NCBI RefSeq assembly: GCF_003428335.1
Contig: NZ_CP031704.1
Location: forward strand, 5,282,071 to 5,346,070
DNA length: 64,000 bases
Reading direction: 5' to 3'
From: Solimonas sp. K1W22B-7
Lineage (GTDB): Bacteria > Pseudomonadota > Gammaproteobacteria > Nevskiales > Nevskiaceae
Under the pieces are notes generated by a model. It did no database searches. It had not been told where the DNA came from and saw only the letters and a list, made by a program, of their open reading frames with translations. Below are positions 1 to 64,000 of this stretch, piece after piece. Positions within the stretch are counted from its first letter, which is position 1. Each line of letters opens with the position of its first letter. A program made the position numbers and the translations under genes.

Positions 1-239
1 CCGGCATCGACCGCGTCGGGGAATTCCAGCGGCGCGTCGAAGCGGCAGTGCGATTCGACGCAGAGGCCGATGTTGGCGCCCTTGTGGATGTCCAGCCCGC
101 CCTGGCGGATCAGGTAGCTGTTGATGACGGTGTCGAAGTAGCTGTAGTACTCGACGTTGTTGACGTGGCCGTAGACGTCGTTGTCCTTCCAGCGGGTGGT
201 GATGGCCTGGAAGTGCGGATAGCCGGCACGGACGCTCAT
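1..239 (-). CDS. Acyl-CoA thioesterase, hotdog family (partial, C-terminus outside window)
   Basis: The 79 visible N-terminal residues begin [17 protein letters not shown] and contain [19 protein letters not shown], the signature of the 4-hydroxybenzoyl-CoA/YbgC hotdog thioesterase family. In that family the Asp and the GHVNN segment line the thioester-cleaving site. The start is supported by a GGAGAG ribosome site a few bases upstream. The gene runs off the left edge, so length and exact substrate are unknown. It is probably a cytoplasmic acyl-CoA thioesterase. It is separated from the next gene pair by about 90 bases. Confidence 0.85.
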
Positions 240-328
240 GTTCTCTCCTCGTTCTTTCCGGCATTGGACACGGGGGAGAGGTCGCGGGGCAAGGGCGCAG
301 GCGCCAGGAATGCCGTCGCAGGCGCCAA

Positions 329-667
329 TCAGTCCAGCAGCGGCGCCAGCGAGCGCGGCCGCCAGCGGTAGACCTCGAGATCGATCTTGCCCTTCACGAT
401 CTTGACGCCCTCGTTTTTCAGGCGCTTCAGCTGCTCGCGGTTGCCGCGGCTGCCCTCGGGCAAGGAACTCTTGCCCTGGGCGTTGATGATGCGGTGCCAG
501 GGAATCTCCATGCCCGGCGGCACGTGGGCCAGGGCCTGCGCGGTGAGGCGCGGGCGCTTCACGAAGCCGGATTCGGCGGCGATCTGGCCGTAGGTGGCGA
601 CACGGCCCAGCGGCACGCGGCGGATCGTGGCCCAGATCTTCTCGAAGTCTTCCTGCAGCTTGCCCAT
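329..667 (-). CDS. Alkyltransferase-like protein (ATL), MGMT-family DNA damage sensor
   Basis: 112 residues, the size of the isolated DNA-binding domain of O6-alkylguanine-DNA alkyltransferase. The active-site motif PCHR of true MGMT is replaced by PWHR at residues 56-59, which defines ATL proteins such as E. coli YbaZ. These bind O6-alkylguanine without dealkylating it and hand the lesion to nucleotide excision repair. The helix-turn-helix and arginine finger region ([11 protein letters not shown]) is present. The ATG lies four bases after the stop of the upstream thioesterase with a good GGAGGG ribosome site, so the two are co-transcribed. The cytoplasmic DNA-repair role is inferred from the family. 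Confidence 0.9.
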
Positions 668-670
668 GGC

Positions 671-1117
671 TCAGATTCCCTCCGCATCGACCACGGCGAG
701 CGTCACCGTGGCCTTGGATTGCAGCTCGCGGCGGCCGTCCTCGTATACACCCCAGACCGAGGACTCCACCACGCTGATGCGGCGGCCGGGCTTGAGCACC
801 TCGGACTCGCAGCGGTAGCGCGGCGCGCGGCCGGGCCGCAGGATGTTGATCTTGAACTCCACCGTCAGCACGGCCTGCCCGGCTTGCAGCAAGGTGGTGG
901 CGGCCGCGCCTGCGGTGTGGTCGGCCAGGGTCGCGGCGGCGCCGGCATGCAGCAGGCCGTGATGCTGGGTCAGATGCGGCGCCAGCGCGAACTCGGCGAC
1001 GATGCGGCCGGGCCCTGCTTCCACTACTTGGGCACCGAGGTTCTGGATGTACGGCGCCTGCTCATAGATGCGGCGCGCCTCGTCGATGGCGGAGGACTGC
1101 GCGGGATCGGCGGACAT
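671..1117 (-). CDS. PaaI-type hotdog thioesterase
   Basis: 148 residues with the PaaI/YbdB core: [19 protein letters not shown], followed by [11 protein letters not shown]. His-His-Gly and the Asp of the LADHTAG helix are the usual catalytic region. The frame stays open upstream to 1240, but that extension would translate an intact REP palindrome. The internal ATG at 1117 (MSADPAQSS) is therefore the better start, although its ribosome site is weak. Likely role: hydrolysis of acyl- or aryl-CoA thioesters in the cytoplasm. It forms a tight pair with the downstream ATL gene. Confidence 0.82.
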
Positions 1118-1178
1118 GGCGGCATCCGGGGCGCGGCGGGATGCCGCGTGGGGGATGATAGCGCCTGGGCTTTCCCAC

Positions 1179-1240
1179 GTGGGAGCGACGCAAGTCGCGA
1201 TCTTTAAAGCCTGGAAGATCGCGACTTGCGTCGCTCCCAC
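1179..1240. repeat. REP-like palindrome, family GTGGGAGCGAC
   Basis: Two perfect 26-base arms (1179-1204 and 1215-1240) separated by 10 bases; the outer ends read GTGGGAGCGAC. It lies just upstream of the PaaI-type thioesterase start and belongs to the REP-like family seen several more times in this window. Confidence 0.9.
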
Positions 1241-1270
1241 AAAGACGGTGTGAATTCAGCCGATGTCCTC

Positions 1271-1330
1271 TTTTGTAGGAGCGGCTGTTAGCCGCGAGCG
1301 CCCTCGCGGCTAACAGCCGCTCCTACAAAA
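1271..1330. repeat. REP-like palindrome, family TGTAGGAGCGGC
   Basis: Two perfect 28-base arms (1271-1298 and 1303-1330) around a 4-base loop, ending nine bases from the hisC stop. It can fold as a strong hairpin with flanking A/T runs, so it may also end hisC transcription. The same sequence class recurs at 36989-37060. Confidence 0.9.
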
Positions 1331-1339
1331 GAAACGACG

Positions 1340-2413
1340 TCAGCCTGCCAGGATTTCCCTCAACGCCGTCACCAGCGCCGCGCACTGCTCGTCGGTGCCG
1401 ATGGTGATGCGCAGGAACTGCTCGATGCGCGCGGCCTTGAAGTGGCGCACGATGATCTTGCGTTCGCGCAGCGCGGCCGCGAGCTGTGCGGCGTCACGCC
1501 CCGGATGGCGCGCGAACACGAAGTTCGCCGCCGAGGGCAGCACCTCGAAGCCCAGCGCGGCCAGCTCGCCGGCCAGGCGCTCGCGCGTGGCGATCACGGC
1601 GCGGCAGGTCTGCTCGAAATACGCCCGGTCTTCCATCGCCGCGGTGGCGCCGGCCTGGGCCAGGCGGTCCAGCGGGTAGGAGTTGAAACTGTTCTTGATG
1701 CGCTCCAGCGCGTCGATCAGCCCCGGGTGGCCCAGGGCGAAACCGACGCGCATGCCGGCCAGCGAGCGCGACTTGGAGAAGGTCTGCACCACCAGCAGGT
1801 TGGGGTGACGGTCCACCAGGGCCGCGGCGGACTCGCCGCCGAAGTCGATGTAGGCCTCGTCGATCACCACTACCGACTCCGTATTCGCCGCCAGCAGCGC
1901 GTCGATCTCGACCAGCGACAGCAGGCAGCCGGTGGGCGCGTTCGGGTTGGGCAGGATCACGCCGCCGTTGGGCCGGGCGTAGTCGGCCACGCGAATGCGG
2001 AAAGACTCGTCCAGCGGCAGCGTGCGGTACTCCACGCCGTAGAGTCCGCAGTACACCGGGTAGAAGCTGTAGGTGATGTCCGGGAACAGGATCGGCTGCT
2101 CGTGCTTGAGCAGGCCCTGGAAGACGAAGGCCAGCACCTCGTCGGAACCGTTGCCGACGAAGACCTGCGCCGGCTTCAGGCCATGCGCGGCCGCGATGGC
2201 GGCCTTGAGCCTGTCGGCGTTCGGGTCTGGATACAGGCGCAGCGACCCGTCCACCGCCGCGGAGATTGCCGCCGTCGCCCTGGGCGACGGCGGGTAGGGA
2301 TTCTCGTTGGTGTTGAGCTTGATCAGGTCCGCGATCTTTGGCTGCTCGCCCGGGACATAGGGCGTCAGGCCGCGGACCACGCTGCTCCAGTAGCGGTTTG
2401 CCTCGCTGCTCAT
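1340..2413 (-). CDS. hisC: Histidinol-phosphate aminotransferase
   Basis: 357 residues of the fold-type I PLP aminotransferase family. It has the HisC N-terminus ([15 protein letters not shown], about residues 30-44), the PLP-contacting Asp in [11 protein letters not shown] (Asp185) and the Schiff-base lysine in [15 protein letters not shown] (Lys214). It converts histidinol phosphate and 2-oxoglutarate to imidazole-acetol phosphate and glutamate in histidine synthesis; this family can also act on aromatic amino acids. The ATG at 2413 follows a GAGGAAG site; an alternative start at 2437 would overlap terC. It is not next to other his genes, so it may be a second, solitary hisC copy. Confidence 0.93.
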
Positions 2414-2426
2414 GACGGCTGCTTCC

Positions 2427-3170
2427 TCAGAGTTCAACCCGCGACTCGCCCTTGCCCAGCTGGCGGCGCATGCGGATGTTCAGCAGTTCCACCGTGACCG
2501 AGAAGGCCATGGCGACGTAGACGTAGGCCTTGGGCACGTGGAAGCCCATGCCCTCGCCGATCAGCACCATGCCGATCATGATCAGGAAGGACAGCGCCAG
2601 GACCTTGATCGTGGGATGACGCTCGACGAAGCGCGAGATCGCGCCGGAGAAGAACATCATCACGGCGATGGCGATGATGATCGCCGCGATCATCACCTGG
2701 ACGTTGTCGGTCATGCCGATCGCGGTGATCACCGAGTCCAGCGAGAACACGATGTCCAGGATCATGATCTGCACGATCACCGAAGCGAAGCTCACTCCAA
2801 TGGCCTTGCCGGCGGCGTTGTTGGCGCCGTGGCCATCGCCCTCGACCGATTCGTGGATTTCCAGCGCGCTCTTGGCCAGCAGGAACAGGCCGCCGCCGAC
2901 CAGGATGATGGTACGGCCGGACACGGGGGTGTCGCCGACATGGAACAGCGGTGTCGTCAGCTTGGCGACCCAGGCCAGCGACAGCAGCAGCCCAACACGC
3001 ATCAGGCAGGCACCGGCCAGGCCGATGCTGCGGGCCCGGGCGCGCTGATGCTCGGGCAGCTTGTTGGCCATGATCGACAGGAAAATGATGTTGTCGATGC
3101 CGAGAACGATCTCGAGCGCGGTCAGGGTGAAGAGGGCAATCCAGAGTTCAGGCTGTAGCAGGGCGTCCAT
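2427..3170 (-). CDS. terC: TerC family integral membrane protein
   Basis: 247 residues with about seven hydrophobic segments. It carries the TerC signatures [15 protein letters not shown] near the N-terminus and [18 protein letters not shown] in the second half, whose acidic residues within membrane helices are proposed to bind divalent metal. The family is implicated in Mn2+ export and in tellurite resistance operons. No other ter gene is nearby, so a role in metal homeostasis (Alx/MntP-like or metallating exported enzymes) is more likely than tellurite resistance. The stop is 13 bases from hisC, suggesting co-transcription. Confidence 0.9.
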
Positions 3171-3280
3171 GGGTGGGCGTCAGGGGGCGGGGCGGGCGGC
3201 ATTTTAGCCGAGGAGGGCCCACAGACCGTGCCCGGCCGGGCAAGTTCCTGAGGGGGTTGGGGAAATGTGCAGCGTCAGAT

Positions 3281-3306
3281 TCCCTCTCCCGCCAGCGGGA
3301 GAGGGA
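3281..3306. repeat. CCCTCTCCC palindrome between terC and the RoxA-like gene
   Basis: A near-perfect inverted repeat, TCCCTCTCCCGC / GCGGGAGAGGGA, 12 bases downstream of the stop of the first RoxA-like gene. It belongs to a dispersed palindrome family found in at least eight intergenic gaps here and may act as a transcription terminator. Confidence 0.8.
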
Positions 3307-3318
3307 GCCAACCCACGC

Positions 3319-5709
3319 TTACAGCGTCTTCATGTACTCGATCAGCGCCCGGCGCTCCTGGTCGGTCAGCACGCGGGTGAATTCGTGCCCGCCCTTGTCC
3401 TGGCTGTAGTAGAAGCTGTTGTAGACCTTGCGGTCTTCCACCTGCCGGTCGCTGAGGATCGGGGCGTTGATCAGGTTCCAGGCCAGGCCGCCGTTGGCCC
3501 AGACCAGGGCCAGGGCGTCCTGGATGGTGGCGCCGTCCGGGTCGTCGCTGCAGTCGTAGAACGGCATGGAGCCGATGCCGCAGCTCAGGGTTTCGTATTT
3601 CCAGCCGACGTCGGCCTTGTCGTAGCCGGTGGCCAGCGCGGAGTCGAAGCCCATCACGACCTTGCCTTCCATCCCGGCGGGCGCGGTCTTGGAGTTGCGG
3701 CGCCAGATCGCGGGGCGTGCGGTGGGCTGCAGCACCTGCCAGAGGTTGGGCACCGCGCCGTTGTGGAAATACGGCGCGGTGGCCCAGACGCCGTACAGCG
3801 GCGGCGCGAGGTAGCCCAGCTTGCGGTCGCCGCGCAGTGCGGTGTCGTTCCAGTCGGCACAGAGCGACACGCCGTTCTCGTTCTTCTCGCCGTCGTTGTA
3901 GGCGAACCAGTTGCTGCGCGCGGCCAGCGCCACCAGCTGGCTGTTGCCGTCGAGGCGGCGGCGGTCGGTGGCGATGGTCTCGATCGGCACGATGTTGGCG
4001 GCGATGCCTTCCAGCAGCGGCGTGTCGAGATAGGCCTTGTCATGCACGTAGCGCGGCGAGTAGGCACCGTGGCAGCTGGCGCAGGAGCCGTTGCCGCCCT
4101 CGGGCTCCGGCACCGGGTTGTGCAGGGTCTCCGCCCAGAGGTTCTTGCTGTGGAAGATCACCGCGCCCTGCTCGGCCATCTTCCGGTCGATGGTCCCGAG
4201 CTTGCTCTCCGGCCAGGGCGGCGACTTCAGCGACATGATCCAGGCGTCGCTGTCCTGCTGGTGGTCGATGATCCACTGCTTGTCTTCCGCCATGTTGAAG
4301 TGGAAGGGCGTGTTGGGGAAATGGAAGGACAGCTCGATGCGCTTGGCGTCCATCACCTGGCCGCCGTCGAAGAACTTGCCCGAGCGGCTGCCGACGTTCC
4401 ACCACACCGGCGGATCTTCCGTACCGGTCGAAGGCTGCGTCTGGATCGACAGGTATCCCGGCAGCCCCGGCACGTCGGTGATCGTCAGCGTGCCGAACAG
4501 CTGGAAGTTGGTGATGTTGCCGGTGCCGCGCACCTTGTTCTGCGAGATCAGCGCCAGTGCGCTCTGCTGCGGTGCCAGCCGTGCCAGGTCGCTGAACATC
4601 ACGGTGATGTCGGACAGGGAGTTGGTGCCGTACATGGCACCCAGGCCAGGCCCGTCGCTCTTGTCGCCGACGCCGCCGCCATGGCAGATGTTGCAGGTGA
4701 CGTTGAGCTTGCCGGTCCAGCTGCCATCCTCGTTGCGCAGCTGCGTCATGCCCATCGGCAGCTGGCCACTGCCGCCGTTCGTTGCATTGGGGTCTTCACC
4801 GGGCAGCGGATAAGGATTGGACGTGGGCGACAGCGGCATGCCCCAGCGTTCCGCCACCAGTTCGTCGTAGTTGCCCGGCCGCGCGTCGAGCTTCCAGATG
4901 CGGTCCCACATCTGGTTGTACTTGTCCGCACCAAAGGCATAGAAGGCCGTGGGCGCGTTGCCGCCGAAGAAGTGGCCCGCGCCCACTTCACCGTCGCTGG
5001 CCACCAGCGGGTAGCCGCGGTCCGAGCGCGCGCGCAGTTCGCCGCAGGTACCTGGATGATTGTCGGCCTGGCAGGTCTGCCACCAGGCGTTCATGTGCAC
5101 CGCCTTGCCTTCGCTCACCCCCGGCGTCACCAGCTCGCGCGGGTCCTGCGGCACCGGCGTGGAATCCGGTTTGCCGGCGCAGTAGTCGAACCAGTAGTGG
5201 CCGCCGCGGCGGCTGCCGAGCAGCGGCAGCTCGCTGACGACACCGCCGCCGATGGTGCCGAGCAGCGCGGCGCAGCCGGAGGCGTCCTCGAAGCATTTGA
5301 GCAGCACGTCCATCGCCCTGTAGGCATCGCTGCCCACCGGCCAGGGCGCGCCGCCGCTATGCGGCGTCTCCTGGCCCGACGACATCAGCAGGATGCGCGA
5401 GGTGGGGTTGTTGCGGCCCAGCCGCTCCCAGCTGGCGCGCAGGTTGGCCAGGTCCTGCGACCTGTCGGTGGGGTGCAGCATGAAATCCTGCCCATCTTCC
5501 ACGTCGGCCACGCCGCCGTCGATGTGGCAGGTGCGGCAGAAGTCCAGGCGCGGCTGCACCTGGCCGGTGAAGAGCTGTTCCATGCTGCGCGGCGAGGCCC
5601 CGCCACCACCGCCACCGGTCACCGCATCGCTGCGGCCGCTGTAGTCGCCGCAGGCGGAGAGCAGCAGGGCCAGCAGCAGGATTCCGCCTTGGCGGGATTG
5701 GGTTTTCAT
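3319..5709 (-). CDS. RoxA-like triheme c-type cytochrome lipoprotein (copy 1)
   Basis: 796 residues. A lipoprotein signal (LLLSAC, Cys20) precedes three CXXCH haem motifs: Cys58-His62, Cys339-His343 and Cys543-His547. The last two are 204 residues apart and bracket a conserved VWWN segment (Trp436-437). This resembles the diheme rubber oxygenase RoxA/RoxB and MauG-peroxidase superfamily, as does the C-terminal PLYGVWATAPYFHNGAVP motif (about 639-654). The N-terminal FCRTCH domain (about 45-140) is an addition relative to canonical RoxA. Predicted to sit in the periplasm or outer membrane and oxidise a hydrophobic substrate or H2O2; the substrate is unknown. AGGAC precedes the ATG. It lies downstream of, and in the same direction as, copy 2. 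Confidence 0.83.
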   Translation of the reverse strand: MKTQSRQGGILLLALLLSACGDYSGRSDAVTGGGGGGASPRSMEQLFTGQVQPRLDFCRTCHIDGGVADVEDGQDFMLHPTDRSQDLANLRASWERLGRNNPTSRILLMSSGQETPHSGGAPWPVGSDAYRAMDVLLKCFEDASGCAALLGTIGGGVVSELPLLGSRRGGHYWFDYCAGKPDSTPVPQDPRELVTPGVSEGKAVHMNAWWQTCQADNHPGTCGELRARSDRGYPLVASDGEVGAGHFFGGNAPTAFYAFGADKYNQMWDRIWKLDARPGNYDELVAERWGMPLSPTSNPYPLPGEDPNATNGGSGQLPMGMTQLRNEDGSWTGKLNVTCNICHGGGVGDKSDGPGLGAMYGTNSLSDITVMFSDLARLAPQQSALALISQNKVRGTGNITNFQLFGTLTITDVPGLPGYLSIQTQPSTGTEDPPVWWNVGSRSGKFFDGGQVMDAKRIELSFHFPNTPFHFNMAEDKQWIIDHQQDSDAWIMSLKSPPWPESKLGTIDRKMAEQGAVIFHSKNLWAETLHNPVPEPEGGNGSCASCHGAYSPRYVHDKAYLDTPLLEGIAANIVPIETIATDRRRLDGNSQLVALAARSNWFAYNDGEKNENGVSLCADWNDTALRGDRKLGYLAPPLYGVWATAPYFHNGAVPNLWQVLQPTARPAIWRRNSKTAPAGMEGKVVMGFDSALATGYDKADVGWKYETLSCGIGSMPFYDCSDDPDGATIQDALALVWANGGLAWNLINAPILSDRQVEDRKVYNSFYYSQDKGGHEFTRVLTDQERRALIEYMKTL

Positions 5710-5825
5710 GTTTCAGTCCTATGGTGACTGGGGCGGCATTCCGGTCCTCACCGGCTGCCGCCATGCTTCGAAGATAGCCCGCCCGGGAGGCTGGGGCCAC
5801 TCGGATTCCGGCGTTGCGGCCATGC

Positions 5826-5897
5826 CCACCGGGTCGGCAGCAAGCTGCCTCCTACTATGCTTGCCTTGTAGGAGGCAGCTTGCTGCCGACCCGGTGG
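5826..5897. repeat. REP-like palindrome, family CCACCGGGTCGGCAGCAAGC
   Basis: Two perfect 30-base arms (5826-5855 and 5868-5897) with a 12-base loop, in the gap between RoxA-like copies 1 and 2. It could separate the two transcripts or stabilise the 3' end of the copy 2 message. A solitary relative (GCGAGCAAGCTCGC) lies near 15357. Confidence 0.9.
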
Positions 5898-5914
5898 TTC
5901 AGGAAAGGGCCGCC

Positions 5915-7972
5915 TCATAAGGTCTTCAGGTACTCGATGATCGCGCGCCGCTCCGGGTCGCTCAGCGCCCGCGTGAAGTCATGCCCGGTGTTGCGCTTGG
6001 CGAACTGGTGGCTGTTGAAGATCATCCGCTCGCGCACCGCCGCACGCCCCAGCGGCTGCGTCACCTGGTAGCCCAGGCTGTTGAGCGTGCCCGGCAGCGT
6101 GTTGATGAACTCCACCAGCGCCGTGAAAGCCGGCGGCGCGTTCTCCAGCTCGCAGGAGACATAGGGCAGGCCGCCCGCACCGCAGAGCAGCGCCTCGTGC
6201 TTCCAGCCCAGCCGCTGCTGATCGTAAGCGGCAAGCTCCGTGTCCAGGCCCTCCTCGCCCTCCGCCTGCGTCAGCTGGCGCCGCCACACCGCCGGCCGCT
6301 GCTCCGGATCGAGCAGGCTCCACACGTCCGGCACCGAGGCGTTGTGCAGATACGGCGCCGTCGCCCAGACACCGTGCAGCGGCGGCGTCAGATAGCCCAC
6401 CGCGTCCTCCGGCATCGCGCCCTGCCAGGTGCAGGCACCTTTCACGCGCGTACCGGTGAACACCGTCAGGTCATCGAGCCGCTCCACCACCGCGTTCTTC
6501 TCGTCCGGCGACACATAGCCCTCCGAGCCCTCCGGGTAGGAGAACCAGGAGCTGCTCATCACCTCCAGCAGCGGCTTGGTGAATCCGTCCAGCCGCTGCC
6601 GGTCGCTGCGGATCTGCTCGATCGGCGCGATATAGCCCGCCATGCCCCGCAGGCGCGGGTCCTCGAGATAGGCCGGGTCATGCGCATAGCGCTCCGCGTA
6701 CACGCCATGGCAACCCGCGCAGGAGCCGTTCGTGGGCGGACGCGGAATATCCTCGTTCACGCCCGAGCCCCACAGGTCCTTGGCATGGAACAGCACCGCG
6801 CCGGCCTTCGCCAGGTTCTCGTCCACCGGCCCCGGATACAGCGGCGATCGCAGCGAATCGATATAGGCCTGCGCATCCAGGCTCTGCGTCTCGATGCGGT
6901 CGCGCAGCACGCGGTTGAATTCCTTGTTCATGCCCAGCGGCGATTCCACCGGCCGCAGCGCCTCCAGGATCGCGCTGTTGAGACGCGAGGCATCGTAGGA
7001 GAAGCCGCCATCCCAGAACTTGCGCGGCCGATGGCTCGCGTTCCACCACGCCGGCATCTTGGTATCGCCGCCGCCGGAGGTGTTGCCCGGCAGCTGCAGC
7101 AGCACCGCGCTGTCCGGCCGCAGGCCCAGCGAGTCGAGATCAAGCAGGCCGATCAGCAGGCCCGACAAGCCCTCCGCATTCGTCACGCCGCGCGTGTCGT
7201 TCAAGCCGATCGGCAGCAGGGGCAGCAGCACATCCGACAGCAGCAGCTGGAGGTCACTGGTGTTCGCGCCGAGCCCCGAGACAAACTCCGAGCCCGCTGC
7301 GCGCAGCTCACCGCTATGGCAAGCATCGCAGGTGATGCCGATACTGCCGTTGTAGTGGCCCTCCGCATCCTTGATCTGCGTCAGCCCCGCCGGCAGCTCG
7401 CCGGAGCCGCCATCGTTGGTCACCGGGTCCTCGCCCGGCAGCGGGTAGGGATTGCGGAAACTCGCCTTCGGCAGGCCGTAGCGCCGCCGCGCCTGCTCAT
7501 CGAAATCCGCCGGCCGCGCGCTCAAACCCCAGCGCTGCCACATCGCGTTGTACGAGCCCGCGCCGATCAGCCCGCGCCCATGGAAGCTCATCGCCAGCCC
7601 GCTGCGCATCAGCGTTTCGCCGGCCGCCACGCGGCTGCGATACTCGCCGCAGCTCTGCGGCTTGCGCCGCGGGTTGTCGCCCGGCCCGGTGCAGTCCTGC
7701 CAGTAGGCATTGAAAGCGACCGCGCGCCCCGCGTTCACGCCGGGCCGGATCAACTCGCGCGGGTCCTGCGGCAGCATCGCGCTGTCCGGCTGCCCCTCGC
7801 AGAACTCGTCCCTGTAGGAGCGCGCATGGTCGCTGCCCAGCAGCGCCCGCTCCTGCACCGGCGGCTCCACGACACCGCTGCCGGGCGCCGCGGGGCCCGC
7901 GTCATCGCTGCGCGAGCAGGCACCCAGCGCCAGGCACACCGACAGCCCCAAGATCTTCCAGGCTCGCGCCAT
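5915..7972 (-). CDS. RoxA-like diheme c-type cytochrome lipoprotein (copy 2)
   Basis: 685 residues from the ATG at 7972, which has GGAG at good spacing; an in-frame ATG at 7987 is possible. Lipobox LGAC. Only two CXXCH motifs occur, CDACH (about 215-219) and CAGCH (about 418-422), spaced 203 residues. Overall size and haem spacing match canonical RoxA more closely than the other four copies, and the N-terminal FCRTCH domain is absent. Shared landmarks are NPYPLPGEDP, PAWWN between the haems, PLHGVWATAPYLHNASVP and the end GHDFTRALSDPERRAIIEYLKTL (last 23 residues). It diverges from a TetR gene with a palindromic operator in between, so induction by a small ligand is likely. The substrate is unknown. 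Confidence 0.84.
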   Translation of the reverse strand: MARAWKILGLSVCLALGACSRSDDAGPAAPGSGVVEPPVQERALLGSDHARSYRDEFCEGQPDSAMLPQDPRELIRPGVNAGRAVAFNAYWQDCTGPGDNPRRKPQSCGEYRSRVAAGETLMRSGLAMSFHGRGLIGAGSYNAMWQRWGLSARPADFDEQARRRYGLPKASFRNPYPLPGEDPVTNDGGSGELPAGLTQIKDAEGHYNGSIGITCDACHSGELRAAGSEFVSGLGANTSDLQLLLSDVLLPLLPIGLNDTRGVTNAEGLSGLLIGLLDLDSLGLRPDSAVLLQLPGNTSGGGDTKMPAWWNASHRPRKFWDGGFSYDASRLNSAILEALRPVESPLGMNKEFNRVLRDRIETQSLDAQAYIDSLRSPLYPGPVDENLAKAGAVLFHAKDLWGSGVNEDIPRPPTNGSCAGCHGVYAERYAHDPAYLEDPRLRGMAGYIAPIEQIRSDRQRLDGFTKPLLEVMSSSWFSYPEGSEGYVSPDEKNAVVERLDDLTVFTGTRVKGACTWQGAMPEDAVGYLTPPLHGVWATAPYLHNASVPDVWSLLDPEQRPAVWRRQLTQAEGEEGLDTELAAYDQQRLGWKHEALLCGAGGLPYVSCELENAPPAFTALVEFINTLPGTLNSLGYQVTQPLGRAAVRERMIFNSHQFAKRNTGHDFTRALSDPERRAIIEYLKTL

Positions 7973-8039
7973 TTTTCTCGTCTCCATGCACCGGGCGCCG
8001 GCTGCCTCCTCTTGTGCGGGAAGCTGGCCTGGGCAAAAG

Positions 8040-8080
8040 CCTACATTTGTAGGTTATGAGGCAAACCATACATTTGTAGG
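8040..8080. promoter_or_regulatory. Duplicated palindromic operator between RoxA-like copy 2 and TetR
   Basis: CCTACATTTGTAGG at 8040-8053 is a perfect 6+2+6 palindrome; a second copy with one changed arm (CATACATTTGTAGG) is at 8067-8080, 27 bases on. Both sit between the divergent starts of copy 2 (7972) and the TetR gene (8099). This is the expected place and form for a TetR-family operator controlling both genes. Confidence 0.75.
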
Positions 8081-8098
8081 TTTTGGGCGTCAAGCCTT

Positions 8099-8758
8099 AT
8101 GCTGCGCGCCATGAACGACCTCCAGGCCGGCCTCTCCGCCCCCCGCGCACCGCTGCAGCAGCGCGGCCAGGCGCGTTTCGAGCTGGTGCTGGAGGAGGCA
8201 CGCAAGCTGTTGATCGAACAGGGAATGGCAGGCTTTTCGATCCCGGTGCTGGCGGAGCGGCTGGGCTTCACGCGGGCCAGCATCTACAACTTCTTCCCCA
8301 CGCCCTACGCGGTGCTCAACGAGCTGGCGCGGCGCGAGCTGCAGGACATGGAGCAGCGCCTGGTGGCCCTGCCCGCCGCACATCCGCCGATGTCGTGGAC
8401 CGAGCAGGTGCGGCTCACGGTGGACACCGCCGCGCGCTTCCACAACGAGCGCCCGGTGGCACGGCTGCTGATCCTGGGCGGCGCGCAGACCGACGAGAGC
8501 TACCGCGCGCAGGCGATGACCATCGACCACCTCGGCAGCCTGTCGCAGCGCCTGTTCGCCGACGCCGGCATCCTGCTGCCGCGCGAGCCGGTGGACGTGA
8601 TGGTGCTGGCGGTGGACCTGGGCACCACCTGCTTCCGCCATTCCGTGCTGCTGCACGGGCACATCACGGATGCGTATCGCGAGGAAGCCACGCGCGCGAT
8701 GCTGCGGTATCTGACGCCGTATGTGCGGCAGTTGTTGCTGGCACGCAGGCGGGGGTAA
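8099..8758 (+). CDS. TetR family transcriptional regulator (divergent from RoxA-like copy 2)
   Basis: 219 residues. The N-terminal DNA-binding domain (about 22-75) has the TetR helix-turn-helix AERLGFTRASIYNFFPTPYAVL; the remainder is a helical ligand-binding domain without a recognisable subfamily. Start codons at 8099 or 8111 are both possible, with no strong ribosome site. The gene diverges from RoxA-like copy 2 across a short gap holding two palindromes, so it most likely represses that gene and itself until an effector binds. It converges with copy 3 over a palindrome cluster. Confidence 0.88.
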   Translation: MLRAMNDLQAGLSAPRAPLQQRGQARFELVLEEARKLLIEQGMAGFSIPVLAERLGFTRASIYNFFPTPYAVLNELARRELQDMEQRLVALPAAHPPMSWTEQVRLTVDTAARFHNERPVARLLILGGAQTDESYRAQAMTIDHLGSLSQRLFADAGILLPREPVDVMVLAVDLGTTCFRHSVLLHGHITDAYREEATRAMLRYLTPYVRQLLLARRRG

Positions 8759-8778
8759 GGGCCGGTACCTCTGGTCTC

Positions 8779-8899
8779 CTCTCTCCCCTCGTGGGAGAGA
8801 GGCCGGGAGAGAGGGGGTGCCTGCAATCAGCACCAAGCTATCGTCAAACCTGAGAGAGCCCCCTCTCCCCTAACCCCTCTCCCACGAGGGGAGAGGGGA
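8779..8899. repeat. Cluster of CTCTCCC/GGGAGAG palindromes between convergent genes
   Basis: Several CTCTCCCCTCGTGGGAGAG-type inverted repeats lie between the convergent TetR and RoxA-like copy 3 stops. They can fold for both strands and probably serve as a bidirectional terminator. Same dispersed family as at 3281 and 12207. Confidence 0.8.
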
Positions 8900-8906
8900 A
8901 CACGGA

Positions 8907-11357
<2,451 letters not shown>

Positions 11358-11434
11358 TGCGTTCTCCTCCGCATAGGGGGTGGCCGCGGTCTGCGCCGCC
11401 TGGCTGCCTTTGCCGGTCGTCACTGCAAGTCGCC

Positions 11435-11463
11435 GTTCGCCCTGAGCCTGTCGAAGGGTGAAC
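11435..11463. repeat. Short dispersed palindrome GTTCGCCCTGAGCCTGTCGA
   Basis: Imperfect inverted repeat of the widespread TCGACAGGCTCAG family. A two-armed copy is present at 57959-58048. It lies upstream of RoxA-like copy 3. Confidence 0.7.
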
Positions 11464-11515
11464 CGCAGCAAGGCCCAAACAGCGACTTTCGTAACTTTCC
11501 TGACGGGCTTAAGCT

Positions 11516-11548
11516 AACCCGAGCGAAGACTCGGTAACTACTCGGGTT
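11516..11548. promoter_or_regulatory. Candidate TetR operator upstream of copy 3 / TetR pair
   Basis: Eight-base arms AACCCGAG (11516-11523) and CTCGGGTT (11541-11548), with an internal ACTCGGTAACT between them, located between the divergent starts of RoxA-like copy 3 and the TetR gene at 11589. Position and symmetry fit a TetR-type operator; function is inferred. Confidence 0.5.
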
Positions 11549-11588
11549 CATCCGGCAAGCAACCGGGCCTGTCCGGAGGGGACAAAAC

Positions 11589-12206
11589 ATGGCGCAGGCA
11601 TTTGATCTGACGCCCAAAAAGCTGCCGCTGCAGGCACGCGCGCGGGCCACCGTGGATGCCATGCTCGATGCCTGTACTCGGCTACTGGTGGCCGAGGGCT
11701 ACGAAGCCGTGTCCACCAACCGCATCGCCGAGGTGGCGGGCGTCAGCATCGGCTCGCTCTACGAGTACTTTCCCAACAAGCAGTCGCTGGTGGCCGCCGC
11801 GCTGTCGCGCACCCTGCGCGAGATCGTCGCCGAGATGGGCGTCAGCCTGCACAAGGCGCTGGCCCTGCCCCGGCAGCCGCATGACGGCATCGACTACTGG
11901 ATGCGCGCCATGGTTGCCTCGCTGGACAAGCGCGCCGACCTGCTGCGCGTGGCGCTGCGCGAGGTGCCCTTCCTGTGGGAGATCCCCGAGGTGCGCGAGC
12001 TGTCGCAGACCCTGCAGCAACTCGGGCAGGAAGGCCGCTACAAGAGCCAGCGCGTGATCCAGTTCGAGGACCCCGAGGCCAGCACCTACCTGCTGACGAA
12101 CATGACCTGGGCCGCGATGCTGCAGACCGTGCTGCACCGGCCGCCGCATTTGTCGCGGGAGCGGCTGACGCGGACGCTGGTGGATATGGTGTTGAAGCTG
12201 TTGTGA
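11589..12206 (+). CDS. TetR family transcriptional regulator (divergent from RoxA-like copy 3)
   Basis: 205 residues. The helix-turn-helix is very typical: STNRIAEVAGVSIGSLYEYFPNKQSLV (about 43-69). The C-terminal helical domain should bind an effector. A clear GGAGGGGAC ribosome site fixes the ATG. It has little resemblance outside the HTH to the TetR protein at 8099, so the two regulators probably sense different ligands. Divergent orientation to RoxA-like copy 3 suggests local control of that gene. Confidence 0.92.
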   Translation: MAQAFDLTPKKLPLQARARATVDAMLDACTRLLVAEGYEAVSTNRIAEVAGVSIGSLYEYFPNKQSLVAAALSRTLREIVAEMGVSLHKALALPRQPHDGIDYWMRAMVASLDKRADLLRVALREVPFLWEIPEVRELSQTLQQLGQEGRYKSQRVIQFEDPEASTYLLTNMTWAAMLQTVLHRPPHLSRERLTRTLVDMVLKLL

Positions 12207-12303
12207 GGGGTTTCTGTAAATCTGGCCTTAGCTAGCCAAACCACCGTTCACAGAAACCCTCTCCCGCCTTTCAGGCACCCTCTCCCGCAAGCGGGAGAGG
12301 GGA
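12207..12303. repeat. Composite palindrome with TTTCTGTAAAT arm and CCCTCTCCC hairpins
   Basis: GGGTTTCTGTAAAT at the left pairs with ACAGAAACCC further on, followed by CCCTCTCCCGCAAGCGGGAGAGG. It lies between the convergent TetR and PQQ dehydrogenase genes. The same composite layout recurs at 27941-28077 and 39697-39820. Confidence 0.8.
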
Positions 12304-12343
12304 CGGATAAACCCGGCCGCCGGTTCCGATGCCGCGTTTCCGC

Positions 12344-14299
12344 TCAGCGCTTCCTGAGCTTGTACGCCACCACCGAGTCACCCAGCGTGGAGCCATACAT
12401 GCTGTGCCCACCCGCCGGGATCACGACGTACTGCTCACCGCCGGCCTCGTAGCTCACCGGCACGGCGGTACCGGCTGCGGGCAGGTCGGTCTTCCACAGC
12501 ACCTGGCCGGTGTGCAGGTCGAAGGCGCGCATCGAGTCGTCCAGCGTGTAGCCGATGAACACCAGGCCGCCGGCCGTGACCAGCGGGCCGCCGGCGCCCG
12601 GCGTGCCGAGGTTCAGGTCCATGAGGTCGAAGGGCGGCTTCATCGGCATCAGCTTCTCGATGCTGCCCAGCGGCACTTCCCAGACGATCTTCTTCCTGGC
12701 CAGGTCCACCGCCGTGAGCGCGGCCCAGGGCGGCGCCGAGCAGGGCGAACCCAGCGGCGACAGCAGCGGCGAGATTTCGTAGACGAAAGGCGAACCCTTG
12801 GCCGGGAAGGCCATGGTGCCGCCCAGCTCCACCTTGGCCATTTCGCCGGGCTTGGCCTTGGCCACCGGAACCAGGGCCACGATCGTCGGAACGCGGTTGG
12901 ACGGCACCACCATGATGCCGCTGGCCGGGTCGTAGGCGCCGCCACCCCAGTTGGGCCCGCCGCCGACCGAAGGCGAGAAGATGGTGCCCTTCTCGCTCGG
13001 CGGCGTGAAGATGGCGCCGTAGTTCAACTCCTCCGCCTTGCGGCGGCAGAGCCAGCGGTCGATGGGGGTGAAGCCCCAGGCGTCATCCGGAGAAAACTTC
13101 TGCGGCGCCAGCGTCGGCATGCCCACCGGGAACGGCTGCGTCGGCGAAAGCTGCTCGCCCGCCACCTTGCCCAGCTGCGAAACACGGCGCTCCTGGATCG
13201 GCACCAGCGGCTCGCCGGTGGCGCGGTTGAAGACGAAGATCAGTCCGGTCTTGTTGTTCTGCACCAGCGCCGGCACCGTGCTGCCGTCCGGCAGCTTCCA
13301 GTCGATCAGCAGCGGCTCCGAAGGCGTGTCGTAGTCGAACACGTTGTGGTGCACGAACTGGAAGTGCCAGACCACCTGGCCCGTCGAGCCCCTGAGCGCG
13401 ACGATGGACGAGGAGTAACGGTTGTCGCCGGCGCGCGTGCCGCCGTAGAAATCGCCGGAGGGGCTGGTCGTGGGCAGGTACACCAGGTCCAGCTTCTGGT
13501 CCACGGCCATGTTGGCCCAGACGTTGCCGGCGCCGAAGCCCTCGGCCGTACCCTTGGCCCAGGTCTTGGCCGCGGGGTCCGCCGGATCGCGCGGCAGCGG
13601 GTCGAAGCTCCACAGCGCCTTGCCGCTGCGCGCATCGAAGGCCAGCACCTGGCCGCTGGGCGCATCGACGCGCTGGTTGTCCGCCACCGCCGAGCCCACC
13701 ACCACCACGCCGTTGACCACCGCGGGCTTGGAGCCGGCCACCACCTCGCCGGCGAACAGCTCCGGCTTGCTCGGCTTCATCTTCACTTCGCCGTTGCTGC
13801 CGAAGTTCTCGCAGCGCTTGCCGTCCTTCGAGTCGAAAGCGACCAGGCGATAGTCGGCGGTGCCGAGCAGCATGCGCGACTTGCAGTGACTACCTTCCGC
13901 GGCCTTGTCGTCCACCCAATGCGAAATGCCGCGGCACTTGCGCATGCCCAGCTTCGGGTCCTTGGGGTCGAACACCCAGCGCTGCTTGCCGGTGGCGGGG
14001 TCGAGCGCGATCACGCGGCGCGAGGTGGTGCAGACCAGCAGGTTGCCGTCGACCAGGCTCGGCTGGTCCTCGAAGGCGATCAGCGCCATGCCGGGCTTCT
14101 TCGGCGGCACTTCACCCGTGTGGTATTCCCAAGCCAGTTCCAGATTCGCGACGTTGCCCTTGTTGATCTGCTTCAGCGGGGAATACTTGGTGCCCATCTG
14201 GTGCGTCTCGGGATCTGCCGCCGTGGCACCCAGGGCCACCGTCAGCAGGGCCAGCAGCGACGCGCGGCGGCACCGCCGGGCGATACGAATGATGCTCAC
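12344..14299 (-). CDS. Periplasmic PQQ-dependent dehydrogenase (glucose/quinate-type quinoprotein)
   Basis: 651 residues. A Sec signal peptide (about 1-28) is followed directly by an eight-bladed quinoprotein propeller beginning KYSPLKQINKGNVANLELAWEYHTGEV. The five-helix membrane anchor of E. coli Gcd is missing, so this is a soluble, single-domain form. Repeated ALDPATGKQRWVFDP and AFDARSGKALWSFDP blocks are the propeller Trp-docking motifs. It should oxidise an alcohol or sugar in the periplasm with PQQ and pass electrons to ubiquinone or a cytochrome. No PQQ synthesis genes or dedicated cytochrome lie beside it. The substrate cannot be assigned. Confidence 0.88.
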   Translation of the reverse strand: MSIIRIARRCRRASLLALLTVALGATAADPETHQMGTKYSPLKQINKGNVANLELAWEYHTGEVPPKKPGMALIAFEDQPSLVDGNLLVCTTSRRVIALDPATGKQRWVFDPKDPKLGMRKCRGISHWVDDKAAEGSHCKSRMLLGTADYRLVAFDSKDGKRCENFGSNGEVKMKPSKPELFAGEVVAGSKPAVVNGVVVVGSAVADNQRVDAPSGQVLAFDARSGKALWSFDPLPRDPADPAAKTWAKGTAEGFGAGNVWANMAVDQKLDLVYLPTTSPSGDFYGGTRAGDNRYSSSIVALRGSTGQVVWHFQFVHHNVFDYDTPSEPLLIDWKLPDGSTVPALVQNNKTGLIFVFNRATGEPLVPIQERRVSQLGKVAGEQLSPTQPFPVGMPTLAPQKFSPDDAWGFTPIDRWLCRRKAEELNYGAIFTPPSEKGTIFSPSVGGGPNWGGGAYDPASGIMVVPSNRVPTIVALVPVAKAKPGEMAKVELGGTMAFPAKGSPFVYEISPLLSPLGSPCSAPPWAALTAVDLARKKIVWEVPLGSIEKLMPMKPPFDLMDLNLGTPGAGGPLVTAGGLVFIGYTLDDSMRAFDLHTGQVLWKTDLPAAGTAVPVSYEAGGEQYVVIPAGGHSMYGSTLGDSVVAYKLRKR

Positions 14300-14431
14300 A
14301 GGGTCTCTCCCCCAACTTTTATGTCATGGCTATGACACCAATATAGGGAACCGCGCTGCGAGTCAAGACTTGTAGCACCGGCAGCCTCGAGTGCTGCGCT
14401 CAGGAGCAAGCCGCGGGGCGCTCCTTCCCGC

Positions 14432-14761
14432 TCAGTCCCTGGCAGCCCCGAAGAGGATGCCCCGGCGGGCGAGCAACAGGATCGCGGTCGGCCAGAACAG
14501 CGTGTTCAGGATGTCGTGCGCGCTGTAGTCCCATCTCAGGTGGCCATACGTGACCATGTCGTCGCGAAAATCCAGGAGTTCCACCGCAACCGCCATGGCC
14601 GCCACCATGAACCACGGCAGCAGCGCTCGAAGGGATTTGCGGAACACCAGCGCCGAGGCGAACAACATGCCAAGGCCGGCATAAGCATGCAACGCGTCCC
14701 GATCCAGCCCGCTGACGGACATTATGGAAAGCTTCAGCGATTGGAAGGAGGTGATGTCCAT
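14432..14761 (-). CDS. Small VanZ-like membrane protein
   Basis: 109 residues with about three hydrophobic segments (about 27-42, 46-63, 86-100). The arrangement of acidic residues in AVELLDFRDDM and DYSAHDILNTLFWPTAILLL resembles VanZ-like small membrane proteins, where a D-x-x-x-N motif precedes the last helix. An internal ATG (MSVSGLDRD) would also work. It lies upstream of the PQQ dehydrogenase on the same strand. Function unknown. Confidence 0.6.
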   Translation of the reverse strand: MDITSFQSLKLSIMSVSGLDRDALHAYAGLGMLFASALVFRKSLRALLPWFMVAAMAVAVELLDFRDDMVTYGHLRWDYSAHDILNTLFWPTAILLLARRGILFGAARD

Positions 14762-14905
14762 GGCCGGAGATGTTCTTTCATCCGGCGATGGCTGGCTACG
14801 GCCTTAGCCCCGAAAACCTGCATTGCCACATTTCCTGCACGAAGTTTCACGGAATCTGCACAAGGCCTGCGCAGCCCCGGCACCCGCGGCCGCGATGCTG
14901 CGGCC

Positions 14906-15208
14906 ATGCGAATCCTCCACCTGTACCCGCCCATCGCTTCCGACTCCCACGGAAGACCCCCACCCCGTTTGTACCGAACCCGGGACGGACACCTCAGCCT
15001 GAACTGCGGCCCTTCGCGCAGGCGCAAGCTCAAGGTGTGGATGCTCTTGCGACTGCGCTATGGGCTTGCGCCGCAGGCCGGCAGCGATGGCTGCCGGTTC
15101 GTGCGCGGCGATATCCGGTTGCGGGTGCAGGACGGCGCCGGACTAAGCTTGGTGTCGGACTCGGATGTGGCGGATGTTTTGTTGCGGCGGTTGTGGGCGG
15201 AGTTGTGA
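14906..15208 (+). CDS. Hypothetical protein
   Basis: 100 residues starting MRILHLYPPIASDSHGRP, rich in Arg and Leu, with no domain I recognise. It occupies an otherwise gene-free stretch of about 650 bases between the small membrane protein and the molybdopterin oxidoreductase. The frame has neighbouring-gene codon bias but no convincing ribosome site. It may be a real small gene or chance; nothing points to a function. Confidence 0.4.
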   Translation: MRILHLYPPIASDSHGRPPPRLYRTRDGHLSLNCGPSRRRKLKVWMLLRLRYGLAPQAGSDGCRFVRGDIRLRVQDGAGLSLVSDSDVADVLLRRLWAEL

Positions 15209-15246
15209 GCGGAAACAAGCGGGCGCCGACGAACCGTGAAATCAGC

Positions 15247-15386
15247 GTAGCCTGGTTTGCCGCAGGCAAGCCGGGAGCGAACTTGCAGGGTCAGCTCCCG
15301 GCTTCGCTACGCGAATCCAGGCTACGAAAGCCGGAAAGCCCTGTGTTCTTGTCCACCGGGTCGCGAGCAAGCTCGCTCCCTTACAG
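15247..15386. repeat. REP-like palindromes in the gap 15209-15408
   Basis: An imperfect hairpin runs from GTAGCCTGG (15247) to CCAGGCTAC (15325) with an inner pair AGCCGGGAG/CTCCCGGCT. A single REP-like unit around GCGAGCAAGCTCGC follows near 15363. I see no gene in this gap. Confidence 0.7.
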
Positions 15387-15408
15387 ACTCGCCACCCGCC
15401 TCCGCTCT

Positions 15409-17643
15409 CTACGCTGCCGCGCTCTCCGCAATCCCCGTCCAGCTCCCCACGTCGATCGGCCCCGCAGCGGGTTCGATGCGCACGGGAATACCCGTCAGGT
15501 GCGCCATGCCGGAGATGGACTCCACCGCGTCCGGGCCATCCGCCGACAGCAGGTTCACGTTGGCGCCGCCGAGCTTGCTGGCCACGCCGAGGCCGCGGGC
15601 GTGCTGGTGGCCCCAGCCGTGGGGGATGGCGACGGTGCCGGGCATCAGGGTTTCCAGCAGCTTTACCGGCAGGCGGATGGTGTTGGTGCGCGAGTGGATG
15701 TCGGCCGCGGCTTTTTCCGTGAGGCCCTTGGCGCGGGCGTCGTCGGGGTGCATGTAGAGGTAGTTGGTCTGGCCCATTTCGCCGTTGGTGAGTTCAGCGA
15801 TGTTCTGCGTCCAGGAGTTGTGCGTGCTGTGCATGCGCTTGGAGATCAGGCGCAGTTCGCCACGCGCGTAGCTGGCGCTCTCGTCGGCGAAGATGCCAGC
15901 GAGGCGCGGGGTCTGCTGCATCAGCATCTCCGGCGCCAGGTGCACCTTGCCATCGTCGGTCACCACACGCTTGCCGAGGTAGCTCTCCGGCTTGGGGCCG
16001 CCGCGCCAGATGGCGCCCTGCGGCTTGTTCACCAGGTCGCGGAAGCGGCCGACCTTGCTGGAGCGCAGGATCAGGTCAAGGATCAGCGCGATGGGCAGCG
16101 AGGGCTGCCTGCCGCGGCGGAAGGGTGCGTTGGCCCAGAGCATGAGCTGCATGATCCACTGCAGCGGCCTGGCGCCGAACAGGCTGATGCCGCTGGCGCG
16201 CGCCAGCTCGGTGTAGATCGTCGCTTCGTCGCGCTGCTCGCCGGTGGGGGCGACGATGGCATCGGTGGCGGCAATGTACGAGCGCGACTGCATGCCCAGG
16301 AACAGCGGGAACACGAAGGGCAGGTCGGCGCGTTCCAGCGGCGAGGTGGCGGGCAGCACGTAGTGCGCCAGGCTCGCGGTTTCGTTGAGGTAGATGTCGG
16401 TGACCACCAGCAGCTCCAGCTCGCCCATGGCTTTGCGCAGGCGGGCGGAGTTGGGCATGGTCATCAGCGGGTTGCCGCCGGTGACGAACAGCGCCTTGAT
16501 CTGCCCGGTGCCAGGCTTGAGGATTTCGTCGGCGAGGATGCCGCCGGGGAAGCCGCCGTTGAGTTCGCGGAACTGGCCCACGCGCGAGCGCTTGAGGCGC
16601 TGGAACAGGCCTTCCTTCTTCGCATAGGCCGCGAAGTCGAACAGGCCCTCGCCCAGCAGCATGCCGCCCTGGCGGTCGAGATTGCCGCTGAGGGCGTTGA
16701 TCGCGTCGGCCAGCCACTGCGCCAGCGTGCCGTGCCGGCCCATGCCGAGGCCTGTGCCGGTGACGATGGCCGAGGCGCCGGCGGCGATGTAGTCCGCCAC
16801 CATGGCCTTGAGCGCCGTGGCGTCGATGCCGGTGAGCGGCGCGGTCTTGTCGGCCGGCCACTCGCGCGCCAGCTGCTCAACTTGCTCCAGCCCGGTCATG
16901 TAGCGCTGCGCGCGCTCGCGGTCCACGCCGTCCTGCGCGAACAGCTCGTGCAGGAAGGACAGGAAGAAGAACACATCGGTATTCGGGCGGATGAACTGGT
17001 GCGCGTCCGCCATTCTGGCGGTCTCGGTCTCGCGCGGGTCCACCACCATGATGCGGCCGCCGCGCTTGCGCACTTCCTTCAGGCGCTTGCCGGGGTGCGC
17101 CACCTGCAGGAAGGTCCACTTGGACACCACCGGGTTGGTGCCCACGATGAGCATGTACTTCACATGGTCCAGGTCCACGAAGGGCTGGGTGAAGGGAAAG
17201 CCATACATCTCGGTGGCGGACGCAAAGCGGTTGGCGCAATCCTGGGTGGAGGATGAGAACACGTTGTGCGAGCCCAGGCCTTTCATGAAGCCTTCGGCAA
17301 AGATCGGGTGCAGCAGGCTGAAGCCCGCGGCGGTGCCCACGTACATGGAGACGGCGTCCGGGCTGACCGCGCGCAGGCTCTTCACCTTGGCGCCGATCTC
17401 GGCGTAGGCCTGGGCCCAGCCGATGCGCTCGAAACGGTCGCCGACCCGCTTGAGCGGGTATTGCAGGCGATCCGGCGAGTCGTACATCTTGTGCTGGTTG
17501 AGCCCCTTCATGCAGGCAAAGCCGTCGGTGCCGATGTGGTCCTTGTGGGGCTTGAGGTCCACCACCTTGCCGCCTTCGATCTCCGCCACCAGCCCGCAGG
17601 AGGCCTCGCAGATCCTGCAGAAGGTGTGTTTGGTCTCTTTCAT
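15409..17643 (-). CDS. Molybdopterin (bis-MGD) oxidoreductase with N-terminal [4Fe-4S] site
   Basis: 744 residues. The N-terminus KHTFCRICEASCGLVAEIEGG and FACMKG gives the four cysteines of the DMSO-reductase-family [4Fe-4S] cluster. STQDCANRFAS places a Cys where formate dehydrogenase and nitrate reductase carry the molybdenum ligand. GTNPVVSKWTF, GGRIMVVDPRETETA and the C-terminal IPHGWGHQHARGLG cofactor-binding segment follow. There is no Tat signal, so it is cytoplasmic. No partner subunit is adjacent. Relatives act on formate, thiosulfate/polysulfide or other small substrates; this one cannot be assigned. The ATG at 17643 has a GAGAGGG site. Confidence 0.88.
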   Translation of the reverse strand: MKETKHTFCRICEASCGLVAEIEGGKVVDLKPHKDHIGTDGFACMKGLNQHKMYDSPDRLQYPLKRVGDRFERIGWAQAYAEIGAKVKSLRAVSPDAVSMYVGTAAGFSLLHPIFAEGFMKGLGSHNVFSSSTQDCANRFASATEMYGFPFTQPFVDLDHVKYMLIVGTNPVVSKWTFLQVAHPGKRLKEVRKRGGRIMVVDPRETETARMADAHQFIRPNTDVFFFLSFLHELFAQDGVDRERAQRYMTGLEQVEQLAREWPADKTAPLTGIDATALKAMVADYIAAGASAIVTGTGLGMGRHGTLAQWLADAINALSGNLDRQGGMLLGEGLFDFAAYAKKEGLFQRLKRSRVGQFRELNGGFPGGILADEILKPGTGQIKALFVTGGNPLMTMPNSARLRKAMGELELLVVTDIYLNETASLAHYVLPATSPLERADLPFVFPLFLGMQSRSYIAATDAIVAPTGEQRDEATIYTELARASGISLFGARPLQWIMQLMLWANAPFRRGRQPSLPIALILDLILRSSKVGRFRDLVNKPQGAIWRGGPKPESYLGKRVVTDDGKVHLAPEMLMQQTPRLAGIFADESASYARGELRLISKRMHSTHNSWTQNIAELTNGEMGQTNYLYMHPDDARAKGLTEKAAADIHSRTNTIRLPVKLLETLMPGTVAIPHGWGHQHARGLGVASKLGGANVNLLSADGPDAVESISGMAHLTGIPVRIEPAAGPIDVGSWTGIAESAAA

Positions 17644-18026
17644 GCGCAAAGCCCTCTCCCGGCCATGTAGCCAACTTAGCGCTGGCTGGCACCGGGGGTC
17701 TCGTCTGAGGGGGTGAGATCATGGGAGAAAGCGGACGCTGGACCGGCGTTCATTTCGCCTTGCTCCAGGCGCAGTTCTCCCTGGGGACCATTTTACGCGG
17801 GTGGGGTGGGTTCTCCTGACGGAGTTCCGTATTTTTGGGGCAGGCCGAAAGGCGTGCGGCCGCGGGGGGAAATATCTGTCCCCTTTAATTTGCTTTAATT
17901 AGACATGGATGGGGGTGCCGCCGGGGGAGTATCGGGGGCGGGGGGTGTAGCGGTGGTAGAAATCTGTCCCCGCCATGTCCCCTTTACTCGGTCCCCCGGC
18001 AGCTCCTCTCGGAATGTAGAGAGCGC
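17644..18026. other. Intergenic boundary region with repeated AAATCTGTCCCC motifs
   Basis: No gene seen. Two copies of an (A)TATCTGTCCCC / AAATCTGTCCCC motif followed by CCTTTA occur at about 17874-17890 and 17959-17988. This sequence type is commonly found beside REP-associated transposase (Y1) genes, but no transposase is present. GC content falls from about 18000 onward, so this may be the left edge of an acquired segment. Confidence 0.5.
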
Positions 18027-18680
18027 TTACGACAGAATCAGTAGCTTTTTCAGGGAATGCAATGCGCGAGCTCTGGCACCCTGCGTCGTGGCTTGCAGGA
18101 ATTGTGTTGCAGCAGCGGCGACGTCTACCTCCCGGAAATCGGCCTCCCAGCCGTACTTCCATAGCCTTCTATTTAGCCTACAGGCACCAATCGTGAAATG
18201 TCCCTTACGGGATTTGTCCACGTAAAACATGCCGAACTGCTCGATGTGATCGGTCCATGTATCAAAGTGAGGGTGCACGATCCAAAATGCGCTGGCCGAA
18301 CGGGGGTACCGTCGTCTAGTTACGCCCCGAACGACAGTATCGGGCACGTCATTCATCACTTCCTGATCGCGTTTGATCTCGTTGCAGTCAGCACAGATGA
18401 CACACAAATTTTTCGGCTCAAACATAAAGTGTCGATAGAGAGACTTCGGCGCGATGTGCTCAACATGGCAATTGCTCGCCGACTGCAGAGAAACTGCATT
18501 TCGACAGAACGCACAAACGCCTAACTGCATGTCTCGATAGTGATTGCGCATGAAGGAACGCAGAACCGCAAGCTCATCCTCATTCCAACTTGCATGAGAA
18601 AATTCCACATTCGCCAGTGTTTTAGCAATCAATTTCCTGTCGGCTTCTGAGAAGCATGTCGGATTCGATATATCAGCCAT
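18027..18680 (-). CDS. HNH endonuclease, PtuB-like component of a Septu-type defence pair
   Basis: 217 residues. Zinc-coordinating cysteines CAFC (56-59) and CVICADC (93-99) frame the HNH core CHVEHIAPKS with the catalytic His of the EHI motif. The C-terminal half is helical and unassigned. The ATG overlaps the stop of the upstream ATPase gene by eight bases, so the two are translationally coupled. An ATPase plus HNH pair in this order is the layout of Septu (PtuA/PtuB) and of the effector pair of retron Ec78-type systems. No reverse transcriptase is nearby. Predicted to cut nucleic acid after phage sensing; inferred from context. Confidence 0.78.
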   Translation of the reverse strand: MADISNPTCFSEADRKLIAKTLANVEFSHASWNEDELAVLRSFMRNHYRDMQLGVCAFCRNAVSLQSASNCHVEHIAPKSLYRHFMFEPKNLCVICADCNEIKRDQEVMNDVPDTVVRGVTRRRYPRSASAFWIVHPHFDTWTDHIEQFGMFYVDKSRKGHFTIGACRLNRRLWKYGWEADFREVDVAAAATQFLQATTQGARARALHSLKKLLILS

Positions 18681-20043
18681 AGGCTTGGGCCATCTCCTCC
18701 AGCGCCGCTATCAAGTCGCGGAGAGGATCATCCTCGCGTAGCTCATCCGCGACTTTACGTAGAGTTCGCAGGCTCTCCAGGGATTGTTCGTCGAAATTTT
18801 TGGCCTTGGTGACCTTTGCGAAGGTATTCAGAGCGATGCGATTCAGGTACTCATTCCGGTGCCCCGGCGCATTGAATAGTTCCGCGAGCTGAAAGTCGAC
18901 GGACCGATGCGAATAGGTTCTTGCGCTTCGGGCGGTACCACTCTCCATTGCCATGACATAGCAATTTCCATCCGGGATGTTCGCGACCATCTGAGGAGAA
19001 TGCGTGGCAATGACGAAGTGACAGTCTCGATATCCATTAAAGGTATGGAAAAGCAAATCGATGTATCGCTCCTGCCATTCTGGATGCAGACAGACTTCGG
19101 GTTCGTCTATGCAGACTAGGGCGCCATCCATAATTTGGCTACCAATACCAAGTAGCCCCATAACAACCGCCTGCTCACCGGAGCTTGCCTCATGTAGCAA
19201 GATCGGGCGCTCAACTCCTGGCTTCGAGAGTGACACCTCTCTGAGCCTCAGAATTCCGGAGGAAGCCACTTGGATTAAGTCGCCTCTGTCGATTGCCGGA
19301 TGCCCCCCTACATGTACACCCTCGGAACTAACAGCGATATCTATGCGGCGTCTGCCTACAGCGCTGCAAAGTTTCTTGGCTATCGAGAAGAGCTTTCTGA
19401 GCTGAGGCCGCCCCATGGCTTGGAGTTTGCGCAAAGGAGGGTTGCCGTCGTTGGGCATCATCATTGGCCGACGCAAATACTCGTCAATATACCCATGCGG
19501 ATCGTCAGTGCTTGAGATTTCCTCAATGAACTTTTCCGAGGGCCACATAAATCTAGCGTGGACGACTCCTTCATAGCCGAGATAGTTCAGCACGCCGGCA
19601 ATAGCGGCGGCCTGCTCTGAACTTCGGTCCGCGGCCTCGATCAGTGCAAACATGATCCGTGACATATATGCGAGCCCTAGATTCTGGCTTGGAAGGCCGC
19701 GCAGCCCGAGATAGCTATACCCATCGGTCACCCTGTCGCGCCGAAGTACAGGGAACTTATCGAATGGGCTAGTGGATACACAGATAATTTTGGTGGGCGC
19801 AAATGCCATTCTTAGAGCACCAGAAGAATCTACCGACAAGCTCGACTGGTCTTCGCGAACCAGCAAATTCCGATCGACTACTTCGCCGATCAATTGATTC
19901 ACCAGTTCCCTCAGTAGCCGGCTCTTACCCGTCCCATTTCGACCGACAATTAAGGTAAAGGTATTCTTGCCAAGCCGGCCTCTCGAACCTTTCGCCTCGA
20001 CGAACTCGAAGCGTCCGGAACTGGTTGTGTAGCTACGTAGCAC
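18673..20043 (-). CDS. AAA/ABC-type ATPase, PtuA-like component of a Septu-type defence pair
   Basis: 456 residues. Walker A GRNGTGKS (34-41), an ABC signature-like ASSGEQ, Walker B ALVCIDEPEVCLHP and switch His in ATHSPQMV show an SMC/ABC-like ATPase of the OLD/RecF/PtuA class without a TOPRIM domain. Start GTG at 20043 with a GGGGGAG site. It is directly upstream of, and overlaps, an HNH nuclease gene. It probably senses infection and controls the nuclease. GC content is well below the flanking genes, consistent with transfer. Confidence 0.78.
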   Translation of the reverse strand: MLRSYTTSSGRFEFVEAKGSRGRLGKNTFTLIVGRNGTGKSRLLRELVNQLIGEVVDRNLLVREDQSSLSVDSSGALRMAFAPTKIICVSTSPFDKFPVLRRDRVTDGYSYLGLRGLPSQNLGLAYMSRIMFALIEAADRSSEQAAAIAGVLNYLGYEGVVHARFMWPSEKFIEEISSTDDPHGYIDEYLRRPMMMPNDGNPPLRKLQAMGRPQLRKLFSIAKKLCSAVGRRRIDIAVSSEGVHVGGHPAIDRGDLIQVASSGILRLREVSLSKPGVERPILLHEASSGEQAVVMGLLGIGSQIMDGALVCIDEPEVCLHPEWQERYIDLLFHTFNGYRDCHFVIATHSPQMVANIPDGNCYVMAMESGTARSARTYSHRSVDFQLAELFNAPGHRNEYLNRIALNTFAKVTKAKNFDEQSLESLRTLRKVADELREDDPLRDLIAALEEMAQAYG

Positions 20044-20143
20044 TCGGAACTCCCCCGTTCAAAAGGCCCCGCAATAGTACCTCGGGGACCCCTTCGTGGC
20101 GCCAAGACGCCGAAGGTATGTCATAACGCTTGACCATCACCTA

Positions 20144-20171
20144 CAGCAACCTGATCACTGAATCAGGTTGT
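20144..20171. promoter_or_regulatory. 28-base inverted repeat (copy A) upstream of OLD-type gene
   Basis: CAGCAACCTGA, eight variable bases, TCAGGTTGT; arms CAACCTGA/TCAGGTTG. A second element with the same arms, flanks and spacing lies at 24015-24042. It lies 150 bases upstream of the OLD-type gene and between it and the divergent ATPase. Either a shared operator or a recombination/module boundary. Confidence 0.55.
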
Positions 20172-20321
20172 TCCTTCTGGGAAAGTAGCAGTTGCGCCGC
20201 TTGAGCAAAAAAGGGCGAAACTCATTTTTCGTGGACGGCAATGCAGATTCGGGAAGCTCTGCCAGTACAGTGGAGGGTCTGCGTGTCGTACGCGCTAAAA
20301 TGGCTTCACACAACCACTTAG

Positions 20322-22106
20322 TTGTATCCCGTGCCCCAAAAATCACTTGTGCGGATTGCTTCGATAAGCTTCGAGAGGTTTAAGGCCTTTCGTGGTTACT
20401 CCCTCGTGCTCGACGGGATCAACATCTTGGTTGGGCCGAACAACTCAGGGAAGTCAACCATCGTCAGCGCGATACGAGCACTAGCTAGTGGGCTACGCGT
20501 CGCGCGTTCATCCGAGCCTGTACGTGTCACTCTACTATCCGGAATGACGCCTGGATATCGTGTGCCAGAATCTAGTCTTCCGATATCTTTAGAGAATGTG
20601 CACACAGACTATGAAGACACAGAAACTTCCATAGTTTTCGCGCTAAGCAATCGAAATAAGCTTCGTTTAGTGTTTCCTGCGGAAGGGGGTTGCTTTCTCA
20701 TTCCAGAAGCAGAGGGCGTACGCATCACCTCGCGCGCGGCATTCCAAAAGCATTTTCCTATAACCGTGGCGTGTGTCCCCGTTCTTGGGCCAGTTGAACA
20801 TCGCGAAGTCCGACGAGAGCGCAGTACAGTTCTCGGCGGGCTTTCTACGCATCGCGCATCGCGCCATTTTCGAAGCTACTGGCATCACTTCCCAGAGGGA
20901 TTCACAGAATTTTCCGCGTTAGTGGCCCAAACATGGCCTGGAATGGAAATTCTGCCGCCCGAGGTCTCCGATCCGCTGAAAGGTGAACTAACCATGTTCT
21001 GCCGCGAGGATCGTATTGATCGAGAGCTCTACTGGGTCGGCTTTGGCTTTCAGGTTTGGTGCCAGATGCTTACGCATCTTTCTAGAGTTTCTGATGCAAC
21101 GCTTGTCGTTGTGGACGAACCTGAGGTGTATTTGCATCCAGACGTACAGCGTCAACTTCTGGCCATCTTGAGAGAACTCGGCCCAGATGTTCTACTCGCA
21201 ACGCATTCCACAGAAATCATGGCCGAGGCAGATCCGAGCGAAATCATCTTAGTGGATAAAAAATCATCCAGAGGCCTTCGACTTAAGGACACTGCAGGAG
21301 TGCAGCGGGCACTGGAAGCGGTGGGCTCGATTCAAAACATTACGCTGACAGCACTCGCCCGGAATCGTCGGGTGCTGTTTGTCGAAGGAATAGATGATTT
21401 CCGTCTGCTAAGGCGAATTGCTCGGCGCCTAGGCCTCTCCAATCTAAGCACTGGCACGGGAGTAACGCCCCTCGCCTCTGGAGGATTCGGTTCATGGCAA
21501 CGGATTAACTCCCTTGCCTCTGCTATTGAGCCAGTGCTTGGTACTACGCTAAAAATTGCCGCTATTTATGACCGAGACTACTTCTGCGATGAGGAAGTAG
21601 ATAGCGTCGTTGCCAGCCTCGCGAAAGATCTTCGACTTGCGCACGTTCTTGGAAGGAAGGAAATTGAGAACTACTTGCTGATCCCTGCGGTTTTGCAGAA
21701 GGCTCTGCAGTCTGCGGTGACAGAGCGCGCGCATCGCTCGAATAGCGTCCCCGACGTGCCCCTTGATGTTGCAAAAGAGCTCGACGAAATTACTTCGGCT
21801 ATGCGAGACAATGTTCTGGCGCAGCTAATAGCCAAAAGGGCCACGTATTTTAGATCTAGCGGAAAGGATATCGCACAGATATCACGCGAAGCACTAACTT
21901 GGTTTTCGGCTAGGTGGGAACGAATCGAAACACGACTAGAAATGGTGCCTGGCAAAGAGGTTCTCGCGCAATTGCGGGATCGGATTCAAAGCAGACATGG
22001 CATATCCTTATCAGATGCCAGGATTGCGGATGCTATGAACCGAAGCGATATACCTTCTGATTTAATTGATCTTCTTGAGAAGATAGATGAGTTTCGTTCG
22101 AAATAG
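20322..22106 (+). CDS. OLD-family ATPase with TOPRIM nuclease domain
   Basis: 594 residues. Walker A GPNNSGKS (38-45), Walker B LVVVDEPEVYLHP and ATHSTEIM form an SMC-like ATPase head. A TOPRIM domain follows: FVEGIDDFRLL (Glu355), IAAIYDRDYFCDEE (Asp417/Asp419) and GRKEIENYLL. This is the class 1 OLD (overcoming lysogenization defect) architecture, a nuclease family used in phage defence. No UvrD-like helicase (Gabija partner) is adjacent. The start is uncertain: TTG at 20322, GTG at 20331 or GTG at 20349, with no clear ribosome site. AT-richer than the backbone; divergent from the Septu-like pair. Confidence 0.83.
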   Translation: MYPVPQKSLVRIASISFERFKAFRGYSLVLDGINILVGPNNSGKSTIVSAIRALASGLRVARSSEPVRVTLLSGMTPGYRVPESSLPISLENVHTDYEDTETSIVFALSNRNKLRLVFPAEGGCFLIPEAEGVRITSRAAFQKHFPITVACVPVLGPVEHREVRRERSTVLGGLSTHRASRHFRSYWHHFPEGFTEFSALVAQTWPGMEILPPEVSDPLKGELTMFCREDRIDRELYWVGFGFQVWCQMLTHLSRVSDATLVVVDEPEVYLHPDVQRQLLAILRELGPDVLLATHSTEIMAEADPSEIILVDKKSSRGLRLKDTAGVQRALEAVGSIQNITLTALARNRRVLFVEGIDDFRLLRRIARRLGLSNLSTGTGVTPLASGGFGSWQRINSLASAIEPVLGTTLKIAAIYDRDYFCDEEVDSVVASLAKDLRLAHVLGRKEIENYLLIPAVLQKALQSAVTERAHRSNSVPDVPLDVAKELDEITSAMRDNVLAQLIAKRATYFRSSGKDIAQISREALTWFSARWERIETRLEMVPGKEVLAQLRDRIQSRHGISLSDARIADAMNRSDIPSDLIDLLEKIDEFRSK

Positions 22107-22157
22107 CGGATGAGGAAGGCGGACAGATTTATATTTGCACCCAGCACAGCATCATGC

Positions 22158-22418
22158 CTAGCCACCGCTCCGATCCTTTCCAGGCTTCACGAGAAGGAGT
22201 GCATCGTTTACCCGGCAGCGGCATTGCTCCGCGAAATGCTGAAGTTCATCAGCATTTGCCGGATACGCATCATGCATCTCGCCGGTGATGAGGTAATACT
22301 TCTCATAGTCAACCAATCGATTGGAAACCGGTATCGATAGATAGCATCGGCCAGAATCCTCCTCGCACCCGATGCTAAACCGAAGCTCCCTGCAGACGGC
22401 GGTGTCGATGAATTTCAT
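22158..22418 (-). CDS. Small conserved-looking hypothetical protein
   Basis: 86 residues with a strong GGAGGC ribosome site. The central segment SIGCEEDSGRCYLSIPVSNR and the VDYEKYY that follows has the look of a conserved small globular family, but I cannot name it. There is no signal peptide or membrane segment. It is convergent with the OLD-type gene and downstream of, same strand as, the two genes at 22479-23858. Could be a small component of the same cassette. Confidence 0.65.
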   Translation of the reverse strand: MKFIDTAVCRELRFSIGCEEDSGRCYLSIPVSNRLVDYEKYYLITGEMHDAYPANADELQHFAEQCRCRVNDALLLVKPGKDRSGG

Positions 22419-22478
22419 TTGCCTCCGTGCCTAGCACCGCGTGGGCACGCTATGCTTTGCTCACCCTTACATTCGCTG

Positions 22479-23351
22479 TTAGACCTCGCCTGGTCTGCGA
22501 AGCAAGTAGTCGAACACGTCAAACATCATGAGCTTTATGTAAGTAAGGTCCGTCATAAAGAACTGCTTATCGCTGTCTTCAGCACCAACAAGCACTACGT
22601 TCTTAAGTATCTGATCAGGATTATCTGACAGATACTTATTTAACTCCTTCGCAAGGCGTATTAGATGAAATGTCGAGCTAATAATAATTAGATTGTTAGC
22701 CTTGCTAGGTTCGACGTACTTGCGCTGAAAGAATTCTGAGATGTTTGTCTTGGTGGTTGATGACTCGCTCTCGAAGCCAAACTTGTGCACCTTCGGAAGT
22801 GTTGCATGGCTGTTGTATTCCTTCAGCCGCTTCTTAAACTCGATAGACATCCGCTTAGACTCATCGGGTATTACTACCGGATCGCTTCCCTTTGGACTCG
22901 GATTCCGCCCGGAGAACACAACGGTAAAGTGGTGGCGCGCAAAAGACTGCGTGAATTCGACAGCGCGGCGAACACGCGCGCACAGCATCTCGCTGTCTTG
23001 GCATCCTGGGACTAAGATAGTGTTAACGAGGTTAGGGTCCGCACCTAAAACCTCTTGTACATGCTCTTCGTCAGCTTCTAAATAGCCAATATCGTGAACA
23101 ATATCTCGGCAGCAGTAGAGAGCCTTTTCTAGTGAAATCTTTCCCAGATATCCCGCGTCGTAATTTGATGTGAATATCGACGCCGCAAGGTCCGCCAGGA
23201 ACATCGGATCAGACTGAAGAACCGTTTCGTATTGCCGCAACTTGTCTTTGTAAACATGCCGCTTGAACGTGAACATTCGCATATATTCGGACAGATTCAT
23301 TCTGCCGCCTGGGGCCGCAGCCTCTGAGCCAATTCGCTGAAGAAAGTACAT
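22479..23351 (-). CDS. Uncharacterised protein with DUF218/YdcF-like features
   Basis: 290 residues, cytoplasmic. The segment from about 110 to 260 (LVPGCQDSEMLCARVRRAVEF, FTVVFSGRNPS, TKTNISEFF, NNLIIISSTFHLIRLAKEL) resembles the DUF218/YdcF/ElyC fold, which carries a serial SG...E, T-x-EN and TS-x-FH-x-x-R motif set. The N-terminal 100 residues are not recognised. ATG at 23351 has an AAGGGGG site overlapping the stop of the upstream gene, so the two are translationally coupled. Function unknown; YdcF-like proteins bind nucleotide-like ligands. Confidence 0.6.
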   Translation of the reverse strand: MYFLQRIGSEAAAPGGRMNLSEYMRMFTFKRHVYKDKLRQYETVLQSDPMFLADLAASIFTSNYDAGYLGKISLEKALYCCRDIVHDIGYLEADEEHVQEVLGADPNLVNTILVPGCQDSEMLCARVRRAVEFTQSFARHHFTVVFSGRNPSPKGSDPVVIPDESKRMSIEFKKRLKEYNSHATLPKVHKFGFESESSTTKTNISEFFQRKYVEPSKANNLIIISSTFHLIRLAKELNKYLSDNPDQILKNVVLVGAEDSDKQFFMTDLTYIKLMMFDVFDYLLRRPGEV

Positions 23352-23360
23352 GATGCCCCC

Positions 23361-23858
23361 TTAGTTGCTGCGCGACGCTGACTGCAGCGCTTCCTCCCCG
23401 ACACGGCCGCCGCAACTTCTGCAATTGCCACCGCATCTCTGCAGGTCGTTCCCCATTGACACGCCGAATCTGGCTTCGTACAGACTCTTGGTAAGTTCGA
23501 ATGCTTGAGCAAGTCGCTTCTTGTCTTCAATTCCCTCTAAGCCCATGTTCGGATCATGATGCAGGTAGCTTCCAAACAGGCTGTAGGTGTCCGCGAAGTA
23601 CTTTCTTGTATCAAGAATATGAAAGTGCCAGAACGAATCAATGATAGTTGTTGGAACCAACTTCAGAGAGGGGTATTCAAGGAGGAGAGACAGGAATCGG
23701 CGGTAGTCTCTATCTGCGTCGTTACACTGCTCGAGGGTCCATCCTAATCCTTCTCCATCATCCATCAGCTTGCGATGAACCGTAGAGAAATCCAGCTTTG
23801 CGACTGCAGGATTGATTGTCCTTTCAGCGTTGCATGCGTTTGCTGATATAGCTGACAT
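23361..23858 (-). CDS. GRDP-like (glycine-rich domain-containing protein-like) protein with Cys-rich tail
   Basis: 165 residues. IIDSFWHFHILDTRKYFADTY and the HHDPNMG after it is the WHxHxLDTxxY motif of the GRDP-like family (known from plant GRDPs and scattered bacteria; function unknown). The C-terminal tail RCGGNCRSCGGRVGEE has a CGGxCxxCGG motif that could bind metal or act as a substrate for modification. The ATG at 23858 is preceded by GGAG. It is coupled to the DUF218-like gene and has a terminator-like structure about 90 bases upstream in its own leader. Confidence 0.72.
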   Translation of the reverse strand: MSAISANACNAERTINPAVAKLDFSTVHRKLMDDGEGLGWTLEQCNDADRDYRRFLSLLLEYPSLKLVPTTIIDSFWHFHILDTRKYFADTYSLFGSYLHHDPNMGLEGIEDKKRLAQAFELTKSLYEARFGVSMGNDLQRCGGNCRSCGGRVGEEALQSASRSN

Positions 23859-23954
23859 GAAGGTCTCCAACTGCTACAGAGTGTGCACAACAAATGAAGA
23901 GCCAAAAGGGGCAGATTTACTCTACAACCCCCGTTCATGCTTTCTTTCTGCCCC

Positions 23955-24001
23955 AAAAACAAAAGGGCCAAGTCGAAACCAACAGTTTCGAGCCTAGCCC
24001 C
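23955..24001 (-). terminator. Terminator-like hairpin in the leader of the GRDP-like gene (minus strand)
   Basis: Reading the minus strand, a stem built from GGGCTAGGCTCGAAAC and GTTTCGACTTGGCCC around a TGTTG loop is followed by TTTTGTTTTT. It has the form of an intrinsic terminator yet lies about 100 bases before the GRDP-like start, with no gene immediately upstream on this strand. It could be an attenuator or end a small RNA. Confidence 0.5.
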
Positions 24002-24014
24002 TCTACTTCAGATG

Positions 24015-24042
24015 CAGCAACCTGAACCAACTGTCAGGTTGT
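24015..24042. promoter_or_regulatory. 28-base inverted repeat (copy B)
   Basis: CAGCAACCTGA, eight variable bases, TCAGGTTGT: the same arms, flanks and spacing as copy A at 20144-20171. It lies upstream of the terminator-like hairpin and the GRDP-like operon, and 93 bases upstream of the divergent secreted protein. Confidence 0.55.
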
Positions 24043-24134
24043 GGCCCAAGAAATCTCAATGCGATTTAAAAAGAAGCTAGGCTCGATTTGCAGGCCCATA
24101 GCCTTTTTTGATCCATCGAACACTTGGAGAAGCC

Positions 24135-24845
24135 GTGTTTAAGCCCGTCATTTTCTTGGTGTTGCTTGCACTGACTCATGCATTGCACGCTCAACAGTGC
24201 CCCAATGGGCAGTCCGTGATAGTGGACAATCCCGGGGTAAGTTACCGGTGTTCAGGTGGAATGCAGGCGCCTTCAATTCCCCAAGCACAGCGAAGCTACC
24301 CTGAGGGCTATCAGCGACCGCATGTTCCGGATGGTGGTGGCAATGGCTACGCGCAACGGAACGGCAGGAACTGGGAGCAGCAGCGCGTCGAATCGGAACG
24401 TTACTCGAACCAGCAGCGATTGCAGTCCGAAGCTCAAGCTCAGCGCCAGTTTCAGCAGAGTCAACGAGAGAGCCAACAGCTGCTGGAGCAGGAAGGATAC
24501 ATTGCCGATCCGAACCGTCAGTTAGTACCGCCCGTCATTGTTCGAAGAGAGCGTGGACCAAAACCTCTTTGGAACAACTACGCGGAACCTGTCTATCCAC
24601 GGGTTAATGGCGCGACAGACGATGATCCATACGCACCGTACGTGTCTCCGGATCAATTCGATCCGAATAAGTATCCTGGCTACGACAACATCCCCCAGTC
24701 ACCGCAGTACCGCTCTCCGGGCCTTGCAGGTGAAATACAGGATTTCTGCTGGGAAGTTGATTGCGGGGGAATACTTGCGGACCGAATAATTCCTGGGCCA
24801 CTGGAGGCGGGTCGCCATTTGGCCCGACCCAAGCCACGTCGATAA
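24135..24845 (+). CDS. Secreted Gln/Pro-rich hypothetical protein
   Basis: 236 residues from GTG at 24135, chosen because GGAG sits five bases before it and the product then starts with a clean signal peptide (FKPVIFLVLLALTHALHA, cleavage before QQC). The mature part has two Cys near the N-terminus, a long Gln/Arg/Glu-rich, probably coiled segment (about 85-130) and a Tyr/Pro/Asp-rich tail with two Cys near the end. No domain recognised. Exported, function unknown. It lies inside the AT-richer block. Confidence 0.7.
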   Translation: MFKPVIFLVLLALTHALHAQQCPNGQSVIVDNPGVSYRCSGGMQAPSIPQAQRSYPEGYQRPHVPDGGGNGYAQRNGRNWEQQRVESERYSNQQRLQSEAQAQRQFQQSQRESQQLLEQEGYIADPNRQLVPPVIVRRERGPKPLWNNYAEPVYPRVNGATDDDPYAPYVSPDQFDPNKYPGYDNIPQSPQYRSPGLAGEIQDFCWEVDCGGILADRIIPGPLEAGRHLARPKPRR

Positions 24846-24924
24846 CCTGGCCGGAGACGGAGTGACATTCGTTTGCTTGCACCGACCTCCGGGTGGACAC
24901 ACTGCGCTTTGCCATCCTCCCTCG

Positions 24925-25377
24925 CTACTTTTTGGCTAGCAGCGGGATGACGAGCTTCTGGCGGTGCAACCACATCCGCTCCTTGCACGAAAAGATGAGG
25001 TCCGACAGTTCGCCAAGCTCTTCCGGCGACACACGCTTTTCCGGCACGTCACGCCGGTTAGAGACGAGCCGGCCTCCGGAGTAAAGACGCCCGTGGACCA
25101 GCGCATTCCGCCTGTCGAAGAGCTCGCGAGCTTCCGTCAGCGTCTCAAGTAAAGGCGCGAGAACTTCGGTATCCAGCTGGAGTGCGAGTCCCTGTGCGTG
25201 CTTGAGCTTTCTGCCGAAGGGCCACTGCTGTTGCTCATCGTCGAGCGGCTGATTTCCAGCAAGCGCCGCCAGCAACTCGTCCAACTCGCCTTCTGCATAC
25301 GCAGCAAAGAGCGTAACGAGCCCTAGAGGCCGGATAAGATCACCTTCGTAAGCACCAATGGATGAAGGTGACACCAT
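24925..25377 (-). CDS. Hypothetical protein with possible HEPN RNase motif
   Basis: 150 residues, mostly helical by composition. The segment ARELFDRRNALVHGRLYSGG contains R-N-A-L-V-H, which fits the R-x4-6-H motif of HEPN ribonucleases; the surrounding helices are compatible with a HEPN-like bundle. Family assignment is tentative. No antitoxin partner (for example MNT nucleotidyltransferase) is adjacent. It is the last gene of the AT-richer block before icd. No ribosome site is evident at the ATG. Confidence 0.6.
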   Translation of the reverse strand: MVSPSSIGAYEGDLIRPLGLVTLFAAYAEGELDELLAALAGNQPLDDEQQQWPFGRKLKHAQGLALQLDTEVLAPLLETLTEARELFDRRNALVHGRLYSGGRLVSNRRDVPEKRVSPEELGELSDLIFSCKERMWLHRQKLVIPLLAKK

Positions 25378-25407
25378 GCGTCCGGCCTCAGAGGCCCGTT
25401 CTTTCCC

Positions 25408-27639
25408 TCAAACCCCCGCCAACGCCTCATTCAGCGTCTTGCTCGGCCGCATCACCGCATCCAGCTTCGCGGCATCCGGCAGGTAGTAGCCGCCGATGTC
25501 GACCGGGCGGCCCTGCACGTCGCCGAGCTCTCCGAGGATGGTCTTCTCTTTCTCGGTGAGGGTCTTGGCCAGGGGGGCGAAGCGGGTGGCGAGGGCCGCG
25601 TCTTCGGTCTGTGCTGCGAGTTCCTGGGCCCAGTAGAGGGCGAGGTAGAACTGGCTGCCGCGGTTGTCGAGCTGGCCGGTCTTGGGCGAGGGGTTCTTGT
25701 TGTTGTCGAGCAGCTTGCCGGTGGCGGCGTCCAGGGCCTTGGCGAGGATGCGGGCCTGCTTGTTGCCGGTCTTGATGCCGAGCTCTTCGATGCTCACGGC
25801 CAGGGCGAGGAATTCACCGAGCGAGTCCCAGCGCAGGTGGTTTTCTTCCACCAGCTGCTTGACGTGCTTGGGGGCGGAGCCGCCGGCGCCGGTTTCGTAC
25901 ATGCCGCCACCGGCCATCAGCGGGACGATGGACAGCATCTTGGCGCTGGTGCCCAGCTCCATGATGGGGAACAGATCCGTCAGGTAATCACGCAGGATGT
26001 TGCCGGTGACGGAGATGGTGTCCTTGCCGCGGATGAGGCGCTCGAGCGTGTAACGCATGGCGCGCACCTGCGACATGATCTGGATGTCAAGCCCGCTGGT
26101 GTCGTGGTCCTTGAGGTAGAGCTTCACCTTCTTGATGAGCTCGTTCTCGTGCGGGCGGTATTCGTCGAGCCAGAACACGGCGGGCATGCCGGAGTTGCGG
26201 GCGCGGATGACGGCGAGCTTGACCCAGTCGCGGATCGGGGCGTCCTTGACCTGGCACATGCGCCAGATGTCGCCCTCTTCAACCTGCTGGGTGAGCAGCA
26301 CTTCGCCGGTGGCGATGTCGATGACGCGGGCTTCGCCGCCCTCGGCAACCTCGAAGGTCTTGTCGTGCGAGCCGTATTCCTCGGCCTGCTGGGCCATGAG
26401 GCCGACGTTGGGCACGGTGCCCATGGTGACGGGGTCGAAGTTCCCGTTGGTTTTGCAGAAGTTGATCATCTCCTGGTAGATGCGCGCGAAGGTGCTCTCG
26501 GGCATCACGGCCTTGGTGTCCTTGGGACGGCCGTCCGCACCCCACATCTTGCCGCCGATGCGGATCATGGCGGGCATGGAGGCGTCTACGATGACGTCGT
26601 TCGGCGCATGCAGATTGGAGATGCCCTTGGCGGAGTCCACCATGGCCAGTTCGGGCCGGTGCTCGTGGCAGGCGTGCATGTCGCGGATGATCTCTTCGCG
26701 CTTGGAGCTGGGCAGGTTCTCGAGCTTGTCGTAGAGGTTGACCAGGCCGTTGTTGACGTTGACGCCCAGCTCGTCGAACAGGTGGCCGTGCTTGGCGAAG
26801 GCGTCCTTGTAGAAGATGCGTACGGCGTGGCCGAAGACGATGGGGTGCGAGACCTTCATCATGGTCGCCTTGACGTGCAGCGAGAACATGACGCCGGTCT
26901 TGCGCGAGTCTTCCATCTGTTCTTCGTAGAAGGCCAGCAGGGCTTTCTTGCTCATGAACATGCTGTCGATCACTTCGCCTTCGAGCAGCGAGACCTTGGG
27001 CTTGAGCAGCAGGGTGCGGCCGTCGCGGGTGACCAGCTCCATCTTGACGTCGCGCGGGCGGTCCAGGGTCATGGACTTTTCGCCGTGGTAGAAGTCGCCG
27101 TGCTTCATGTGCGCGACGTGGGAGCGGGAGGCCATGCTCCAGTCGCCCATGCTGTGGGGGTTCTTGCGAGCGTATTCCTTGACGGCGTTGGGGGCGCGGC
27201 GGTCCGAGTTGCCTTCACGCAGCACGGGATTGACGGCGCTGCCCAGGCACTTGGAGTAGCGCTTGCGGATGGCGGTTTCGGCGTCGGTCTTGGGGTCTTC
27301 CGGGAAGTCCGGCACCGGGTAGCCCTTAGACTGCAGCTCCTTGATGGCGCTGGTGAGCTGGTGCTGGGAGGCGCTGATGTTGGGCAGCTTGATGATGTTG
27401 GTGTCGGGCAGCAGGGTGAGCTTGCCCAGCTCGGCGAGGTTGTCGGGTACGCGCTGTTCCGGCGCCAGGAAGTCCGAGAACTCGCCCAGGATGCGGGCGG
27501 CCACGGAGATGTCGCTGGTGACGACCTGGATGCCGGCCGGCTCGGTGAACGCGCGGACGATGGGCAGGAACGAGGCGGTGGCCAGCAGCGGCGCCTCGTC
27601 GGTCAGGGTGTAGATGATGGTCTGGTTCTGCTGGGTCAT
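25408..27639 (-). CDS. icd: NADP-dependent isocitrate dehydrogenase, monomeric type
   Basis: 743 residues, the expected length for the monomeric (IDH-II) enzyme, which shares no close similarity with the dimeric Icd. Recognisable blocks include [24 protein letters not shown] at the N-terminus, [22 protein letters not shown] (substrate binding), [10 protein letters not shown] and [14 protein letters not shown]. It oxidises isocitrate to 2-oxoglutarate and CO2 with NADP+ in the TCA cycle. The frame stays open upstream to 28011 but only through intergenic repeats; AGGA nine bases before the ATG at 27639 and family length fix the start. Confidence 0.95.
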
Positions 27640-28084
27640 TGGCGACATCCTGGTGTCTGCGTCTTCTCGGCTAGTGATTGCTTTTTGTGGCGGGAGAAGA
27701 CGAATGGGGAACGAAGGGCCCTGCTGTTTTAACCCAGACGGGGCCGTTTCGTCTCCACCCCGGTGCGTGGGGTGGTGATTTTCCGGGCCCGGCTGCGCTG
27801 CCGGTGGCGAAGGAATGGCCAGGGGCGGGGGTATTTTGGGGTGGGGGGATGACGGGCGGGTGATGGGGAGGGGATGGAGGCCCGAGGTAGGGCAAGGCAG
27901 GAGCGGTTGCCGGCGAGGGAGCGAAGCCCGCTGTATTTCTGCTCCCCTCGCCCGCTTGCGGGAGAGGGGCTGGGGGAGAGGGTTTCTGTAAATCCCGGCT
28001 TGGCTAATCACAGGAAATTTTACAGAAACCCTCTCCCGGCCCTTCGGGCCACCCTCTCCCGCAGGCGGGAGAGGGGACGGCTCA
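27640..28084. other. Intergenic region upstream of icd
   Basis: No gene seen. The first 300 bases should hold the icd promoter and leader; they contain G-rich runs but no motif I can name. The last 140 bases are a composite palindrome (separate entry). Confidence 0.6.
27941..28077. repeat. Composite palindrome with TTTCTGTAAAT arms and CCCTCTCCC hairpins
   Basis: An outer pair (CTCCCCTCGCCCGC ... GGGAGAGGGG), an inner GAGGGTTTCTGTAAAT / TTTACAGAAACCCTC pair, and CCCTCTCCCGCAGGCGGGAGAGGGG at the right. It lies at the 3' end of apbE. Same architecture as at 12207 and 39697. Confidence 0.8.
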
Positions 28085-28999
28085 CTAGCTGACTTCCACC
28101 CCGATGGAATGGATGCTGCCTTCCACCGAGCCGCCGGCGTCCACCACCAGCCAGGGCAGGCCCAGTTGTTCGAGCCAGTCGCGGCCCTTGTGGCCCTTGA
28201 GCATGGCGATGGTGGTGGCGGTGCCGGCCACCAGGCATTGCTCGGCCAGGACGCTGACGCTGGCCAGGCCTTCGATGGGCCAGCCGTTGTGGGGGTCCAG
28301 GATGTGGCTGTAGCGGCGGCCGGCGAGCTCGAAGTAGCGCTCGTAGTCGCCGCTGCTGGCGATGGCGCCGCTGCTCAGCTCGATGCTGGCGACGGGGGTT
28401 TCCGGCGCGCGCGGGTGGCGGATGCCGACGCGCCAGGGGCTGCCGTCGGGCTGGGGGCCGAGCACGCGGATGTCGCCGCCCAGCTCGATCAGGCCGTGGT
28501 GGACGCCCATGGCGGCGAGCACGCCGGCGGCGCGGTCGGCGGCGTATTCCTTGCCGAAGCCGCCGAAATCCAGCTCCATGCCCTTGTGCGGCAGGACCAG
28601 GCGCGGCTTGCGCCATTGCAGCTTGTGCCAGCCGACCAGGGGCAGCAGGGCTTCGAGCTGGCCGGGCTGGGGGAGTTTGCGGGCCTTGAAGTCCCAGGCG
28701 CGGCGCAGCACGCCGGAGGTGGCGTCGAACAGGCCGTCGCTCTGCTCGTGGGCGGCGGCGGCGTAGTCCAGCAGGGCGGCGGTTTCGGGGTCTACGTCGG
28801 TGCCGGCGCGGTCGCCGGCGCTGGCGTTGATGCGGGAGAGGACGCTGTCTTCCTTGTAGCGGGAGTACTTGGCCTCGATGCGGTGGACCTCCACCGTGGC
28901 GGTGGCGGCCGCGCGCTGCAGCAGGGCCTCGTCGCGGGCGAACAGCTGCAGGGAGCAGGGTCCTCCCATGGCGTGGAAGCTGAAATGCTGGAAACGCAT
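28085..28999 (-). CDS. apbE: FAD:protein FMN transferase (ApbE)
   Basis: 304 residues from the ATG at 28999; a GTG at 29035 is a possible earlier start. ApbE landmarks: [68 protein letters not shown] and the Mg2+-binding region near [12 protein letters not shown]. It transfers FMN from FAD to Ser/Thr of target proteins (Nqr/Rnf-type and extracytosolic flavoproteins). No export signal is obvious. It follows the TlpA/DUF4266/DUF3570 genes on the same strand, a gene grouping that recurs in Proteobacteria, but no flavinylation target gene is adjacent. Confidence 0.92.
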
Positions 29000-29140
29000 G
29001 GGGGGAAGCTTACTCTCCCACTGGGTTTCGCTCACCCCCTGGAACTGGTGACGGATTGGTGGTTTGTGACGGTTTTTGGATTTGGATTGGGGGAGGCTGG
29101 AGCCTTCAATCGGCGGCGCGGTGCGTGACCGCCGCTACTG

Positions 29141-29220
29141 CCCCCTCACCCTGACCCTCTCCCCGCTCGCGGGGAGAGGGAAATTAAAAACCCCCTCTGC
29201 CTTGTCAGGGAGAGGGGGTT
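29141..29220. repeat. CCCTCTCC palindromes between DUF3570 and apbE genes
   Basis: CCCTCTCCCCGCTCGCGGGGAGAGGG (two 11-base arms) and a neighbouring CCCCCTCTGCC/AGGGAGAGGGGG pair lie in the 236-base gap. They may separate the DUF3570 message from apbE. Confidence 0.75.
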
Positions 29221-29235
29221 GGGACCCGCCAGCGC

Positions 29236-30399
29236 TCAGAACCGGTACGTCGCGCGCAGCTGCACGCTCCAGTAGTCGATCAGGGCCGGGTTTTCCACAT
29301 CCACGCTCTTGAGGGCGAAGTCCTTGCTGGCCTTGTAGTACTCCAGGCCACCGCCGAAGGCGAGGGCGCCCACGGCTTTGCTGACGTCCACCCGCGCGGA
29401 CAGGGCGCCGTAGGGGGAGAGGCGGTAGTCGCTGGAGCCGAAGCCGTCGCCGCGCGGGGCGTTGTAGTACGGGGCGTAGAAGAAGGCCTGGCTCTGGGAG
29501 TACCAGCGCAGCGAGGGGATGATGCGCAGGTTGTCGGGCAGGGACTGGGCCCAGGCGACTTCCAGGGTGTGGGCGTCGATCTCCCAGTCGTCGTGGTAGT
29601 AGCGGTAGTCGACATGCACGGCGGCGTTCTGCTGCGTCAGGAAGTGACGCAGCTTGGCGCTGGCGGCCCAGGACTGGCGGCCGTCGGGGCGGCTTTCCTG
29701 GGCGGTGTTGGCGGTGCTGGTGAGCCAGATGCGCTTGTAGGGGTCGGTGAGGTAGCCGTCGCCCTTCTGGTAGCTGAGGCTGCCCTGCACCACGGTGTTG
29801 GCGTTGAGCACCAGGGCGGCGCCGCCGTAGAGCGTGAGGGTGCTCTTGTCGTCTTCGTCGATGCGGTCGAAGCCGGTGAGCTGCACGGGCTTGATAGTGT
29901 CGCTGGAGTAACCCAGGCCGCCGGTCCAGGTGACGCCGTTCTCGTCGTCTTCCAGCTCCAGCTCGACGCCGGCGTTGATCGCCTCGTAGTCGTCTTCGGT
30001 GGAGTAGCCCAGGGTGAAGGCGGTCTGGAACGGGGCGACCGGCAGGGAATAGGTGCCCTGCAGGTCCACGCGTTCCTCACGGATGCTGGCGCCGCTCATG
30101 ACCACCTGCGGCGCGCCGTTGGTGCCGGGCTGGATCCACCAGGGCGAGGCGCCGCTCATGGTTTCGTAGGTGAGGTTGAGGCCCACGGCGCTGTCGCCCA
30201 GCGGGGCGACCACGCGGAACATGTGCGACAGGATCTCGTAGCGCTCGGAGGCGTTGCCGGCCGACTTGGAGCCGGAGATGTCGCCTTCCTTGTAGTAGCT
30301 GAAGAGATAGTCGGACTGCACTTCGGCGGCCAGGGCGACGCCGGGCAGGGCAAGGGCGGCCTGGGTGAGCGCGGCCAGCGCTTTGGAGGTGTTCTTCAT
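29236..30399 (-). CDS. DUF3570 family outer-membrane beta-barrel protein
   Basis: 387 residues. A signal peptide (to LPGVALAA) is followed by alternating amphipathic strands and a terminal Phe (LRATYRF), as in outer-membrane barrels. VQSDYLFSYYKEGDIS near the mature N-terminus, WWIQPGTNGAPQVVMSGASI and YRYYHDDWEIDAHTLEVAW are typical of DUF3570. Function is not established; the family is regularly found with DUF4266 lipoproteins, TlpA-like thioredoxins and ApbE, as here. It begins five bases after the DUF4266 stop, so they are co-transcribed. Confidence 0.88.
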   Translation of the reverse strand: MKNTSKALAALTQAALALPGVALAAEVQSDYLFSYYKEGDISGSKSAGNASERYEILSHMFRVVAPLGDSAVGLNLTYETMSGASPWWIQPGTNGAPQVVMSGASIREERVDLQGTYSLPVAPFQTAFTLGYSTEDDYEAINAGVELELEDDENGVTWTGGLGYSSDTIKPVQLTGFDRIDEDDKSTLTLYGGAALVLNANTVVQGSLSYQKGDGYLTDPYKRIWLTSTANTAQESRPDGRQSWAASAKLRHFLTQQNAAVHVDYRYYHDDWEIDAHTLEVAWAQSLPDNLRIIPSLRWYSQSQAFFYAPYYNAPRGDGFGSSDYRLSPYGALSARVDVSKAVGALAFGGGLEYYKASKDFALKSVDVENPALIDYWSVQLRATYRF

Positions 30400-30403
30400 G
30401 TTC

Positions 30404-30631
30404 TTAGTTGCACCCGCAGCCGCCGCCACCGAGGGAGGCGCCGCCGGAAGCGGCTTCCTTGCTGAACTGCACGTGCCGCCGGAATTCGGCGGTCAGCGGA
30501 TCGGGCTCCCAGGCCATTTCGGACTTGGCGAGCGTGCCGCGCTGCCAGGGCTGCACGTCCTGCTTGGTGGTGGCACAGCCCGACAGCAGCAATGCGGCCA
30601 GTACGGCGCCGCTGGTCAACTTCAGCCTCAT
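30404..30631 (-). CDS. DUF4266 small lipoprotein
   Basis: 75 residues. Lipoprotein signal LLLSGCATT followed by VQPWQRGTLAKSEMAWEPDP, a Gly-rich stretch and the C-terminal CGCN that typifies DUF4266. The ATG overlaps the TlpA stop by four bases (ATGA) and DUF3570 follows within five bases. Membrane-anchored in the periplasm. The paired C-terminal cysteines could be a redox or metal site, which would fit the thioredoxin encoded just upstream; that link is inference. Confidence 0.85.
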   Translation of the reverse strand: MRLKLTSGAVLAALLLSGCATTKQDVQPWQRGTLAKSEMAWEPDPLTAEFRRHVQFSKEAASGGASLGGGGCGCN

Positions 30632-31122
30632 GATTTCTCCCCTAGGGTCTTGTCGATCAGCGCTTCCAGCGCCGGCAGATCTGTTGTCCTGAATCCCTCG
30701 TGCACGTGGCGCACGATACCGTCCCGTCCGATCAGGTAGCCAGTGGGCATGGTCGGCAGCTCGAAGCGCTCCGGCCAGCTGCCGCTGGGGTCGTAGACCA
30801 CCGGGAACGTGACGGGCAGGCGCTTGAGCGCGCGGTCGGCGTCGGCGCGGTCCTGGTCGATGTTGACGCCGATCACCACGAAGCCGCGCGAGGCCCATTG
30901 CCTGTAGAGCCGCTCGTACTGGGGGATGGCCTGGCGGCAGGGCGCGCACCAGGAGGCCCAGAAGTCGACGTAGACGACCTTGCCCTTGTACTGCGCCAGG
31001 CTCACGGGCTGCTGGCCGGCGTTGGGCGCCACCAGCGGCGGCGCGGCCTCGCCCGCCTTCACGGCGTGGCTCAGCGGCGAGGCCAGCATCAAGACCAGGG
31101 CCAGGCCCAGGGCAACACGCAT
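30628..31122 (-). CDS. TlpA-like periplasmic thioredoxin
   Basis: 164 residues from the ATG at 31122 with a GGAGGAG ribosome site. Signal peptide 1-20, then a TlpA/ResA-type thioredoxin fold with VVYVDFWASWCAPC (Cys59, Cys62) and the cis-Pro segment LPTMPTGYLIG. It probably reduces disulfides of a periplasmic partner; the coupled DUF4266 lipoprotein with its C-x-C tail is the obvious candidate. First gene of the TlpA-DUF4266-DUF3570 operon. Confidence 0.9.
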   Translation of the reverse strand: MRVALGLALVLMLASPLSHAVKAGEAAPPLVAPNAGQQPVSLAQYKGKVVYVDFWASWCAPCRQAIPQYERLYRQWASRGFVVIGVNIDQDRADADRALKRLPVTFPVVYDPSGSWPERFELPTMPTGYLIGRDGIVRHVHEGFRTTDLPALEALIDKTLGEKS

Positions 31123-31285
31123 CTGCAGCTCCTCCAGATTGGTTGGCAGGGAGACCCAAGGGGCAACCCGGCGCGCCATCCCTCTGCGGGGACGGTCCAC
31201 GACATGATGGCATCCTCGCCGGCCGGCGGCGACGGCGCGATATCCGTATGGGTCAGGCGATTGATAATTGCGGTCAGAGCCCGTG

Positions 31286-32287
31286 CTAACCGGCCTCCCG
31301 GCGGAAGTCCGGGTGGCCGCGGGAGAGGCGGTTGAGGGCGCCGCTCATGGTGCTTTCGCCGTCGGTGATGGCCAGGCGCAGGCGGCCGCCGGCGTCGGCG
31401 ATCTGGGCGTCGTAGCACAGTCCCTGGGGGTGGCTGGCGGGCTTGAAGCGCAGCTGCAGGCGCAGCAGGCCTTCCAGCGGCTCGTCGCCGTAGCGCTGGA
31501 TGCGGCCGAAGCGGATCGGCAGGGCGCCGGCGTTGCGCAGCTCGCGCGCCCAGACGAAGGCCAGCTGCGGCGGCACGTCGAGCAGGCCGGGGTCGAACAG
31601 CCAGCGGCCACTGGCGTGGCGCTCGCCCAGCAGGCGATGCGGCGAGGAGGGATGCACTTCGGCGTCGATGCCCGGCGGCGCCAGCGCGGTGATGGCGCGG
31701 ATGAGATGGAAGCTTTCGCCGTGGAACAGGATCTCGTTGTAGGTGCGCGCGGCGTCGATGGTCACGGCGTCGGGCAGCGGGTCTTGCTGCAGCAGCGGGC
31801 CCTGCGGCAATGCGGCGGAGAGCACGGCGGTGGCGCGGTAGCGCGGCAGCTGGGTGTGGACGTCGATCAGCTCGACGGTGACGGTGGGGTAGCCGTCGGC
31901 GTCGGTGCCCGCGTCGGTGGCGCGCAGGATCACGCGGCGCGGGTTGCGGTTCTCGAAGACGATGCCGGAGAACTGCCGCGCGTCGCGCAGCTCGGCGATC
32001 TGCCACTGCGGCCAGCCGGCGGCGACGCGCTGGGCCATCAGCTCCAGCGCCACGGCCATGGGCAGCACCGGCTTGCCGTCGACGACGTGGTCCATCAGGT
32101 AGGGGTCGTCCTGCAGGCTCAGGCTCTGTTCCAGCGCGGGCTCGTTGCCCTGCGGCGCGGGGCGCAGCAGCGGCAGCACCTGGGCCGGGCCGGCGGGGCG
32201 TGAGGGGCGCGCGCTGCAGCCGTCGAGGCGCTGGCGCAGTTGCTGGCGGTATTCGCTCAGGCCCGGCGCGGCGGCGAGCGCGTTCAT
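31286..32287 (-). CDS. Stand-alone polyketide-synthase dehydratase-like (double hotdog) protein
   Basis: 333 residues. DPYLMDHVVDGKPVLPMAVALELMA contains the H-x3-G-x4-P motif of PKS dehydratase domains (His67). FHGESFHLIRAI and FDPGLLDVPPQLAFVWA match the second-hotdog motif and its catalytic Asp region. A free-standing DH domain of this size, with no KS or ACP nearby, is unusual. It follows an SDR reductase gene with only two bases between, so the pair may process a beta-hydroxyacyl or related thioester. Product unknown. Confidence 0.72.
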   Translation of the reverse strand: MNALAAAPGLSEYRQQLRQRLDGCSARPSRPAGPAQVLPLLRPAPQGNEPALEQSLSLQDDPYLMDHVVDGKPVLPMAVALELMAQRVAAGWPQWQIAELRDARQFSGIVFENRNPRRVILRATDAGTDADGYPTVTVELIDVHTQLPRYRATAVLSAALPQGPLLQQDPLPDAVTIDAARTYNEILFHGESFHLIRAITALAPPGIDAEVHPSSPHRLLGERHASGRWLFDPGLLDVPPQLAFVWARELRNAGALPIRFGRIQRYGDEPLEGLLRLQLRFKPASHPQGLCYDAQIADAGGRLRLAITDGESTMSGALNRLSRGHPDFRREAG

Positions 32288-32289
32288 GC

Positions 32290-33045
32290 TCAGCCCCTGG
32301 CGCCGTAGCCGCCGTCCACGGCGAGCATGTGGCCGTGGATGTAGCTGGCGGAGGTGGAGCAGAGCCAGACCACGGCCTTGGCCACTTCCTCGGCGGCGCC
32401 GGTGCGGTTGATCGGCGAGGTGGCGATGACGGTGCGCGGATCGGGATGCGGCCGCGCCAGCACGCGCAGGCCCATGCCGGCTTCGATCAGCCCGGGGCAG
32501 ACGGCGTTGATGCGCACGCCCTGCTCGGCGTAGGCGATGGCGGCCGACTTGGTCAGGCCGCAGATGCCGTGCTTGGTGGCGGTATAGGGCGCGCTCATGC
32601 CGCCGCCCACGCCGAACACCGAGGAATTGTTGACGATGCAGCCACCGCCCTGCTCGAGCATGGCGAGGATTTCGTACTTCATGCAGAGGAAGGTGCCGGT
32701 GAGGTTGGTGCGCACCACGCGGTCCCAGTCGGCCTCGTCCACGTCGGCCAATGGCACGCGCAGCGCGGGCATGCCGGCGTTGTTGAAGGCGGCGTCGATG
32801 CGGCCGAAGCTTTCGCGCAGGCTGCCGATCATCTTCTGCACCTGCGGGCCGTCGCCGATGTCCACGGTGTAGGCAAAGGCTTCGCCGCCCAGCTCACGCA
32901 CCGCGGCCACGGTCTCCTCGGCCTGCTCGGCCTTGCGGTCGCAGACGGCGACGCGGTAGCCGGCGCGCGCAAACTCGATGCAGGCGACGCGGCCGATGCC
33001 GCCGCCACCGCCGGTGACCAGCGCCGTCATGGACGCGGCGTTCAC
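32290..33045 (-). CDS. Short-chain dehydrogenase/reductase
   Basis: 251 residues. Rossmann motif TGGGGGIGR near the N-terminus, NNAG, catalytic Ser in NNSSVFGVGGG and YTATKHG, and the C-terminal HGHMLAVDGGYGA are classical SDR features. The GTG at 33045 overlaps the stop of the upstream small ORF (GTGA); an ATG at 33030 is also possible. Resembles 3-oxoacyl-ACP reductase/glucose 1-dehydrogenase-type SDRs. Coupled to the dehydratase-like gene downstream, suggesting reduction and dehydration of the same acyl substrate. Confidence 0.88.
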   Translation of the reverse strand: MNAASMTALVTGGGGGIGRVACIEFARAGYRVAVCDRKAEQAEETVAAVRELGGEAFAYTVDIGDGPQVQKMIGSLRESFGRIDAAFNNAGMPALRVPLADVDEADWDRVVRTNLTGTFLCMKYEILAMLEQGGGCIVNNSSVFGVGGGMSAPYTATKHGICGLTKSAAIAYAEQGVRINAVCPGLIEAGMGLRVLARPHPDPRTVIATSPINRTGAAEEVAKAVVWLCSTSASYIHGHMLAVDGGYGARG

Positions 33046-33230
33046 GAGGGCGCGCCTTCGTTGGCGGCGGCTGCGAGCGGCGCGGGGTGTTCCAGCGAGG
33101 CGGCCAGTGCGGCCATGCCGGCGAACAGCAGCCCGGCGATGATGATGGCGCGCAGGCTGAGGCTGCCGGCGGTGTCGCCGGTGGCTACTTTCTCTACCGC
33201 GTGAATGGCTTGACGACGCAGGCGACGCAT
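33042..33230 (-). CDS. Small single-span membrane protein
   Basis: 62 residues: a basic N-terminus (MRRLRRQ), one hydrophobic segment (RAIIIAGLLFAGMAALAAS) and an Ala-rich tail. Its stop overlaps the SDR start (GTGA), which supports a real, coupled gene. Function unknown. Confidence 0.5.
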   Translation of the reverse strand: MRRLRRQAIHAVEKVATGDTAGSLSLRAIIIAGLLFAGMAALAASLEHPAPLAAAANEGAPS

Positions 33231-33568
33231 ACCGGTTCCCTCCAGCCCTGGACGGCCGCCTTTTCTCCAGCGCGACTTCTGAGTGCGCGCATCTTCAGGC
33301 GCTGGCTACTGAGTGACCATCGCATTACGTGCCAAGGTCGGGATCATTTGAGGCCAAGCGTTTTGTGCTTGCCGTGGGGACGAAGAGGCTTGTCTGTGCG
33401 GCCTCTGCGGGGTGCGGGGGAGCACGGGCGCGCTTGTCTCCCTCTCCCGCTGGCGGGAGAGGGTTGGGGTGAGGGTGGTGCAGGCCAATAGCGTCACAGC
33501 TCGGTTATCTGCCTCAAGCCTCCACCCTCACCCCAGCCCTCTCCCGCCAGCGGGAGAGGGAGACAAGA
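33231..33568. other. Intergenic region with a long repeat-built inverted repeat
   Basis: No gene seen. The right two thirds (33434-33566) form a long inverted repeat: TTGTCTCCCTCTCCCGC on the left pairs with the complement on the right, each arm also containing its own CCCTCTCCC hairpin and a GGGGTGAGGGTGG/CCACCCTCACCCC pair. It ends at the stop of the cytochrome gene. Confidence 0.8.
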
Positions 33569-34147
33569 TCAGCAAGGCCCGCCCGCCGCGGCCCAGGCAT
33601 CCACCGCCTGCATGAACTGCGGATGCGTCAGCGGCGGCAGCGTGCGACCCGCACCGGGGCTCCAGCCCCAGAGCACCAGCGGGTCCGCGCGCATGTGCTC
33701 CACCAGTGCGGCGATGTCCCTGTCGCCGTTGCGGCTGCGATCGATCAGGGTCTGGCAGAGCCGGGTGTTGTCCAGGCCCTCCCAGCCCATGCTCAGCGGT
33801 GCGAGATGCCAGTGCGGCGCACCGGGGACGCGGGCGTGGTCGATGTTGGTTTCCTGGTGGCAGGCGGCGCAGTGCAGCGTGGGCGCGCCGTGGCCGTTTT
33901 CGCCGCGCACGACGTGCTGCGCGTGAGGCACGCGCTCGTCGCCCTGGCGCGGGAAGTCGGTGACGGTGTGGCAGTTCATGCAGCGCGGGTGCTTGAGGAC
34001 TTCGGCGATGGGGTCGAAGAGGGTGGCGGCTTGGGTGATAGAGGGAAGCAGCAAGAACAACAGAAGCATCACTGCAACCGCGCTTATTACTCCCTCTCCC
34101 GCTGGCGGGAGAGGGAGACATGAAGCTGTTCTCTTCGGATCGTGCAT
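33569..34147 (-). CDS. Diheme c-type cytochrome partner of IorAB-like oxidoreductase
   Basis: 192 residues from the ATG at 34147, two bases after the stop of the molybdenum subunit gene. A long hydrophobic stretch ending LPSITQA is the signal peptide; two CXXCH motifs follow (CMNCH, CAACH). Small cytochromes of this type are encoded beside isoquinoline 1-oxidoreductase-like enzymes and likely take their electrons. A CCCTCTCCC palindrome (34093-34122) lies inside the 5' coding region, encoding LPLPPAGEG in the signal peptide region. A shorter start at the internal ATG 34069 cannot be excluded. Confidence 0.75.
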   Translation of the reverse strand: MHDPKRTASCLPLPPAGEGVISAVAVMLLLFLLLPSITQAATLFDPIAEVLKHPRCMNCHTVTDFPRQGDERVPHAQHVVRGENGHGAPTLHCAACHQETNIDHARVPGAPHWHLAPLSMGWEGLDNTRLCQTLIDRSRNGDRDIAALVEHMRADPLVLWGWSPGAGRTLPPLTHPQFMQAVDAWAAAGGPC

Positions 34148-34149
34148 GA

Positions 34150-36351
<2,202 letters not shown>

Positions 36352-36352
36352 T

Positions 36353-36808
36353 TCAGAGGTCCCCGGCGACGCGGTGGATGGCGGCGCGAATGCGCGTGTA
36401 CATGCCGCAGCGGCAGAGGTTGCCGGACATGGCCTGGTCGATGTCGCGGTCGCTGGGATGCGGGATGCGCTCCAGCAATGCGGCGGCGGCCATCACCTGG
36501 CCGGACTGGCAGTAGCCGCATTGCGGCACGTTCATCTCGACCCAGGCGGCCTGCACGCGGCGGCCGATCTCGCTGGCACCGATGCCTTCGACGGTGGTGA
36601 TGTCGCGGTTCTCCAGCGTGCCGCAGGGCAGGACGCAGGCGCGCGCGGGCTGGCCGTCCACATGCACGGTGCAGGCACCGCAGAGCGCGCGGCCGCAGCC
36701 GTACTTGGTGCCGGTGAGGCGCAGGTCGTCGCGCAGCACCCACAGCAGGGGCTTGTCGGCGGGGGCGTCGACTGCGTGGGCGTCGCCGTTGATTCGGAGG
36801 GTCGGCAT
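36353..36808 (-). CDS. [2Fe-2S] small subunit of molybdenum hydroxylase (IorA-like)
   Basis: 151 residues with two [2Fe-2S] sites: plant-ferredoxin-like [14 protein letters not shown] (Cys38, 43, 46 and Cys58) and the helical second cluster CGYC...CRCG (Cys97, 100, 132, 134). It transfers electrons from the Mo centre to the cytochrome. The stop is one base before the ATG of the large subunit. No Tat signal of its own; it should be carried out with the large subunit. Confidence 0.93.
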
Positions 36809-36988
36809 CGGTTCGGTCTTCGGACAGCGAATGCTCGCCCCTGCGTGCGGGCCCGCCCAGGCGGCGGGCGGACAGGCGGTTGATATTGGCGGTCAGCTAC
36901 GGGGACTATCCGCTGGCTGCGGCCGGCCGGCCATTTCCGCAAGGGCCAAGTGGGGTTGCAGGAAGGGGCAGTTCGGAGCTTTTCAATG

Positions 36989-37060
36989 TAGGAGCGGCTG
37001 TCAGCCGCGATCGCCGGTGATCATGATGACCGACCTTCGCGGCTGACAGCCGCTCCTACA
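36989..37060. repeat. REP-like palindrome, family GTAGGAGCGGC
   Basis: 23-base arms (36989-37011 and 37038-37060) starting GTAGGAGCGGCTGTCAGCCG, between the iorA start and the SMP-30-like gene end. Close relative of 1271-1330. Confidence 0.9.
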
Positions 37061-37080
37061 AAAGACGGGGTGGCTCTTCC

Positions 37081-38121
37081 TTACGGAGCCTTGCGCCGGA
37101 ACACCGACAGCGCATTGCCGTTGTCGGACTGCCCCTCGCCCAGCAACCCGCGCTCGGCGATGACGATATCGGTCGGCTGGAACATCGGCGGGCGGCCGTA
37201 GGTGATGGCGGCGGGGCCGTCGAAGATCGGGCCGGAGTTGGCCAGCAGCTTGCCGCTGAGGTCGAACATCAGCAGGCTGTTGAGGAAGTTGTTGGCGATC
37301 AGCAGGCGGTCGCCGATCACCTCGATGTCGTCGTAGGTGGCCTGGCTGCTGGCGACGCGGCGCAGTTCGCCGACCGTGCCATCCGGACTGACGTCGAAGG
37401 CATGCACGGCGGACAGCGTCAGGCCGCTGCTGAGATAACCGACGATGTAGAAGGTGTTGCCCTTGAGCACCAGGCCGTTGGCGCCAGGCAGCTCCAGCAG
37501 GCCGTTGGGACCGAGCAGGCGCAGGCCGAAGACCTTCTCCTCGTCCAGCACCTTGAAGGGGTCCCTGGGGTCGATGTGGGTGCGCACCACCGAGGTCAGC
37601 GTGACCAGGTCCGGCATCGGGCCGCTGGTGGAGTAGAGCGCGCCATCGGGGCCGAAGGCCAGGCCGTTGGGCGTGGGGTAGCCCTTGTACTGGTGGATCT
37701 TGCTCAGGCGCATGCTGGCGGTGGGACCGAGCCGCGCGGCCCAGAGGCCGCGGCCGGTTTCGTCGTTCATGTAGAGCACGCCGTCGCGGATCGCCAGGCC
37801 CCCGAGCGACTGGCTGTGCTCGCCGTCGGCCGGGATCGCCACGGCCTCGAAGCTGCCGTCGGCGTGCCTGATGATCTCGTACAGCTCCCAGCCGGTGACG
37901 AACAAGCGGCCGTCATCGGTGAAGATCAGGTTCTCGGCCTCGGGCACATGGGCCAGCACTTCCTTCTCGCCACAATCCTCGGTGATGCACAGCCGCTTGG
38001 GGTCGGGCTCCGCGTTGCCGCCGCCGGGGGATGAATCGCCGCTGCCGCCGCAGGCAGCGAGCAGCAGCGCGGACAGGGCCAGCGCGCAGATTCGTGATGA
38101 GGACTTCAAGGCTCTCTCCAC
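37081..38121 (-). CDS. SMP-30/gluconolactonase-like propeller lipoprotein
   Basis: 346 residues. Lipoprotein signal LLLAACGGSG. The body has repeated beta-propeller blades such as AENLIFTDDGRLFVTG, LAIRDGVLYMNDETGRGLWAA and PNGLAFGPDGALYSTSG, as in SMP-30/strictosidine synthase-like proteins. Many such proteins are lactonases or hydrolases with a central Ca2+; the exact ligands cannot be confirmed here. Periplasmic side of a membrane. It follows the secreted lipase on the same strand with a 73-base gap. Confidence 0.75.
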   Translation of the reverse strand: MERALKSSSRICALALSALLLAACGGSGDSSPGGGNAEPDPKRLCITEDCGEKEVLAHVPEAENLIFTDDGRLFVTGWELYEIIRHADGSFEAVAIPADGEHSQSLGGLAIRDGVLYMNDETGRGLWAARLGPTASMRLSKIHQYKGYPTPNGLAFGPDGALYSTSGPMPDLVTLTSVVRTHIDPRDPFKVLDEEKVFGLRLLGPNGLLELPGANGLVLKGNTFYIVGYLSSGLTLSAVHAFDVSPDGTVGELRRVASSQATYDDIEVIGDRLLIANNFLNSLLMFDLSGKLLANSGPIFDGPAAITYGRPPMFQPTDIVIAERGLLGEGQSDNGNALSVFRRKAP

Positions 38122-38194
38122 CCTATGTCGTTATGCCCGCCAGCTTTGGCCGGCAAGGGCCGGCATGCAATTGCCTGGCGGCCAGGCCTGGCTG

Positions 38195-39517
38195 TCAGTT
38201 GCAGCGCCGGGCGCCCAGCTTGATCAGCGGCTCGACGATGCCGCCGACCAGGCCGCCGTCGAAGCGCGCCGTGAGATAGAGCAGGGCCGGCACCGCGTAC
38301 GCCACGGTGCCGGTGACGTGCTCGCCGGCCAGGCCGCGCACGAAGCTGATCGGCGTGCCGGCATCGCACCAGGTGTCCACCAGCGCGGCGGTGCCGGCCA
38401 CGGGGATGATCTCGTCGAAGGTCTCGTGGTAGATGAACATGTCGGCGGTGGGCGCCTTGCCGGGCTGCGGCAGCGTGACCTTGTCGCGCACCGCGATGGC
38501 GCCCGGCGTGCTGAAGGGATCGGCCACGGTGGTGTAGTCGGACAGGCTCTTGAACAGCGCCAGCGCGGAGTTGTCGCTGACGCAGCCGTCCTTCATCTGC
38601 TCGAACAGGGCCTTGCCGTCTTCGTTGAGGATGGCGGGCGGCAGCAGCTCCGGGTAGGCGCGGTTGGCGCCGACGATGCCGCCGAGGATCAGGCCCATGA
38701 ACGGCCCGCCCTCGACACGCTGCACGACACCGAACAGGTCGGCCGGCACACCGCCGGCGGCGACGCCCACCAGGTTCAGTTCCGGCGCGTAGTCGGGCTG
38801 CATCGACGCTGCCCAGGCCGTGGCCAGCGCGCCGCCGGAGTAGCCCATCATGCCCACCGGCGTTTCGGCGTTGAGGCCCAGGTCCTGGAAGCTCAGCGCC
38901 GCGCGGATGCTGTCGAGCACGGCCTGGCCGGAGAGCTTGCCCACGCCGTAGGCTGAGTAGGGGCCCTCGTAGTCGGGCAGCACGATGGTCCAGCCCAGGG
39001 CCAGCTGGCCGAGGATGTAGATCAGCGTCTCGGCCTGGTTGTTGTAGTTGGCGATGCCGCCGCGCAGGGTGCGCGAGGGCGTGCACTGCGCGCCGAGGCT
39101 GTCGTAGGCGAACTGGTAGGACAGCAGCGGCGGATGCGCCGACAGCGAGGGCAGCAGCGGCTTGACCACGGTGGTGACGGCGGCCAGCGGTCGGCCGTTG
39201 GCGTCGCGCGTGACGTACTGGATCTGCCAGGCCTGGCCCGGCAGCGGGATCGACAGCCCAGGGCGGAACGGCACCTTGCGGGCCTTGATGACGGTGCCGG
39301 GCGCGGCCTTGGCCGGGAAGGGTTCGGGCTGGTCATAGAAGCTGTCCGGGTCGGGCGTGGGGGCGAAGGGCACGCGCTTGATCAGCGCGGCGCCGCTAAG
39401 GCCGTCGCTGCTGCTGCTGTCACCGCCGGATTCGCTGCCACCGCTGCAGGCTGTGAGCAGGAGGGCCGCCGTGAACAGGCAGGCCAGGGCGGCGCGGGGC
39501 AAGTACGGGTGATTCAT
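38195..39517 (-). CDS. Secretory lipase-family lipoprotein (alpha/beta hydrolase)
   Basis: 440 residues from the ATG at 39517, fixed by a GGAGGAAGA ribosome site. Lipobox LLTAC (Cys24). The nucleophile elbow MMGYSGGALA places Ser227; PDYEGPYSAYG before it and HETFDEIIPV later are characteristic of the secretory lipase (LIP, Candida lipase-like) family, with Asp in the latter segment. Predicted to hydrolyse esters at the cell surface or in the periplasm. Lies between the SMP-30-like protein and the quinone reductase/RoxA-like copy 4. Confidence 0.85.
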   Translation of the reverse strand: MNHPYLPRAALACLFTAALLLTACSGGSESGGDSSSSDGLSGAALIKRVPFAPTPDPDSFYDQPEPFPAKAAPGTVIKARKVPFRPGLSIPLPGQAWQIQYVTRDANGRPLAAVTTVVKPLLPSLSAHPPLLSYQFAYDSLGAQCTPSRTLRGGIANYNNQAETLIYILGQLALGWTIVLPDYEGPYSAYGVGKLSGQAVLDSIRAALSFQDLGLNAETPVGMMGYSGGALATAWAASMQPDYAPELNLVGVAAGGVPADLFGVVQRVEGGPFMGLILGGIVGANRAYPELLPPAILNEDGKALFEQMKDGCVSDNSALALFKSLSDYTTVADPFSTPGAIAVRDKVTLPQPGKAPTADMFIYHETFDEIIPVAGTAALVDTWCDAGTPISFVRGLAGEHVTGTVAYAVPALLYLTARFDGGLVGGIVEPLIKLGARRCN

Positions 39518-39830
39518 TCTTCCTCCAAAAACGGGACGGCGCATGTGCTGCGCTCTGGGCCGGTAGTGTCGGGGGAAGGCGGGGAAGGCGCGCGGGTCGC
39601 GGGGGCCAGTTGTCTTAGCAGGAGAGGCCAGCGGGATGGGCGGTCGGGTGTGGGGGGTGAGCGGTGGCAAGCCGTGCAAGAGGCAGGCCGTTTGTCCCCA
39701 CTCCCGCTTGCGGGAGTGGGATACAGGGAGAGGGTTTCTGTAAATCTAGCGAATGGCTCCTGCCGCTTGTTCTACAGAAACCCTCTCCCCATTACCCCTC
39801 TCCCGCAAGTGGGAGAGGGATGATGTGTTC
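39518..39830. other. Intergenic region upstream of the lipase gene
   Basis: No gene seen. The left 170 bases should carry the lipase promoter; the right part (39697-39820) is a composite TTTCTGTAAAT/CCCTCTCCC palindrome, the third of its kind in the window, adjoining the quinone reductase stop. Confidence 0.7.
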
Positions 39831-40535
39831 TCAGCCCTTGCGCCGAAACGCGTCGTCGTAAAGATTGAGGTCCGGCAGCTGCAGCGCCTCGGCATTCTCG
39901 AAGCCCGGCGCCAGGTGCTCGCGCCAGCGCTGCATCATCGCTTCGCGCTGCTCGGGCTTCAGGTAGGGCACGTGCCAGGCGGCGAAGGTGGGCAGCACGT
40001 CCATGCCGACGTAACCCAGCGTGCCCTGCGTCAGCGGCTTGAGCATGGCGGAGAGTTCGCCGTGCACGCCGCCTTCGCTGAGCATGTCCTCGCGGCCGCC
40101 GAGGGTCAGCGCGATCAGCGCCTTCTTGCCGCGCATGCCGCCCTGCTCGTAGATGCGCTTGCCGCCGTAGAACACGCCGGAGATGAACACGCGGTCGATC
40201 CAGCCCTTCATGATCGCCGGCACCGAGAACCAGAAGATCGGGAAGCTGAGGATCAGCAGGTCGCAGGCCTTGATTTTCTCGATCTCGTCGCGGATCTGCG
40301 GGTCGATGCTGCCGGCCTCGTAGGCCGAGCGCTGCTCCAGCGCGTAGGTCAGGTAGTCCGGCTTCTTGCGCGTGCCGAAGTCGGCGGCGCTGGCCACGGG
40401 ATTGAAGCCCTGCTGGTAGAGGTCGGAGATCACGACGGCATGGCCCTGCTCGCGCAGCACTTCGGCAGCGGTGCTGCACATGGAGGCGCAGAAGGACTGG
40501 GGCTCGGGATGGGCGTGGACGATGAGGACGTTCAT
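39831..40535 (-). CDS. NAD(P)H quinone oxidoreductase, flavodoxin-like fold
   Basis: 234 residues. MNVLIVHAHPEPQSFCASM is the FAD-phosphate loop of the Flavodoxin_2 (NQO1/MdaB) family, and CDLLILSFPIFWFSVPAIMKGWIDRVF the conserved PxxWxxxPAxxKGxxD motif. Soluble two-electron quinone reductase. It is 73 bases downstream of RoxA-like copy 4 on the same strand and may be co-transcribed; detoxifying quinone or enone products would fit, but that is inference. Confidence 0.9.
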   Translation of the reverse strand: MNVLIVHAHPEPQSFCASMCSTAAEVLREQGHAVVISDLYQQGFNPVASAADFGTRKKPDYLTYALEQRSAYEAGSIDPQIRDEIEKIKACDLLILSFPIFWFSVPAIMKGWIDRVFISGVFYGGKRIYEQGGMRGKKALIALTLGGREDMLSEGGVHGELSAMLKPLTQGTLGYVGMDVLPTFAAWHVPYLKPEQREAMMQRWREHLAPGFENAEALQLPDLNLYDDAFRRKG

Positions 40536-40608
40536 GGGTTCATCACAAAAAGGAGGGCGGGAAGCTTAGCGCATCCCCGCCCTCCTGCATTACCCGCCGC
40601 AAAAGCCC

Positions 40609-43233
40609 TTACAACGTCTTCAGATACTCGATCAGCGCGCGCCGCTCGGGGTCCGTCAGTTCCTTGGTGAAGTCGTGCCCCGAATTGCTCTTGCTGTAGC
40701 CGTTGGTGTTGTAGACCGCGCGCTCGTTGACCGCGTCCTTGCCCGGCGCGGCGAAGTAGTCCGCCATCACCTTGAACGGGAAGACGATGAAATCCAGCGC
40801 GGTCGGCACGGCCTGGTCGAAGGAACAGGCGAGGTAGGGCACGCGGCCGAGGGCGTCGCAGCGCATGCGCTCGTACTTCCAGCCGAGCTTGTCGTAGTCG
40901 TAGGCGCGCTTGAGGTCGGTGTCGAAGCCGCGCTCGCCCTGGGGGCCCGCCTCGGACAGCGGCGCCTGCTGGCGCAGCCAGATTTCCGGGCGGTCGTCCG
41001 GCTTCAGCACATCCCATACGGTGGGCACGCTGCCGTTGTGCAGGTAGGGCGCGCTGGCCCAGACGCCGTGCAGGGGCTGCGCGGTGTAGCCGCCCTTGGT
41101 GCCGAGCTTGCACTTCTGCTCCGGGTCTTTCGGCGCCGAGGTGGGGTCGAGATCGGACAGCAGGTCTCCGAACGGCGTGCCGTAGTAAGGGCGGCTTTCC
41201 GGGGCGACGAAATCCCGCGCCGCGTCCGGGTAGCTGAACCAGGCCTTGGCCAGCAGGCCGTCGCCGTAGGGGCCCGCCACGGCGGTGGCGCCGTTGAGCG
41301 CGGTGAACATGTTGGACTGAGCACCGTCGGTGCGGATGATGTTCATCGGCACGGTGGCGCCGCTGTAGCCGGTGAGGCGCGCGTCCGGCAGGTAGCCCGG
41401 CTGCTGGCCGTAGCGCGGCGAGTAGGCGCCGTGGCAGCTGGCGCAGGAGCCGTTACCGACCGGCGGCCTGGGGATGTCGCTGTTGGCGCCGTCCGCCCAG
41501 AGGTCCTTGTTGTGGAACAGGATGGCACCCTGCTCGGCCAGCGCGGTGCTCACCGCCGGGCCGACGAACTTCGGCGCCTCGACCGCGTTGAGCCACATGT
41601 CCAGGTCCTGGTAATCACCTTCGCGCGCCTTGCTCCAGTGGCCGTTCTCGTTGTTGGTGGAGGACGGGAAGAAGTTGCCGCGCGAGCTGCCGGCACTGCC
41701 GAAGCCCACCCACAGGTAGCGCGTCTTGTTGTGCGTCCACCACCAGGTGGGCATGTCCTGGTCGCCGCCGGTGAGCGGGGCCGAGGGAATCAGCTTGCCG
41801 AGCACGTCGGCGCGCAGCAGCGGGTTGCGGAAGTCCAGCGTCTCCAGGTTACGGCCGATCAGCACGTTGACGATTTCCTGGTCGGCGGCGTTGCTGCCGC
41901 GGGTGCGGTTGGCCATGTAGCCCGGGGTGTCGAGGTTGGCGCCGAAGGCATTGGGGCCGACGGTGCCGTTGGCACGCTCGATGTCGGCCAGCGCCAGGCC
42001 GGTGTCGGTGTTGCTGCCGTTGACGCTGACGAAGGTGCCGTCGGGGCCGCCGCCGTACAGCTCGGGGTGGCCGTCGCGCCTGGCGCTGTTGCCGATCACT
42101 TCGCCCTTGCCGATCTGGCCGACGTGGCAGGCATAGCAGGTGACACCGAGGTTGCCGGTCCATTTGCCGGCGTCGTCCTTCATCTGCACGATCGCCAGCG
42201 GCAGCTGCAGGCTGCCGCCATTGGTCGCGTTGGGGTCTTCGCCGGGCAGCGGGAAGGGATTGTTGTAGACGTGCCTGGGCCAGCCATAGCGCTGGTAGGC
42301 CACCTTGGCGAGCAGTGCGCTGGCGGCGGCGGGATCGGTGGGGATTTCGTAGCCGAGATAGTCGATCAGGTTGTAGAGCGACTGGCGCGTCAGCACCTTG
42401 CCGGTGATGGCGTTGTGCATGATGTACTTGCGGCCGCGCTCCACCGCCGCGCTCCATTCGCCGCAGGTTTGGGGCCGCGGCTTGGCGGAGTAGATCGGCT
42501 TCATGCCCTTGGACACGAGGATCTCGTTCTGCTTGCGCTGGTTCTCGAACAGCGCCGGGGTTTCGCAGATCTCGAATTCGTCGTTGTACCAGACGGCGTA
42601 GTCGGGGTTGTCGAGGTTGTCGCCGCTGATCAGCTCGCGCGGGTCCTGCGGCAGCGGCGTGGCGGCAGCCTTGCCCTCGCAGAACTGCGCGGCGTAGTTG
42701 CGGCCGCCATTGGCGGCCAGATCGCCCAGCAGCGGCGGCAGGCTGGTGTTGCCGCCACCGATGGCCCCGCCGAGCAGGCCGGCGCAGGAGGCCGGGCTGT
42801 CCCAGCAGCCGAGCAGGATCTTCATGTTGTTGTAGGGCGTGCTGCCCTTGGGCCAGGGCGAGCCGCCGCTGTGTACGTGCTCACCGGAAGCGTTCTGCAG
42901 GATCAGGCTGCTCTCCACGCCACGGCCCAGTGCGGCCCAGCTGGCCTTGAGCAGCGCGTAATCCCGCGACTTGTCGGAGGACAGCATGAAGCGCCGGCCC
43001 TCGTCGGTGTCGGCGACGCCACCCTGCACATGGCAGGTGCGGCAGAAGTCCATGCCGGGCGCGACGTTGGCGCTGAAGTGGCCCTGGTCGTCCTTGGCCG
43101 CGGTGCCGCCGCCGCCGGGGCTGCTGCCGCCATCGCTGCCGACGGTGCCGCCGCTGTAGTCGCTGCCGCAGGCGGTCAGTGCCGCCGCCGCCATCAGCAT
43201 CGTCGTGGCGATGCCCTTTTTGTACTGAAACAT
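40609..43233 (-). CDS. RoxA-like triheme c-type cytochrome lipoprotein (copy 4)
   Basis: 874 residues from the ATG at 43233 with GGGAGAGAG upstream. Lipobox LTAC (Cys22). CXXCH motifs at Cys64-His68, Cys366-His370 and Cys597-His601; core spacing 231. The inter-haem aromatic motif is PTWWWTHNKTRYLW (Trp497-499), different from the WWN(x)SRxxKFFD of copies 1-3 and shared with copy 5. The C-terminal motif PLHGVWASAPYLHNGSVP and the end ALIEYLKTL are conserved. Diverges from an AraC regulator. With copy 5 it forms a distinct, longer subfamily, so probably a different substrate. Confidence 0.83.
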   Translation of the reverse strand: MFQYKKGIATTMLMAAAALTACGSDYSGGTVGSDGGSSPGGGGTAAKDDQGHFSANVAPGMDFCRTCHVQGGVADTDEGRRFMLSSDKSRDYALLKASWAALGRGVESSLILQNASGEHVHSGGSPWPKGSTPYNNMKILLGCWDSPASCAGLLGGAIGGGNTSLPPLLGDLAANGGRNYAAQFCEGKAAATPLPQDPRELISGDNLDNPDYAVWYNDEFEICETPALFENQRKQNEILVSKGMKPIYSAKPRPQTCGEWSAAVERGRKYIMHNAITGKVLTRQSLYNLIDYLGYEIPTDPAAASALLAKVAYQRYGWPRHVYNNPFPLPGEDPNATNGGSLQLPLAIVQMKDDAGKWTGNLGVTCYACHVGQIGKGEVIGNSARRDGHPELYGGGPDGTFVSVNGSNTDTGLALADIERANGTVGPNAFGANLDTPGYMANRTRGSNAADQEIVNVLIGRNLETLDFRNPLLRADVLGKLIPSAPLTGGDQDMPTWWWTHNKTRYLWVGFGSAGSSRGNFFPSSTNNENGHWSKAREGDYQDLDMWLNAVEAPKFVGPAVSTALAEQGAILFHNKDLWADGANSDIPRPPVGNGSCASCHGAYSPRYGQQPGYLPDARLTGYSGATVPMNIIRTDGAQSNMFTALNGATAVAGPYGDGLLAKAWFSYPDAARDFVAPESRPYYGTPFGDLLSDLDPTSAPKDPEQKCKLGTKGGYTAQPLHGVWASAPYLHNGSVPTVWDVLKPDDRPEIWLRQQAPLSEAGPQGERGFDTDLKRAYDYDKLGWKYERMRCDALGRVPYLACSFDQAVPTALDFIVFPFKVMADYFAAPGKDAVNERAVYNTNGYSKSNSGHDFTKELTDPERRALIEYLKTL

Positions 43234-43420
43234 GAAGCTCTCTCCCATACGCTCATGGCTGGAGTCCGGGCGGACTCCTGGCTGGGTTCACTATCCGTCC
43301 GGGCCCGGGAGTGCGGCCATAGCCGCAGATGACGATAGGGATGTCATTGCGGGCCATTCGCTTCGGGCCAGCGCAGGAGAAGCGCCGGCAGGGCGCAACC
43401 CCGCCTGTTTGTTAGCGGAT

Positions 43421-43450
43421 TGCGCCAATTTGCTTGTCGATGCGGGCCAA
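43421..43450. promoter_or_regulatory. Candidate AraC operator, copy A
   Basis: TGCGCCAATTTGCTTGTCGA followed by TGCGGGCCAA, between the divergent starts of RoxA-like copy 4 (43233) and the AraC gene (43500). Related sequences occur at 47507, 47624 and 48788, always just upstream of the AraC paralogues. Confidence 0.6.
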
Positions 43451-43499
43451 GGCCCTCTGGCGTATTGAGCTGTCCTTACGGGCCGCCTATGGTCGGGGC

Positions 43500-44510
43500 A
43501 TGAAGACGGAAGACCTGTCCAAGCCCACCATCGGCATCGCCTACGTGCAGCTGTCGCTGCAACTGGGGACGGAGCGCGGCATCTCCCACGAAGTCCTGCT
43601 GAAGGACCTGGGCATCGGCACGCTGCAGCTGGCGCAGCCGGACGGCCGCGTGCCCTTCCTGCAGTACGGCCGGCTTTGCGCGCGCCTGCTGCGGCTGACC
43701 GGAGAGACCGGCCTGGGGCTGGAATTCGGCCTGCGCACCACGCTCACCACCCACGGCCTGATCAGCTACGGCGCGCTATGCCAGGCGACGCTGCGCGAAG
43801 CCCTGCAGTTCACGCTGCGCTTCGCGCCGCGCCTGATGTCGCCCGGCTTCAGCCTGCGCAGCTTCGAAGAGGACGGCAGCGCGGTGATCGATCTCTCCGA
43901 AACCGTGCAGTACGGCCCGCTGCACCAGTACGCGGTGGACATGCACCTGTCGGCCACGGCGATGATGCTGCGCCAGCAGCTGCCCGGCCTGGCCACGGAA
44001 CTATGGTTCAAGTGCGAGGAACCGCCGCACTTCGCCCGCTACCGCGACCGCCTGCCGTTGGCGCGTTTCGGCATGGGCGCCAACCAGATCCGCTTTGCCG
44101 CCGGCAACCTGGACCAGCCGCTGGCCACCGCCAACGCGGTGACGGCACAGCTGGTGCGCGGCCACTGCGAGCAGGAGTCCTCGCGCATCGCGGTGCCGGA
44201 GGACTTCGTCGGCCGCGTGCGCGCGCTGCTGGTCAACGGCCAGCAAAGCTACCCGGACCTGGAGACGCTGGCCAGCGGGCTGCACGTGTCGGCGCGCACG
44301 CTCAAGCGCCGCCTGCACGACCAGGGCTTCAGCTACAAGCGCCTGCTCGACGAGGCGCGCCAGCGCGACGCCACACGCCTGCTGAAGGAGACGGCGCTGT
44401 CGGTGGAGCAGATCGCGACGCGGCTGGGCTACTCCGACGCGGCGAACTTCTCGCGGGCCTTCCGGCGCGTGACGGGGGCTCCGCCGAGCACGGTGCGCGC
44501 GGGGGTCTGA
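43500..44510 (+). CDS. AraC family transcriptional regulator 1
   Basis: 336 residues. The N-terminal two thirds is an arabinose-binding-like (PF12625-type) domain, with GLEFGLRTTLTTHGLISYGALCQATLREAL. The C-terminal AraC DNA-binding domain holds two helix-turn-helix units, LASGLHVSARTLKRRLHDQG and IATRLGYSDAANFSRAFRRVTG. Starting at 43500 aligns the N-terminus without gaps to the two paralogues at 47703 and 48867 (15 residues to the same Tyr). Divergent from RoxA-like copy 4 and likely its activator. Confidence 0.9.
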   Translation: MKTEDLSKPTIGIAYVQLSLQLGTERGISHEVLLKDLGIGTLQLAQPDGRVPFLQYGRLCARLLRLTGETGLGLEFGLRTTLTTHGLISYGALCQATLREALQFTLRFAPRLMSPGFSLRSFEEDGSAVIDLSETVQYGPLHQYAVDMHLSATAMMLRQQLPGLATELWFKCEEPPHFARYRDRLPLARFGMGANQIRFAAGNLDQPLATANAVTAQLVRGHCEQESSRIAVPEDFVGRVRALLVNGQQSYPDLETLASGLHVSARTLKRRLHDQGFSYKRLLDEARQRDATRLLKETALSVEQIATRLGYSDAANFSRAFRRVTGAPPSTVRAGV

Positions 44511-44519
44511 AGAGAACCC

Positions 44520-44587
44520 GTGGGAGCGGCTTTAGCCGCGATCTTTTGGCTTTTTTTTCCCAAGATCGCGGCCAAGGCCGCTCCCAC
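44520..44587. repeat. REP-like palindrome, family GTGGGAGCGGC
   Basis: Arms starting GTGGGAGCGGCTTTAGCCGC and ending GGCCGCTCCCAC, with a T-rich loop, between the convergent AraC 1 and RoxA-like copy 5 stops. May act as a bidirectional terminator. Confidence 0.88.
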
Positions 44588-44598
44588 AAAGGAATCCT

Positions 44599-47412
44599 CT
44601 ACAGCGTCTTCAAGTACTCCACCAGCGCCCTGCGCTCGTCGTCCGTCAGTTCCTCGGTGAACTCATGGCCCTGGTTGCCCTTGCCGTAGAGCAGGGTGTT
44701 CTGGATCTTGCGCGTCTCCACCTGCCACTGGCCCACGGCGGGAATCTCGAAGTTGATGTCCCAGGCGACGGAGCCCTGGATCAGGTCGAGGATGCCCTTG
44801 AGCGGGTTGTTCTTCCAGAGGATCGTGTACTCCGGCTGGCACTGGTAGAACGGGATGCCGCGGATGCCGGTGTCGCCGCACTTCACCTCGTCGTACTTCC
44901 AGCCGAGGTTCTGGAAGTCCAGCGCGCGGCCCAGGTTCGGGTCGAAGCCGCGGTCCACGCCGCTGGTGGTGCCTTCCGGCGTTTCCCGGCGCTTCCACAT
45001 CTGCTTGCGGTCCGACGGCTTGAGCACTTCCCAGACATTGGGCACCGAGCCGTTGTGGAAGTACGGCGCACTGGCCCAGACGCTGTGCAGCGGCGGCGCG
45101 GTGTAGCCGATGATCTCGGTCTGGAACGAGCAGGCGCCGCGGATGCGCCCGACGAAGTCGTCCAGCGGCAGGCCCGGGATCAGTTGCAGCAGCGACACCA
45201 CCGGCTGCAGCGCCTCGCGCAGGCCCGGGATGTTGAGACTGCCCACCAGGGTCTGCAGCTGCAGCGCCAGGCCGCCGGCCTTGATGTTGCCGGGGATCAT
45301 GATCAGGTCGTCCATGGCCTCCATGCCCGGCAGCTTCTCCTCCGGCATCCTGTAGCCTTCCACCGCGTCGGGATACGAGTTCCAGATCGTGGAGACGGCG
45401 CCGCGCACGGTGCTGGTCCAGTTCTCGGCCTGCTTGCGGTCGGTGCCGATGATGTCCAGCGGCACGGTGTAGCTGGCCATGCCGACCAGCTTCGGATGCG
45501 GCAGGTAGTTCGGATCATTGGCATAGCGCGGCGAGTAGGCACCGTGGCAGCCGGCGCAGGAGCCGTTGCCGCCTTCCGGCGCCGGACGGTTCTCGTTCAT
45601 GCCCTCGGCCCAGAGGTCCTTGTTGTGGAACAGGATCGCGCCCTGCTCGGCCAGCGGCCGGTCGATGCAGCCGGCCGGGTCGCCGGACTGGCGCGCACCG
45701 CTGCTGCCGCTGCAGAAGCCATAGGGGTACTTGGGCCCTTCCACCGAGTCATGCCACAGGCGCACGTCGTCGAAGTCGCCTTCGCGCGCCTGGTTCCAGT
45801 GGCCGCCCTGCAGGTTGGCGCCGGCACCGAAGTACATGTCGCCGCGGCTGCCGTCGCTGGAATGCGCTCCGAACCACAGGTAGCGGGCCTTGTTGTGCGT
45901 CCACCACCAGGCCGGGGAGTCCTGGTCGCCGGTGCTGCCGCCGAAGGCGGTGAGCCAGAACACGTCGCGCGCCAGGTAGATCGGCGTGAAGGCGTGGTCC
46001 AGCGTGTCGACGTCGCGCAGCATGTAGAGGATGACGATGTCGTCGTCCGCCGCGTGCGTGCCGCGCGTGGTGTTGACGTTGACCGGCAGGCCGATGAAGG
46101 GCGGGAACTGCGACTTGCCGAGCAGGCCGGTACGCAGCAGTTCGTTGATCTGCAGCCCGAAGTCCTGGAGGCTGTTGGGCGAGCCCATGAAGCTGCCCGA
46201 GGGGTTCTTGCCGTAGGCGGAGATCAGCGCCGGGTCGGCCTGCACTTCGCCGGCATAGCCCACCGCCTCGCCGCTGCCGATGCGGCCGGCATGGCAGATG
46301 AAGCAGTTGATGCCGAGGTTGCCGCTGTACTTGCCGTCCTCGGTCCTGCCCTGCGACCAGCCCAGCGGCAGCTTGCCCGTGCCGCCGAAGCTGGCGCTCA
46401 GCTGCGCCTTCTCCTCGTCGTCGATCGGGTAGGGGTTGGGGATCGGCGAGGGTGCGAAGCCGTAGCGCTCCACCAGCTGCGCGTCGAAGTCGCTGGGGCG
46501 TTCGGCCAGGCCCCATTGCTTCCAGACGTTGCCGTAGATGCTGGCCGGAATGGCGCCGGCGTCGCCGGTGGTGGGATGGCGGGCGATGAAGTCGAAGCCG
46601 TGCGCCGCGCGCTGGCGGAACTCGCCGCAGGTGGTCGGGTTGCGCTTGGCGGTGTGGCGCGGCGCCTCGCCCTTGGCGACCAGGATGGCGTTGGCGCGTG
46701 CCTGGTTCTCGAACAGGGCCTCGGTATGGCAGTTCTCCCAGGGATCGTTGACCCAGACCGCCGAGTTCCCGTTCTTGAAGATCGGGCCGTCGACCTGCAG
46801 CAGGTGGCGCGGATCGTCGTCCCAGCTCACCGGCGTGGAGTCCGGCTTGCCCTCGCAGAACTTCGTGGCCCAGAAGCGATGCCCGGTTTCGTCGGCGCTG
46901 CCCAGCAGCGGCAGCAACGGACCGCCGCCGCCCACGCCGCCGCCCAGCAGCGCGGCGCAGGCGCCGGGATTGTCCCAGCAGCCCAGCAGGATCTTCATGT
47001 TGGTGTAGCCGGGGCTGCCCACCGGCCAGGGCGCGCCGCCGCTGTGCGTGTGCTGGCCCGAGGCGTTCTGCAGGATCAGGTTGTTTTCCACGCCCCTGCC
47101 CAGCGCGGTCCAGCTGGCCTTGAGCAGCGGGTAGTCCTTCGACTTGTCGGAGGACAGCATGAAGCGCTTGCCCTCGGCCGTGTCGGCGACGCCGCCCGGC
47201 ACATGGCAAGTGCGGCAGAAGTCCAGCGTCGGGGCGACGTTGGAGGAGAAATGGCTCTGCTCGTCCTTGGCGGCGCCACCGCCCCCGGGATTGCCGCCGC
47301 CGTTGCCGCCGCCCGCCACCGGATCGCTGCTGCCGCTGTAGCTGCCGCAGGCCGACAGCAGCAGCGACGCGGCCATGGCCAGCAGCGCTTTCATGTTCCT
47401 GTATTGCCGCAT
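44599..47412 (-). CDS. RoxA-like triheme c-type cytochrome lipoprotein (copy 5, longest)
   Basis: 937 residues. The ATG at 47412 is chosen because MRQYRN aligns with MFQYKK of copy 4 and a GAGAGAG site precedes it; 47394 is possible. Lipobox LLSAC (Cys22). CXXCH: Cys66-His70, Cys370-His374, Cys619-His623; core spacing 249. PAWWWTHNKARYLW at about 500-513. It has extra segments relative to copy 4, notably between the last haem and the GVWASAPYFHNGSVP-like motif (about 700-780), containing a Leu/Pro-rich insertion. Diverges from AraC 2. Same predicted location and reaction class as the other copies. Confidence 0.83.
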   Translation of the reverse strand: MRQYRNMKALLAMAASLLLSACGSYSGSSDPVAGGGNGGGNPGGGGAAKDEQSHFSSNVAPTLDFCRTCHVPGGVADTAEGKRFMLSSDKSKDYPLLKASWTALGRGVENNLILQNASGQHTHSGGAPWPVGSPGYTNMKILLGCWDNPGACAALLGGGVGGGGPLLPLLGSADETGHRFWATKFCEGKPDSTPVSWDDDPRHLLQVDGPIFKNGNSAVWVNDPWENCHTEALFENQARANAILVAKGEAPRHTAKRNPTTCGEFRQRAAHGFDFIARHPTTGDAGAIPASIYGNVWKQWGLAERPSDFDAQLVERYGFAPSPIPNPYPIDDEEKAQLSASFGGTGKLPLGWSQGRTEDGKYSGNLGINCFICHAGRIGSGEAVGYAGEVQADPALISAYGKNPSGSFMGSPNSLQDFGLQINELLRTGLLGKSQFPPFIGLPVNVNTTRGTHAADDDIVILYMLRDVDTLDHAFTPIYLARDVFWLTAFGGSTGDQDSPAWWWTHNKARYLWFGAHSSDGSRGDMYFGAGANLQGGHWNQAREGDFDDVRLWHDSVEGPKYPYGFCSGSSGARQSGDPAGCIDRPLAEQGAILFHNKDLWAEGMNENRPAPEGGNGSCAGCHGAYSPRYANDPNYLPHPKLVGMASYTVPLDIIGTDRKQAENWTSTVRGAVSTIWNSYPDAVEGYRMPEEKLPGMEAMDDLIMIPGNIKAGGLALQLQTLVGSLNIPGLREALQPVVSLLQLIPGLPLDDFVGRIRGACSFQTEIIGYTAPPLHSVWASAPYFHNGSVPNVWEVLKPSDRKQMWKRRETPEGTTSGVDRGFDPNLGRALDFQNLGWKYDEVKCGDTGIRGIPFYQCQPEYTILWKNNPLKGILDLIQGSVAWDINFEIPAVGQWQVETRKIQNTLLYGKGNQGHEFTEELTDDERRALVEYLKTL

Positions 47413-47506
47413 TCCCTCTCTCCCCATCTCGCACATGGCTGGAACCGGCAGGGTTCCTGGCTGATGCGAACTATCGTTTCGATACTCCACTGGGGCCAGC
47501 GCAGGC

Positions 47507-47534
47507 TGCGCCAATTTGCTTGTCAGATAAGGCC
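47507..47534. promoter_or_regulatory. Candidate AraC operator, copy B
   Basis: TGCGCCAATTTGCTTGTCAG followed by ATAAGGCC; the first 18 bases are identical to copy A. It lies 95 bases upstream of the RoxA-like copy 5 start. Confidence 0.6.
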
Positions 47535-47623
47535 GCAGCGACGCCGCAAAGGCCTTTTCGCTGGCCTTTCCGGCGTTTAAGCGCCTGTTTCCGCGACCGT
47601 AGACGCCATCCGCTTGGCAAAAG

Positions 47624-47652
47624 GTGCCAATCTGCTTATCGAAGGGGGCCAA
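47624..47652. promoter_or_regulatory. Candidate AraC operator, copy C
   Basis: GTGCCAATCTGCTTATCG then AAGGGGGCCAA, 50 bases upstream of the AraC 2 start. Shares the GCCAATnTGCTTrTC core and the trailing GGGCCAA of copy A. Confidence 0.6.
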
Positions 47653-47702
47653 AGGGCCAAAGCCTATTGAGGCCTGTTGCGGGGGGTACTAGTTTGGCCA
47701 GC

Positions 47703-48755
47703 ATGAAACACGAGGTCCTCCATAACAGAACCATCCCGCTGACCTACGTCCTGCTGACGATGCAGCAGGCCGAGGAACGCGGCGTCAGCCGCGCGCGGCT
47801 GCTGCGGGGCCTGCCGATCTCGCCGGCCGTCTTCGAGCAGGCCGAGACGCGTTTGTCGCTGCTGCAGTACACCCAGATCATCTACCGCGCGCTGGAAGAG
47901 ACCGGCGATCCCTCGCTGGGCTACGAATTCGCGCTGCGCTGCAACCTCACCGCACACGGCTTCTTCGGCTACGGGCTGATGAGCCAGCCGACGCTGCGCG
48001 AAGTCGTGGAGTTCGCCATCCGCTTCGTGCAGCTGTGCACGCCCTGCTACAGCGTGCGGCTGTCCGAGGATGCGACCGACGCGGTCATCGAGGTGTCGGA
48101 GGCGATTCCCTTCGGCCCGCTGTACCAGTACGGCTTCGACATGTTCCTGGTGTGCTTCGCGCGCATGGCGCAGCAGCTGGAGATTCCCTTCGGGAACGAC
48201 CTGGAGCTGTGGTTCCCCTGGCCGGAGCCGCCGCATTTCGAGCGCTACCGCGACCAGCTGCCGGCACGACTGCGCTTCTCGATGCCGGCCTTCCATATCC
48301 GCGTGCCGCGCAAGTACGCGAACCTGCCGATCCGCACCGGCAACGCGCTGACGGCGCAGCTGCTGGCGCGGCAGTGCGAGCGCGAGCTGTCGCTGCTGGG
48401 ACTGTCCAACGACCTGCTGGCACGGGTGCGCGCGGCACTGGCCACGCGCATCGGCAGCTACCCCGATCTGACCACGCTGTCGCAGGGCCTGTTCATGTCC
48501 ACGCGCACGCTCAAGCGGCGCCTGCAGGAGCATGGCCGCAGCTACCAGCAGCTGCTCGACGAAGCGCGCCACCGCGACGCCCTGCGCCTGCTCGACGGCC
48601 ACGGCCTGAGCATCGAGGAGATCGCCGACCGTCTCGGCTACAGCAGCTCGGCGAACTTCACGCGCGCCTTCCGCAAGTGGACCGGCACCACGCCGGGCGC
48701 ATGGCGCCATCGCGGCGCGGAACTGCCGATGGATGCCGCGCTGGTCCCTGCCTGA
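47703..48755 (+). CDS. AraC family transcriptional regulator 2
   Basis: 350 residues, same architecture as AraC 1: ligand-binding domain with LGYEFALRCNLTAHGFFGYGLMSQPTLREVVEF, then two HTH units, LSQGLFMSTRTLKRRLQEHG and IADRLGYSSSANFTRAFRKWTG. The start at 47703 (MKHEVLHNRTIPLTY) is set by alignment to its paralogues; the open frame upstream runs through the operator-like repeats. Divergent from RoxA-like copy 5. Confidence 0.9.
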   Translation: MKHEVLHNRTIPLTYVLLTMQQAEERGVSRARLLRGLPISPAVFEQAETRLSLLQYTQIIYRALEETGDPSLGYEFALRCNLTAHGFFGYGLMSQPTLREVVEFAIRFVQLCTPCYSVRLSEDATDAVIEVSEAIPFGPLYQYGFDMFLVCFARMAQQLEIPFGNDLELWFPWPEPPHFERYRDQLPARLRFSMPAFHIRVPRKYANLPIRTGNALTAQLLARQCERELSLLGLSNDLLARVRAALATRIGSYPDLTTLSQGLFMSTRTLKRRLQEHGRSYQQLLDEARHRDALRLLDGHGLSIEEIADRLGYSSSANFTRAFRKWTGTTPGAWRHRGAELPMDAALVPA

Positions 48756-48787
48756 AGGCCGCTTTGCCGCGGGCCCGTTGGCATAAC

Positions 48788-48816
48788 GTGCCAATGTACA
48801 TTTCTTATCGGGCCAA
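48788..48816. promoter_or_regulatory. Candidate AraC operator, copy D
   Basis: GTGCCAATGTACATTTCTTA then TCGGGCCAA, 50 bases upstream of the AraC 3 start, the same distance as copy C from AraC 2. It keeps the GTGCCAAT, CTTATCG and GGGCCAA blocks with altered spacing. Confidence 0.55.
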
Positions 48817-48866
48817 GCGTCGAAACCGCATTGTCCACGGCAAACCCGCGCGATATGTTCGCCGCC

Positions 48867-49901
48867 ATGACGGTGGACACGCTCTCGCTTCCGACGGTGC
48901 ACAACGCTTACGGGCTGCTGACGCTGCAGCTCGCGGCGAACCGTGGCATCGACCGCGAGCTGCTGCTCGAGGGCATCGGCATCAGCGCGGCGCTGCTGCA
49001 CAAGCCCGAGGGACGCATCACGCTGCGCCAGTGGGGCCGGCTGATCGCACGCACGCTCAAGCTCACCGGCCAGCCCGGCATCGGCTACGAGTTCGGCATG
49101 CGCAACAACCTGACCTCGCACGGCATCTTCGGCTACGGCCTGCTGAGCCGCGCGACGGTGCGCGAGGCCTTCGAGTTCGGCTCGCGCTTCCATCCGCTGA
49201 CCACCGTGGCCTGCGGCATGCGCCACTACGCGGACCGGGGCCAGGCGGTGCTGCAGCTGATCGAATGCGTGCCCTACGGCAGCGTGCGCCAGAGCGTCAT
49301 CGAGATGAGCCTGGTGAGCTGGTGGCACACGCTGGTGCAGAGCTTCGGCGGCATCCAGCCGCAATTCGAGATCTGGTTCGAATGGCCGGAGCCGGCCTAC
49401 TACGCGATGTATCGCGACCAACTGCCGCCGGTGCGCTTCGGCACCGGGGTGAATGAACTGCGCTGCCCCGCGGCGCTGCTGGACAAACCCTTGACGACCT
49501 CCAACCCCGTGACCGCGCCGCAGATCCTGGCGCAATGCGAACGCGAACTGAGCCTGCTGCAGCCCTCGGGCGACTGCCTGACGCGGGTGCGTGCCGCCCT
49601 GCTCAGCAAGCCCGGCGAGTACCCCGGCCTGGACGAAGTGGCCGAGCGGCTCTGCACCTCCTCGCGCACGCTCAAGCGCCGCCTGCAGCAGCAGGGCGCC
49701 AACTTCCAGCAGCTGCTCGACGAGGTGCGCCACCGCGAGGCGGTGCGCCTGCTGGAGAACCCGACGCTGAGCGTGGAGGAGATCGCCAACCGCGTCGGCT
49801 ACAGCAGCTCGGCCAATTTCACCCGCGCCTTCCGCAAGTGGGTGGGTAACACGCCGGGCGCCTTCCGCACCGAGATGCGGCGGCAGCAGCGCACCCAGTA
49901 A
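48867..49901 (+). CDS. AraC family transcriptional regulator 3
   Basis: 344 residues. Ligand-binding domain (IGYEFGMRNNLTSHGIFGYGLLSRATVREAF) and C-terminal HTH pair (VAERLCTSSRTLKRRLQQQG; IANRVGYSSSANFTRAFRKWVG). Start at 48867 (MTVDTLSLPTVHNAY) by alignment with the other two AraC proteins; 48855 is possible. It is tandem to AraC 2 and upstream of the S9 peptidase. It may share control of RoxA-like copy 5 or regulate the peptidase, which begins 80 bases later on the same strand. Confidence 0.9.
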   Translation: MTVDTLSLPTVHNAYGLLTLQLAANRGIDRELLLEGIGISAALLHKPEGRITLRQWGRLIARTLKLTGQPGIGYEFGMRNNLTSHGIFGYGLLSRATVREAFEFGSRFHPLTTVACGMRHYADRGQAVLQLIECVPYGSVRQSVIEMSLVSWWHTLVQSFGGIQPQFEIWFEWPEPAYYAMYRDQLPPVRFGTGVNELRCPAALLDKPLTTSNPVTAPQILAQCERELSLLQPSGDCLTRVRAALLSKPGEYPGLDEVAERLCTSSRTLKRRLQQQGANFQQLLDEVRHREAVRLLENPTLSVEEIANRVGYSSSANFTRAFRKWVGNTPGAFRTEMRRQQRTQ

Positions 49902-49980
49902 GCCGCACCGCGCCCGCGCGGATGAGCGCGGCCCCTGAACCATGGGATGATCGGGGCATGTTCCTGCCACCGGTGTCGCC

Positions 49981-52083
49981 ATGCTCCGTGTCCTTGCCGC
50001 CGGCCTGCTGGCCGGCTTCACCTGTGTTTGCTCCGCGCAGGAGCCCGCCTTGAGCGACGACCCCTACCTCTGGCTCGAGGATGTCGGCGGCGAGCGGGCG
50101 CTGGACTGGGTGCGCGGGCAGAACGCGCACAGCCTGGGCGAACTGCAGGCCGACCCGTCCTATGCGCCGCTGCGCCGCGACCTGCTGGCGATCCTGGATT
50201 CCGACGCCCGCATTCCCGACGTCCACCAGATGGGCGGCCACTGGTACAACTTCTGGAAGGACGCCGCCCATCCGCGCGGCATCTGGCGCCGCACCACGCC
50301 GGCGGAATACCGCAGGGCCCGGCCGCGCTGGGAAACCCTGCTGGACCTGGACGCACTGAACCGCGCCGAGAACGAGAACTGGGTCTGGCATGGCGCCGAG
50401 TGCCTGCGCCCCGCGCCCGGCCAGTCCTGGGAGCGTTGCCTGGTGGCCCTGTCGCGCGGCGGCAGCGACGCCGACGTGACTCGCGAGTTCAGCCTGGTCA
50501 CCAAGGGCTTCGTCGCCGACGGCTTCCAGCGGCCCGAGGCCAAGGGCGCGCTGTCCTGGATCGACCGCGACAACGTCTATGTCTACAGCGACTTCGGCCC
50601 CGGCTCGCTGACCGAGTCCGGCTACCCGCGCGTGGTCAAGCAATGGCGCCGCGGCACGCCGATGAGCGATGCGACGATCGTCTACGAGGGTAAAGGCTCC
50701 GATCTCTACATCGCCGCCCGCCACGACGACTCGCCGGGCTACGAGCGCGACTACGTGATCCGCTCGCTGGCCTTCTACAACGAGGAGCTGTACCTGCGCG
50801 GTGCCGACGGCGCGCTGACGAAGCTGGACGTGCCGAACTCGGCGGACAAGACCATCGCGCGCGAGTGGCTGCTGCTGCAGCTGCGCGAGCCCTGGACCGC
50901 CGGTGGCCGCGACTACACGGCCGGCTCGCTGCTGGCGATCCGCTTCGAGGCCTTCATGGCCGGCAAGCGCGGGTTCACGCTGCTGTTCGAGCCCGACGCG
51001 CACAGCTCGCTGGCCGGCATCAGCTGGACCCGCGGCCATTTGCTGCTCAACGTGCTGCAGGACGTCAAGAACCGGCTGTTCGTGCTGACCCCGGCAGACG
51101 GCGCGTGGCCGCGCGAGCCGCTGGCCGGCGCCCCGACCATCGGCACGGTGATGGTGGAGGGCGTCGACCCGGACGAGTCCGACGATTACTTCATGATCGC
51201 CACCGGCTACCTCACGCCGAGCACGCTGTACCACGCCGCGATAGGACAGAAGCCCAAGGCGCTGAAGGCGGCGCCCGCCTTCTTCGACGCCAAAGGCCTG
51301 CAGGTGCAGCAGCACTTCGCCCGCAGCCGCGACGGCACCCAGGTGCCTTACTTCCTGGTGTCGCGCAGGAAGCTGACGCGGGACGGCAGCAACCCGACGC
51401 TGCTCTACGGCTATGGCGGTTTCGAGGTGTCGCTGACGCCGGCCTACAGTGCCGGTGTCGGCCGCGGCTGGCTGACGCAGGGCGGCGTCTACGTGGTGGC
51501 CAACATCCGCGGCGGCGGCGAGTACGGCCCGCGCTGGCACCAGGCCGCGCTGAAGCAGAACCGCCTGCGCGCCTACGAGGACTTCGCCGCGGTGGCGCAG
51601 GACCTCGTCGCCCGCAGGATCACCTCGCCGAAGCACCTGGGCATCCAGGGCGGCAGCAACGGCGGCCTGCTGGTGGGCAACATGCTGGTGCAGTATCCGC
51701 AGCTGCTCGGCGCGGTGGTCTGCCAGGTGCCGCTGCTGGACATGCGCCGCTACCACAAGCTGCTGGCCGGGGCCTCGTGGATGGCCGAGTACGGCGACCC
51801 CGACGATCCCGCGCAGTGGGATTACATCCGCGGCTTCTCGCCCTACCAGGCGCTGCGCAAGGACGCGAAGCTTCCGCCGGTGCTGTTCATGACCTCCACC
51901 CGCGACGACCGCGTCCACCCGGGCCACGCCCGCAAGATGATGGCGCGCATGCTGGAGCAGGAGCACCCGGCGCTGTACTACGAGAACATCGAGGGCGGCC
52001 ATGGCGGCGCGGCGGACAATGCGCAGCTGGCGACGATGCAGGCGCTGGCCTACACCTTCCTGCGGCGGCAGCTGATGCGCTGA
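49981..52083 (+). CDS. Prolyl oligopeptidase family (S9) peptidase, exported
   Basis: 700 residues. Signal peptide MLRVLAAGLLAGFTCVCSAQ, an N-terminal seven-bladed propeller beginning DDPYLWLEDVGGERALDWV, and a C-terminal alpha/beta hydrolase. Catalytic triad visible: Ser559 in GIQGGSNGGLL, Asp642 in STRDDRVHP, His674 in EGGHGG. It cleaves short peptides after proline or a related residue in the periplasm or outside. It follows AraC 3 on the same strand and precedes the cytolysin-like gene by 322 bases. Confidence 0.92.
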   Translation: MLRVLAAGLLAGFTCVCSAQEPALSDDPYLWLEDVGGERALDWVRGQNAHSLGELQADPSYAPLRRDLLAILDSDARIPDVHQMGGHWYNFWKDAAHPRGIWRRTTPAEYRRARPRWETLLDLDALNRAENENWVWHGAECLRPAPGQSWERCLVALSRGGSDADVTREFSLVTKGFVADGFQRPEAKGALSWIDRDNVYVYSDFGPGSLTESGYPRVVKQWRRGTPMSDATIVYEGKGSDLYIAARHDDSPGYERDYVIRSLAFYNEELYLRGADGALTKLDVPNSADKTIAREWLLLQLREPWTAGGRDYTAGSLLAIRFEAFMAGKRGFTLLFEPDAHSSLAGISWTRGHLLLNVLQDVKNRLFVLTPADGAWPREPLAGAPTIGTVMVEGVDPDESDDYFMIATGYLTPSTLYHAAIGQKPKALKAAPAFFDAKGLQVQQHFARSRDGTQVPYFLVSRRKLTRDGSNPTLLYGYGGFEVSLTPAYSAGVGRGWLTQGGVYVVANIRGGGEYGPRWHQAALKQNRLRAYEDFAAVAQDLVARRITSPKHLGIQGGSNGGLLVGNMLVQYPQLLGAVVCQVPLLDMRRYHKLLAGASWMAEYGDPDDPAQWDYIRGFSPYQALRKDAKLPPVLFMTSTRDDRVHPGHARKMMARMLEQEHPALYYENIEGGHGGAADNAQLATMQALAYTFLRRQLMR

Positions 52084-52405
52084 GGCGGGCGCTCGACTTG
52101 TCGGGAGTGCCGGGCACCGGGTGCCGGCACTCTCGCCATGCAATGCGCCCGCTTCCGAGACCTCCGTCCCAGGCCGCCGCCGATCGCCTCGCGGCCATGC
52201 CGGGCGAACTGTGATTCGCTGCCGTTTCTTCGGCACCAGTTTCCGAAACTGTGACTGCGTCCCGCGTTTGCGGCGACGACGCGGCAGAGCATGCGTCTCC
52301 ATCGGGATGCTGGCGGCAACGCGCAACGTCCGGCCGCGGCGAAGCGTCGCGCAACGGCCCTTGCGATGTCGGCGCATCACGTTGCCGTACCCAAGGAGAG
52401 TCACC
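52084..52405. promoter_or_regulatory. Intergenic region with hairpin and two palindromes upstream of the cytolysin-like gene
   Basis: No gene seen. 52105-52132 is a hairpin (GAGTGCCGG/CCGGCACTC) without a T-run, probably ending the peptidase message. 52204-52219 is GCGAActgtgaTTCGC and 52237-52251 is the perfect 7+1+7 palindrome CAGTTTCCGAAACTG. The latter two are candidate operators 155-200 bases upstream of the cytolysin-like start. Confidence 0.5.
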
Positions 52406-54073
52406 ATGCCGGAAGCAATCAACGTCAAGGCCGTCCGCATCAATCCCGCCCTGCTCAGGGCCACCGCGCGCCTGCGGCCGCAGGTCAAGTTCAAGTTCCA
52501 GGTTCCCAAGCGCGCCGAACTGTTCGCCGCGCCGGTCAAGCTGGCCCACGGCGGAACGGTCAACGTCACCGCGCTGCGCAATCCCACCGCCTCCAGCCGT
52601 ACGTCGCGCAAGAGCTCCGGCACCGGCAACCAGGGCGCCTGGGCCTGCAGCACGGCGAGCTACTCGATGGAGATCATCAGCCGCGAGGCGGCGGTGCTGA
52701 ATCCGAACTTCGCCAACATGTATCCGGGCGCGGTCTACGACTACAAGGAAATCGCCAACGGCAGCTACAAGCCGCTGCCCTACACGCGCAAGCCGATCTC
52801 GATCAACGTCGACGGCATGACCTTCGCCAAGGCGGCGATGACCGTGCCGCATCCCTCGCAGTCCACGATCCGCCAGGCCATCGCCACCATGAAGGGCAGC
52901 CAGAAGGCGCAGGGCGGCAGCCGCACCTTCGGCAGCTCCTTCGAGGTGCTGTCGGAGGAGGACCTGTTCATCCGCACCGGCGGTTCGGGCTACTTCCTGG
53001 GCTTCGGCGGCTCGCACCAGGTGGACTACAAGTCCAACCGCAAGTCCTACAAGTACTTCATCGACGTGGCGCAGACCTACTACACGATCGGCGTGGACGA
53101 CACCGTCAACGAGCCCTCCGACTTCTTCGTCACCAAGGCCGAGCAGCCCAGCAGCAAGGACGCGCTGGACGAGGCCAAGATCGATCCGAACTGGGTCTAC
53201 GTCGAGGACGTGGCCTACGGCCGCCTGCTGCAGGTGATGTTCGAGAGCGACGAAGACCTGGAGACCGTCGGCATCGACGTCAAGGCGCACGCCAACCTGC
53301 TGGTCGCCGGTGGCGAGGGCAGCCTCAGCTCCGACCAGCGCAGCATGCTCAGCCGCACCACGATCACGCTGGCGGCGATCGGCGGCAAGGCTGAGTACGC
53401 CGGCAAGCTGGTCAACAGCACGTTCGCCGACCTGCGCAGGCGCGTCGACGATTACTTCGGCGGCGCCAACGACGAGGTGCCCATCGCCTACAGCCTGCGC
53501 ACCCTGGACGGCTCGCTGGTGGGCACGAAGATGATGACCGAGTTCACCAGCCGCCAGTGCTCGCCGCTGGCCACCAAGTACAAGGTAACCTGGAAGAACG
53601 TGCGCTGCCTGCGCAGCGACGACCAGGACAGCAACAGCAACCCCGAGGACACCAAGCTGCTGGTGCGTATCCGTGCCTGGGACGGCAAGGGCAAGGACAT
53701 CGTCGACCAGGCCAAGATCAACCTGCCGATGCTGCAGATGCAGGAGGTGATGAAGGCCGCCGGCAAGGAGCTGTGGACCTTCGGCAAGGGCAACGAGGAC
53801 CATCCGGTGGAACTGGCGACCGGAGAGGTGCGCGACTTCTCGACCAACTACCTGGTCTTCCCGATCACCCCGGGCGACAAGAACGCCAAGATCGGCATCC
53901 GCGCCGACGTGCTGGAGTACGACGGCTTCGGCGACGTCGACGACAACTTCGCCGACGAGGCCAAGAGCTACACCGTCGCCGACGTCGGCAGCGGCAAGGA
54001 CGTGAAGCTGCTGTGCACCCACGATGACTCGCGCATCGAGTTCAACTTCCGCATCGAACCGATCTACGAGTAA
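52406..54073 (+). CDS. Cholesterol-dependent-cytolysin-like (thiol-activated cytolysin family) pore-forming protein
   Basis: 555 residues, ATG with AAGGAGAG site. Landmarks of CDC domains 1-3 appear in order: MYPGAVYDYKEI (105-116), TRKPISINVDGM (127-138), QTYYTIGVD (223-231), EPSDFF (236-241), VEDVAYGRLLQV (266-277), AAIGGKAEYAGKLVNSTFADLR (aligning with the VLGGDA block of CDCs, 323-344) and VPIAYSLRTLDGSLVG (358-373). The Trp-rich undecapeptide of domain 4 is absent. No signal peptide is visible. It probably forms beta-barrel pores in a target membrane; the receptor need not be cholesterol. CDC-like proteins are rare in Gram-negatives. Function inferred from fold only. Confidence 0.8.
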   Translation: MPEAINVKAVRINPALLRATARLRPQVKFKFQVPKRAELFAAPVKLAHGGTVNVTALRNPTASSRTSRKSSGTGNQGAWACSTASYSMEIISREAAVLNPNFANMYPGAVYDYKEIANGSYKPLPYTRKPISINVDGMTFAKAAMTVPHPSQSTIRQAIATMKGSQKAQGGSRTFGSSFEVLSEEDLFIRTGGSGYFLGFGGSHQVDYKSNRKSYKYFIDVAQTYYTIGVDDTVNEPSDFFVTKAEQPSSKDALDEAKIDPNWVYVEDVAYGRLLQVMFESDEDLETVGIDVKAHANLLVAGGEGSLSSDQRSMLSRTTITLAAIGGKAEYAGKLVNSTFADLRRRVDDYFGGANDEVPIAYSLRTLDGSLVGTKMMTEFTSRQCSPLATKYKVTWKNVRCLRSDDQDSNSNPEDTKLLVRIRAWDGKGKDIVDQAKINLPMLQMQEVMKAAGKELWTFGKGNEDHPVELATGEVRDFSTNYLVFPITPGDKNAKIGIRADVLEYDGFGDVDDNFADEAKSYTVADVGSGKDVKLLCTHDDSRIEFNFRIEPIYE

Positions 54074-54085
54074 ACCGTTTTGCCT

Positions 54086-54124
54086 GGCCCGGGCGGACAC
54101 GGATGTCCGCCCGGGCCTTTCTTT
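54086..54124 (+). terminator. Intrinsic terminator after the cytolysin-like gene
   Basis: A GGCCCGGGCGGACA / TGTCCGCCCGGGCC stem with a four-base loop followed by TTTCTTT, 12 bases after the stop. Isolates the cytolysin-like gene as its own transcription unit. Confidence 0.9.
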
Positions 54125-54287
54125 GCCTGCGCCACCGGGGGCGGAACGCACGGAATGCTGCGCTTTGCAGGGCCTGCCGGCCGGTTTCACGCCTTTCTCG
54201 CCGCGGCGTCACAAAAGCTTCGCAGAACCGTCACGGGCAGGTTACCGGCACGGCCTAGCCTGAGCACTGTATGAACGGAGTGAAGCC

Positions 54288-55424
54288 ATGCGTATTGCCT
54301 ATGGCGTAATGGGCTACGGACGCGGGCATGCGATGCGGACCATGTCCGTGCTGCCCGCGCTGATGCAGGAGCACGAGGTCACCGTCTTCGCCGGCGGCGA
54401 CGCCTACGACGTGCTGGCACCGCTGTTCCCGACGGTGCGCATCCCCACCATCGGCTACCGCTACAACCTGCACGGCAGCCACTCGCTGCCGCGCACCTTC
54501 AGCGAAAACCTCGCGCCGATGACCGACCTGCTGTTCGGCGGCCTGGGCATGGAGCAGATGGCGCGCGAGTTCCGCGAGCGTGGCATCGAGCTGGCGATCT
54601 CCGACTCCGAGGCCTGGACGCACCGCACCGCGCAGAAGCTGAAGATTCCGCGCATCAGCTTCGATCACGTCGGCATCATCGCCTACTGCAAGCCGCACTT
54701 CCCGCCGGACCTGTGGCTCACCGGCATGCGCGATGCCGTCGGCTACCGTTCGCTGATGGGCATTCCCGAGCGCATCCTGATCTCCAGCTTCTATCCCGCC
54801 GAGGGCAAGTACCCGGGCGTGAAGGTGATCGGCCCGATGCTGCGCGACGAGGCGCTGCGCACCAAGCCGACCCGCGGCGACTACCTGCTGTGCTACTTCA
54901 ACAAGGGCGAGCACCAGTTCCTGCCGCAGGTGGACCGCGCGCTGCGCCTGCTGGACCACCCGGTGGTGATCTACGGCACGCCCTATCGCGGCAAGGTCGA
55001 GAATCTCGACTTCCGCGCGCCCAGCAACGAATGGTTCCTGCACGACCTGGCGCATTGCCGCGCCGTGCTGTCCACCGCCGGCAATGTCCTGATCGGCGAG
55101 GCAATCCACTTCGGCAAGCCGATCCTGGCCATGCCCGAGGACGCCTTCGAGCAGCGCCTCAACGCCTACATGATCGAACGCATGGGTGTGGGCATGCGCG
55201 CCGAGATGAAGCGCCTGACGCCCAGCGACGTCGATCGCTTCATGGGCAACGACGAGTACTACCGCTCCAACATGGGCGAACATGCCCGCGACGGCCGCGC
55301 CGAGGCCATCGCCACGCTGCACCAGTACATCGAGGAGCTGGGTGGCTCCCGCTCCAAAAGCCGCGTGAAGAAGCGCGCCGCGGCCCGCCCGCGGGCGGGC
55401 AGGGTCCTGCAGCAGCCGGCCTGA
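54288..55424 (+). CDS. Glycosyltransferase, MJ1255/UGT-like family
   Basis: 378 residues. MRIAYGVMGYGRGHAMRTMSVL is the N-terminal Gly-rich loop with the GxGRGHxxR motif of MJ1255/VC2487-type, MurG-related glycosyltransferases. STAGNVLIGEAIHFGKPILAMPEDAFEQRLNA is the C-terminal nucleotide-sugar site. Cytoplasmic GT-B enzyme; donor and acceptor unknown, often lipid or cell-envelope glycosylation. A GGAG site precedes the ATG. The Arg/Lys-rich C-terminal tail (last 30 residues) could bind membrane or nucleic acid. Confidence 0.85.
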   Translation: MRIAYGVMGYGRGHAMRTMSVLPALMQEHEVTVFAGGDAYDVLAPLFPTVRIPTIGYRYNLHGSHSLPRTFSENLAPMTDLLFGGLGMEQMAREFRERGIELAISDSEAWTHRTAQKLKIPRISFDHVGIIAYCKPHFPPDLWLTGMRDAVGYRSLMGIPERILISSFYPAEGKYPGVKVIGPMLRDEALRTKPTRGDYLLCYFNKGEHQFLPQVDRALRLLDHPVVIYGTPYRGKVENLDFRAPSNEWFLHDLAHCRAVLSTAGNVLIGEAIHFGKPILAMPEDAFEQRLNAYMIERMGVGMRAEMKRLTPSDVDRFMGNDEYYRSNMGEHARDGRAEAIATLHQYIEELGGSRSKSRVKKRAAARPRAGRVLQQPA

Positions 55425-55452
55425 GCCCGGCCGCGGGGCAAGAAGAACAACG

Positions 55453-55540
55453 CAGTCCGCAAATGGACGCGAATGAACGCAAATCGCTGATTCTTCTTAT
55501 TCGCGTTTATTTGCGGCCATTTGCGGCCATTTGCGGACTG
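55453..55540. repeat. GTCCGCAAATGG inverted repeat
   Basis: CAGTCCGCAAATGG at the left pairs with CCATTTGCGGACTG at the right, with inner CGCGAATGAACGCAAAT / ATTTGCG units repeated. A dispersed-repeat type distinct from the REP and CCCTCTCCC families; it fills most of the gap between the glycosyltransferase and patatin genes. Confidence 0.75.
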
Positions 55541-55658
55541 AGCTTCTCTGTTCGCACAAGATCCGGCGCTTGGCACCGGAATTGCGTCGTTCCCCCCATA
55601 CGAGAATCCGCTCGGACGAGGGGAGAGGACCGATGCGCCAGCCGATCCGGGGGTCGCG

Positions 55659-56903
55659 ATGAGCGCGGCCGCCAAGAAGAAAGCACCCCGCCCTCCGAAG
55701 CCCCGGTCTGGCCCCCGCACCGGGCTGGTGCTGACCGCCGGCGGCGCGCGCGGTGCCTACCAGGCCGGCGTGCTCAAGCGCATCAGCGAACTGCCGCGCC
55801 TGCGCGGCAAGCCCCTGCCGTTCCCGATCATCACCGGCGCCTCCGCCGGCGCCATCAACGGTGCCGCGATGGCGTCCTATCACGGCGACTTCGGCTTGGG
55901 CGCCGAACTGCTGGCCAAGCTGTGGGCACAGCTCACCGTCACCGACGTGTTCCGTACCGACACCGCGGCGCTGGCGCGCGGCGCCGCCGACCTGGTGCTG
56001 GACATGGCCCTGGGCGGCCTCACCGGCGCCGGGCGCACGCAGGCGCTGGTGGACACGGCACCGCTGCAGGCCTTCCTCGGCCGCCACCTGCCGCTGGAGA
56101 ACATCGCCAAGGCGATCGACCGCGGCGGGCTGGAGGCGATCGCCGTCACCGCCACCGGCTACCACTCCGGCAAGGCCTTCACCTTCGTGCAGGGCCGGCC
56201 CGGCCGGCCGCTGTGGAACAAGAGCCGCCGCGTGGCGCTGGCGACGACACTGACGCTGGACCACATCCGCGCCTCGGCCTCGATCCCCATCGTGTTCCCG
56301 CCGGTGCCGCTGTCGGCCGGCGGCTCCACCGCCTGGTTCGGCGACGGCGCCCTGCGCCTGACCACGCCGCTGAGCCCGGCGATCCGCCTCGGCGCCGAGC
56401 GCCTGTTCGCGATCGGCGTGCGCTGCCAGGAATCGGCCGACAGCCTGCTGCGTTCTGAACTGTCCACCGCCGACGACGTGATCTCGGGCCTGAACCGCCC
56501 GCCGCTGGCGCAGATCTGCGGCGTGTTCATGAACGCGATCTTCCTGGATCACCTCGACGCCGACCTGGACCACCTCAAGCGCATGAACGAACTGGTGGCG
56601 GCCTACCAGCAGGCCGCGCGCGGCAAGGTCCAGGAGGGCGTGTCCGAGCCGATGCGCATCCTGCGGCCGCTGGTGATCTCGCCTTCGGCGGACATCGCCA
56701 TCATCGCCAAGACCCTGGCGCACCGCATGCCGCGCAGCATCCGCTACGTGCTCGACGGCCTGGGCACGCCCGACGCGCAGAGCGCCGACCTGACCAGCTA
56801 CCTGCTGTTCGACACCGCGTTCACGCGCGAGCTGATCTCGCTGGGCTATCGTGACGCGGCGCAACGCATCGACGAGATCGAAGATTTTTTGTTGGCCGAC
56901 TGA
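55659..56903 (+). CDS. Patatin-like phospholipase
   Basis: 414 residues, no signal peptide. Oxyanion hole LTAGGARGAYQAGVL, nucleophile elbow GASAG (Ser62) and catalytic Asp in FGDGALR (Asp229) make up the patatin dyad. It should hydrolyse acyl ester bonds of lipids. The first 20 residues are basic and Pro-rich. The C-terminal 120 residues contain AIFLDHLDADLDHLKRMNELV, typical of longer bacterial patatins. A single transcription unit judging by its spacing. Confidence 0.9.
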   Translation: MSAAAKKKAPRPPKPRSGPRTGLVLTAGGARGAYQAGVLKRISELPRLRGKPLPFPIITGASAGAINGAAMASYHGDFGLGAELLAKLWAQLTVTDVFRTDTAALARGAADLVLDMALGGLTGAGRTQALVDTAPLQAFLGRHLPLENIAKAIDRGGLEAIAVTATGYHSGKAFTFVQGRPGRPLWNKSRRVALATTLTLDHIRASASIPIVFPPVPLSAGGSTAWFGDGALRLTTPLSPAIRLGAERLFAIGVRCQESADSLLRSELSTADDVISGLNRPPLAQICGVFMNAIFLDHLDADLDHLKRMNELVAAYQQAARGKVQEGVSEPMRILRPLVISPSADIAIIAKTLAHRMPRSIRYVLDGLGTPDAQSADLTSYLLFDTAFTRELISLGYRDAAQRIDEIEDFLLAD

Positions 56904-57050
56904 GAACTGCATCCACTTGTCTGCAACGCAATGCCGCTAATCTGCCGCCGCGGTAGAGGGTGCTGCGCACGGGCAGCGGGGGAGAAAGTTGGCCCGGTTC
57001 ATGCTCCATCCCTACCGGGTTGTTTCGCCTTGAGCCAAAGGATTACCCCC

Positions 57051-57236
57051 GTGTTAGACAAGATTGCACTCCCCCTGACCATTTGCACCCTGTTGCTGAT
57101 CGGCGTCGCCGGAATGGTGGCCGGTCTGTTCTACCTTGGATCGGCCACCGGCATGGTGCTGATGCTGTTCGGCTTCCTGGTGGGCGTCAGCTCGCTGGTG
57201 GTGCTGGGCTTCTTCGGCCGGGCGAACTTCGGCTGA
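57051..57236 (+). CDS. Small two-span membrane protein
   Basis: 61 residues from GTG at 57051 (AAAGGA nine bases upstream): LDKIALPLTICTLLLIGVAGMVAGLFYLG, then GMVLMLFGFLVGVSSLVVLGFFG, two hydrophobic spans with few charged residues. No family recognised. Convergent with the glutamine amidotransferase gene. Confidence 0.6.
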   Translation: MLDKIALPLTICTLLLIGVAGMVAGLFYLGSATGMVLMLFGFLVGVSSLVVLGFFGRANFG

Positions 57237-57251
57237 ACCCCAGGCAGGGGT

Positions 57252-57935
57252 CTACTCTACAAACCCCTGCAGCAGCTGCAGCATCAGGCGGTTGTTGCCG
57301 GCGAAGTGATCCAGCTGCGCCATGATCTGCTCCGGCGCCTGCACGTAGCGCGCCGGTGCCGGCCGCTCATGCTCGAACCATTCGCGAGCATTGGCGGCGG
57401 TCACCTCCAGGTGGAACTGGATCGCCGCGATGCGGCCGTCCACTTCGTAGGCCTGGTTGGCGCAGGCCTCGGAGGACATCAGCGTCTGTGCGCCCGGCGG
57501 CAGGGCGAAGGTATCGCCGTGCCAGTGGAAGGCGGTGAAGCGTGGCGGAAAGCCGCCGAAGAACTTCGAGCGGCGCCCGGCCTCGCTCAACTCCAGGTCG
57601 AACCAGCCGACCTCGCTGTGGGCATTGCGCGTCACCGGCCCGCCGAGCACATCGGCGATCAGCTGCGAGCCCAGGCAGATGCCCAGCAGCTTCTTGCCGG
57701 AGTTCACCGCCTGGCGGATCAACGCCTTCTCCGCACGCAGCCAGGGATGTGCGTCGTGCTCGTAGATGTTCATCGGGCCACCCATCACGATCAGCCAGTC
57801 GAAGCTGTCGGCGGAAGGCGGCGTCTCGCCCTGCTGCAGGCGGGTGCAGCTGACGGTGTCGCCACGCTGCGCCAGCCAGGGGGCGATGCAGCCCAGGTCC
57901 TCGAAGTCGGCGTGCTGCAGCCAGTGGACGCGCAT
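57252..57935 (-). CDS. Class I glutamine amidotransferase (GMP synthase-like)
   Basis: 227 residues. Catalytic triad: Cys87 in LGICLGSQLIA, His174 and Glu176 in IQFHLEV; WLIVMGGPMNIYE is the oxyanion-strand motif. A stand-alone GATase1 of the YfeJ/gamma-glutamyl-hydrolase-like type, typically releasing ammonia for an unidentified partner or hydrolysing gamma-glutamyl amides. No synthase subunit is adjacent. Confidence 0.88.
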   Translation of the reverse strand: MRVHWLQHADFEDLGCIAPWLAQRGDTVSCTRLQQGETPPSADSFDWLIVMGGPMNIYEHDAHPWLRAEKALIRQAVNSGKKLLGICLGSQLIADVLGGPVTRNAHSEVGWFDLELSEAGRRSKFFGGFPPRFTAFHWHGDTFALPPGAQTLMSSEACANQAYEVDGRIAAIQFHLEVTAANAREWFEHERPAPARYVQAPEQIMAQLDHFAGNNRLMLQLLQGFVE

Positions 57936-57958
57936 GGGGCATCAACTCGGGTAAATAG

Positions 57959-58048
57959 CCGTTCGCGCTGAGCCTGTCGAAGCGTGAGCGGCAGGTAACC
58001 ATACGGTGGATGAATCCGTTCATGGTTCGACAGGCTCACCATGAACGG
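57959..58048. repeat. TCGACAGGCTCA dispersed palindrome, two-armed
   Basis: CCGTTCGCGCTGAGCCTGTC at the left and GACAGGCTCACCATGAACGG at the right form a large inverted repeat. It separates the amidotransferase and antitoxin-like genes. A single-arm relative is at 11435. Confidence 0.85.
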
Positions 58049-58054
58049 ATCGCG

Positions 58055-58252
58055 CTAGATGCTTTTCGGCACTCCAAAGCTGTTGAGCAAGTCTTCTACA
58101 GGTACCAGCAGGCCCGCGTCCGCCTGGGCCAGACCCTTTTCGATCGAGCGCCGCAGGGCGAGTTCGTAGACCACATCTTCCCAGGTCGCATTGTCAGGTA
58201 GCTGGTCAATCAGCTGATGGGCCTGCTGCTTCAGATTTGCTGGAGTCGTCAT
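58055..58252 (-). CDS. Small antitoxin-like protein, no toxin partner
   Basis: 65 residues: QQAHQLIDQLPDNATWEDVVYELALRRSIEKGLAQADAG matches the pattern of small helical proteins encoded next to RelE/ParE-type toxins (A-x-x-LIxxLPDxATWEDxxYEL...IExGL). No toxin gene lies on either side: msrB is upstream and a dispersed repeat downstream. Either an orphan antitoxin or a remnant. The assignment rests on sequence pattern only. Confidence 0.65.
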   Translation of the reverse strand: MTTPANLKQQAHQLIDQLPDNATWEDVVYELALRRSIEKGLAQADAGLLVPVEDLLNSFGVPKSI

Positions 58253-58279
58253 GTCCCGGTCCTGCCTTTGTGTCCAAGT

Positions 58280-58681
58280 TTAATCCTTGGCGCGGCCCTT
58301 GAACTCCAGCGCCGCCGAGTTGATGCAGTAGCGCAGCCCGGTCGGCTTGGGGCCGTCGGGGAAGACATGGCCCAGGTGGGCGTCGCAGCGGGCGCAGAGC
58401 ACCTCGACGCGGCGCATGAAATGGCTGTTGTCCTCGCGGCTGGCCACCGCGCCGTTCACGGCGGGGTCGAAGAAGCTCGGCCAGCCGGTGCCGGACTCGA
58501 ACTTCTTGCTGGAGTCGAACAGCGGCAGGCCGCAGCAAACGCAGTGGAACACGCCGTCGCGATGGTCGTCCCAGAGCGCGCCGGTGAAGGCGCACTCGGT
58601 GCCACCCTGGCGGGTCACACGGTACTGTTCGGGGGTCAACGCGGCACGCCATTCGGCGTCGGTCCTGGTGATTTTTTCCAT
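58280..58681 (-). CDS. msrB: Peptide-methionine (R)-S-oxide reductase
   Basis: 133 residues. Catalytic Cys119 in [10 protein letters not shown]; zinc cysteines CVCC (47, 50) and CARC (96, 99); [10 protein letters not shown] substrate motif. It reduces methionine-R-sulfoxide with thioredoxin, repairing oxidised proteins in the cytoplasm. It is 27 bases upstream of the antitoxin-like gene on the same strand. Confidence 0.97.
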
Positions 58682-58817
58682 GGCGCTATCTGCAGGGCTC
58701 TCGGCTTCAATTCAAGCCGGGTCATACTACGCCGTCCCTCCGCCCGGGGTCACGGCCCCGCGGCACTTCCGGCCGCGGCGCCGGTCTGAGGCCATATTTT
58801 CCGAGAACCCAGAACTC

Positions 58818-60866
58818 ATGCAGATCCCGATGAAGCGTCTCGCCCTGGCCGCCTGCGCCGCCCTGCTGGTGGCCGGTTGCGGCAGCCTGCCCCTGTTCAC
58901 GGGAGCCCCCAGGGGCCCGGTCTCCGGCATCGACCCGGAGAACTTCGACAGGAAGGTCCGCGCCCAGGACGACCTCTACCGCGCGGTCAGCGGCGGCTGG
59001 ATGGCACGCACCGAAATCCCCGCGGACAAGGCCAGCTACGGCGCCTTCACCGAGATCGACGACCGCGCCGAAGTGCTGCTGCGCAAGATCATCGAGGAGT
59101 CCGCCGCCGACAAGAAGGCGGCGGCGGGCAGCGACACGCAGAAGGTCGGCGACTACTACCGCGCCTTCATGGACGAGCGGCGCGTCAACGGCCTGGGCCT
59201 GGCGCCGCTGCGCCCGACGCTGGCGCAGATCGACGCGCTGCAGGACCGCAGGCAGCTGCCGAAACTGCTGGCCGGGCTGTCGAAGATCGGCGCCGGCCCG
59301 GTCCCCGCCTGGATCGACCAGGACGCCAAGGACTCCACCCGCTACATCGTCTACCTCGAGCAGGGCGGCACCGGCCTGCCGGACCGCGACTACTACCTGT
59401 CCGCCGACGCCAAGTTCGCCGAGATCCGCCCGAAGTACGTGGCGCACATCGCGAAGATGCTGACCCTGGCCGGCATCGCCGACGCCGAGGCCACCGCGCA
59501 GAAGATCATGGCGCTGGAGACCACGCTGGCGCGGGCGCAGTGGACCAAGGTGGAGTCTCGCGACGACGACAAGACCTACAACCTGCGCACGCTGGCACAG
59601 CTGCGCAAGCTGACGCCGCGCTTCGACATGCGCGCCTACCTGACGGAGCAGGGCCTGGGCGCCACGCCGGGCGTCGTCGTGCGCCAGCCCAGCTTCTACA
59701 AGGCCTGGGACAAGGCCATGGCCGAGCTGCCGCTGCCGCTGCTGCGCGACTATCTCAAGTGGCAGCTGCTGAGCGACTTCGCACCGTATCTGTCCAAGGA
59801 CCTGGTCGACGAGAACTTCGCCTTCTACGGCACCACGCTGCGCGGCATCCAGAAACTCAAGCCGCGCTGGAAGCGCGGGGTGGACGTCACCGAGGGCGCG
59901 CTGGGCGAGGTCACCGGCCGCATCTACGTCGCGCGCCACTTCCCGCCGGAAGCCAAGGCGCGCATGCAGAAGCTGGTGGAGACCCTGCTGGCGGCCTACG
60001 GCGACAGCATCCGCAAGCTCGACTGGATGAGCCCGCAGACCAAGGAAAAAGCGCTGCTGAAGCTGTCCAAGTTCACCACCAAGATCGGCTATCCCGACAA
60101 GTGGAAGGACTACTCGGCGCTGGTGGTGAAGCCCGACGACCTGCTCGGCAACGTCATGCGCTCCGCCCGCGTGGAGCACGAACGCGAGGCCGCCAAGCTG
60201 GGCAAACCGATCGACCGCGGCGAATGGTTCATGACGCCGCAGACGGTCAACGCCTATTACAACCCGGCGATGAACGAGATCGTCTTCCCGGCCGCGATCC
60301 TGCAGCCGCCGTTCTTCGACATGCAGGCCGACGACGCGATGAACTACGGCAGCATCGGCGCCGTGATCGGCCACGAGATCGGCCACGGCTTCGACGACCA
60401 GGGCTCCAAGTTCGACGGCGACGGCAACCTCAAGTCCTGGTGGACCCGCGCCGACCGCGCGCGCTTCGAGCAGCGCACGAAGAAGCTGATCGAGCAGTAC
60501 GGCCGCTTCGAGCCGGTGCCGGGCCACAAGGTCAACGGCGAGCTGACCATCGGCGAGAACATCGGCGACCTCGGCGGCCTCGCCATCGCCTACAAGGCCT
60601 GGCAGACCTCGCTGGCCGGCCAGCCCTCGCCGGTGATCGACGGCATCAGCGGCGAGCAGCGCTTCTTCATGGGCTGGGCGCAGTCCTGGCGCCGCAAGTA
60701 CCGCGAAGCCGACCTGGTGCAGCGCCTCAAGACCGATCCGCATGCGCCGGACGAATACCGCTGCAACGGCGTGGTGGTGAACCTGCCGGCCTTCTACGAG
60801 GCCTTCGGCGTCAAGCCGGGCGACAGGCTCTACCTGCCGCCGGAGCAGCGCGTCAGCATCTGGTAG
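58818..60866 (+). CDS. M13 family zinc metallopeptidase lipoprotein (PepO/neprilysin-like)
   Basis: 682 residues from ATG 58818 (or 58830). Lipobox LLVAGCGS. M13 features: NPAMNEIVFPAAILQPPFF, zinc motif HEIGH (His519-His523) and the third ligand in ENIGDLGG. The N-terminal half is the helical M13 lid domain starting ENFDRKVRAQDDLYRAVSGGW. Anchored on the periplasmic side, it degrades oligopeptides. Followed by a strong terminator. Confidence 0.94.
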   Translation: MQIPMKRLALAACAALLVAGCGSLPLFTGAPRGPVSGIDPENFDRKVRAQDDLYRAVSGGWMARTEIPADKASYGAFTEIDDRAEVLLRKIIEESAADKKAAAGSDTQKVGDYYRAFMDERRVNGLGLAPLRPTLAQIDALQDRRQLPKLLAGLSKIGAGPVPAWIDQDAKDSTRYIVYLEQGGTGLPDRDYYLSADAKFAEIRPKYVAHIAKMLTLAGIADAEATAQKIMALETTLARAQWTKVESRDDDKTYNLRTLAQLRKLTPRFDMRAYLTEQGLGATPGVVVRQPSFYKAWDKAMAELPLPLLRDYLKWQLLSDFAPYLSKDLVDENFAFYGTTLRGIQKLKPRWKRGVDVTEGALGEVTGRIYVARHFPPEAKARMQKLVETLLAAYGDSIRKLDWMSPQTKEKALLKLSKFTTKIGYPDKWKDYSALVVKPDDLLGNVMRSARVEHEREAAKLGKPIDRGEWFMTPQTVNAYYNPAMNEIVFPAAILQPPFFDMQADDAMNYGSIGAVIGHEIGHGFDDQGSKFDGDGNLKSWWTRADRARFEQRTKKLIEQYGRFEPVPGHKVNGELTIGENIGDLGGLAIAYKAWQTSLAGQPSPVIDGISGEQRFFMGWAQSWRRKYREADLVQRLKTDPHAPDEYRCNGVVVNLPAFYEAFGVKPGDRLYLPPEQRVSIW

Positions 60867-60882
60867 TCCTGTCCAGGAAAGG

Positions 60883-60912
60883 AAAAAGCCCCGGATCGCT
60901 CCGGGGCTTTTT
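60883..60912. terminator. Bidirectional intrinsic terminator
   Basis: AAAAAGCCCCGG ATCG CTCCGGGGCTTTTT: A-run, GC stem and T-run work on both strands, between the convergent M13 peptidase and lipoprotein genes. Almost identical to the one at 62056-62088. Confidence 0.95.
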
Positions 60913-60919
60913 GTGGCCC

Positions 60920-61954
60920 TCAGCAGGGCTCGGAGTCGGTCAAGGCCGCACGCACTTCCTGGGGCGTCAGCGTCTGCTGCACGCCGTTGAGTTCCAGGGT
61001 GGCCCCGCCAGCGGCGTCGAAGTCGAACTGCACGCTGCTATTGCCACTGACCAGGCGCAGGCTGCCGCCGGCCGGGTAGCCCTGCTCGCCGAGGCTGATG
61101 GCCTGCGGCGTGCTGGCGGTCACCAGGCCGCCCTGGCAGCCGCTGATGCGGTACTGGTAGGGCCCGCTGATGATCAGCGCGCTGGCCGTGCGGTACTGGC
61201 GGAAGGCCGTCGTGCCACTGCCCAGGCGCACGTCCGCGGAAAACTTGTCGCCATAGCTGTTGGCGTCCAGGTCGTAGTGATAGACCGTGCGAAAGTCGAC
61301 GGCACCGTCCTGCGCAATGCGTGCCTCCACCCTGCCGCGCAGGCCCATATCCTCGCGGTACAGCAGCGCGTTGCCGTCGCGCACCTCGAAGTGCCTGTCG
61401 TAAGGCTCGCTGCCGGCGCCGTAGAGCAGGTAGCCATAGCGCGAGCCGTCGTTGAGGGTGCCGCTACGACCGTCTTCGAGGACGCCCTGGTACTCGGTGG
61501 TCAGCTGCTCGCCCTGCTCGCCGGTCCCCGGCATCCGGCAGTGCGAACCGGTCTCCCGCGTGACCCCCATCGACAGGACCACGCCGGAGAAGTAGTCGAA
61601 GCTGTGATTGCGGGTACTGGATTCATAGACATATTTGCCCCCACCCGGGCAGGCCTGCTTGGCGCGCTGCCGCGGCCCGAACAGCCGCTGCGCATCGACG
61701 ACGCCCCAGTTGCCGTGGCCGTGGCGCTTGGCACGCGCCGTATCGGCGTTGTCATCGTCGGGCAGGTTGTTCACCACCACGTTGATCACGGTGCCGGCAA
61801 AGGTCAGCTCGCGCAACGCGTCGGCCTTGCTCTCGAGCTGGACCGGCGCCGAGCCGCCGTCACCGCCATCACCGCCATCACCGCCGCCTCCACCGCAGGC
61901 CGACAGAAGCACCACGCTGCCAGCAACCATCGCGGGCGAGATTTTTTTGATCAT
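60920..61954 (-). CDS. Hypothetical lipoprotein, tandem paralogue 1
   Basis: 344 residues from the ATG at 61954. Lipobox LLSACGGGG then Gly/Asp-rich linker. The body has CPGGGKYVYESSTRNHSFDYFSGV, DGSRYGYLLYG and a C-terminal GGSLRLVSGNSSVQFDFDAAGGATLELNG plus QQTLTPQEVRAAL ending in Cys. The next gene shares these segments in the same order, so the two are duplicates. No known domain recognised; probably an exported beta-rich protein with a conserved C-terminal domain. Confidence 0.75.
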   Translation of the reverse strand: MIKKISPAMVAGSVVLLSACGGGGGDGGDGGDGGSAPVQLESKADALRELTFAGTVINVVVNNLPDDDNADTARAKRHGHGNWGVVDAQRLFGPRQRAKQACPGGGKYVYESSTRNHSFDYFSGVVLSMGVTRETGSHCRMPGTGEQGEQLTTEYQGVLEDGRSGTLNDGSRYGYLLYGAGSEPYDRHFEVRDGNALLYREDMGLRGRVEARIAQDGAVDFRTVYHYDLDANSYGDKFSADVRLGSGTTAFRQYRTASALIISGPYQYRISGCQGGLVTASTPQAISLGEQGYPAGGSLRLVSGNSSVQFDFDAAGGATLELNGVQQTLTPQEVRAALTDSEPC

Positions 61955-62055
61955 GGGAATCCGGCTTTGTCTTTCTTCGATGCGAAGCAAACCAGGGGTC
62001 CGGACGCGGTGCAACCTGACTGGACTGTCAGCTTGAGGCGCCGACGTCATGCATG

Positions 62056-62088
62056 AAAAAAGCCCCGGATCGCTCCGGGGCTTTTTTT
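62056..62088. terminator. Intrinsic terminator between tandem lipoprotein genes
   Basis: AAAAAAGCCCCGG ATCG CTCCGGGGCTTTTTTT, matching the terminator at 60883-60912 in stem and loop. The duplication of the gene seems to have included its terminator. Confidence 0.93.
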
Positions 62089-62102
62089 GCCACTGCTGCG
62101 GA

Positions 62103-63158
62103 TCAGCAATCCGGGTCGTCGATGGCGTTGCGCACCTCGGCCGGCGTCAGCGTCTGCGTCGTGCCGTTGAGGTTCAGGGTGGCGCCGCCGTCGGTGTTGA
62201 AGGTGAACACCGCGAACTTGTCGCCCGAAGCCAGGCGCAGGCGACCGCCGATCGGGTACTGTTCATCTCCCACCGTCTGCAGTTCGAGCGTGTCCTCGGT
62301 GCTGACCGAGACCTCGCCGCCTTTGCATTCGCTGGTCTCATAGGCATAGAGGCCATTGAGTGTCAGGTCCTCGTCGTCGCTCAGGCCGCGGAACGGCGCA
62401 TTGGTGCTGGTGTTGCCGAGCTGGACGAAGGACGAGTAGTCCACCGGGCGGCTGCCGCTGCTGTCGCGCGAGTCGTAGCTGTAGCCGTAAACCGCACGCA
62501 CGTCGATGGCGCCACCGGAGGTTTCGCGTTGTTCGACGGTGCCGAGCCGGTTGCGGAACTCCTCGAAGACGATCGCGTTGCTGTTGATCGAGCGCACGAC
62601 CTGGCGCTCGGAGAATACCTCTCGCGGGTTGCTGTTCAAGTTGCCATCAATGTAGTAGCCGATGCGCGAACCGTCGCCCAGCGTCGCGGTGTCGCCGAAC
62701 TCGAAGATACCGTTCAAGCGCTTCAGGCCGGTAAAGCCCTGCGGCACTTCGGCCTCGAAGTCGCAGTTGGAATCGACTTCGCGCTCGAAGCTCACCGCCG
62801 TCGAACCGACACTGAAGTAGGGAAAGCTGCGGTTCTTGGTGCTGCTGTCCACCGTGTAGCTGCCGCCAACCGGGCAGGCGACCTTAGGCCGGTTGCCAGG
62901 GGCCTCGCGCAGGGGCACCTTGCCCCAGCCGCTGCCGCCACCGACCTTCTTGGCCGCCAGCGCCGCCGCCGCGGCAGGCGCAGCGTCGGGCACCTCGCCG
63001 AGCACCAGGCCGGCCAGCGCCAGCTCGCGCAGGGCGCCGCTCTTGCTCGAAAGGGAGAACTCCTCGCGGCCGCCGTCGCCGTCGCTGCCGCCGCCACCGC
63101 AGGCCGCCAGCGCGAAAAGGGACGCGCCTGCCAGGGCCCATGAAACGTGCTTGGTCAT
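62103..63158 (-). CDS. Hypothetical lipoprotein, tandem paralogue 2
   Basis: 351 residues from the ATG at 63158 (AGGA six bases before). Lipobox ALAACGGGG. Shared with paralogue 1: CPVGGSYTVDSSTKNRSFPYFSVG, DGSRIGYYIDG and the C-terminal IGGRLRLASGDKFAVFTFNTDGGATLNLNG with TQTLTPAEVRNAI and a final Cys. Paired cysteines across the protein may form disulfides. No known family; exported and membrane-anchored. Confidence 0.78.
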   Translation of the reverse strand: MTKHVSWALAGASLFALAACGGGGSDGDGGREEFSLSSKSGALRELALAGLVLGEVPDAAPAAAAALAAKKVGGGSGWGKVPLREAPGNRPKVACPVGGSYTVDSSTKNRSFPYFSVGSTAVSFEREVDSNCDFEAEVPQGFTGLKRLNGIFEFGDTATLGDGSRIGYYIDGNLNSNPREVFSERQVVRSINSNAIVFEEFRNRLGTVEQRETSGGAIDVRAVYGYSYDSRDSSGSRPVDYSSFVQLGNTSTNAPFRGLSDDEDLTLNGLYAYETSECKGGEVSVSTEDTLELQTVGDEQYPIGGRLRLASGDKFAVFTFNTDGGATLNLNGTTQTLTPAEVRNAIDDPDC

Positions 63159-63271
63159 GATCATCCTTGAGCTGATTGGGGGGTTTGGACCTCTGGTCCG
63201 TGCGCATAGCTCAACAGCTGTCGCAGGAACGGTCAACCCTGGCAAAAACTTGGCAAAACCTATGCCGGGTT

Positions 63272-63610
63272 TCAGGCCGCCAGTGCGGGGAGGGCTGCCG
63301 GCGCGGTGCGCGCCATCCATTCCAGCTGCCAGCCGCCACGCTCCAGCCGCGTCAGGGCGGCGTTGGCGATGGCCTCGGCATAGCTGCGGCCGAAGCCGGA
63401 GCGCAGGCGGCGCTGTTCGCGCCAGGTCATCCAGCGGTCGTCGGCGCCGTCGCAGAGCCGCAGCAGGTAGTCGCCCTGGTCGTCGCAGCTCAGGAACACC
63501 GCGCAAAGTCCCGGCTCGCCGCCCAGCAGGGCGCTGCTCAGCAATTCTTCCCGGGATTCGATCCAGGCGCTGAGTTCGGCGTGGGGGGCCATGGCGGGCA
63601 AGTGCGACAT
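63272..63610 (-). CDS. Hypothetical cytoplasmic protein
   Basis: 112 residues from the ATG at 63610 (MSHLPAMAPHAEL). Contains several Trp and Cys residues (LCAVFLSCDDQGDYLLRLCDG; WMTWREQRRL) but no motif I recognise; no signal or membrane span. Isolated between the lipoprotein pair and the cytochrome b561 gene. Confidence 0.55.
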   Translation of the reverse strand: MSHLPAMAPHAELSAWIESREELLSSALLGGEPGLCAVFLSCDDQGDYLLRLCDGADDRWMTWREQRRLRSGFGRSYAEAIANAALTRLERGGWQLEWMARTAPAALPALAA

Positions 63611-63840
63611 ATGGCCATTGTCCGCGCCGGCCCCCTTGGGCACAGCCAGCGGCGGGCGATGGTCCCTGTAGGACGGGCCAGCCGCCGCTGTCGGGGTGCG
63701 AACTGACGCCGCTGTCAGCGGTCATCTTGCAGGGCAGCCGATAGGCAATATTCGGGCCCGTTGAACATTTCGTTCAGAACATTTTGCTTTTTTGAATGGT
63801 CGGAGCAGGACTAGCATCGCTGCACTCGAAGGAGAGGACC

Positions 63841-64000
63841 TTGGCCCAGCAACCCCTGCCGCAACGCTATGGCGTCCCCGCCCAGCTGGGGCATTGGCTG
63901 ACGCTGCTGCTGCTGGTCGGCGCCTTCGCGCTGGGCTGGATCATGTCCGACATGAAGCTGTCGCCCACCCGCCTGAAGCTGTTCTCGTACCACAAATGGA
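63841..64000 (+). CDS. Cytochrome b561 (partial, C-terminus outside window)
   Basis: 53 visible residues, start TTG at 63841 with an AAGGAGAGGACC site. QRYGVPAQLGHWLTLLLLVGAFALGW is the first helix with its haem His, and LKLFSYHKW is the conserved segment after it in cytochrome b561 family proteins. Inner-membrane diheme b cytochrome that transfers electrons from ubiquinol. The gene continues past the right edge. Confidence 0.85.
   Translation, partial: MAQQPLPQRYGVPAQLGHWLTLLLLVGAFALGWIMSDMKLSPTRLKLFSYHKW

What the first reader, a model, noticed from the sequence alone, without database searches (positions are those of the whole stretch)
3319..47412. Five RoxA-like multiheme lipoproteins, four of them each diverging from its own regulator
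Copies at 3319, 5915, 8907, 40609 and 44599 share NPYPLPGEDP-type, WW(N/W), GSCA(S/G)CHG and GVWA(T/S)APY(F/L)HN motifs and an EYxKTL end. Copies 2 and 3 diverge from TetR genes; copies 4 and 5 diverge from AraC genes; copy 1 follows copy 2. Established knowledge: RoxA/RoxB are diheme c-type dioxygenases that cleave rubber. Inference: a set of separately inducible oxygenases or peroxidases for related hydrophobic substrates. Finding five regulated copies in one 44 kb stretch is unusual.
Basis: partly seen in the sequence, partly recalled or inferred. Interest (0 to 1): 0.9.

Follow-up and report, generated by a model that had tools for sequence, protein, structure and literature searches.

The report
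Sixteen RoxC-like haem enzymes, apparently flavin-wired
This Solimonas-like bacterium carries sixteen relatives of rubber-cleaving haem enzymes, mostly with their own gene switches, and comparative genomics suggests that most of them draw electrons from a flavin-bearing outer-membrane barrel protein, which might explain why a close relative showed no activity on rubber when tested alone.

Summary
In detail: five RoxA/B/C-superfamily lipoproteins, four divergent from TetR or AraC genes. Two corrections. They are not RoxA: none of the 16 genomic copies reaches the RoxA cut-off; copy 3 is RoxC; copy 1 passes the RoxB cut-off marginally; copies 2, 4 and 5 pass none. Four of the five (14 of 16 in the genome) carry a third, N-terminal haem domain.

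Published work shows that ApbE flavinylates DUF3570 and leaves its function uncertain. Of 58 family genomes, 20 carry both Rox and this DUF3570 class; in 15 they lie within 15 kb (0.56 expected). Seven named loci show Rox/cassette stop-start overlaps. Two cassettes with a dihaem Rox encode the third-haem domain separately; one genome has three in tandem. AlphaFold models the window's DUF3570 as a 16-strand barrel.

Best reading: redoxin → DUF4266 → flavinylated barrel → third haem → catalytic haem of separately regulated oxygenases for lipids or terpenoids. Identity is firm, electron supply inferred from genomics, chemistry and substrates unknown. Trihaem RoxC lipoproteins are known; the flavin link was not found in the papers searched.

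The parts
3319..5709 (-). Rox copy 1, trihaem lipoprotein (CRTCH, CNICH, CASCH); RoxB/RoxC-like
   Evidence: NCBIfam RoxB 918 bits (cut-off 900), RoxC 831
5915..7987 (-). Rox copy 2, dihaem lipoprotein (CDACH, CAGCH), no N-terminal haem domain
   Evidence: best NCBIfam RoxC 869, below cut-off
8907..11357 (-). Rox copy 3, trihaem RoxC, close relative of the tested Fontimonas RoxC
   Evidence: NCBIfam RoxC 1326 bits; 65% identical to L036
40609..43248 (-). Rox copy 4, trihaem lipoprotein, divergent clade (Leu at 301, Trp at 302)
   Evidence: RoxC 727 bits, below cut-off
44599..47412 (-). Rox copy 5, trihaem lipoprotein
   Evidence: RoxC 862 bits, below cut-off
8099..8758 (+). TetR regulator divergent from copies 2 and 1
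   Evidence: Pfam TetR_N
11589..12206 (+). TetR regulator divergent from copy 3
   Evidence: Pfam TetR_N
43434..44510 (+). AraC regulator (Arabinose_bd + HTH_18) divergent from copy 4
47520..48755 (+). AraC regulator (Arabinose_bd + HTH_18) divergent from copy 5
30628..31200 (-). Redoxin / thioredoxin-like protein, first gene of the flavin cassette
   Evidence: Pfam Redoxin 91 bits
30404..30628 (-). DUF4266 small lipoprotein ending in a CXC motif (GGCGCN)
   Evidence: Pfam DUF4266 81 bits; sequence
29236..30429 (-). DUF3570 protein with two SGAS motifs; predicted 16-strand barrel; only DUF3570 match in the genome
   Evidence: Pfam; single match; alignment; model pLDDT 83.4; Foldseek
28085..29035 (-). 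ApbE FMN transferase (one of three matches in the genome)
   Evidence: Pfam 267 bits
39831..40535 (-). Flavodoxin_2 / NAD(P)H:quinone reductase-like, 73 bp downstream of copy 4; a protein with the same N-terminus (by eye) lies 0.2 kb from the flavin cassette in L095 and about 3.3 kb from it in L094 (other Solimonas)
38195..39679 (-). Secretory lipase (LIP), possible pathway partner

Best explanation
The five genes belong to a genome-wide set of 16 haem lipoproteins of the RoxA/RoxB/RoxC superfamily, mostly RoxC-like or lying between RoxB and RoxC. Nearly every unit has its own TetR/AraC/ArsR-type regulator, and by their pocket residues the kinds are suited to different hydrophobic substrates. 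Fourteen carry an extra N-terminal c-haem domain. I propose that this domain is the electron inlet: reducing equivalents pass from DsbD to the redoxin, to DUF4266 (CXC), to the FMNs that ApbE puts on the DUF3570 barrel of the outer membrane, to the third haem, and on to the catalytic haem, which then activates O2 (or peroxide) to oxidise or cleave a C=C bond of a lipid, terpenoid or similar compound. Shown here: identity, aligned haem ligands, regulators, the cassette and its linkage to the trihaem class. Shown in print for another species: DUF3570 flavinylation by ApbE (Chlorobium luteolum, PMC8238504). Predicted: the barrel. Inferred: direction of electron flow, contact of DUF3570 with the third haem, chemistry and substrates.
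For: Linkage: 22 of 58 family genomes have strong Rox hits, 23 this DUF3570 class, 20 both (Fisher 1.9e-10); in 15 of 20 the closest pair is within 15 kb, 0.56 expected by random placement. Module: the third-haem module is in 20 of 58 family genomes, all 20 among the 22 Rox genomes, and 19 of the 20 have this DUF3570 class (Fisher 1.7e-10). In the class sample it is in 3 of 369 genomes, exactly the three (the own genome, G082, G095) where Rox and DUF3570 are neighbours, out of 23 Rox genomes (p 5.6e-4); the query came from G082 itself. Operons: in 22 of 22 loci with Rox and a cassette gene the closest pair is on one strand; seven show stop-start overlaps, four with ATG starts (L029, L031, L052, L056), two with GTG (L048, L051), one with TTG, or by 1 bp with ATG (L047). 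Hydrocarboniphaga has DsbD between ApbE and Rox. Split genes: L099 and L031 pair a dihaem Rox with a separate third-haem lipoprotein at the same cassette (174.6 bits each). One family genome has a 441-aa lipoprotein of three tandem modules. A His that could be the second axial ligand is kept in 78 of 78 by a relaxed pattern (53 of 78 by the strict one). Flavin sites: 23 of 23 DUF3570 at Rox loci have [ST]GA[ST], 22 of them two; 21 of 23 have a DUF4266-like CXC frame. Barrel: pLDDT 83.4, pTM 0.81; all 50 Foldseek hits shown (of 483 at E <= 0.001) are outer-membrane barrels or assemblies holding one. Pocket: 11 signatures among 16 copies, clade-specific across genera.
Against: No experiment. In the own genome the cassette is about 10 kb from the nearest Rox gene and in no Rox operon; in G048 it is 24.6 kb away, in G022, G025, G049 and G050 on other contigs. 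By tblastn the 23 named DUF3570 loci hold a redoxin in 19 but ApbE in only 12; the Fontimonas locus is among the 11 without ApbE. DUF3570 is common without Rox (93 of 369 class genomes against 23 with Rox), and in five of six fetched loci from genomes without Rox the cassette sits with PSD/PSCyt cytochromes, so it is no Rox-only device. Only 2 of 22 other Rox genomes of the class sample show the linkage. The other RoxC reported inactive on rubber, from Oceanococcus, is dihaem (PMC10837239), so lack of a donor to a third haem cannot be the reason there. Acidic residues align to distal positions 252 or 254 in 6 of 16 copies (2, 4, 5, L012, L011:9987, L013, loop alignment uncertain), unlike the all-hydrophobic RoxA pocket. 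Two of 16 copies lack the third haem. Foldseek TM-scores are modest (0.29-0.55 by query). Which rim bears the flavins is by convention only. No trihaem Rox model could be made.
Confidence: 0.57

Rival explanations
1. They are self-sufficient rubber/isoprenoid dioxygenases like RoxA and RoxB, and the flavin cassette near them is an indirect neighbour.
For: Superfamily membership and aligned ligands; six of 16 pass the NCBIfam RoxB cut-off marginally; one trihaem copy (L011:5426) has F301, W302, A316 and F317 of RoxA; only 12 of 23 DUF3570 loci hold ApbE nearby.
Against: Linkage far above chance and tied to the trihaem class; split-module cassettes; RoxC of Fontimonas and Oceanococcus showed no rubber activity (PMC10837239); only 1 of 16 copies keeps F301, W302 and F317 together.
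Confidence: 0.14
2. They are lipid hydroperoxidases or H2O2 peroxidases with an extra haem, like E. coli YhjA, that take electrons from the flavin chain to detoxify peroxides in the envelope.
For: YhjA is proposed to take electrons from quinol and has an N-terminal haem (PMC10301912, title and start of abstract in the listing only); RoxCs were isolated as Fe3+ (PMC10837239); acidic residues align at 252 or 254 in 6 of 16 copies and His or Tyr at 302 in four (L009, L011:7815, L010, L015:7149).
Against: 16 paralogues with 11 pocket signatures and mostly their own regulators fit substrate specialisation better than detoxification; the five window copies are below the NCBIfam CytoC_perox cut-off; the loop alignment behind 252/254 is uncertain.
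Confidence: 0.22
3. Electrons run the other way: the enzymes oxidise a substrate and pass electrons through the third haem into the flavin barrel.
For: PMC8238504 notes that electron flow in flavinylation systems could in principle be reversed.
Against: A redoxin in 19 of 23 DUF3570 loci and DsbD in one operon point to a reducing supply.
Confidence: 0.07

Closest known systems
RoxC (NF051462; Fontimonas thermophila, Oceanococcus atlanticus; PMC10837239)
   Same: Lipoprotein; third N-terminal haem CRTCH in the Fontimonas protein and many others; CFQCH first catalytic motif; Ala at F317 and Phe at W302 (copy 3).
   Different: 16 copies in one genome with 11 pocket signatures; the link to DUF3570/ApbE and the split and tandem modules are not described in the two parts of that review I read.
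RoxB (NF050034; LatA)
   Same: Catalytic domain at 907-942 bits in six of 16 copies.
   Different: Characterised RoxB is dihaem, not listed as a lipoprotein, with Val at the W302 position (PMC6311187, PMC10837239); five of those six are trihaem and none of the six has Val there.
RoxA (PDB 4b2n)
   Same: Related over the whole catalytic part, same aligned haem ligands.
   Different: RoxA is a secreted dihaem enzyme with stably bound O2; no copy reaches the RoxA cut-off.
FadCcp: oleate 10S-dioxygenase and diol synthase PA2077/PA2078 (PMC4496055)
   Same: RoxA relatives acting on unsaturated fatty acids, the best functional precedent.
   Different: Dihaem; no sequence comparison was made here.
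DsbD/thioredoxin/DUF4266/DUF3570/ApbE flavinylation system (PMC8238504)
   Same: The same genes, [ST]GA[ST] sites and CXC protein.
   Different: The passages seen give no client enzyme (they suggest iron assimilation for 25 clusters with VIT1); here a client appears to be a Rox-family haem enzyme.
Porin-cytochrome conduits (MtrCAB type, recalled)
   Same: Barrel plus haem proteins to move electrons across the outer membrane.
   Different: Here the barrel itself would carry covalent flavins (recalled: MtrB has none).

Membership tests
RoxA | NCBIfam RoxA model over cut-off (1000) | tested here: not met
   0 of 16 copies, best 547 bits
RoxA | F301, W302 and F317 at the catalytic haem | tested here: not met
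   all three in 1 of 16 (L011:5426, trihaem); in none of the five window copies
RoxA | proximal H195, H394/H641 of the second haem, MauG-motif H517 | tested here: met
   His aligned in 16 of 16
RoxA/RoxB | cleaves polyisoprene with O2 | not testable with these tools
   needs an assay
RoxB | NCBIfam RoxB model over cut-off (900) | tested here: inconclusive
   6 of 16 at 907-942 bits (window: copy 1 only); L077 1129, L041 1121, L079 783
RoxB | dihaem, Val at the W302 position | tested here: not met
   0 of 16 own copies have Val there; the clade of L077 and L041 does
RoxC | NCBIfam RoxC model over cut-off (900) | tested here: inconclusive
   met by 3 of 16 (window: copy 3, 1326 bits); the other four window copies score 727-869
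RoxC | lipoprotein signal | tested here: met
   lipobox-like Cys after a hydrophobic stretch in all five window copies, read by eye; no signal-peptide program was run
RoxC | third N-terminal haem motif (a substantial number of RoxCs) | tested here: met
   4 of 5 window copies, 14 of 16 in the genome
RoxC | strongly acidic isoelectric point | not tested
   not computed
ApbE/DUF3570 flavinylation system | ApbE, DUF3570 with two [ST]GA[ST] motifs, DUF4266 with CXC, thioredoxin-like protein together | tested here: met
   window 28085-31200
ApbE/DUF3570 flavinylation system | covalent FMN on DUF3570 | not testable with these tools
   shown for Chlorobium luteolum in PMC8238504 (passages)
FadCcp (PA2077/PA2078) | sequence kinship and fatty-acid dioxygenase activity | not tested
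   only the paper's passages were seen
Di-haem cytochrome c peroxidase (NF040606) | model over cut-off (150) | tested here: not met
   99-111 bits for the five window copies

The most novel reading that the evidence does not exclude
DUF3570 and DUF4266 form a flavin-based conduit across the outer membrane: a 16-strand barrel whose loop carries two covalent FMNs (SGAS at residues 82-85 and 103-106 of the model) passes electrons to surface-exposed haem lipoproteins through a detachable haem module. That module is fused to oxygenases (RoxC-like), stands alone, or is strung in tandem. One such conduit then serves a whole fleet of separately regulated cell-surface oxygenases that attack water-insoluble substrates outside the cell.
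Probability: 0.35. Interest if true: 0.88.

Novelty: new variant of a known kind. Interest (0 to 1): 0.68.

Why it matters
Two open questions become testable together: what RoxC is for (function unclear in the 2024 review, no activity on rubber) and what DUF3570-based flavin electron transfer is for (called uncertain in 2021). If the link is right, an electron donor was missing from the assay of the trihaem RoxC, and a large, unexplored set of envelope oxygenases for lipids, terpenoids or polymers could be assayed. It would also give a flavin counterpart of porin-cytochrome conduits. In addition, the NCBIfam cut-off would label six of these 16 proteins 'rubber dioxygenase RoxB' although five of the six carry a third haem and none has the RoxB residue at position 302.

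Tried and rejected
PDB searches with one AraC and one TetR regulator of the window gave no clue to ligands. PDB sequence search with the DUF3570 profile: one chance-level hit, E 2.1. A lipoprotein motif CGxYxG after the lipid Cys, which seemed shared by trihaem Rox and PSD cytochromes, was found in 21 of 76 trihaem Rox with a recognised lipobox and dropped as a general claim. Intergenic palindromes differ from unit to unit, but no chance control was run. Lcp-type proteins: four PF09995 matches in the genome, not pursued. Structure of a trihaem Rox (alignment A3): never accepted, machine busy. Clustering merged unlike proteins and was redone; script 37 stopped with an error and served only to show that merging. 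The mechanical gene caller missed some genes: clusters showed ApbE at 10 loci, tblastn at 14 of 73, of which 12 have DUF3570.

Rows dropped or defined by me: 'strong Rox' means 57 bits or more (22 of the 37 family genomes with any match). The 'DUF3570 class' means copies of 180-225 bits ending at model position 396-406 (23 of the 35 family genomes with any DUF3570). Rox proteins under 560 aa were left out. L029, counted as dihaem there, is a trihaem protein cut by its contig end. Named loci reach at most about 8 kb to each side of the hit, and the genome scan returned the best 80 of 178 confirmed places, 73 distinct loci.
Full report
WHAT IS THERE. The five frames are real and homologous. Against Pfam RoxA-like_Cyt-c they score 69.5-78.2 bits (cut-off 26.7). 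The three searched singly against the PDB match RoxA 4b2n at 7.6e-98 to 5.6e-128; a profile of all 16 genomic copies matches it at 1.5e-185, the next hits being at E 0.03 and 0.09. The RoxA haem ligands H195, H394 and H641 and the MauG-motif H517 align with His in 16 of 16 copies. Copies 1, 3, 4 and 5 carry a third CXXCH (CRTCH) in an N-terminal extension; copy 2 does not. All five show a lipobox by eye.

GENOME CONTEXT. The window lies in a single-contig 5.37 Mb genome, unnamed here; the closest named relatives of copy 3 are Solimonas fluminis and Solimonas sp. SE-A11 (87% identity). It has 16 copies over the Pfam cut-off: 14 trihaem and 2 dihaem. By my grouping they form 11 transcription units, of which 10 (15 of 16 genes) have a divergent regulator: TetR for copies 2-1, copy 3, L011 and L015; AraC for copies 4 and 5, L010, L012 and L014; an ArsR-type HTH for L009; none seen for L013. 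In L010 a GDSL lipase and another frame, and in L012 a second AraC-type gene, lie between the regulator and the Rox gene. Counts elsewhere: among 58 family genomes the own 17 matches are followed by 11, 11 and 10; in 369 class genomes the own 16 are followed by 4.

FAMILY. NCBIfam has models for RoxA, RoxB and RoxC. RoxA (cut-off 1000) is reached by none of 16 (best 547). RoxC (900) is reached by copy 3 (1326), L010 (1227) and L015:9645 (1298). RoxB (900) is reached by copy 1 (918), L009 (908), L011:7815 (942), L011:9987 (921), L013 (908) and L015:13323 (925), whereas L077 (Archangium) scores 1129 and L041 (a Solimonas) 1121. Seven reach none. The review PMC10837239 (two of five parts of the text read) describes RoxC as a third subgroup, mostly lipoproteins, many with a third haem, function unclear. 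It reports, as unpublished, that partially purified RoxC of Fontimonas thermophila (trihaem) and Oceanococcus atlanticus (dihaem) showed no rubber-cleaving activity, and suggests oxidation of unsaturated fatty acids. Copy 3 is 65% identical to the Fontimonas protein.

POCKETS. At RoxA positions 301/302/316/317 the 16 copies show 11 different combinations; position 302 is W, F, H, Y, Q or A, position 317 F, A, I or a gap. At 252 or 254, in a loop that aligns poorly, six copies have Asp or Glu. On a quick tree of 94 relatives, the own copies and RoxA, the signatures are clade-specific and shared between genera, so these are old, separately conserved kinds rather than recent duplicates. DUF3570 neighbours occur in at least seven of the signature clades. 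True RoxB and other dihaem forms nest among trihaem ones, but RoxA is the only outgroup and the root is uncertain.

THE FLAVIN CASSETTE. Between the copies, at 28085-31200, lie ApbE, DUF3570 with two SGAS motifs, DUF4266 ending in a CXC motif, and a redoxin. It is the genome's only DUF3570 match. PMC8238504 (passages seen) showed that DUF3570 is flavinylated by ApbE at such motifs and that these genes travel with thioredoxin-like proteins, DUF4266 and DsbD; it calls the function uncertain and suggests iron assimilation for 25 clusters with VIT1. Its main text has no occurrence of RoxA, rubber or cytochrome c peroxidase.

LINKAGE. Across 58 family genomes, strong Rox hits occur in 22 and the DUF3570 class in 23, both in 20 (Fisher 1.9e-10). 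In 15 of the 20 the closest pair is within 15 kb, with 0.56 expected for random placement, and in 12 within 6 kb. In the class sample of 369 genomes, 22 others have Rox, and in 2 of them (G082, G095) Rox and DUF3570 are neighbours. DUF3570 itself is commoner (93 genomes), so only part of that family is involved. Of 73 named loci fetched around Rox genes, 23 hold DUF3570; of these 19 also hold a redoxin and 12 ApbE. 27 of 64 trihaem but 3 of 30 dihaem Rox proteins have DUF3570 on the locus (Fisher 0.0018); of the three, one is a truncated trihaem protein, one has the split module and one sits beside a trihaem copy. The closest Rox/cassette pair is on one strand in 22 of 22 loci. Seven show stop-start overlaps: ATG in L029, L031, L052 and L056, GTG in L048 and L051, TTG (or a 1-bp overlap with ATG) in L047. 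Gene order varies, and in Hydrocarboniphaga effusa DsbD stands between ApbE and Rox. All 23 DUF3570 carry [ST]GA[ST], 22 of them twice; 21 of 23 have a DUF4266-like CXC frame nearby.

THE HAEM MODULE IS SEPARABLE. A profile of the N-terminal domain (78 sequences) finds it alone in two cassettes whose Rox lacks it: L099:16156-16887 (243 aa) and L031:3948-4748 (266 aa), 174.6 bits each. In another family genome a 441-aa lipoprotein consists of three such modules (154, 117 and 113 bits). A His in the place the review gives for the second axial ligand is kept in 78 of 78 by a relaxed pattern, 53 of 78 by the strict one. With the L099 module as query, the module is present in 3 of 369 class genomes, exactly the three with neighbouring Rox and DUF3570, and in 20 of 58 family genomes, all of them Rox genomes, 19 with this DUF3570 class. 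Of six fetched loci from genomes without Rox, five (L091, L092, L093, L097, L098) have the cassette beside PSD/PSCyt dihaem lipoproteins, with DUF1552 or DUF1501 where scanned; at L096 it is alone (L092 judged by likeness to L091). The cassette thus seems to serve c-type cytochrome lipoproteins in general, with Rox the client here.

THE BARREL. AlphaFold2 on 24 sequences gives the window's DUF3570 as all-beta with 16 long strands by my count, pLDDT 83.4, pTM 0.81. All 50 Foldseek hits shown, of 483 at E <= 0.001, are outer-membrane barrels or assemblies holding one (BcsC, OmpG, OccK, FadL and so on; best E 3e-9, TM by query 0.29-0.55). A hydrophobic-moment test agrees (seven DUF3570 at 1.22-1.54, a TonB barrel 1.16, six non-barrel proteins 0.80-1.03; but DUF1302, also thought to be a barrel, only 1.02). 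The SGAS motifs (residues 82-85 and 103-106) flank the loop between strands 3 and 4, on the side of the longer loops, which by convention faces outward; this is inferred.

MECHANISM. I propose DsbD/redoxin, then DUF4266, then the flavinylated barrel, then the third haem, then the catalytic haem, then oxidation of a hydrophobic unsaturated substrate. This could explain why the trihaem Fontimonas RoxC, isolated as Fe3+ without a donor, did nothing; it cannot explain the dihaem Oceanococcus protein, which may simply not act on rubber. Substrates are unknown. Neighbours across the loci are lipid and hydrocarbon genes: a secretory lipase (window), a GDSL lipase (L010), a linalool dehydratase/isomerase (L013), P450s, DUF1302/DUF1329 pairs (L011, and L015 by similarity), FMO-like monooxygenases, acyl-CoA dehydrogenases and ligases. 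The precedent is the RoxA-related oleate dioxygenase PA2077 (PMC4496055, passages seen).

NOVELTY. RoxC, the third haem and its lipoprotein nature are published. The link to DUF3570/ApbE and the split and tandem modules were not found in print: the word DUF3570 is held by one paper of the library; a joint search for rubber oxygenase/RoxA with ApbE/flavinylation terms from 2016 on listed 40 of 65 papers, and the only listed one holding both kinds of term was a Nocardia genome comparison, not read; PMC11334425 and PMC12052999 have no occurrence of DUF3570 or rubber in their main text. PMC11334425 does name the outer membrane among the places of flavinylated domains without saying which (section 5 read), so others may know of a flavinylated outer-membrane protein. 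Subscription papers, supplements and the bioRxiv server were not searched.

Noticed in passing
window 52121-54073 (+): Open frame with a Pfam Thiol_cytolysin match (74 bits, cut-off 25): a cholesterol-dependent-cytolysin-like gene. Described only.
   Followed up: no
window about 18000-25000: GC falls from about 0.65 to 0.50-0.53, with an AAA ATPase frame (AAA_21, AbiEii-type) at 18673-20043: looks like an inserted island between the Rox groups.
   Followed up: no
window 12344-14299 (-): PQQ-dependent alcohol dehydrogenase-like protein (712 bits) near copy 3; possible partner for alcohol products.
   Followed up: no
L091, L092, L093, L097, L098: The DUF3570 cassette also sits with PSD/PSCyt (DUF1585-DUF1595) dihaem lipoproteins and DUF1552 or DUF1501 proteins; the two full-length ones scanned from the family (L091, L093) have a CBM_2 domain: a second, unexplored client class.
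   Followed up: partly
L061:3642-9068 (Spongiibacter pelagi): An 1808-aa Rox protein with the third-haem module, four CXXCH and thrombospondin type 3 repeats, inside a flavin-cassette locus.
   Followed up: no
L109:8118-9443: Lipoprotein made of three tandem third-haem modules.
   Followed up: partly
L011 and L015 in the own genome: Two three-gene Rox clusters are followed by DUF1302-DUF1329 pairs, known from hydrophobic-compound degraders (recalled).
   Followed up: partly
NCBIfam NF050034 (RoxB): The RoxB cut-off of 900 bits is passed by six proteins of this genome at 907-942, five of them trihaem and none with the RoxB residue at 302: possible over-annotation.
   Followed up: yes
L016:6882-9305 and 9319-11046: Two further frames with two CXXCH each, side by side in the genome; the weak PF21419 hit lies in the first. 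No MauG motif of the Rox kind; not part of the Rox set.
   Followed up: no
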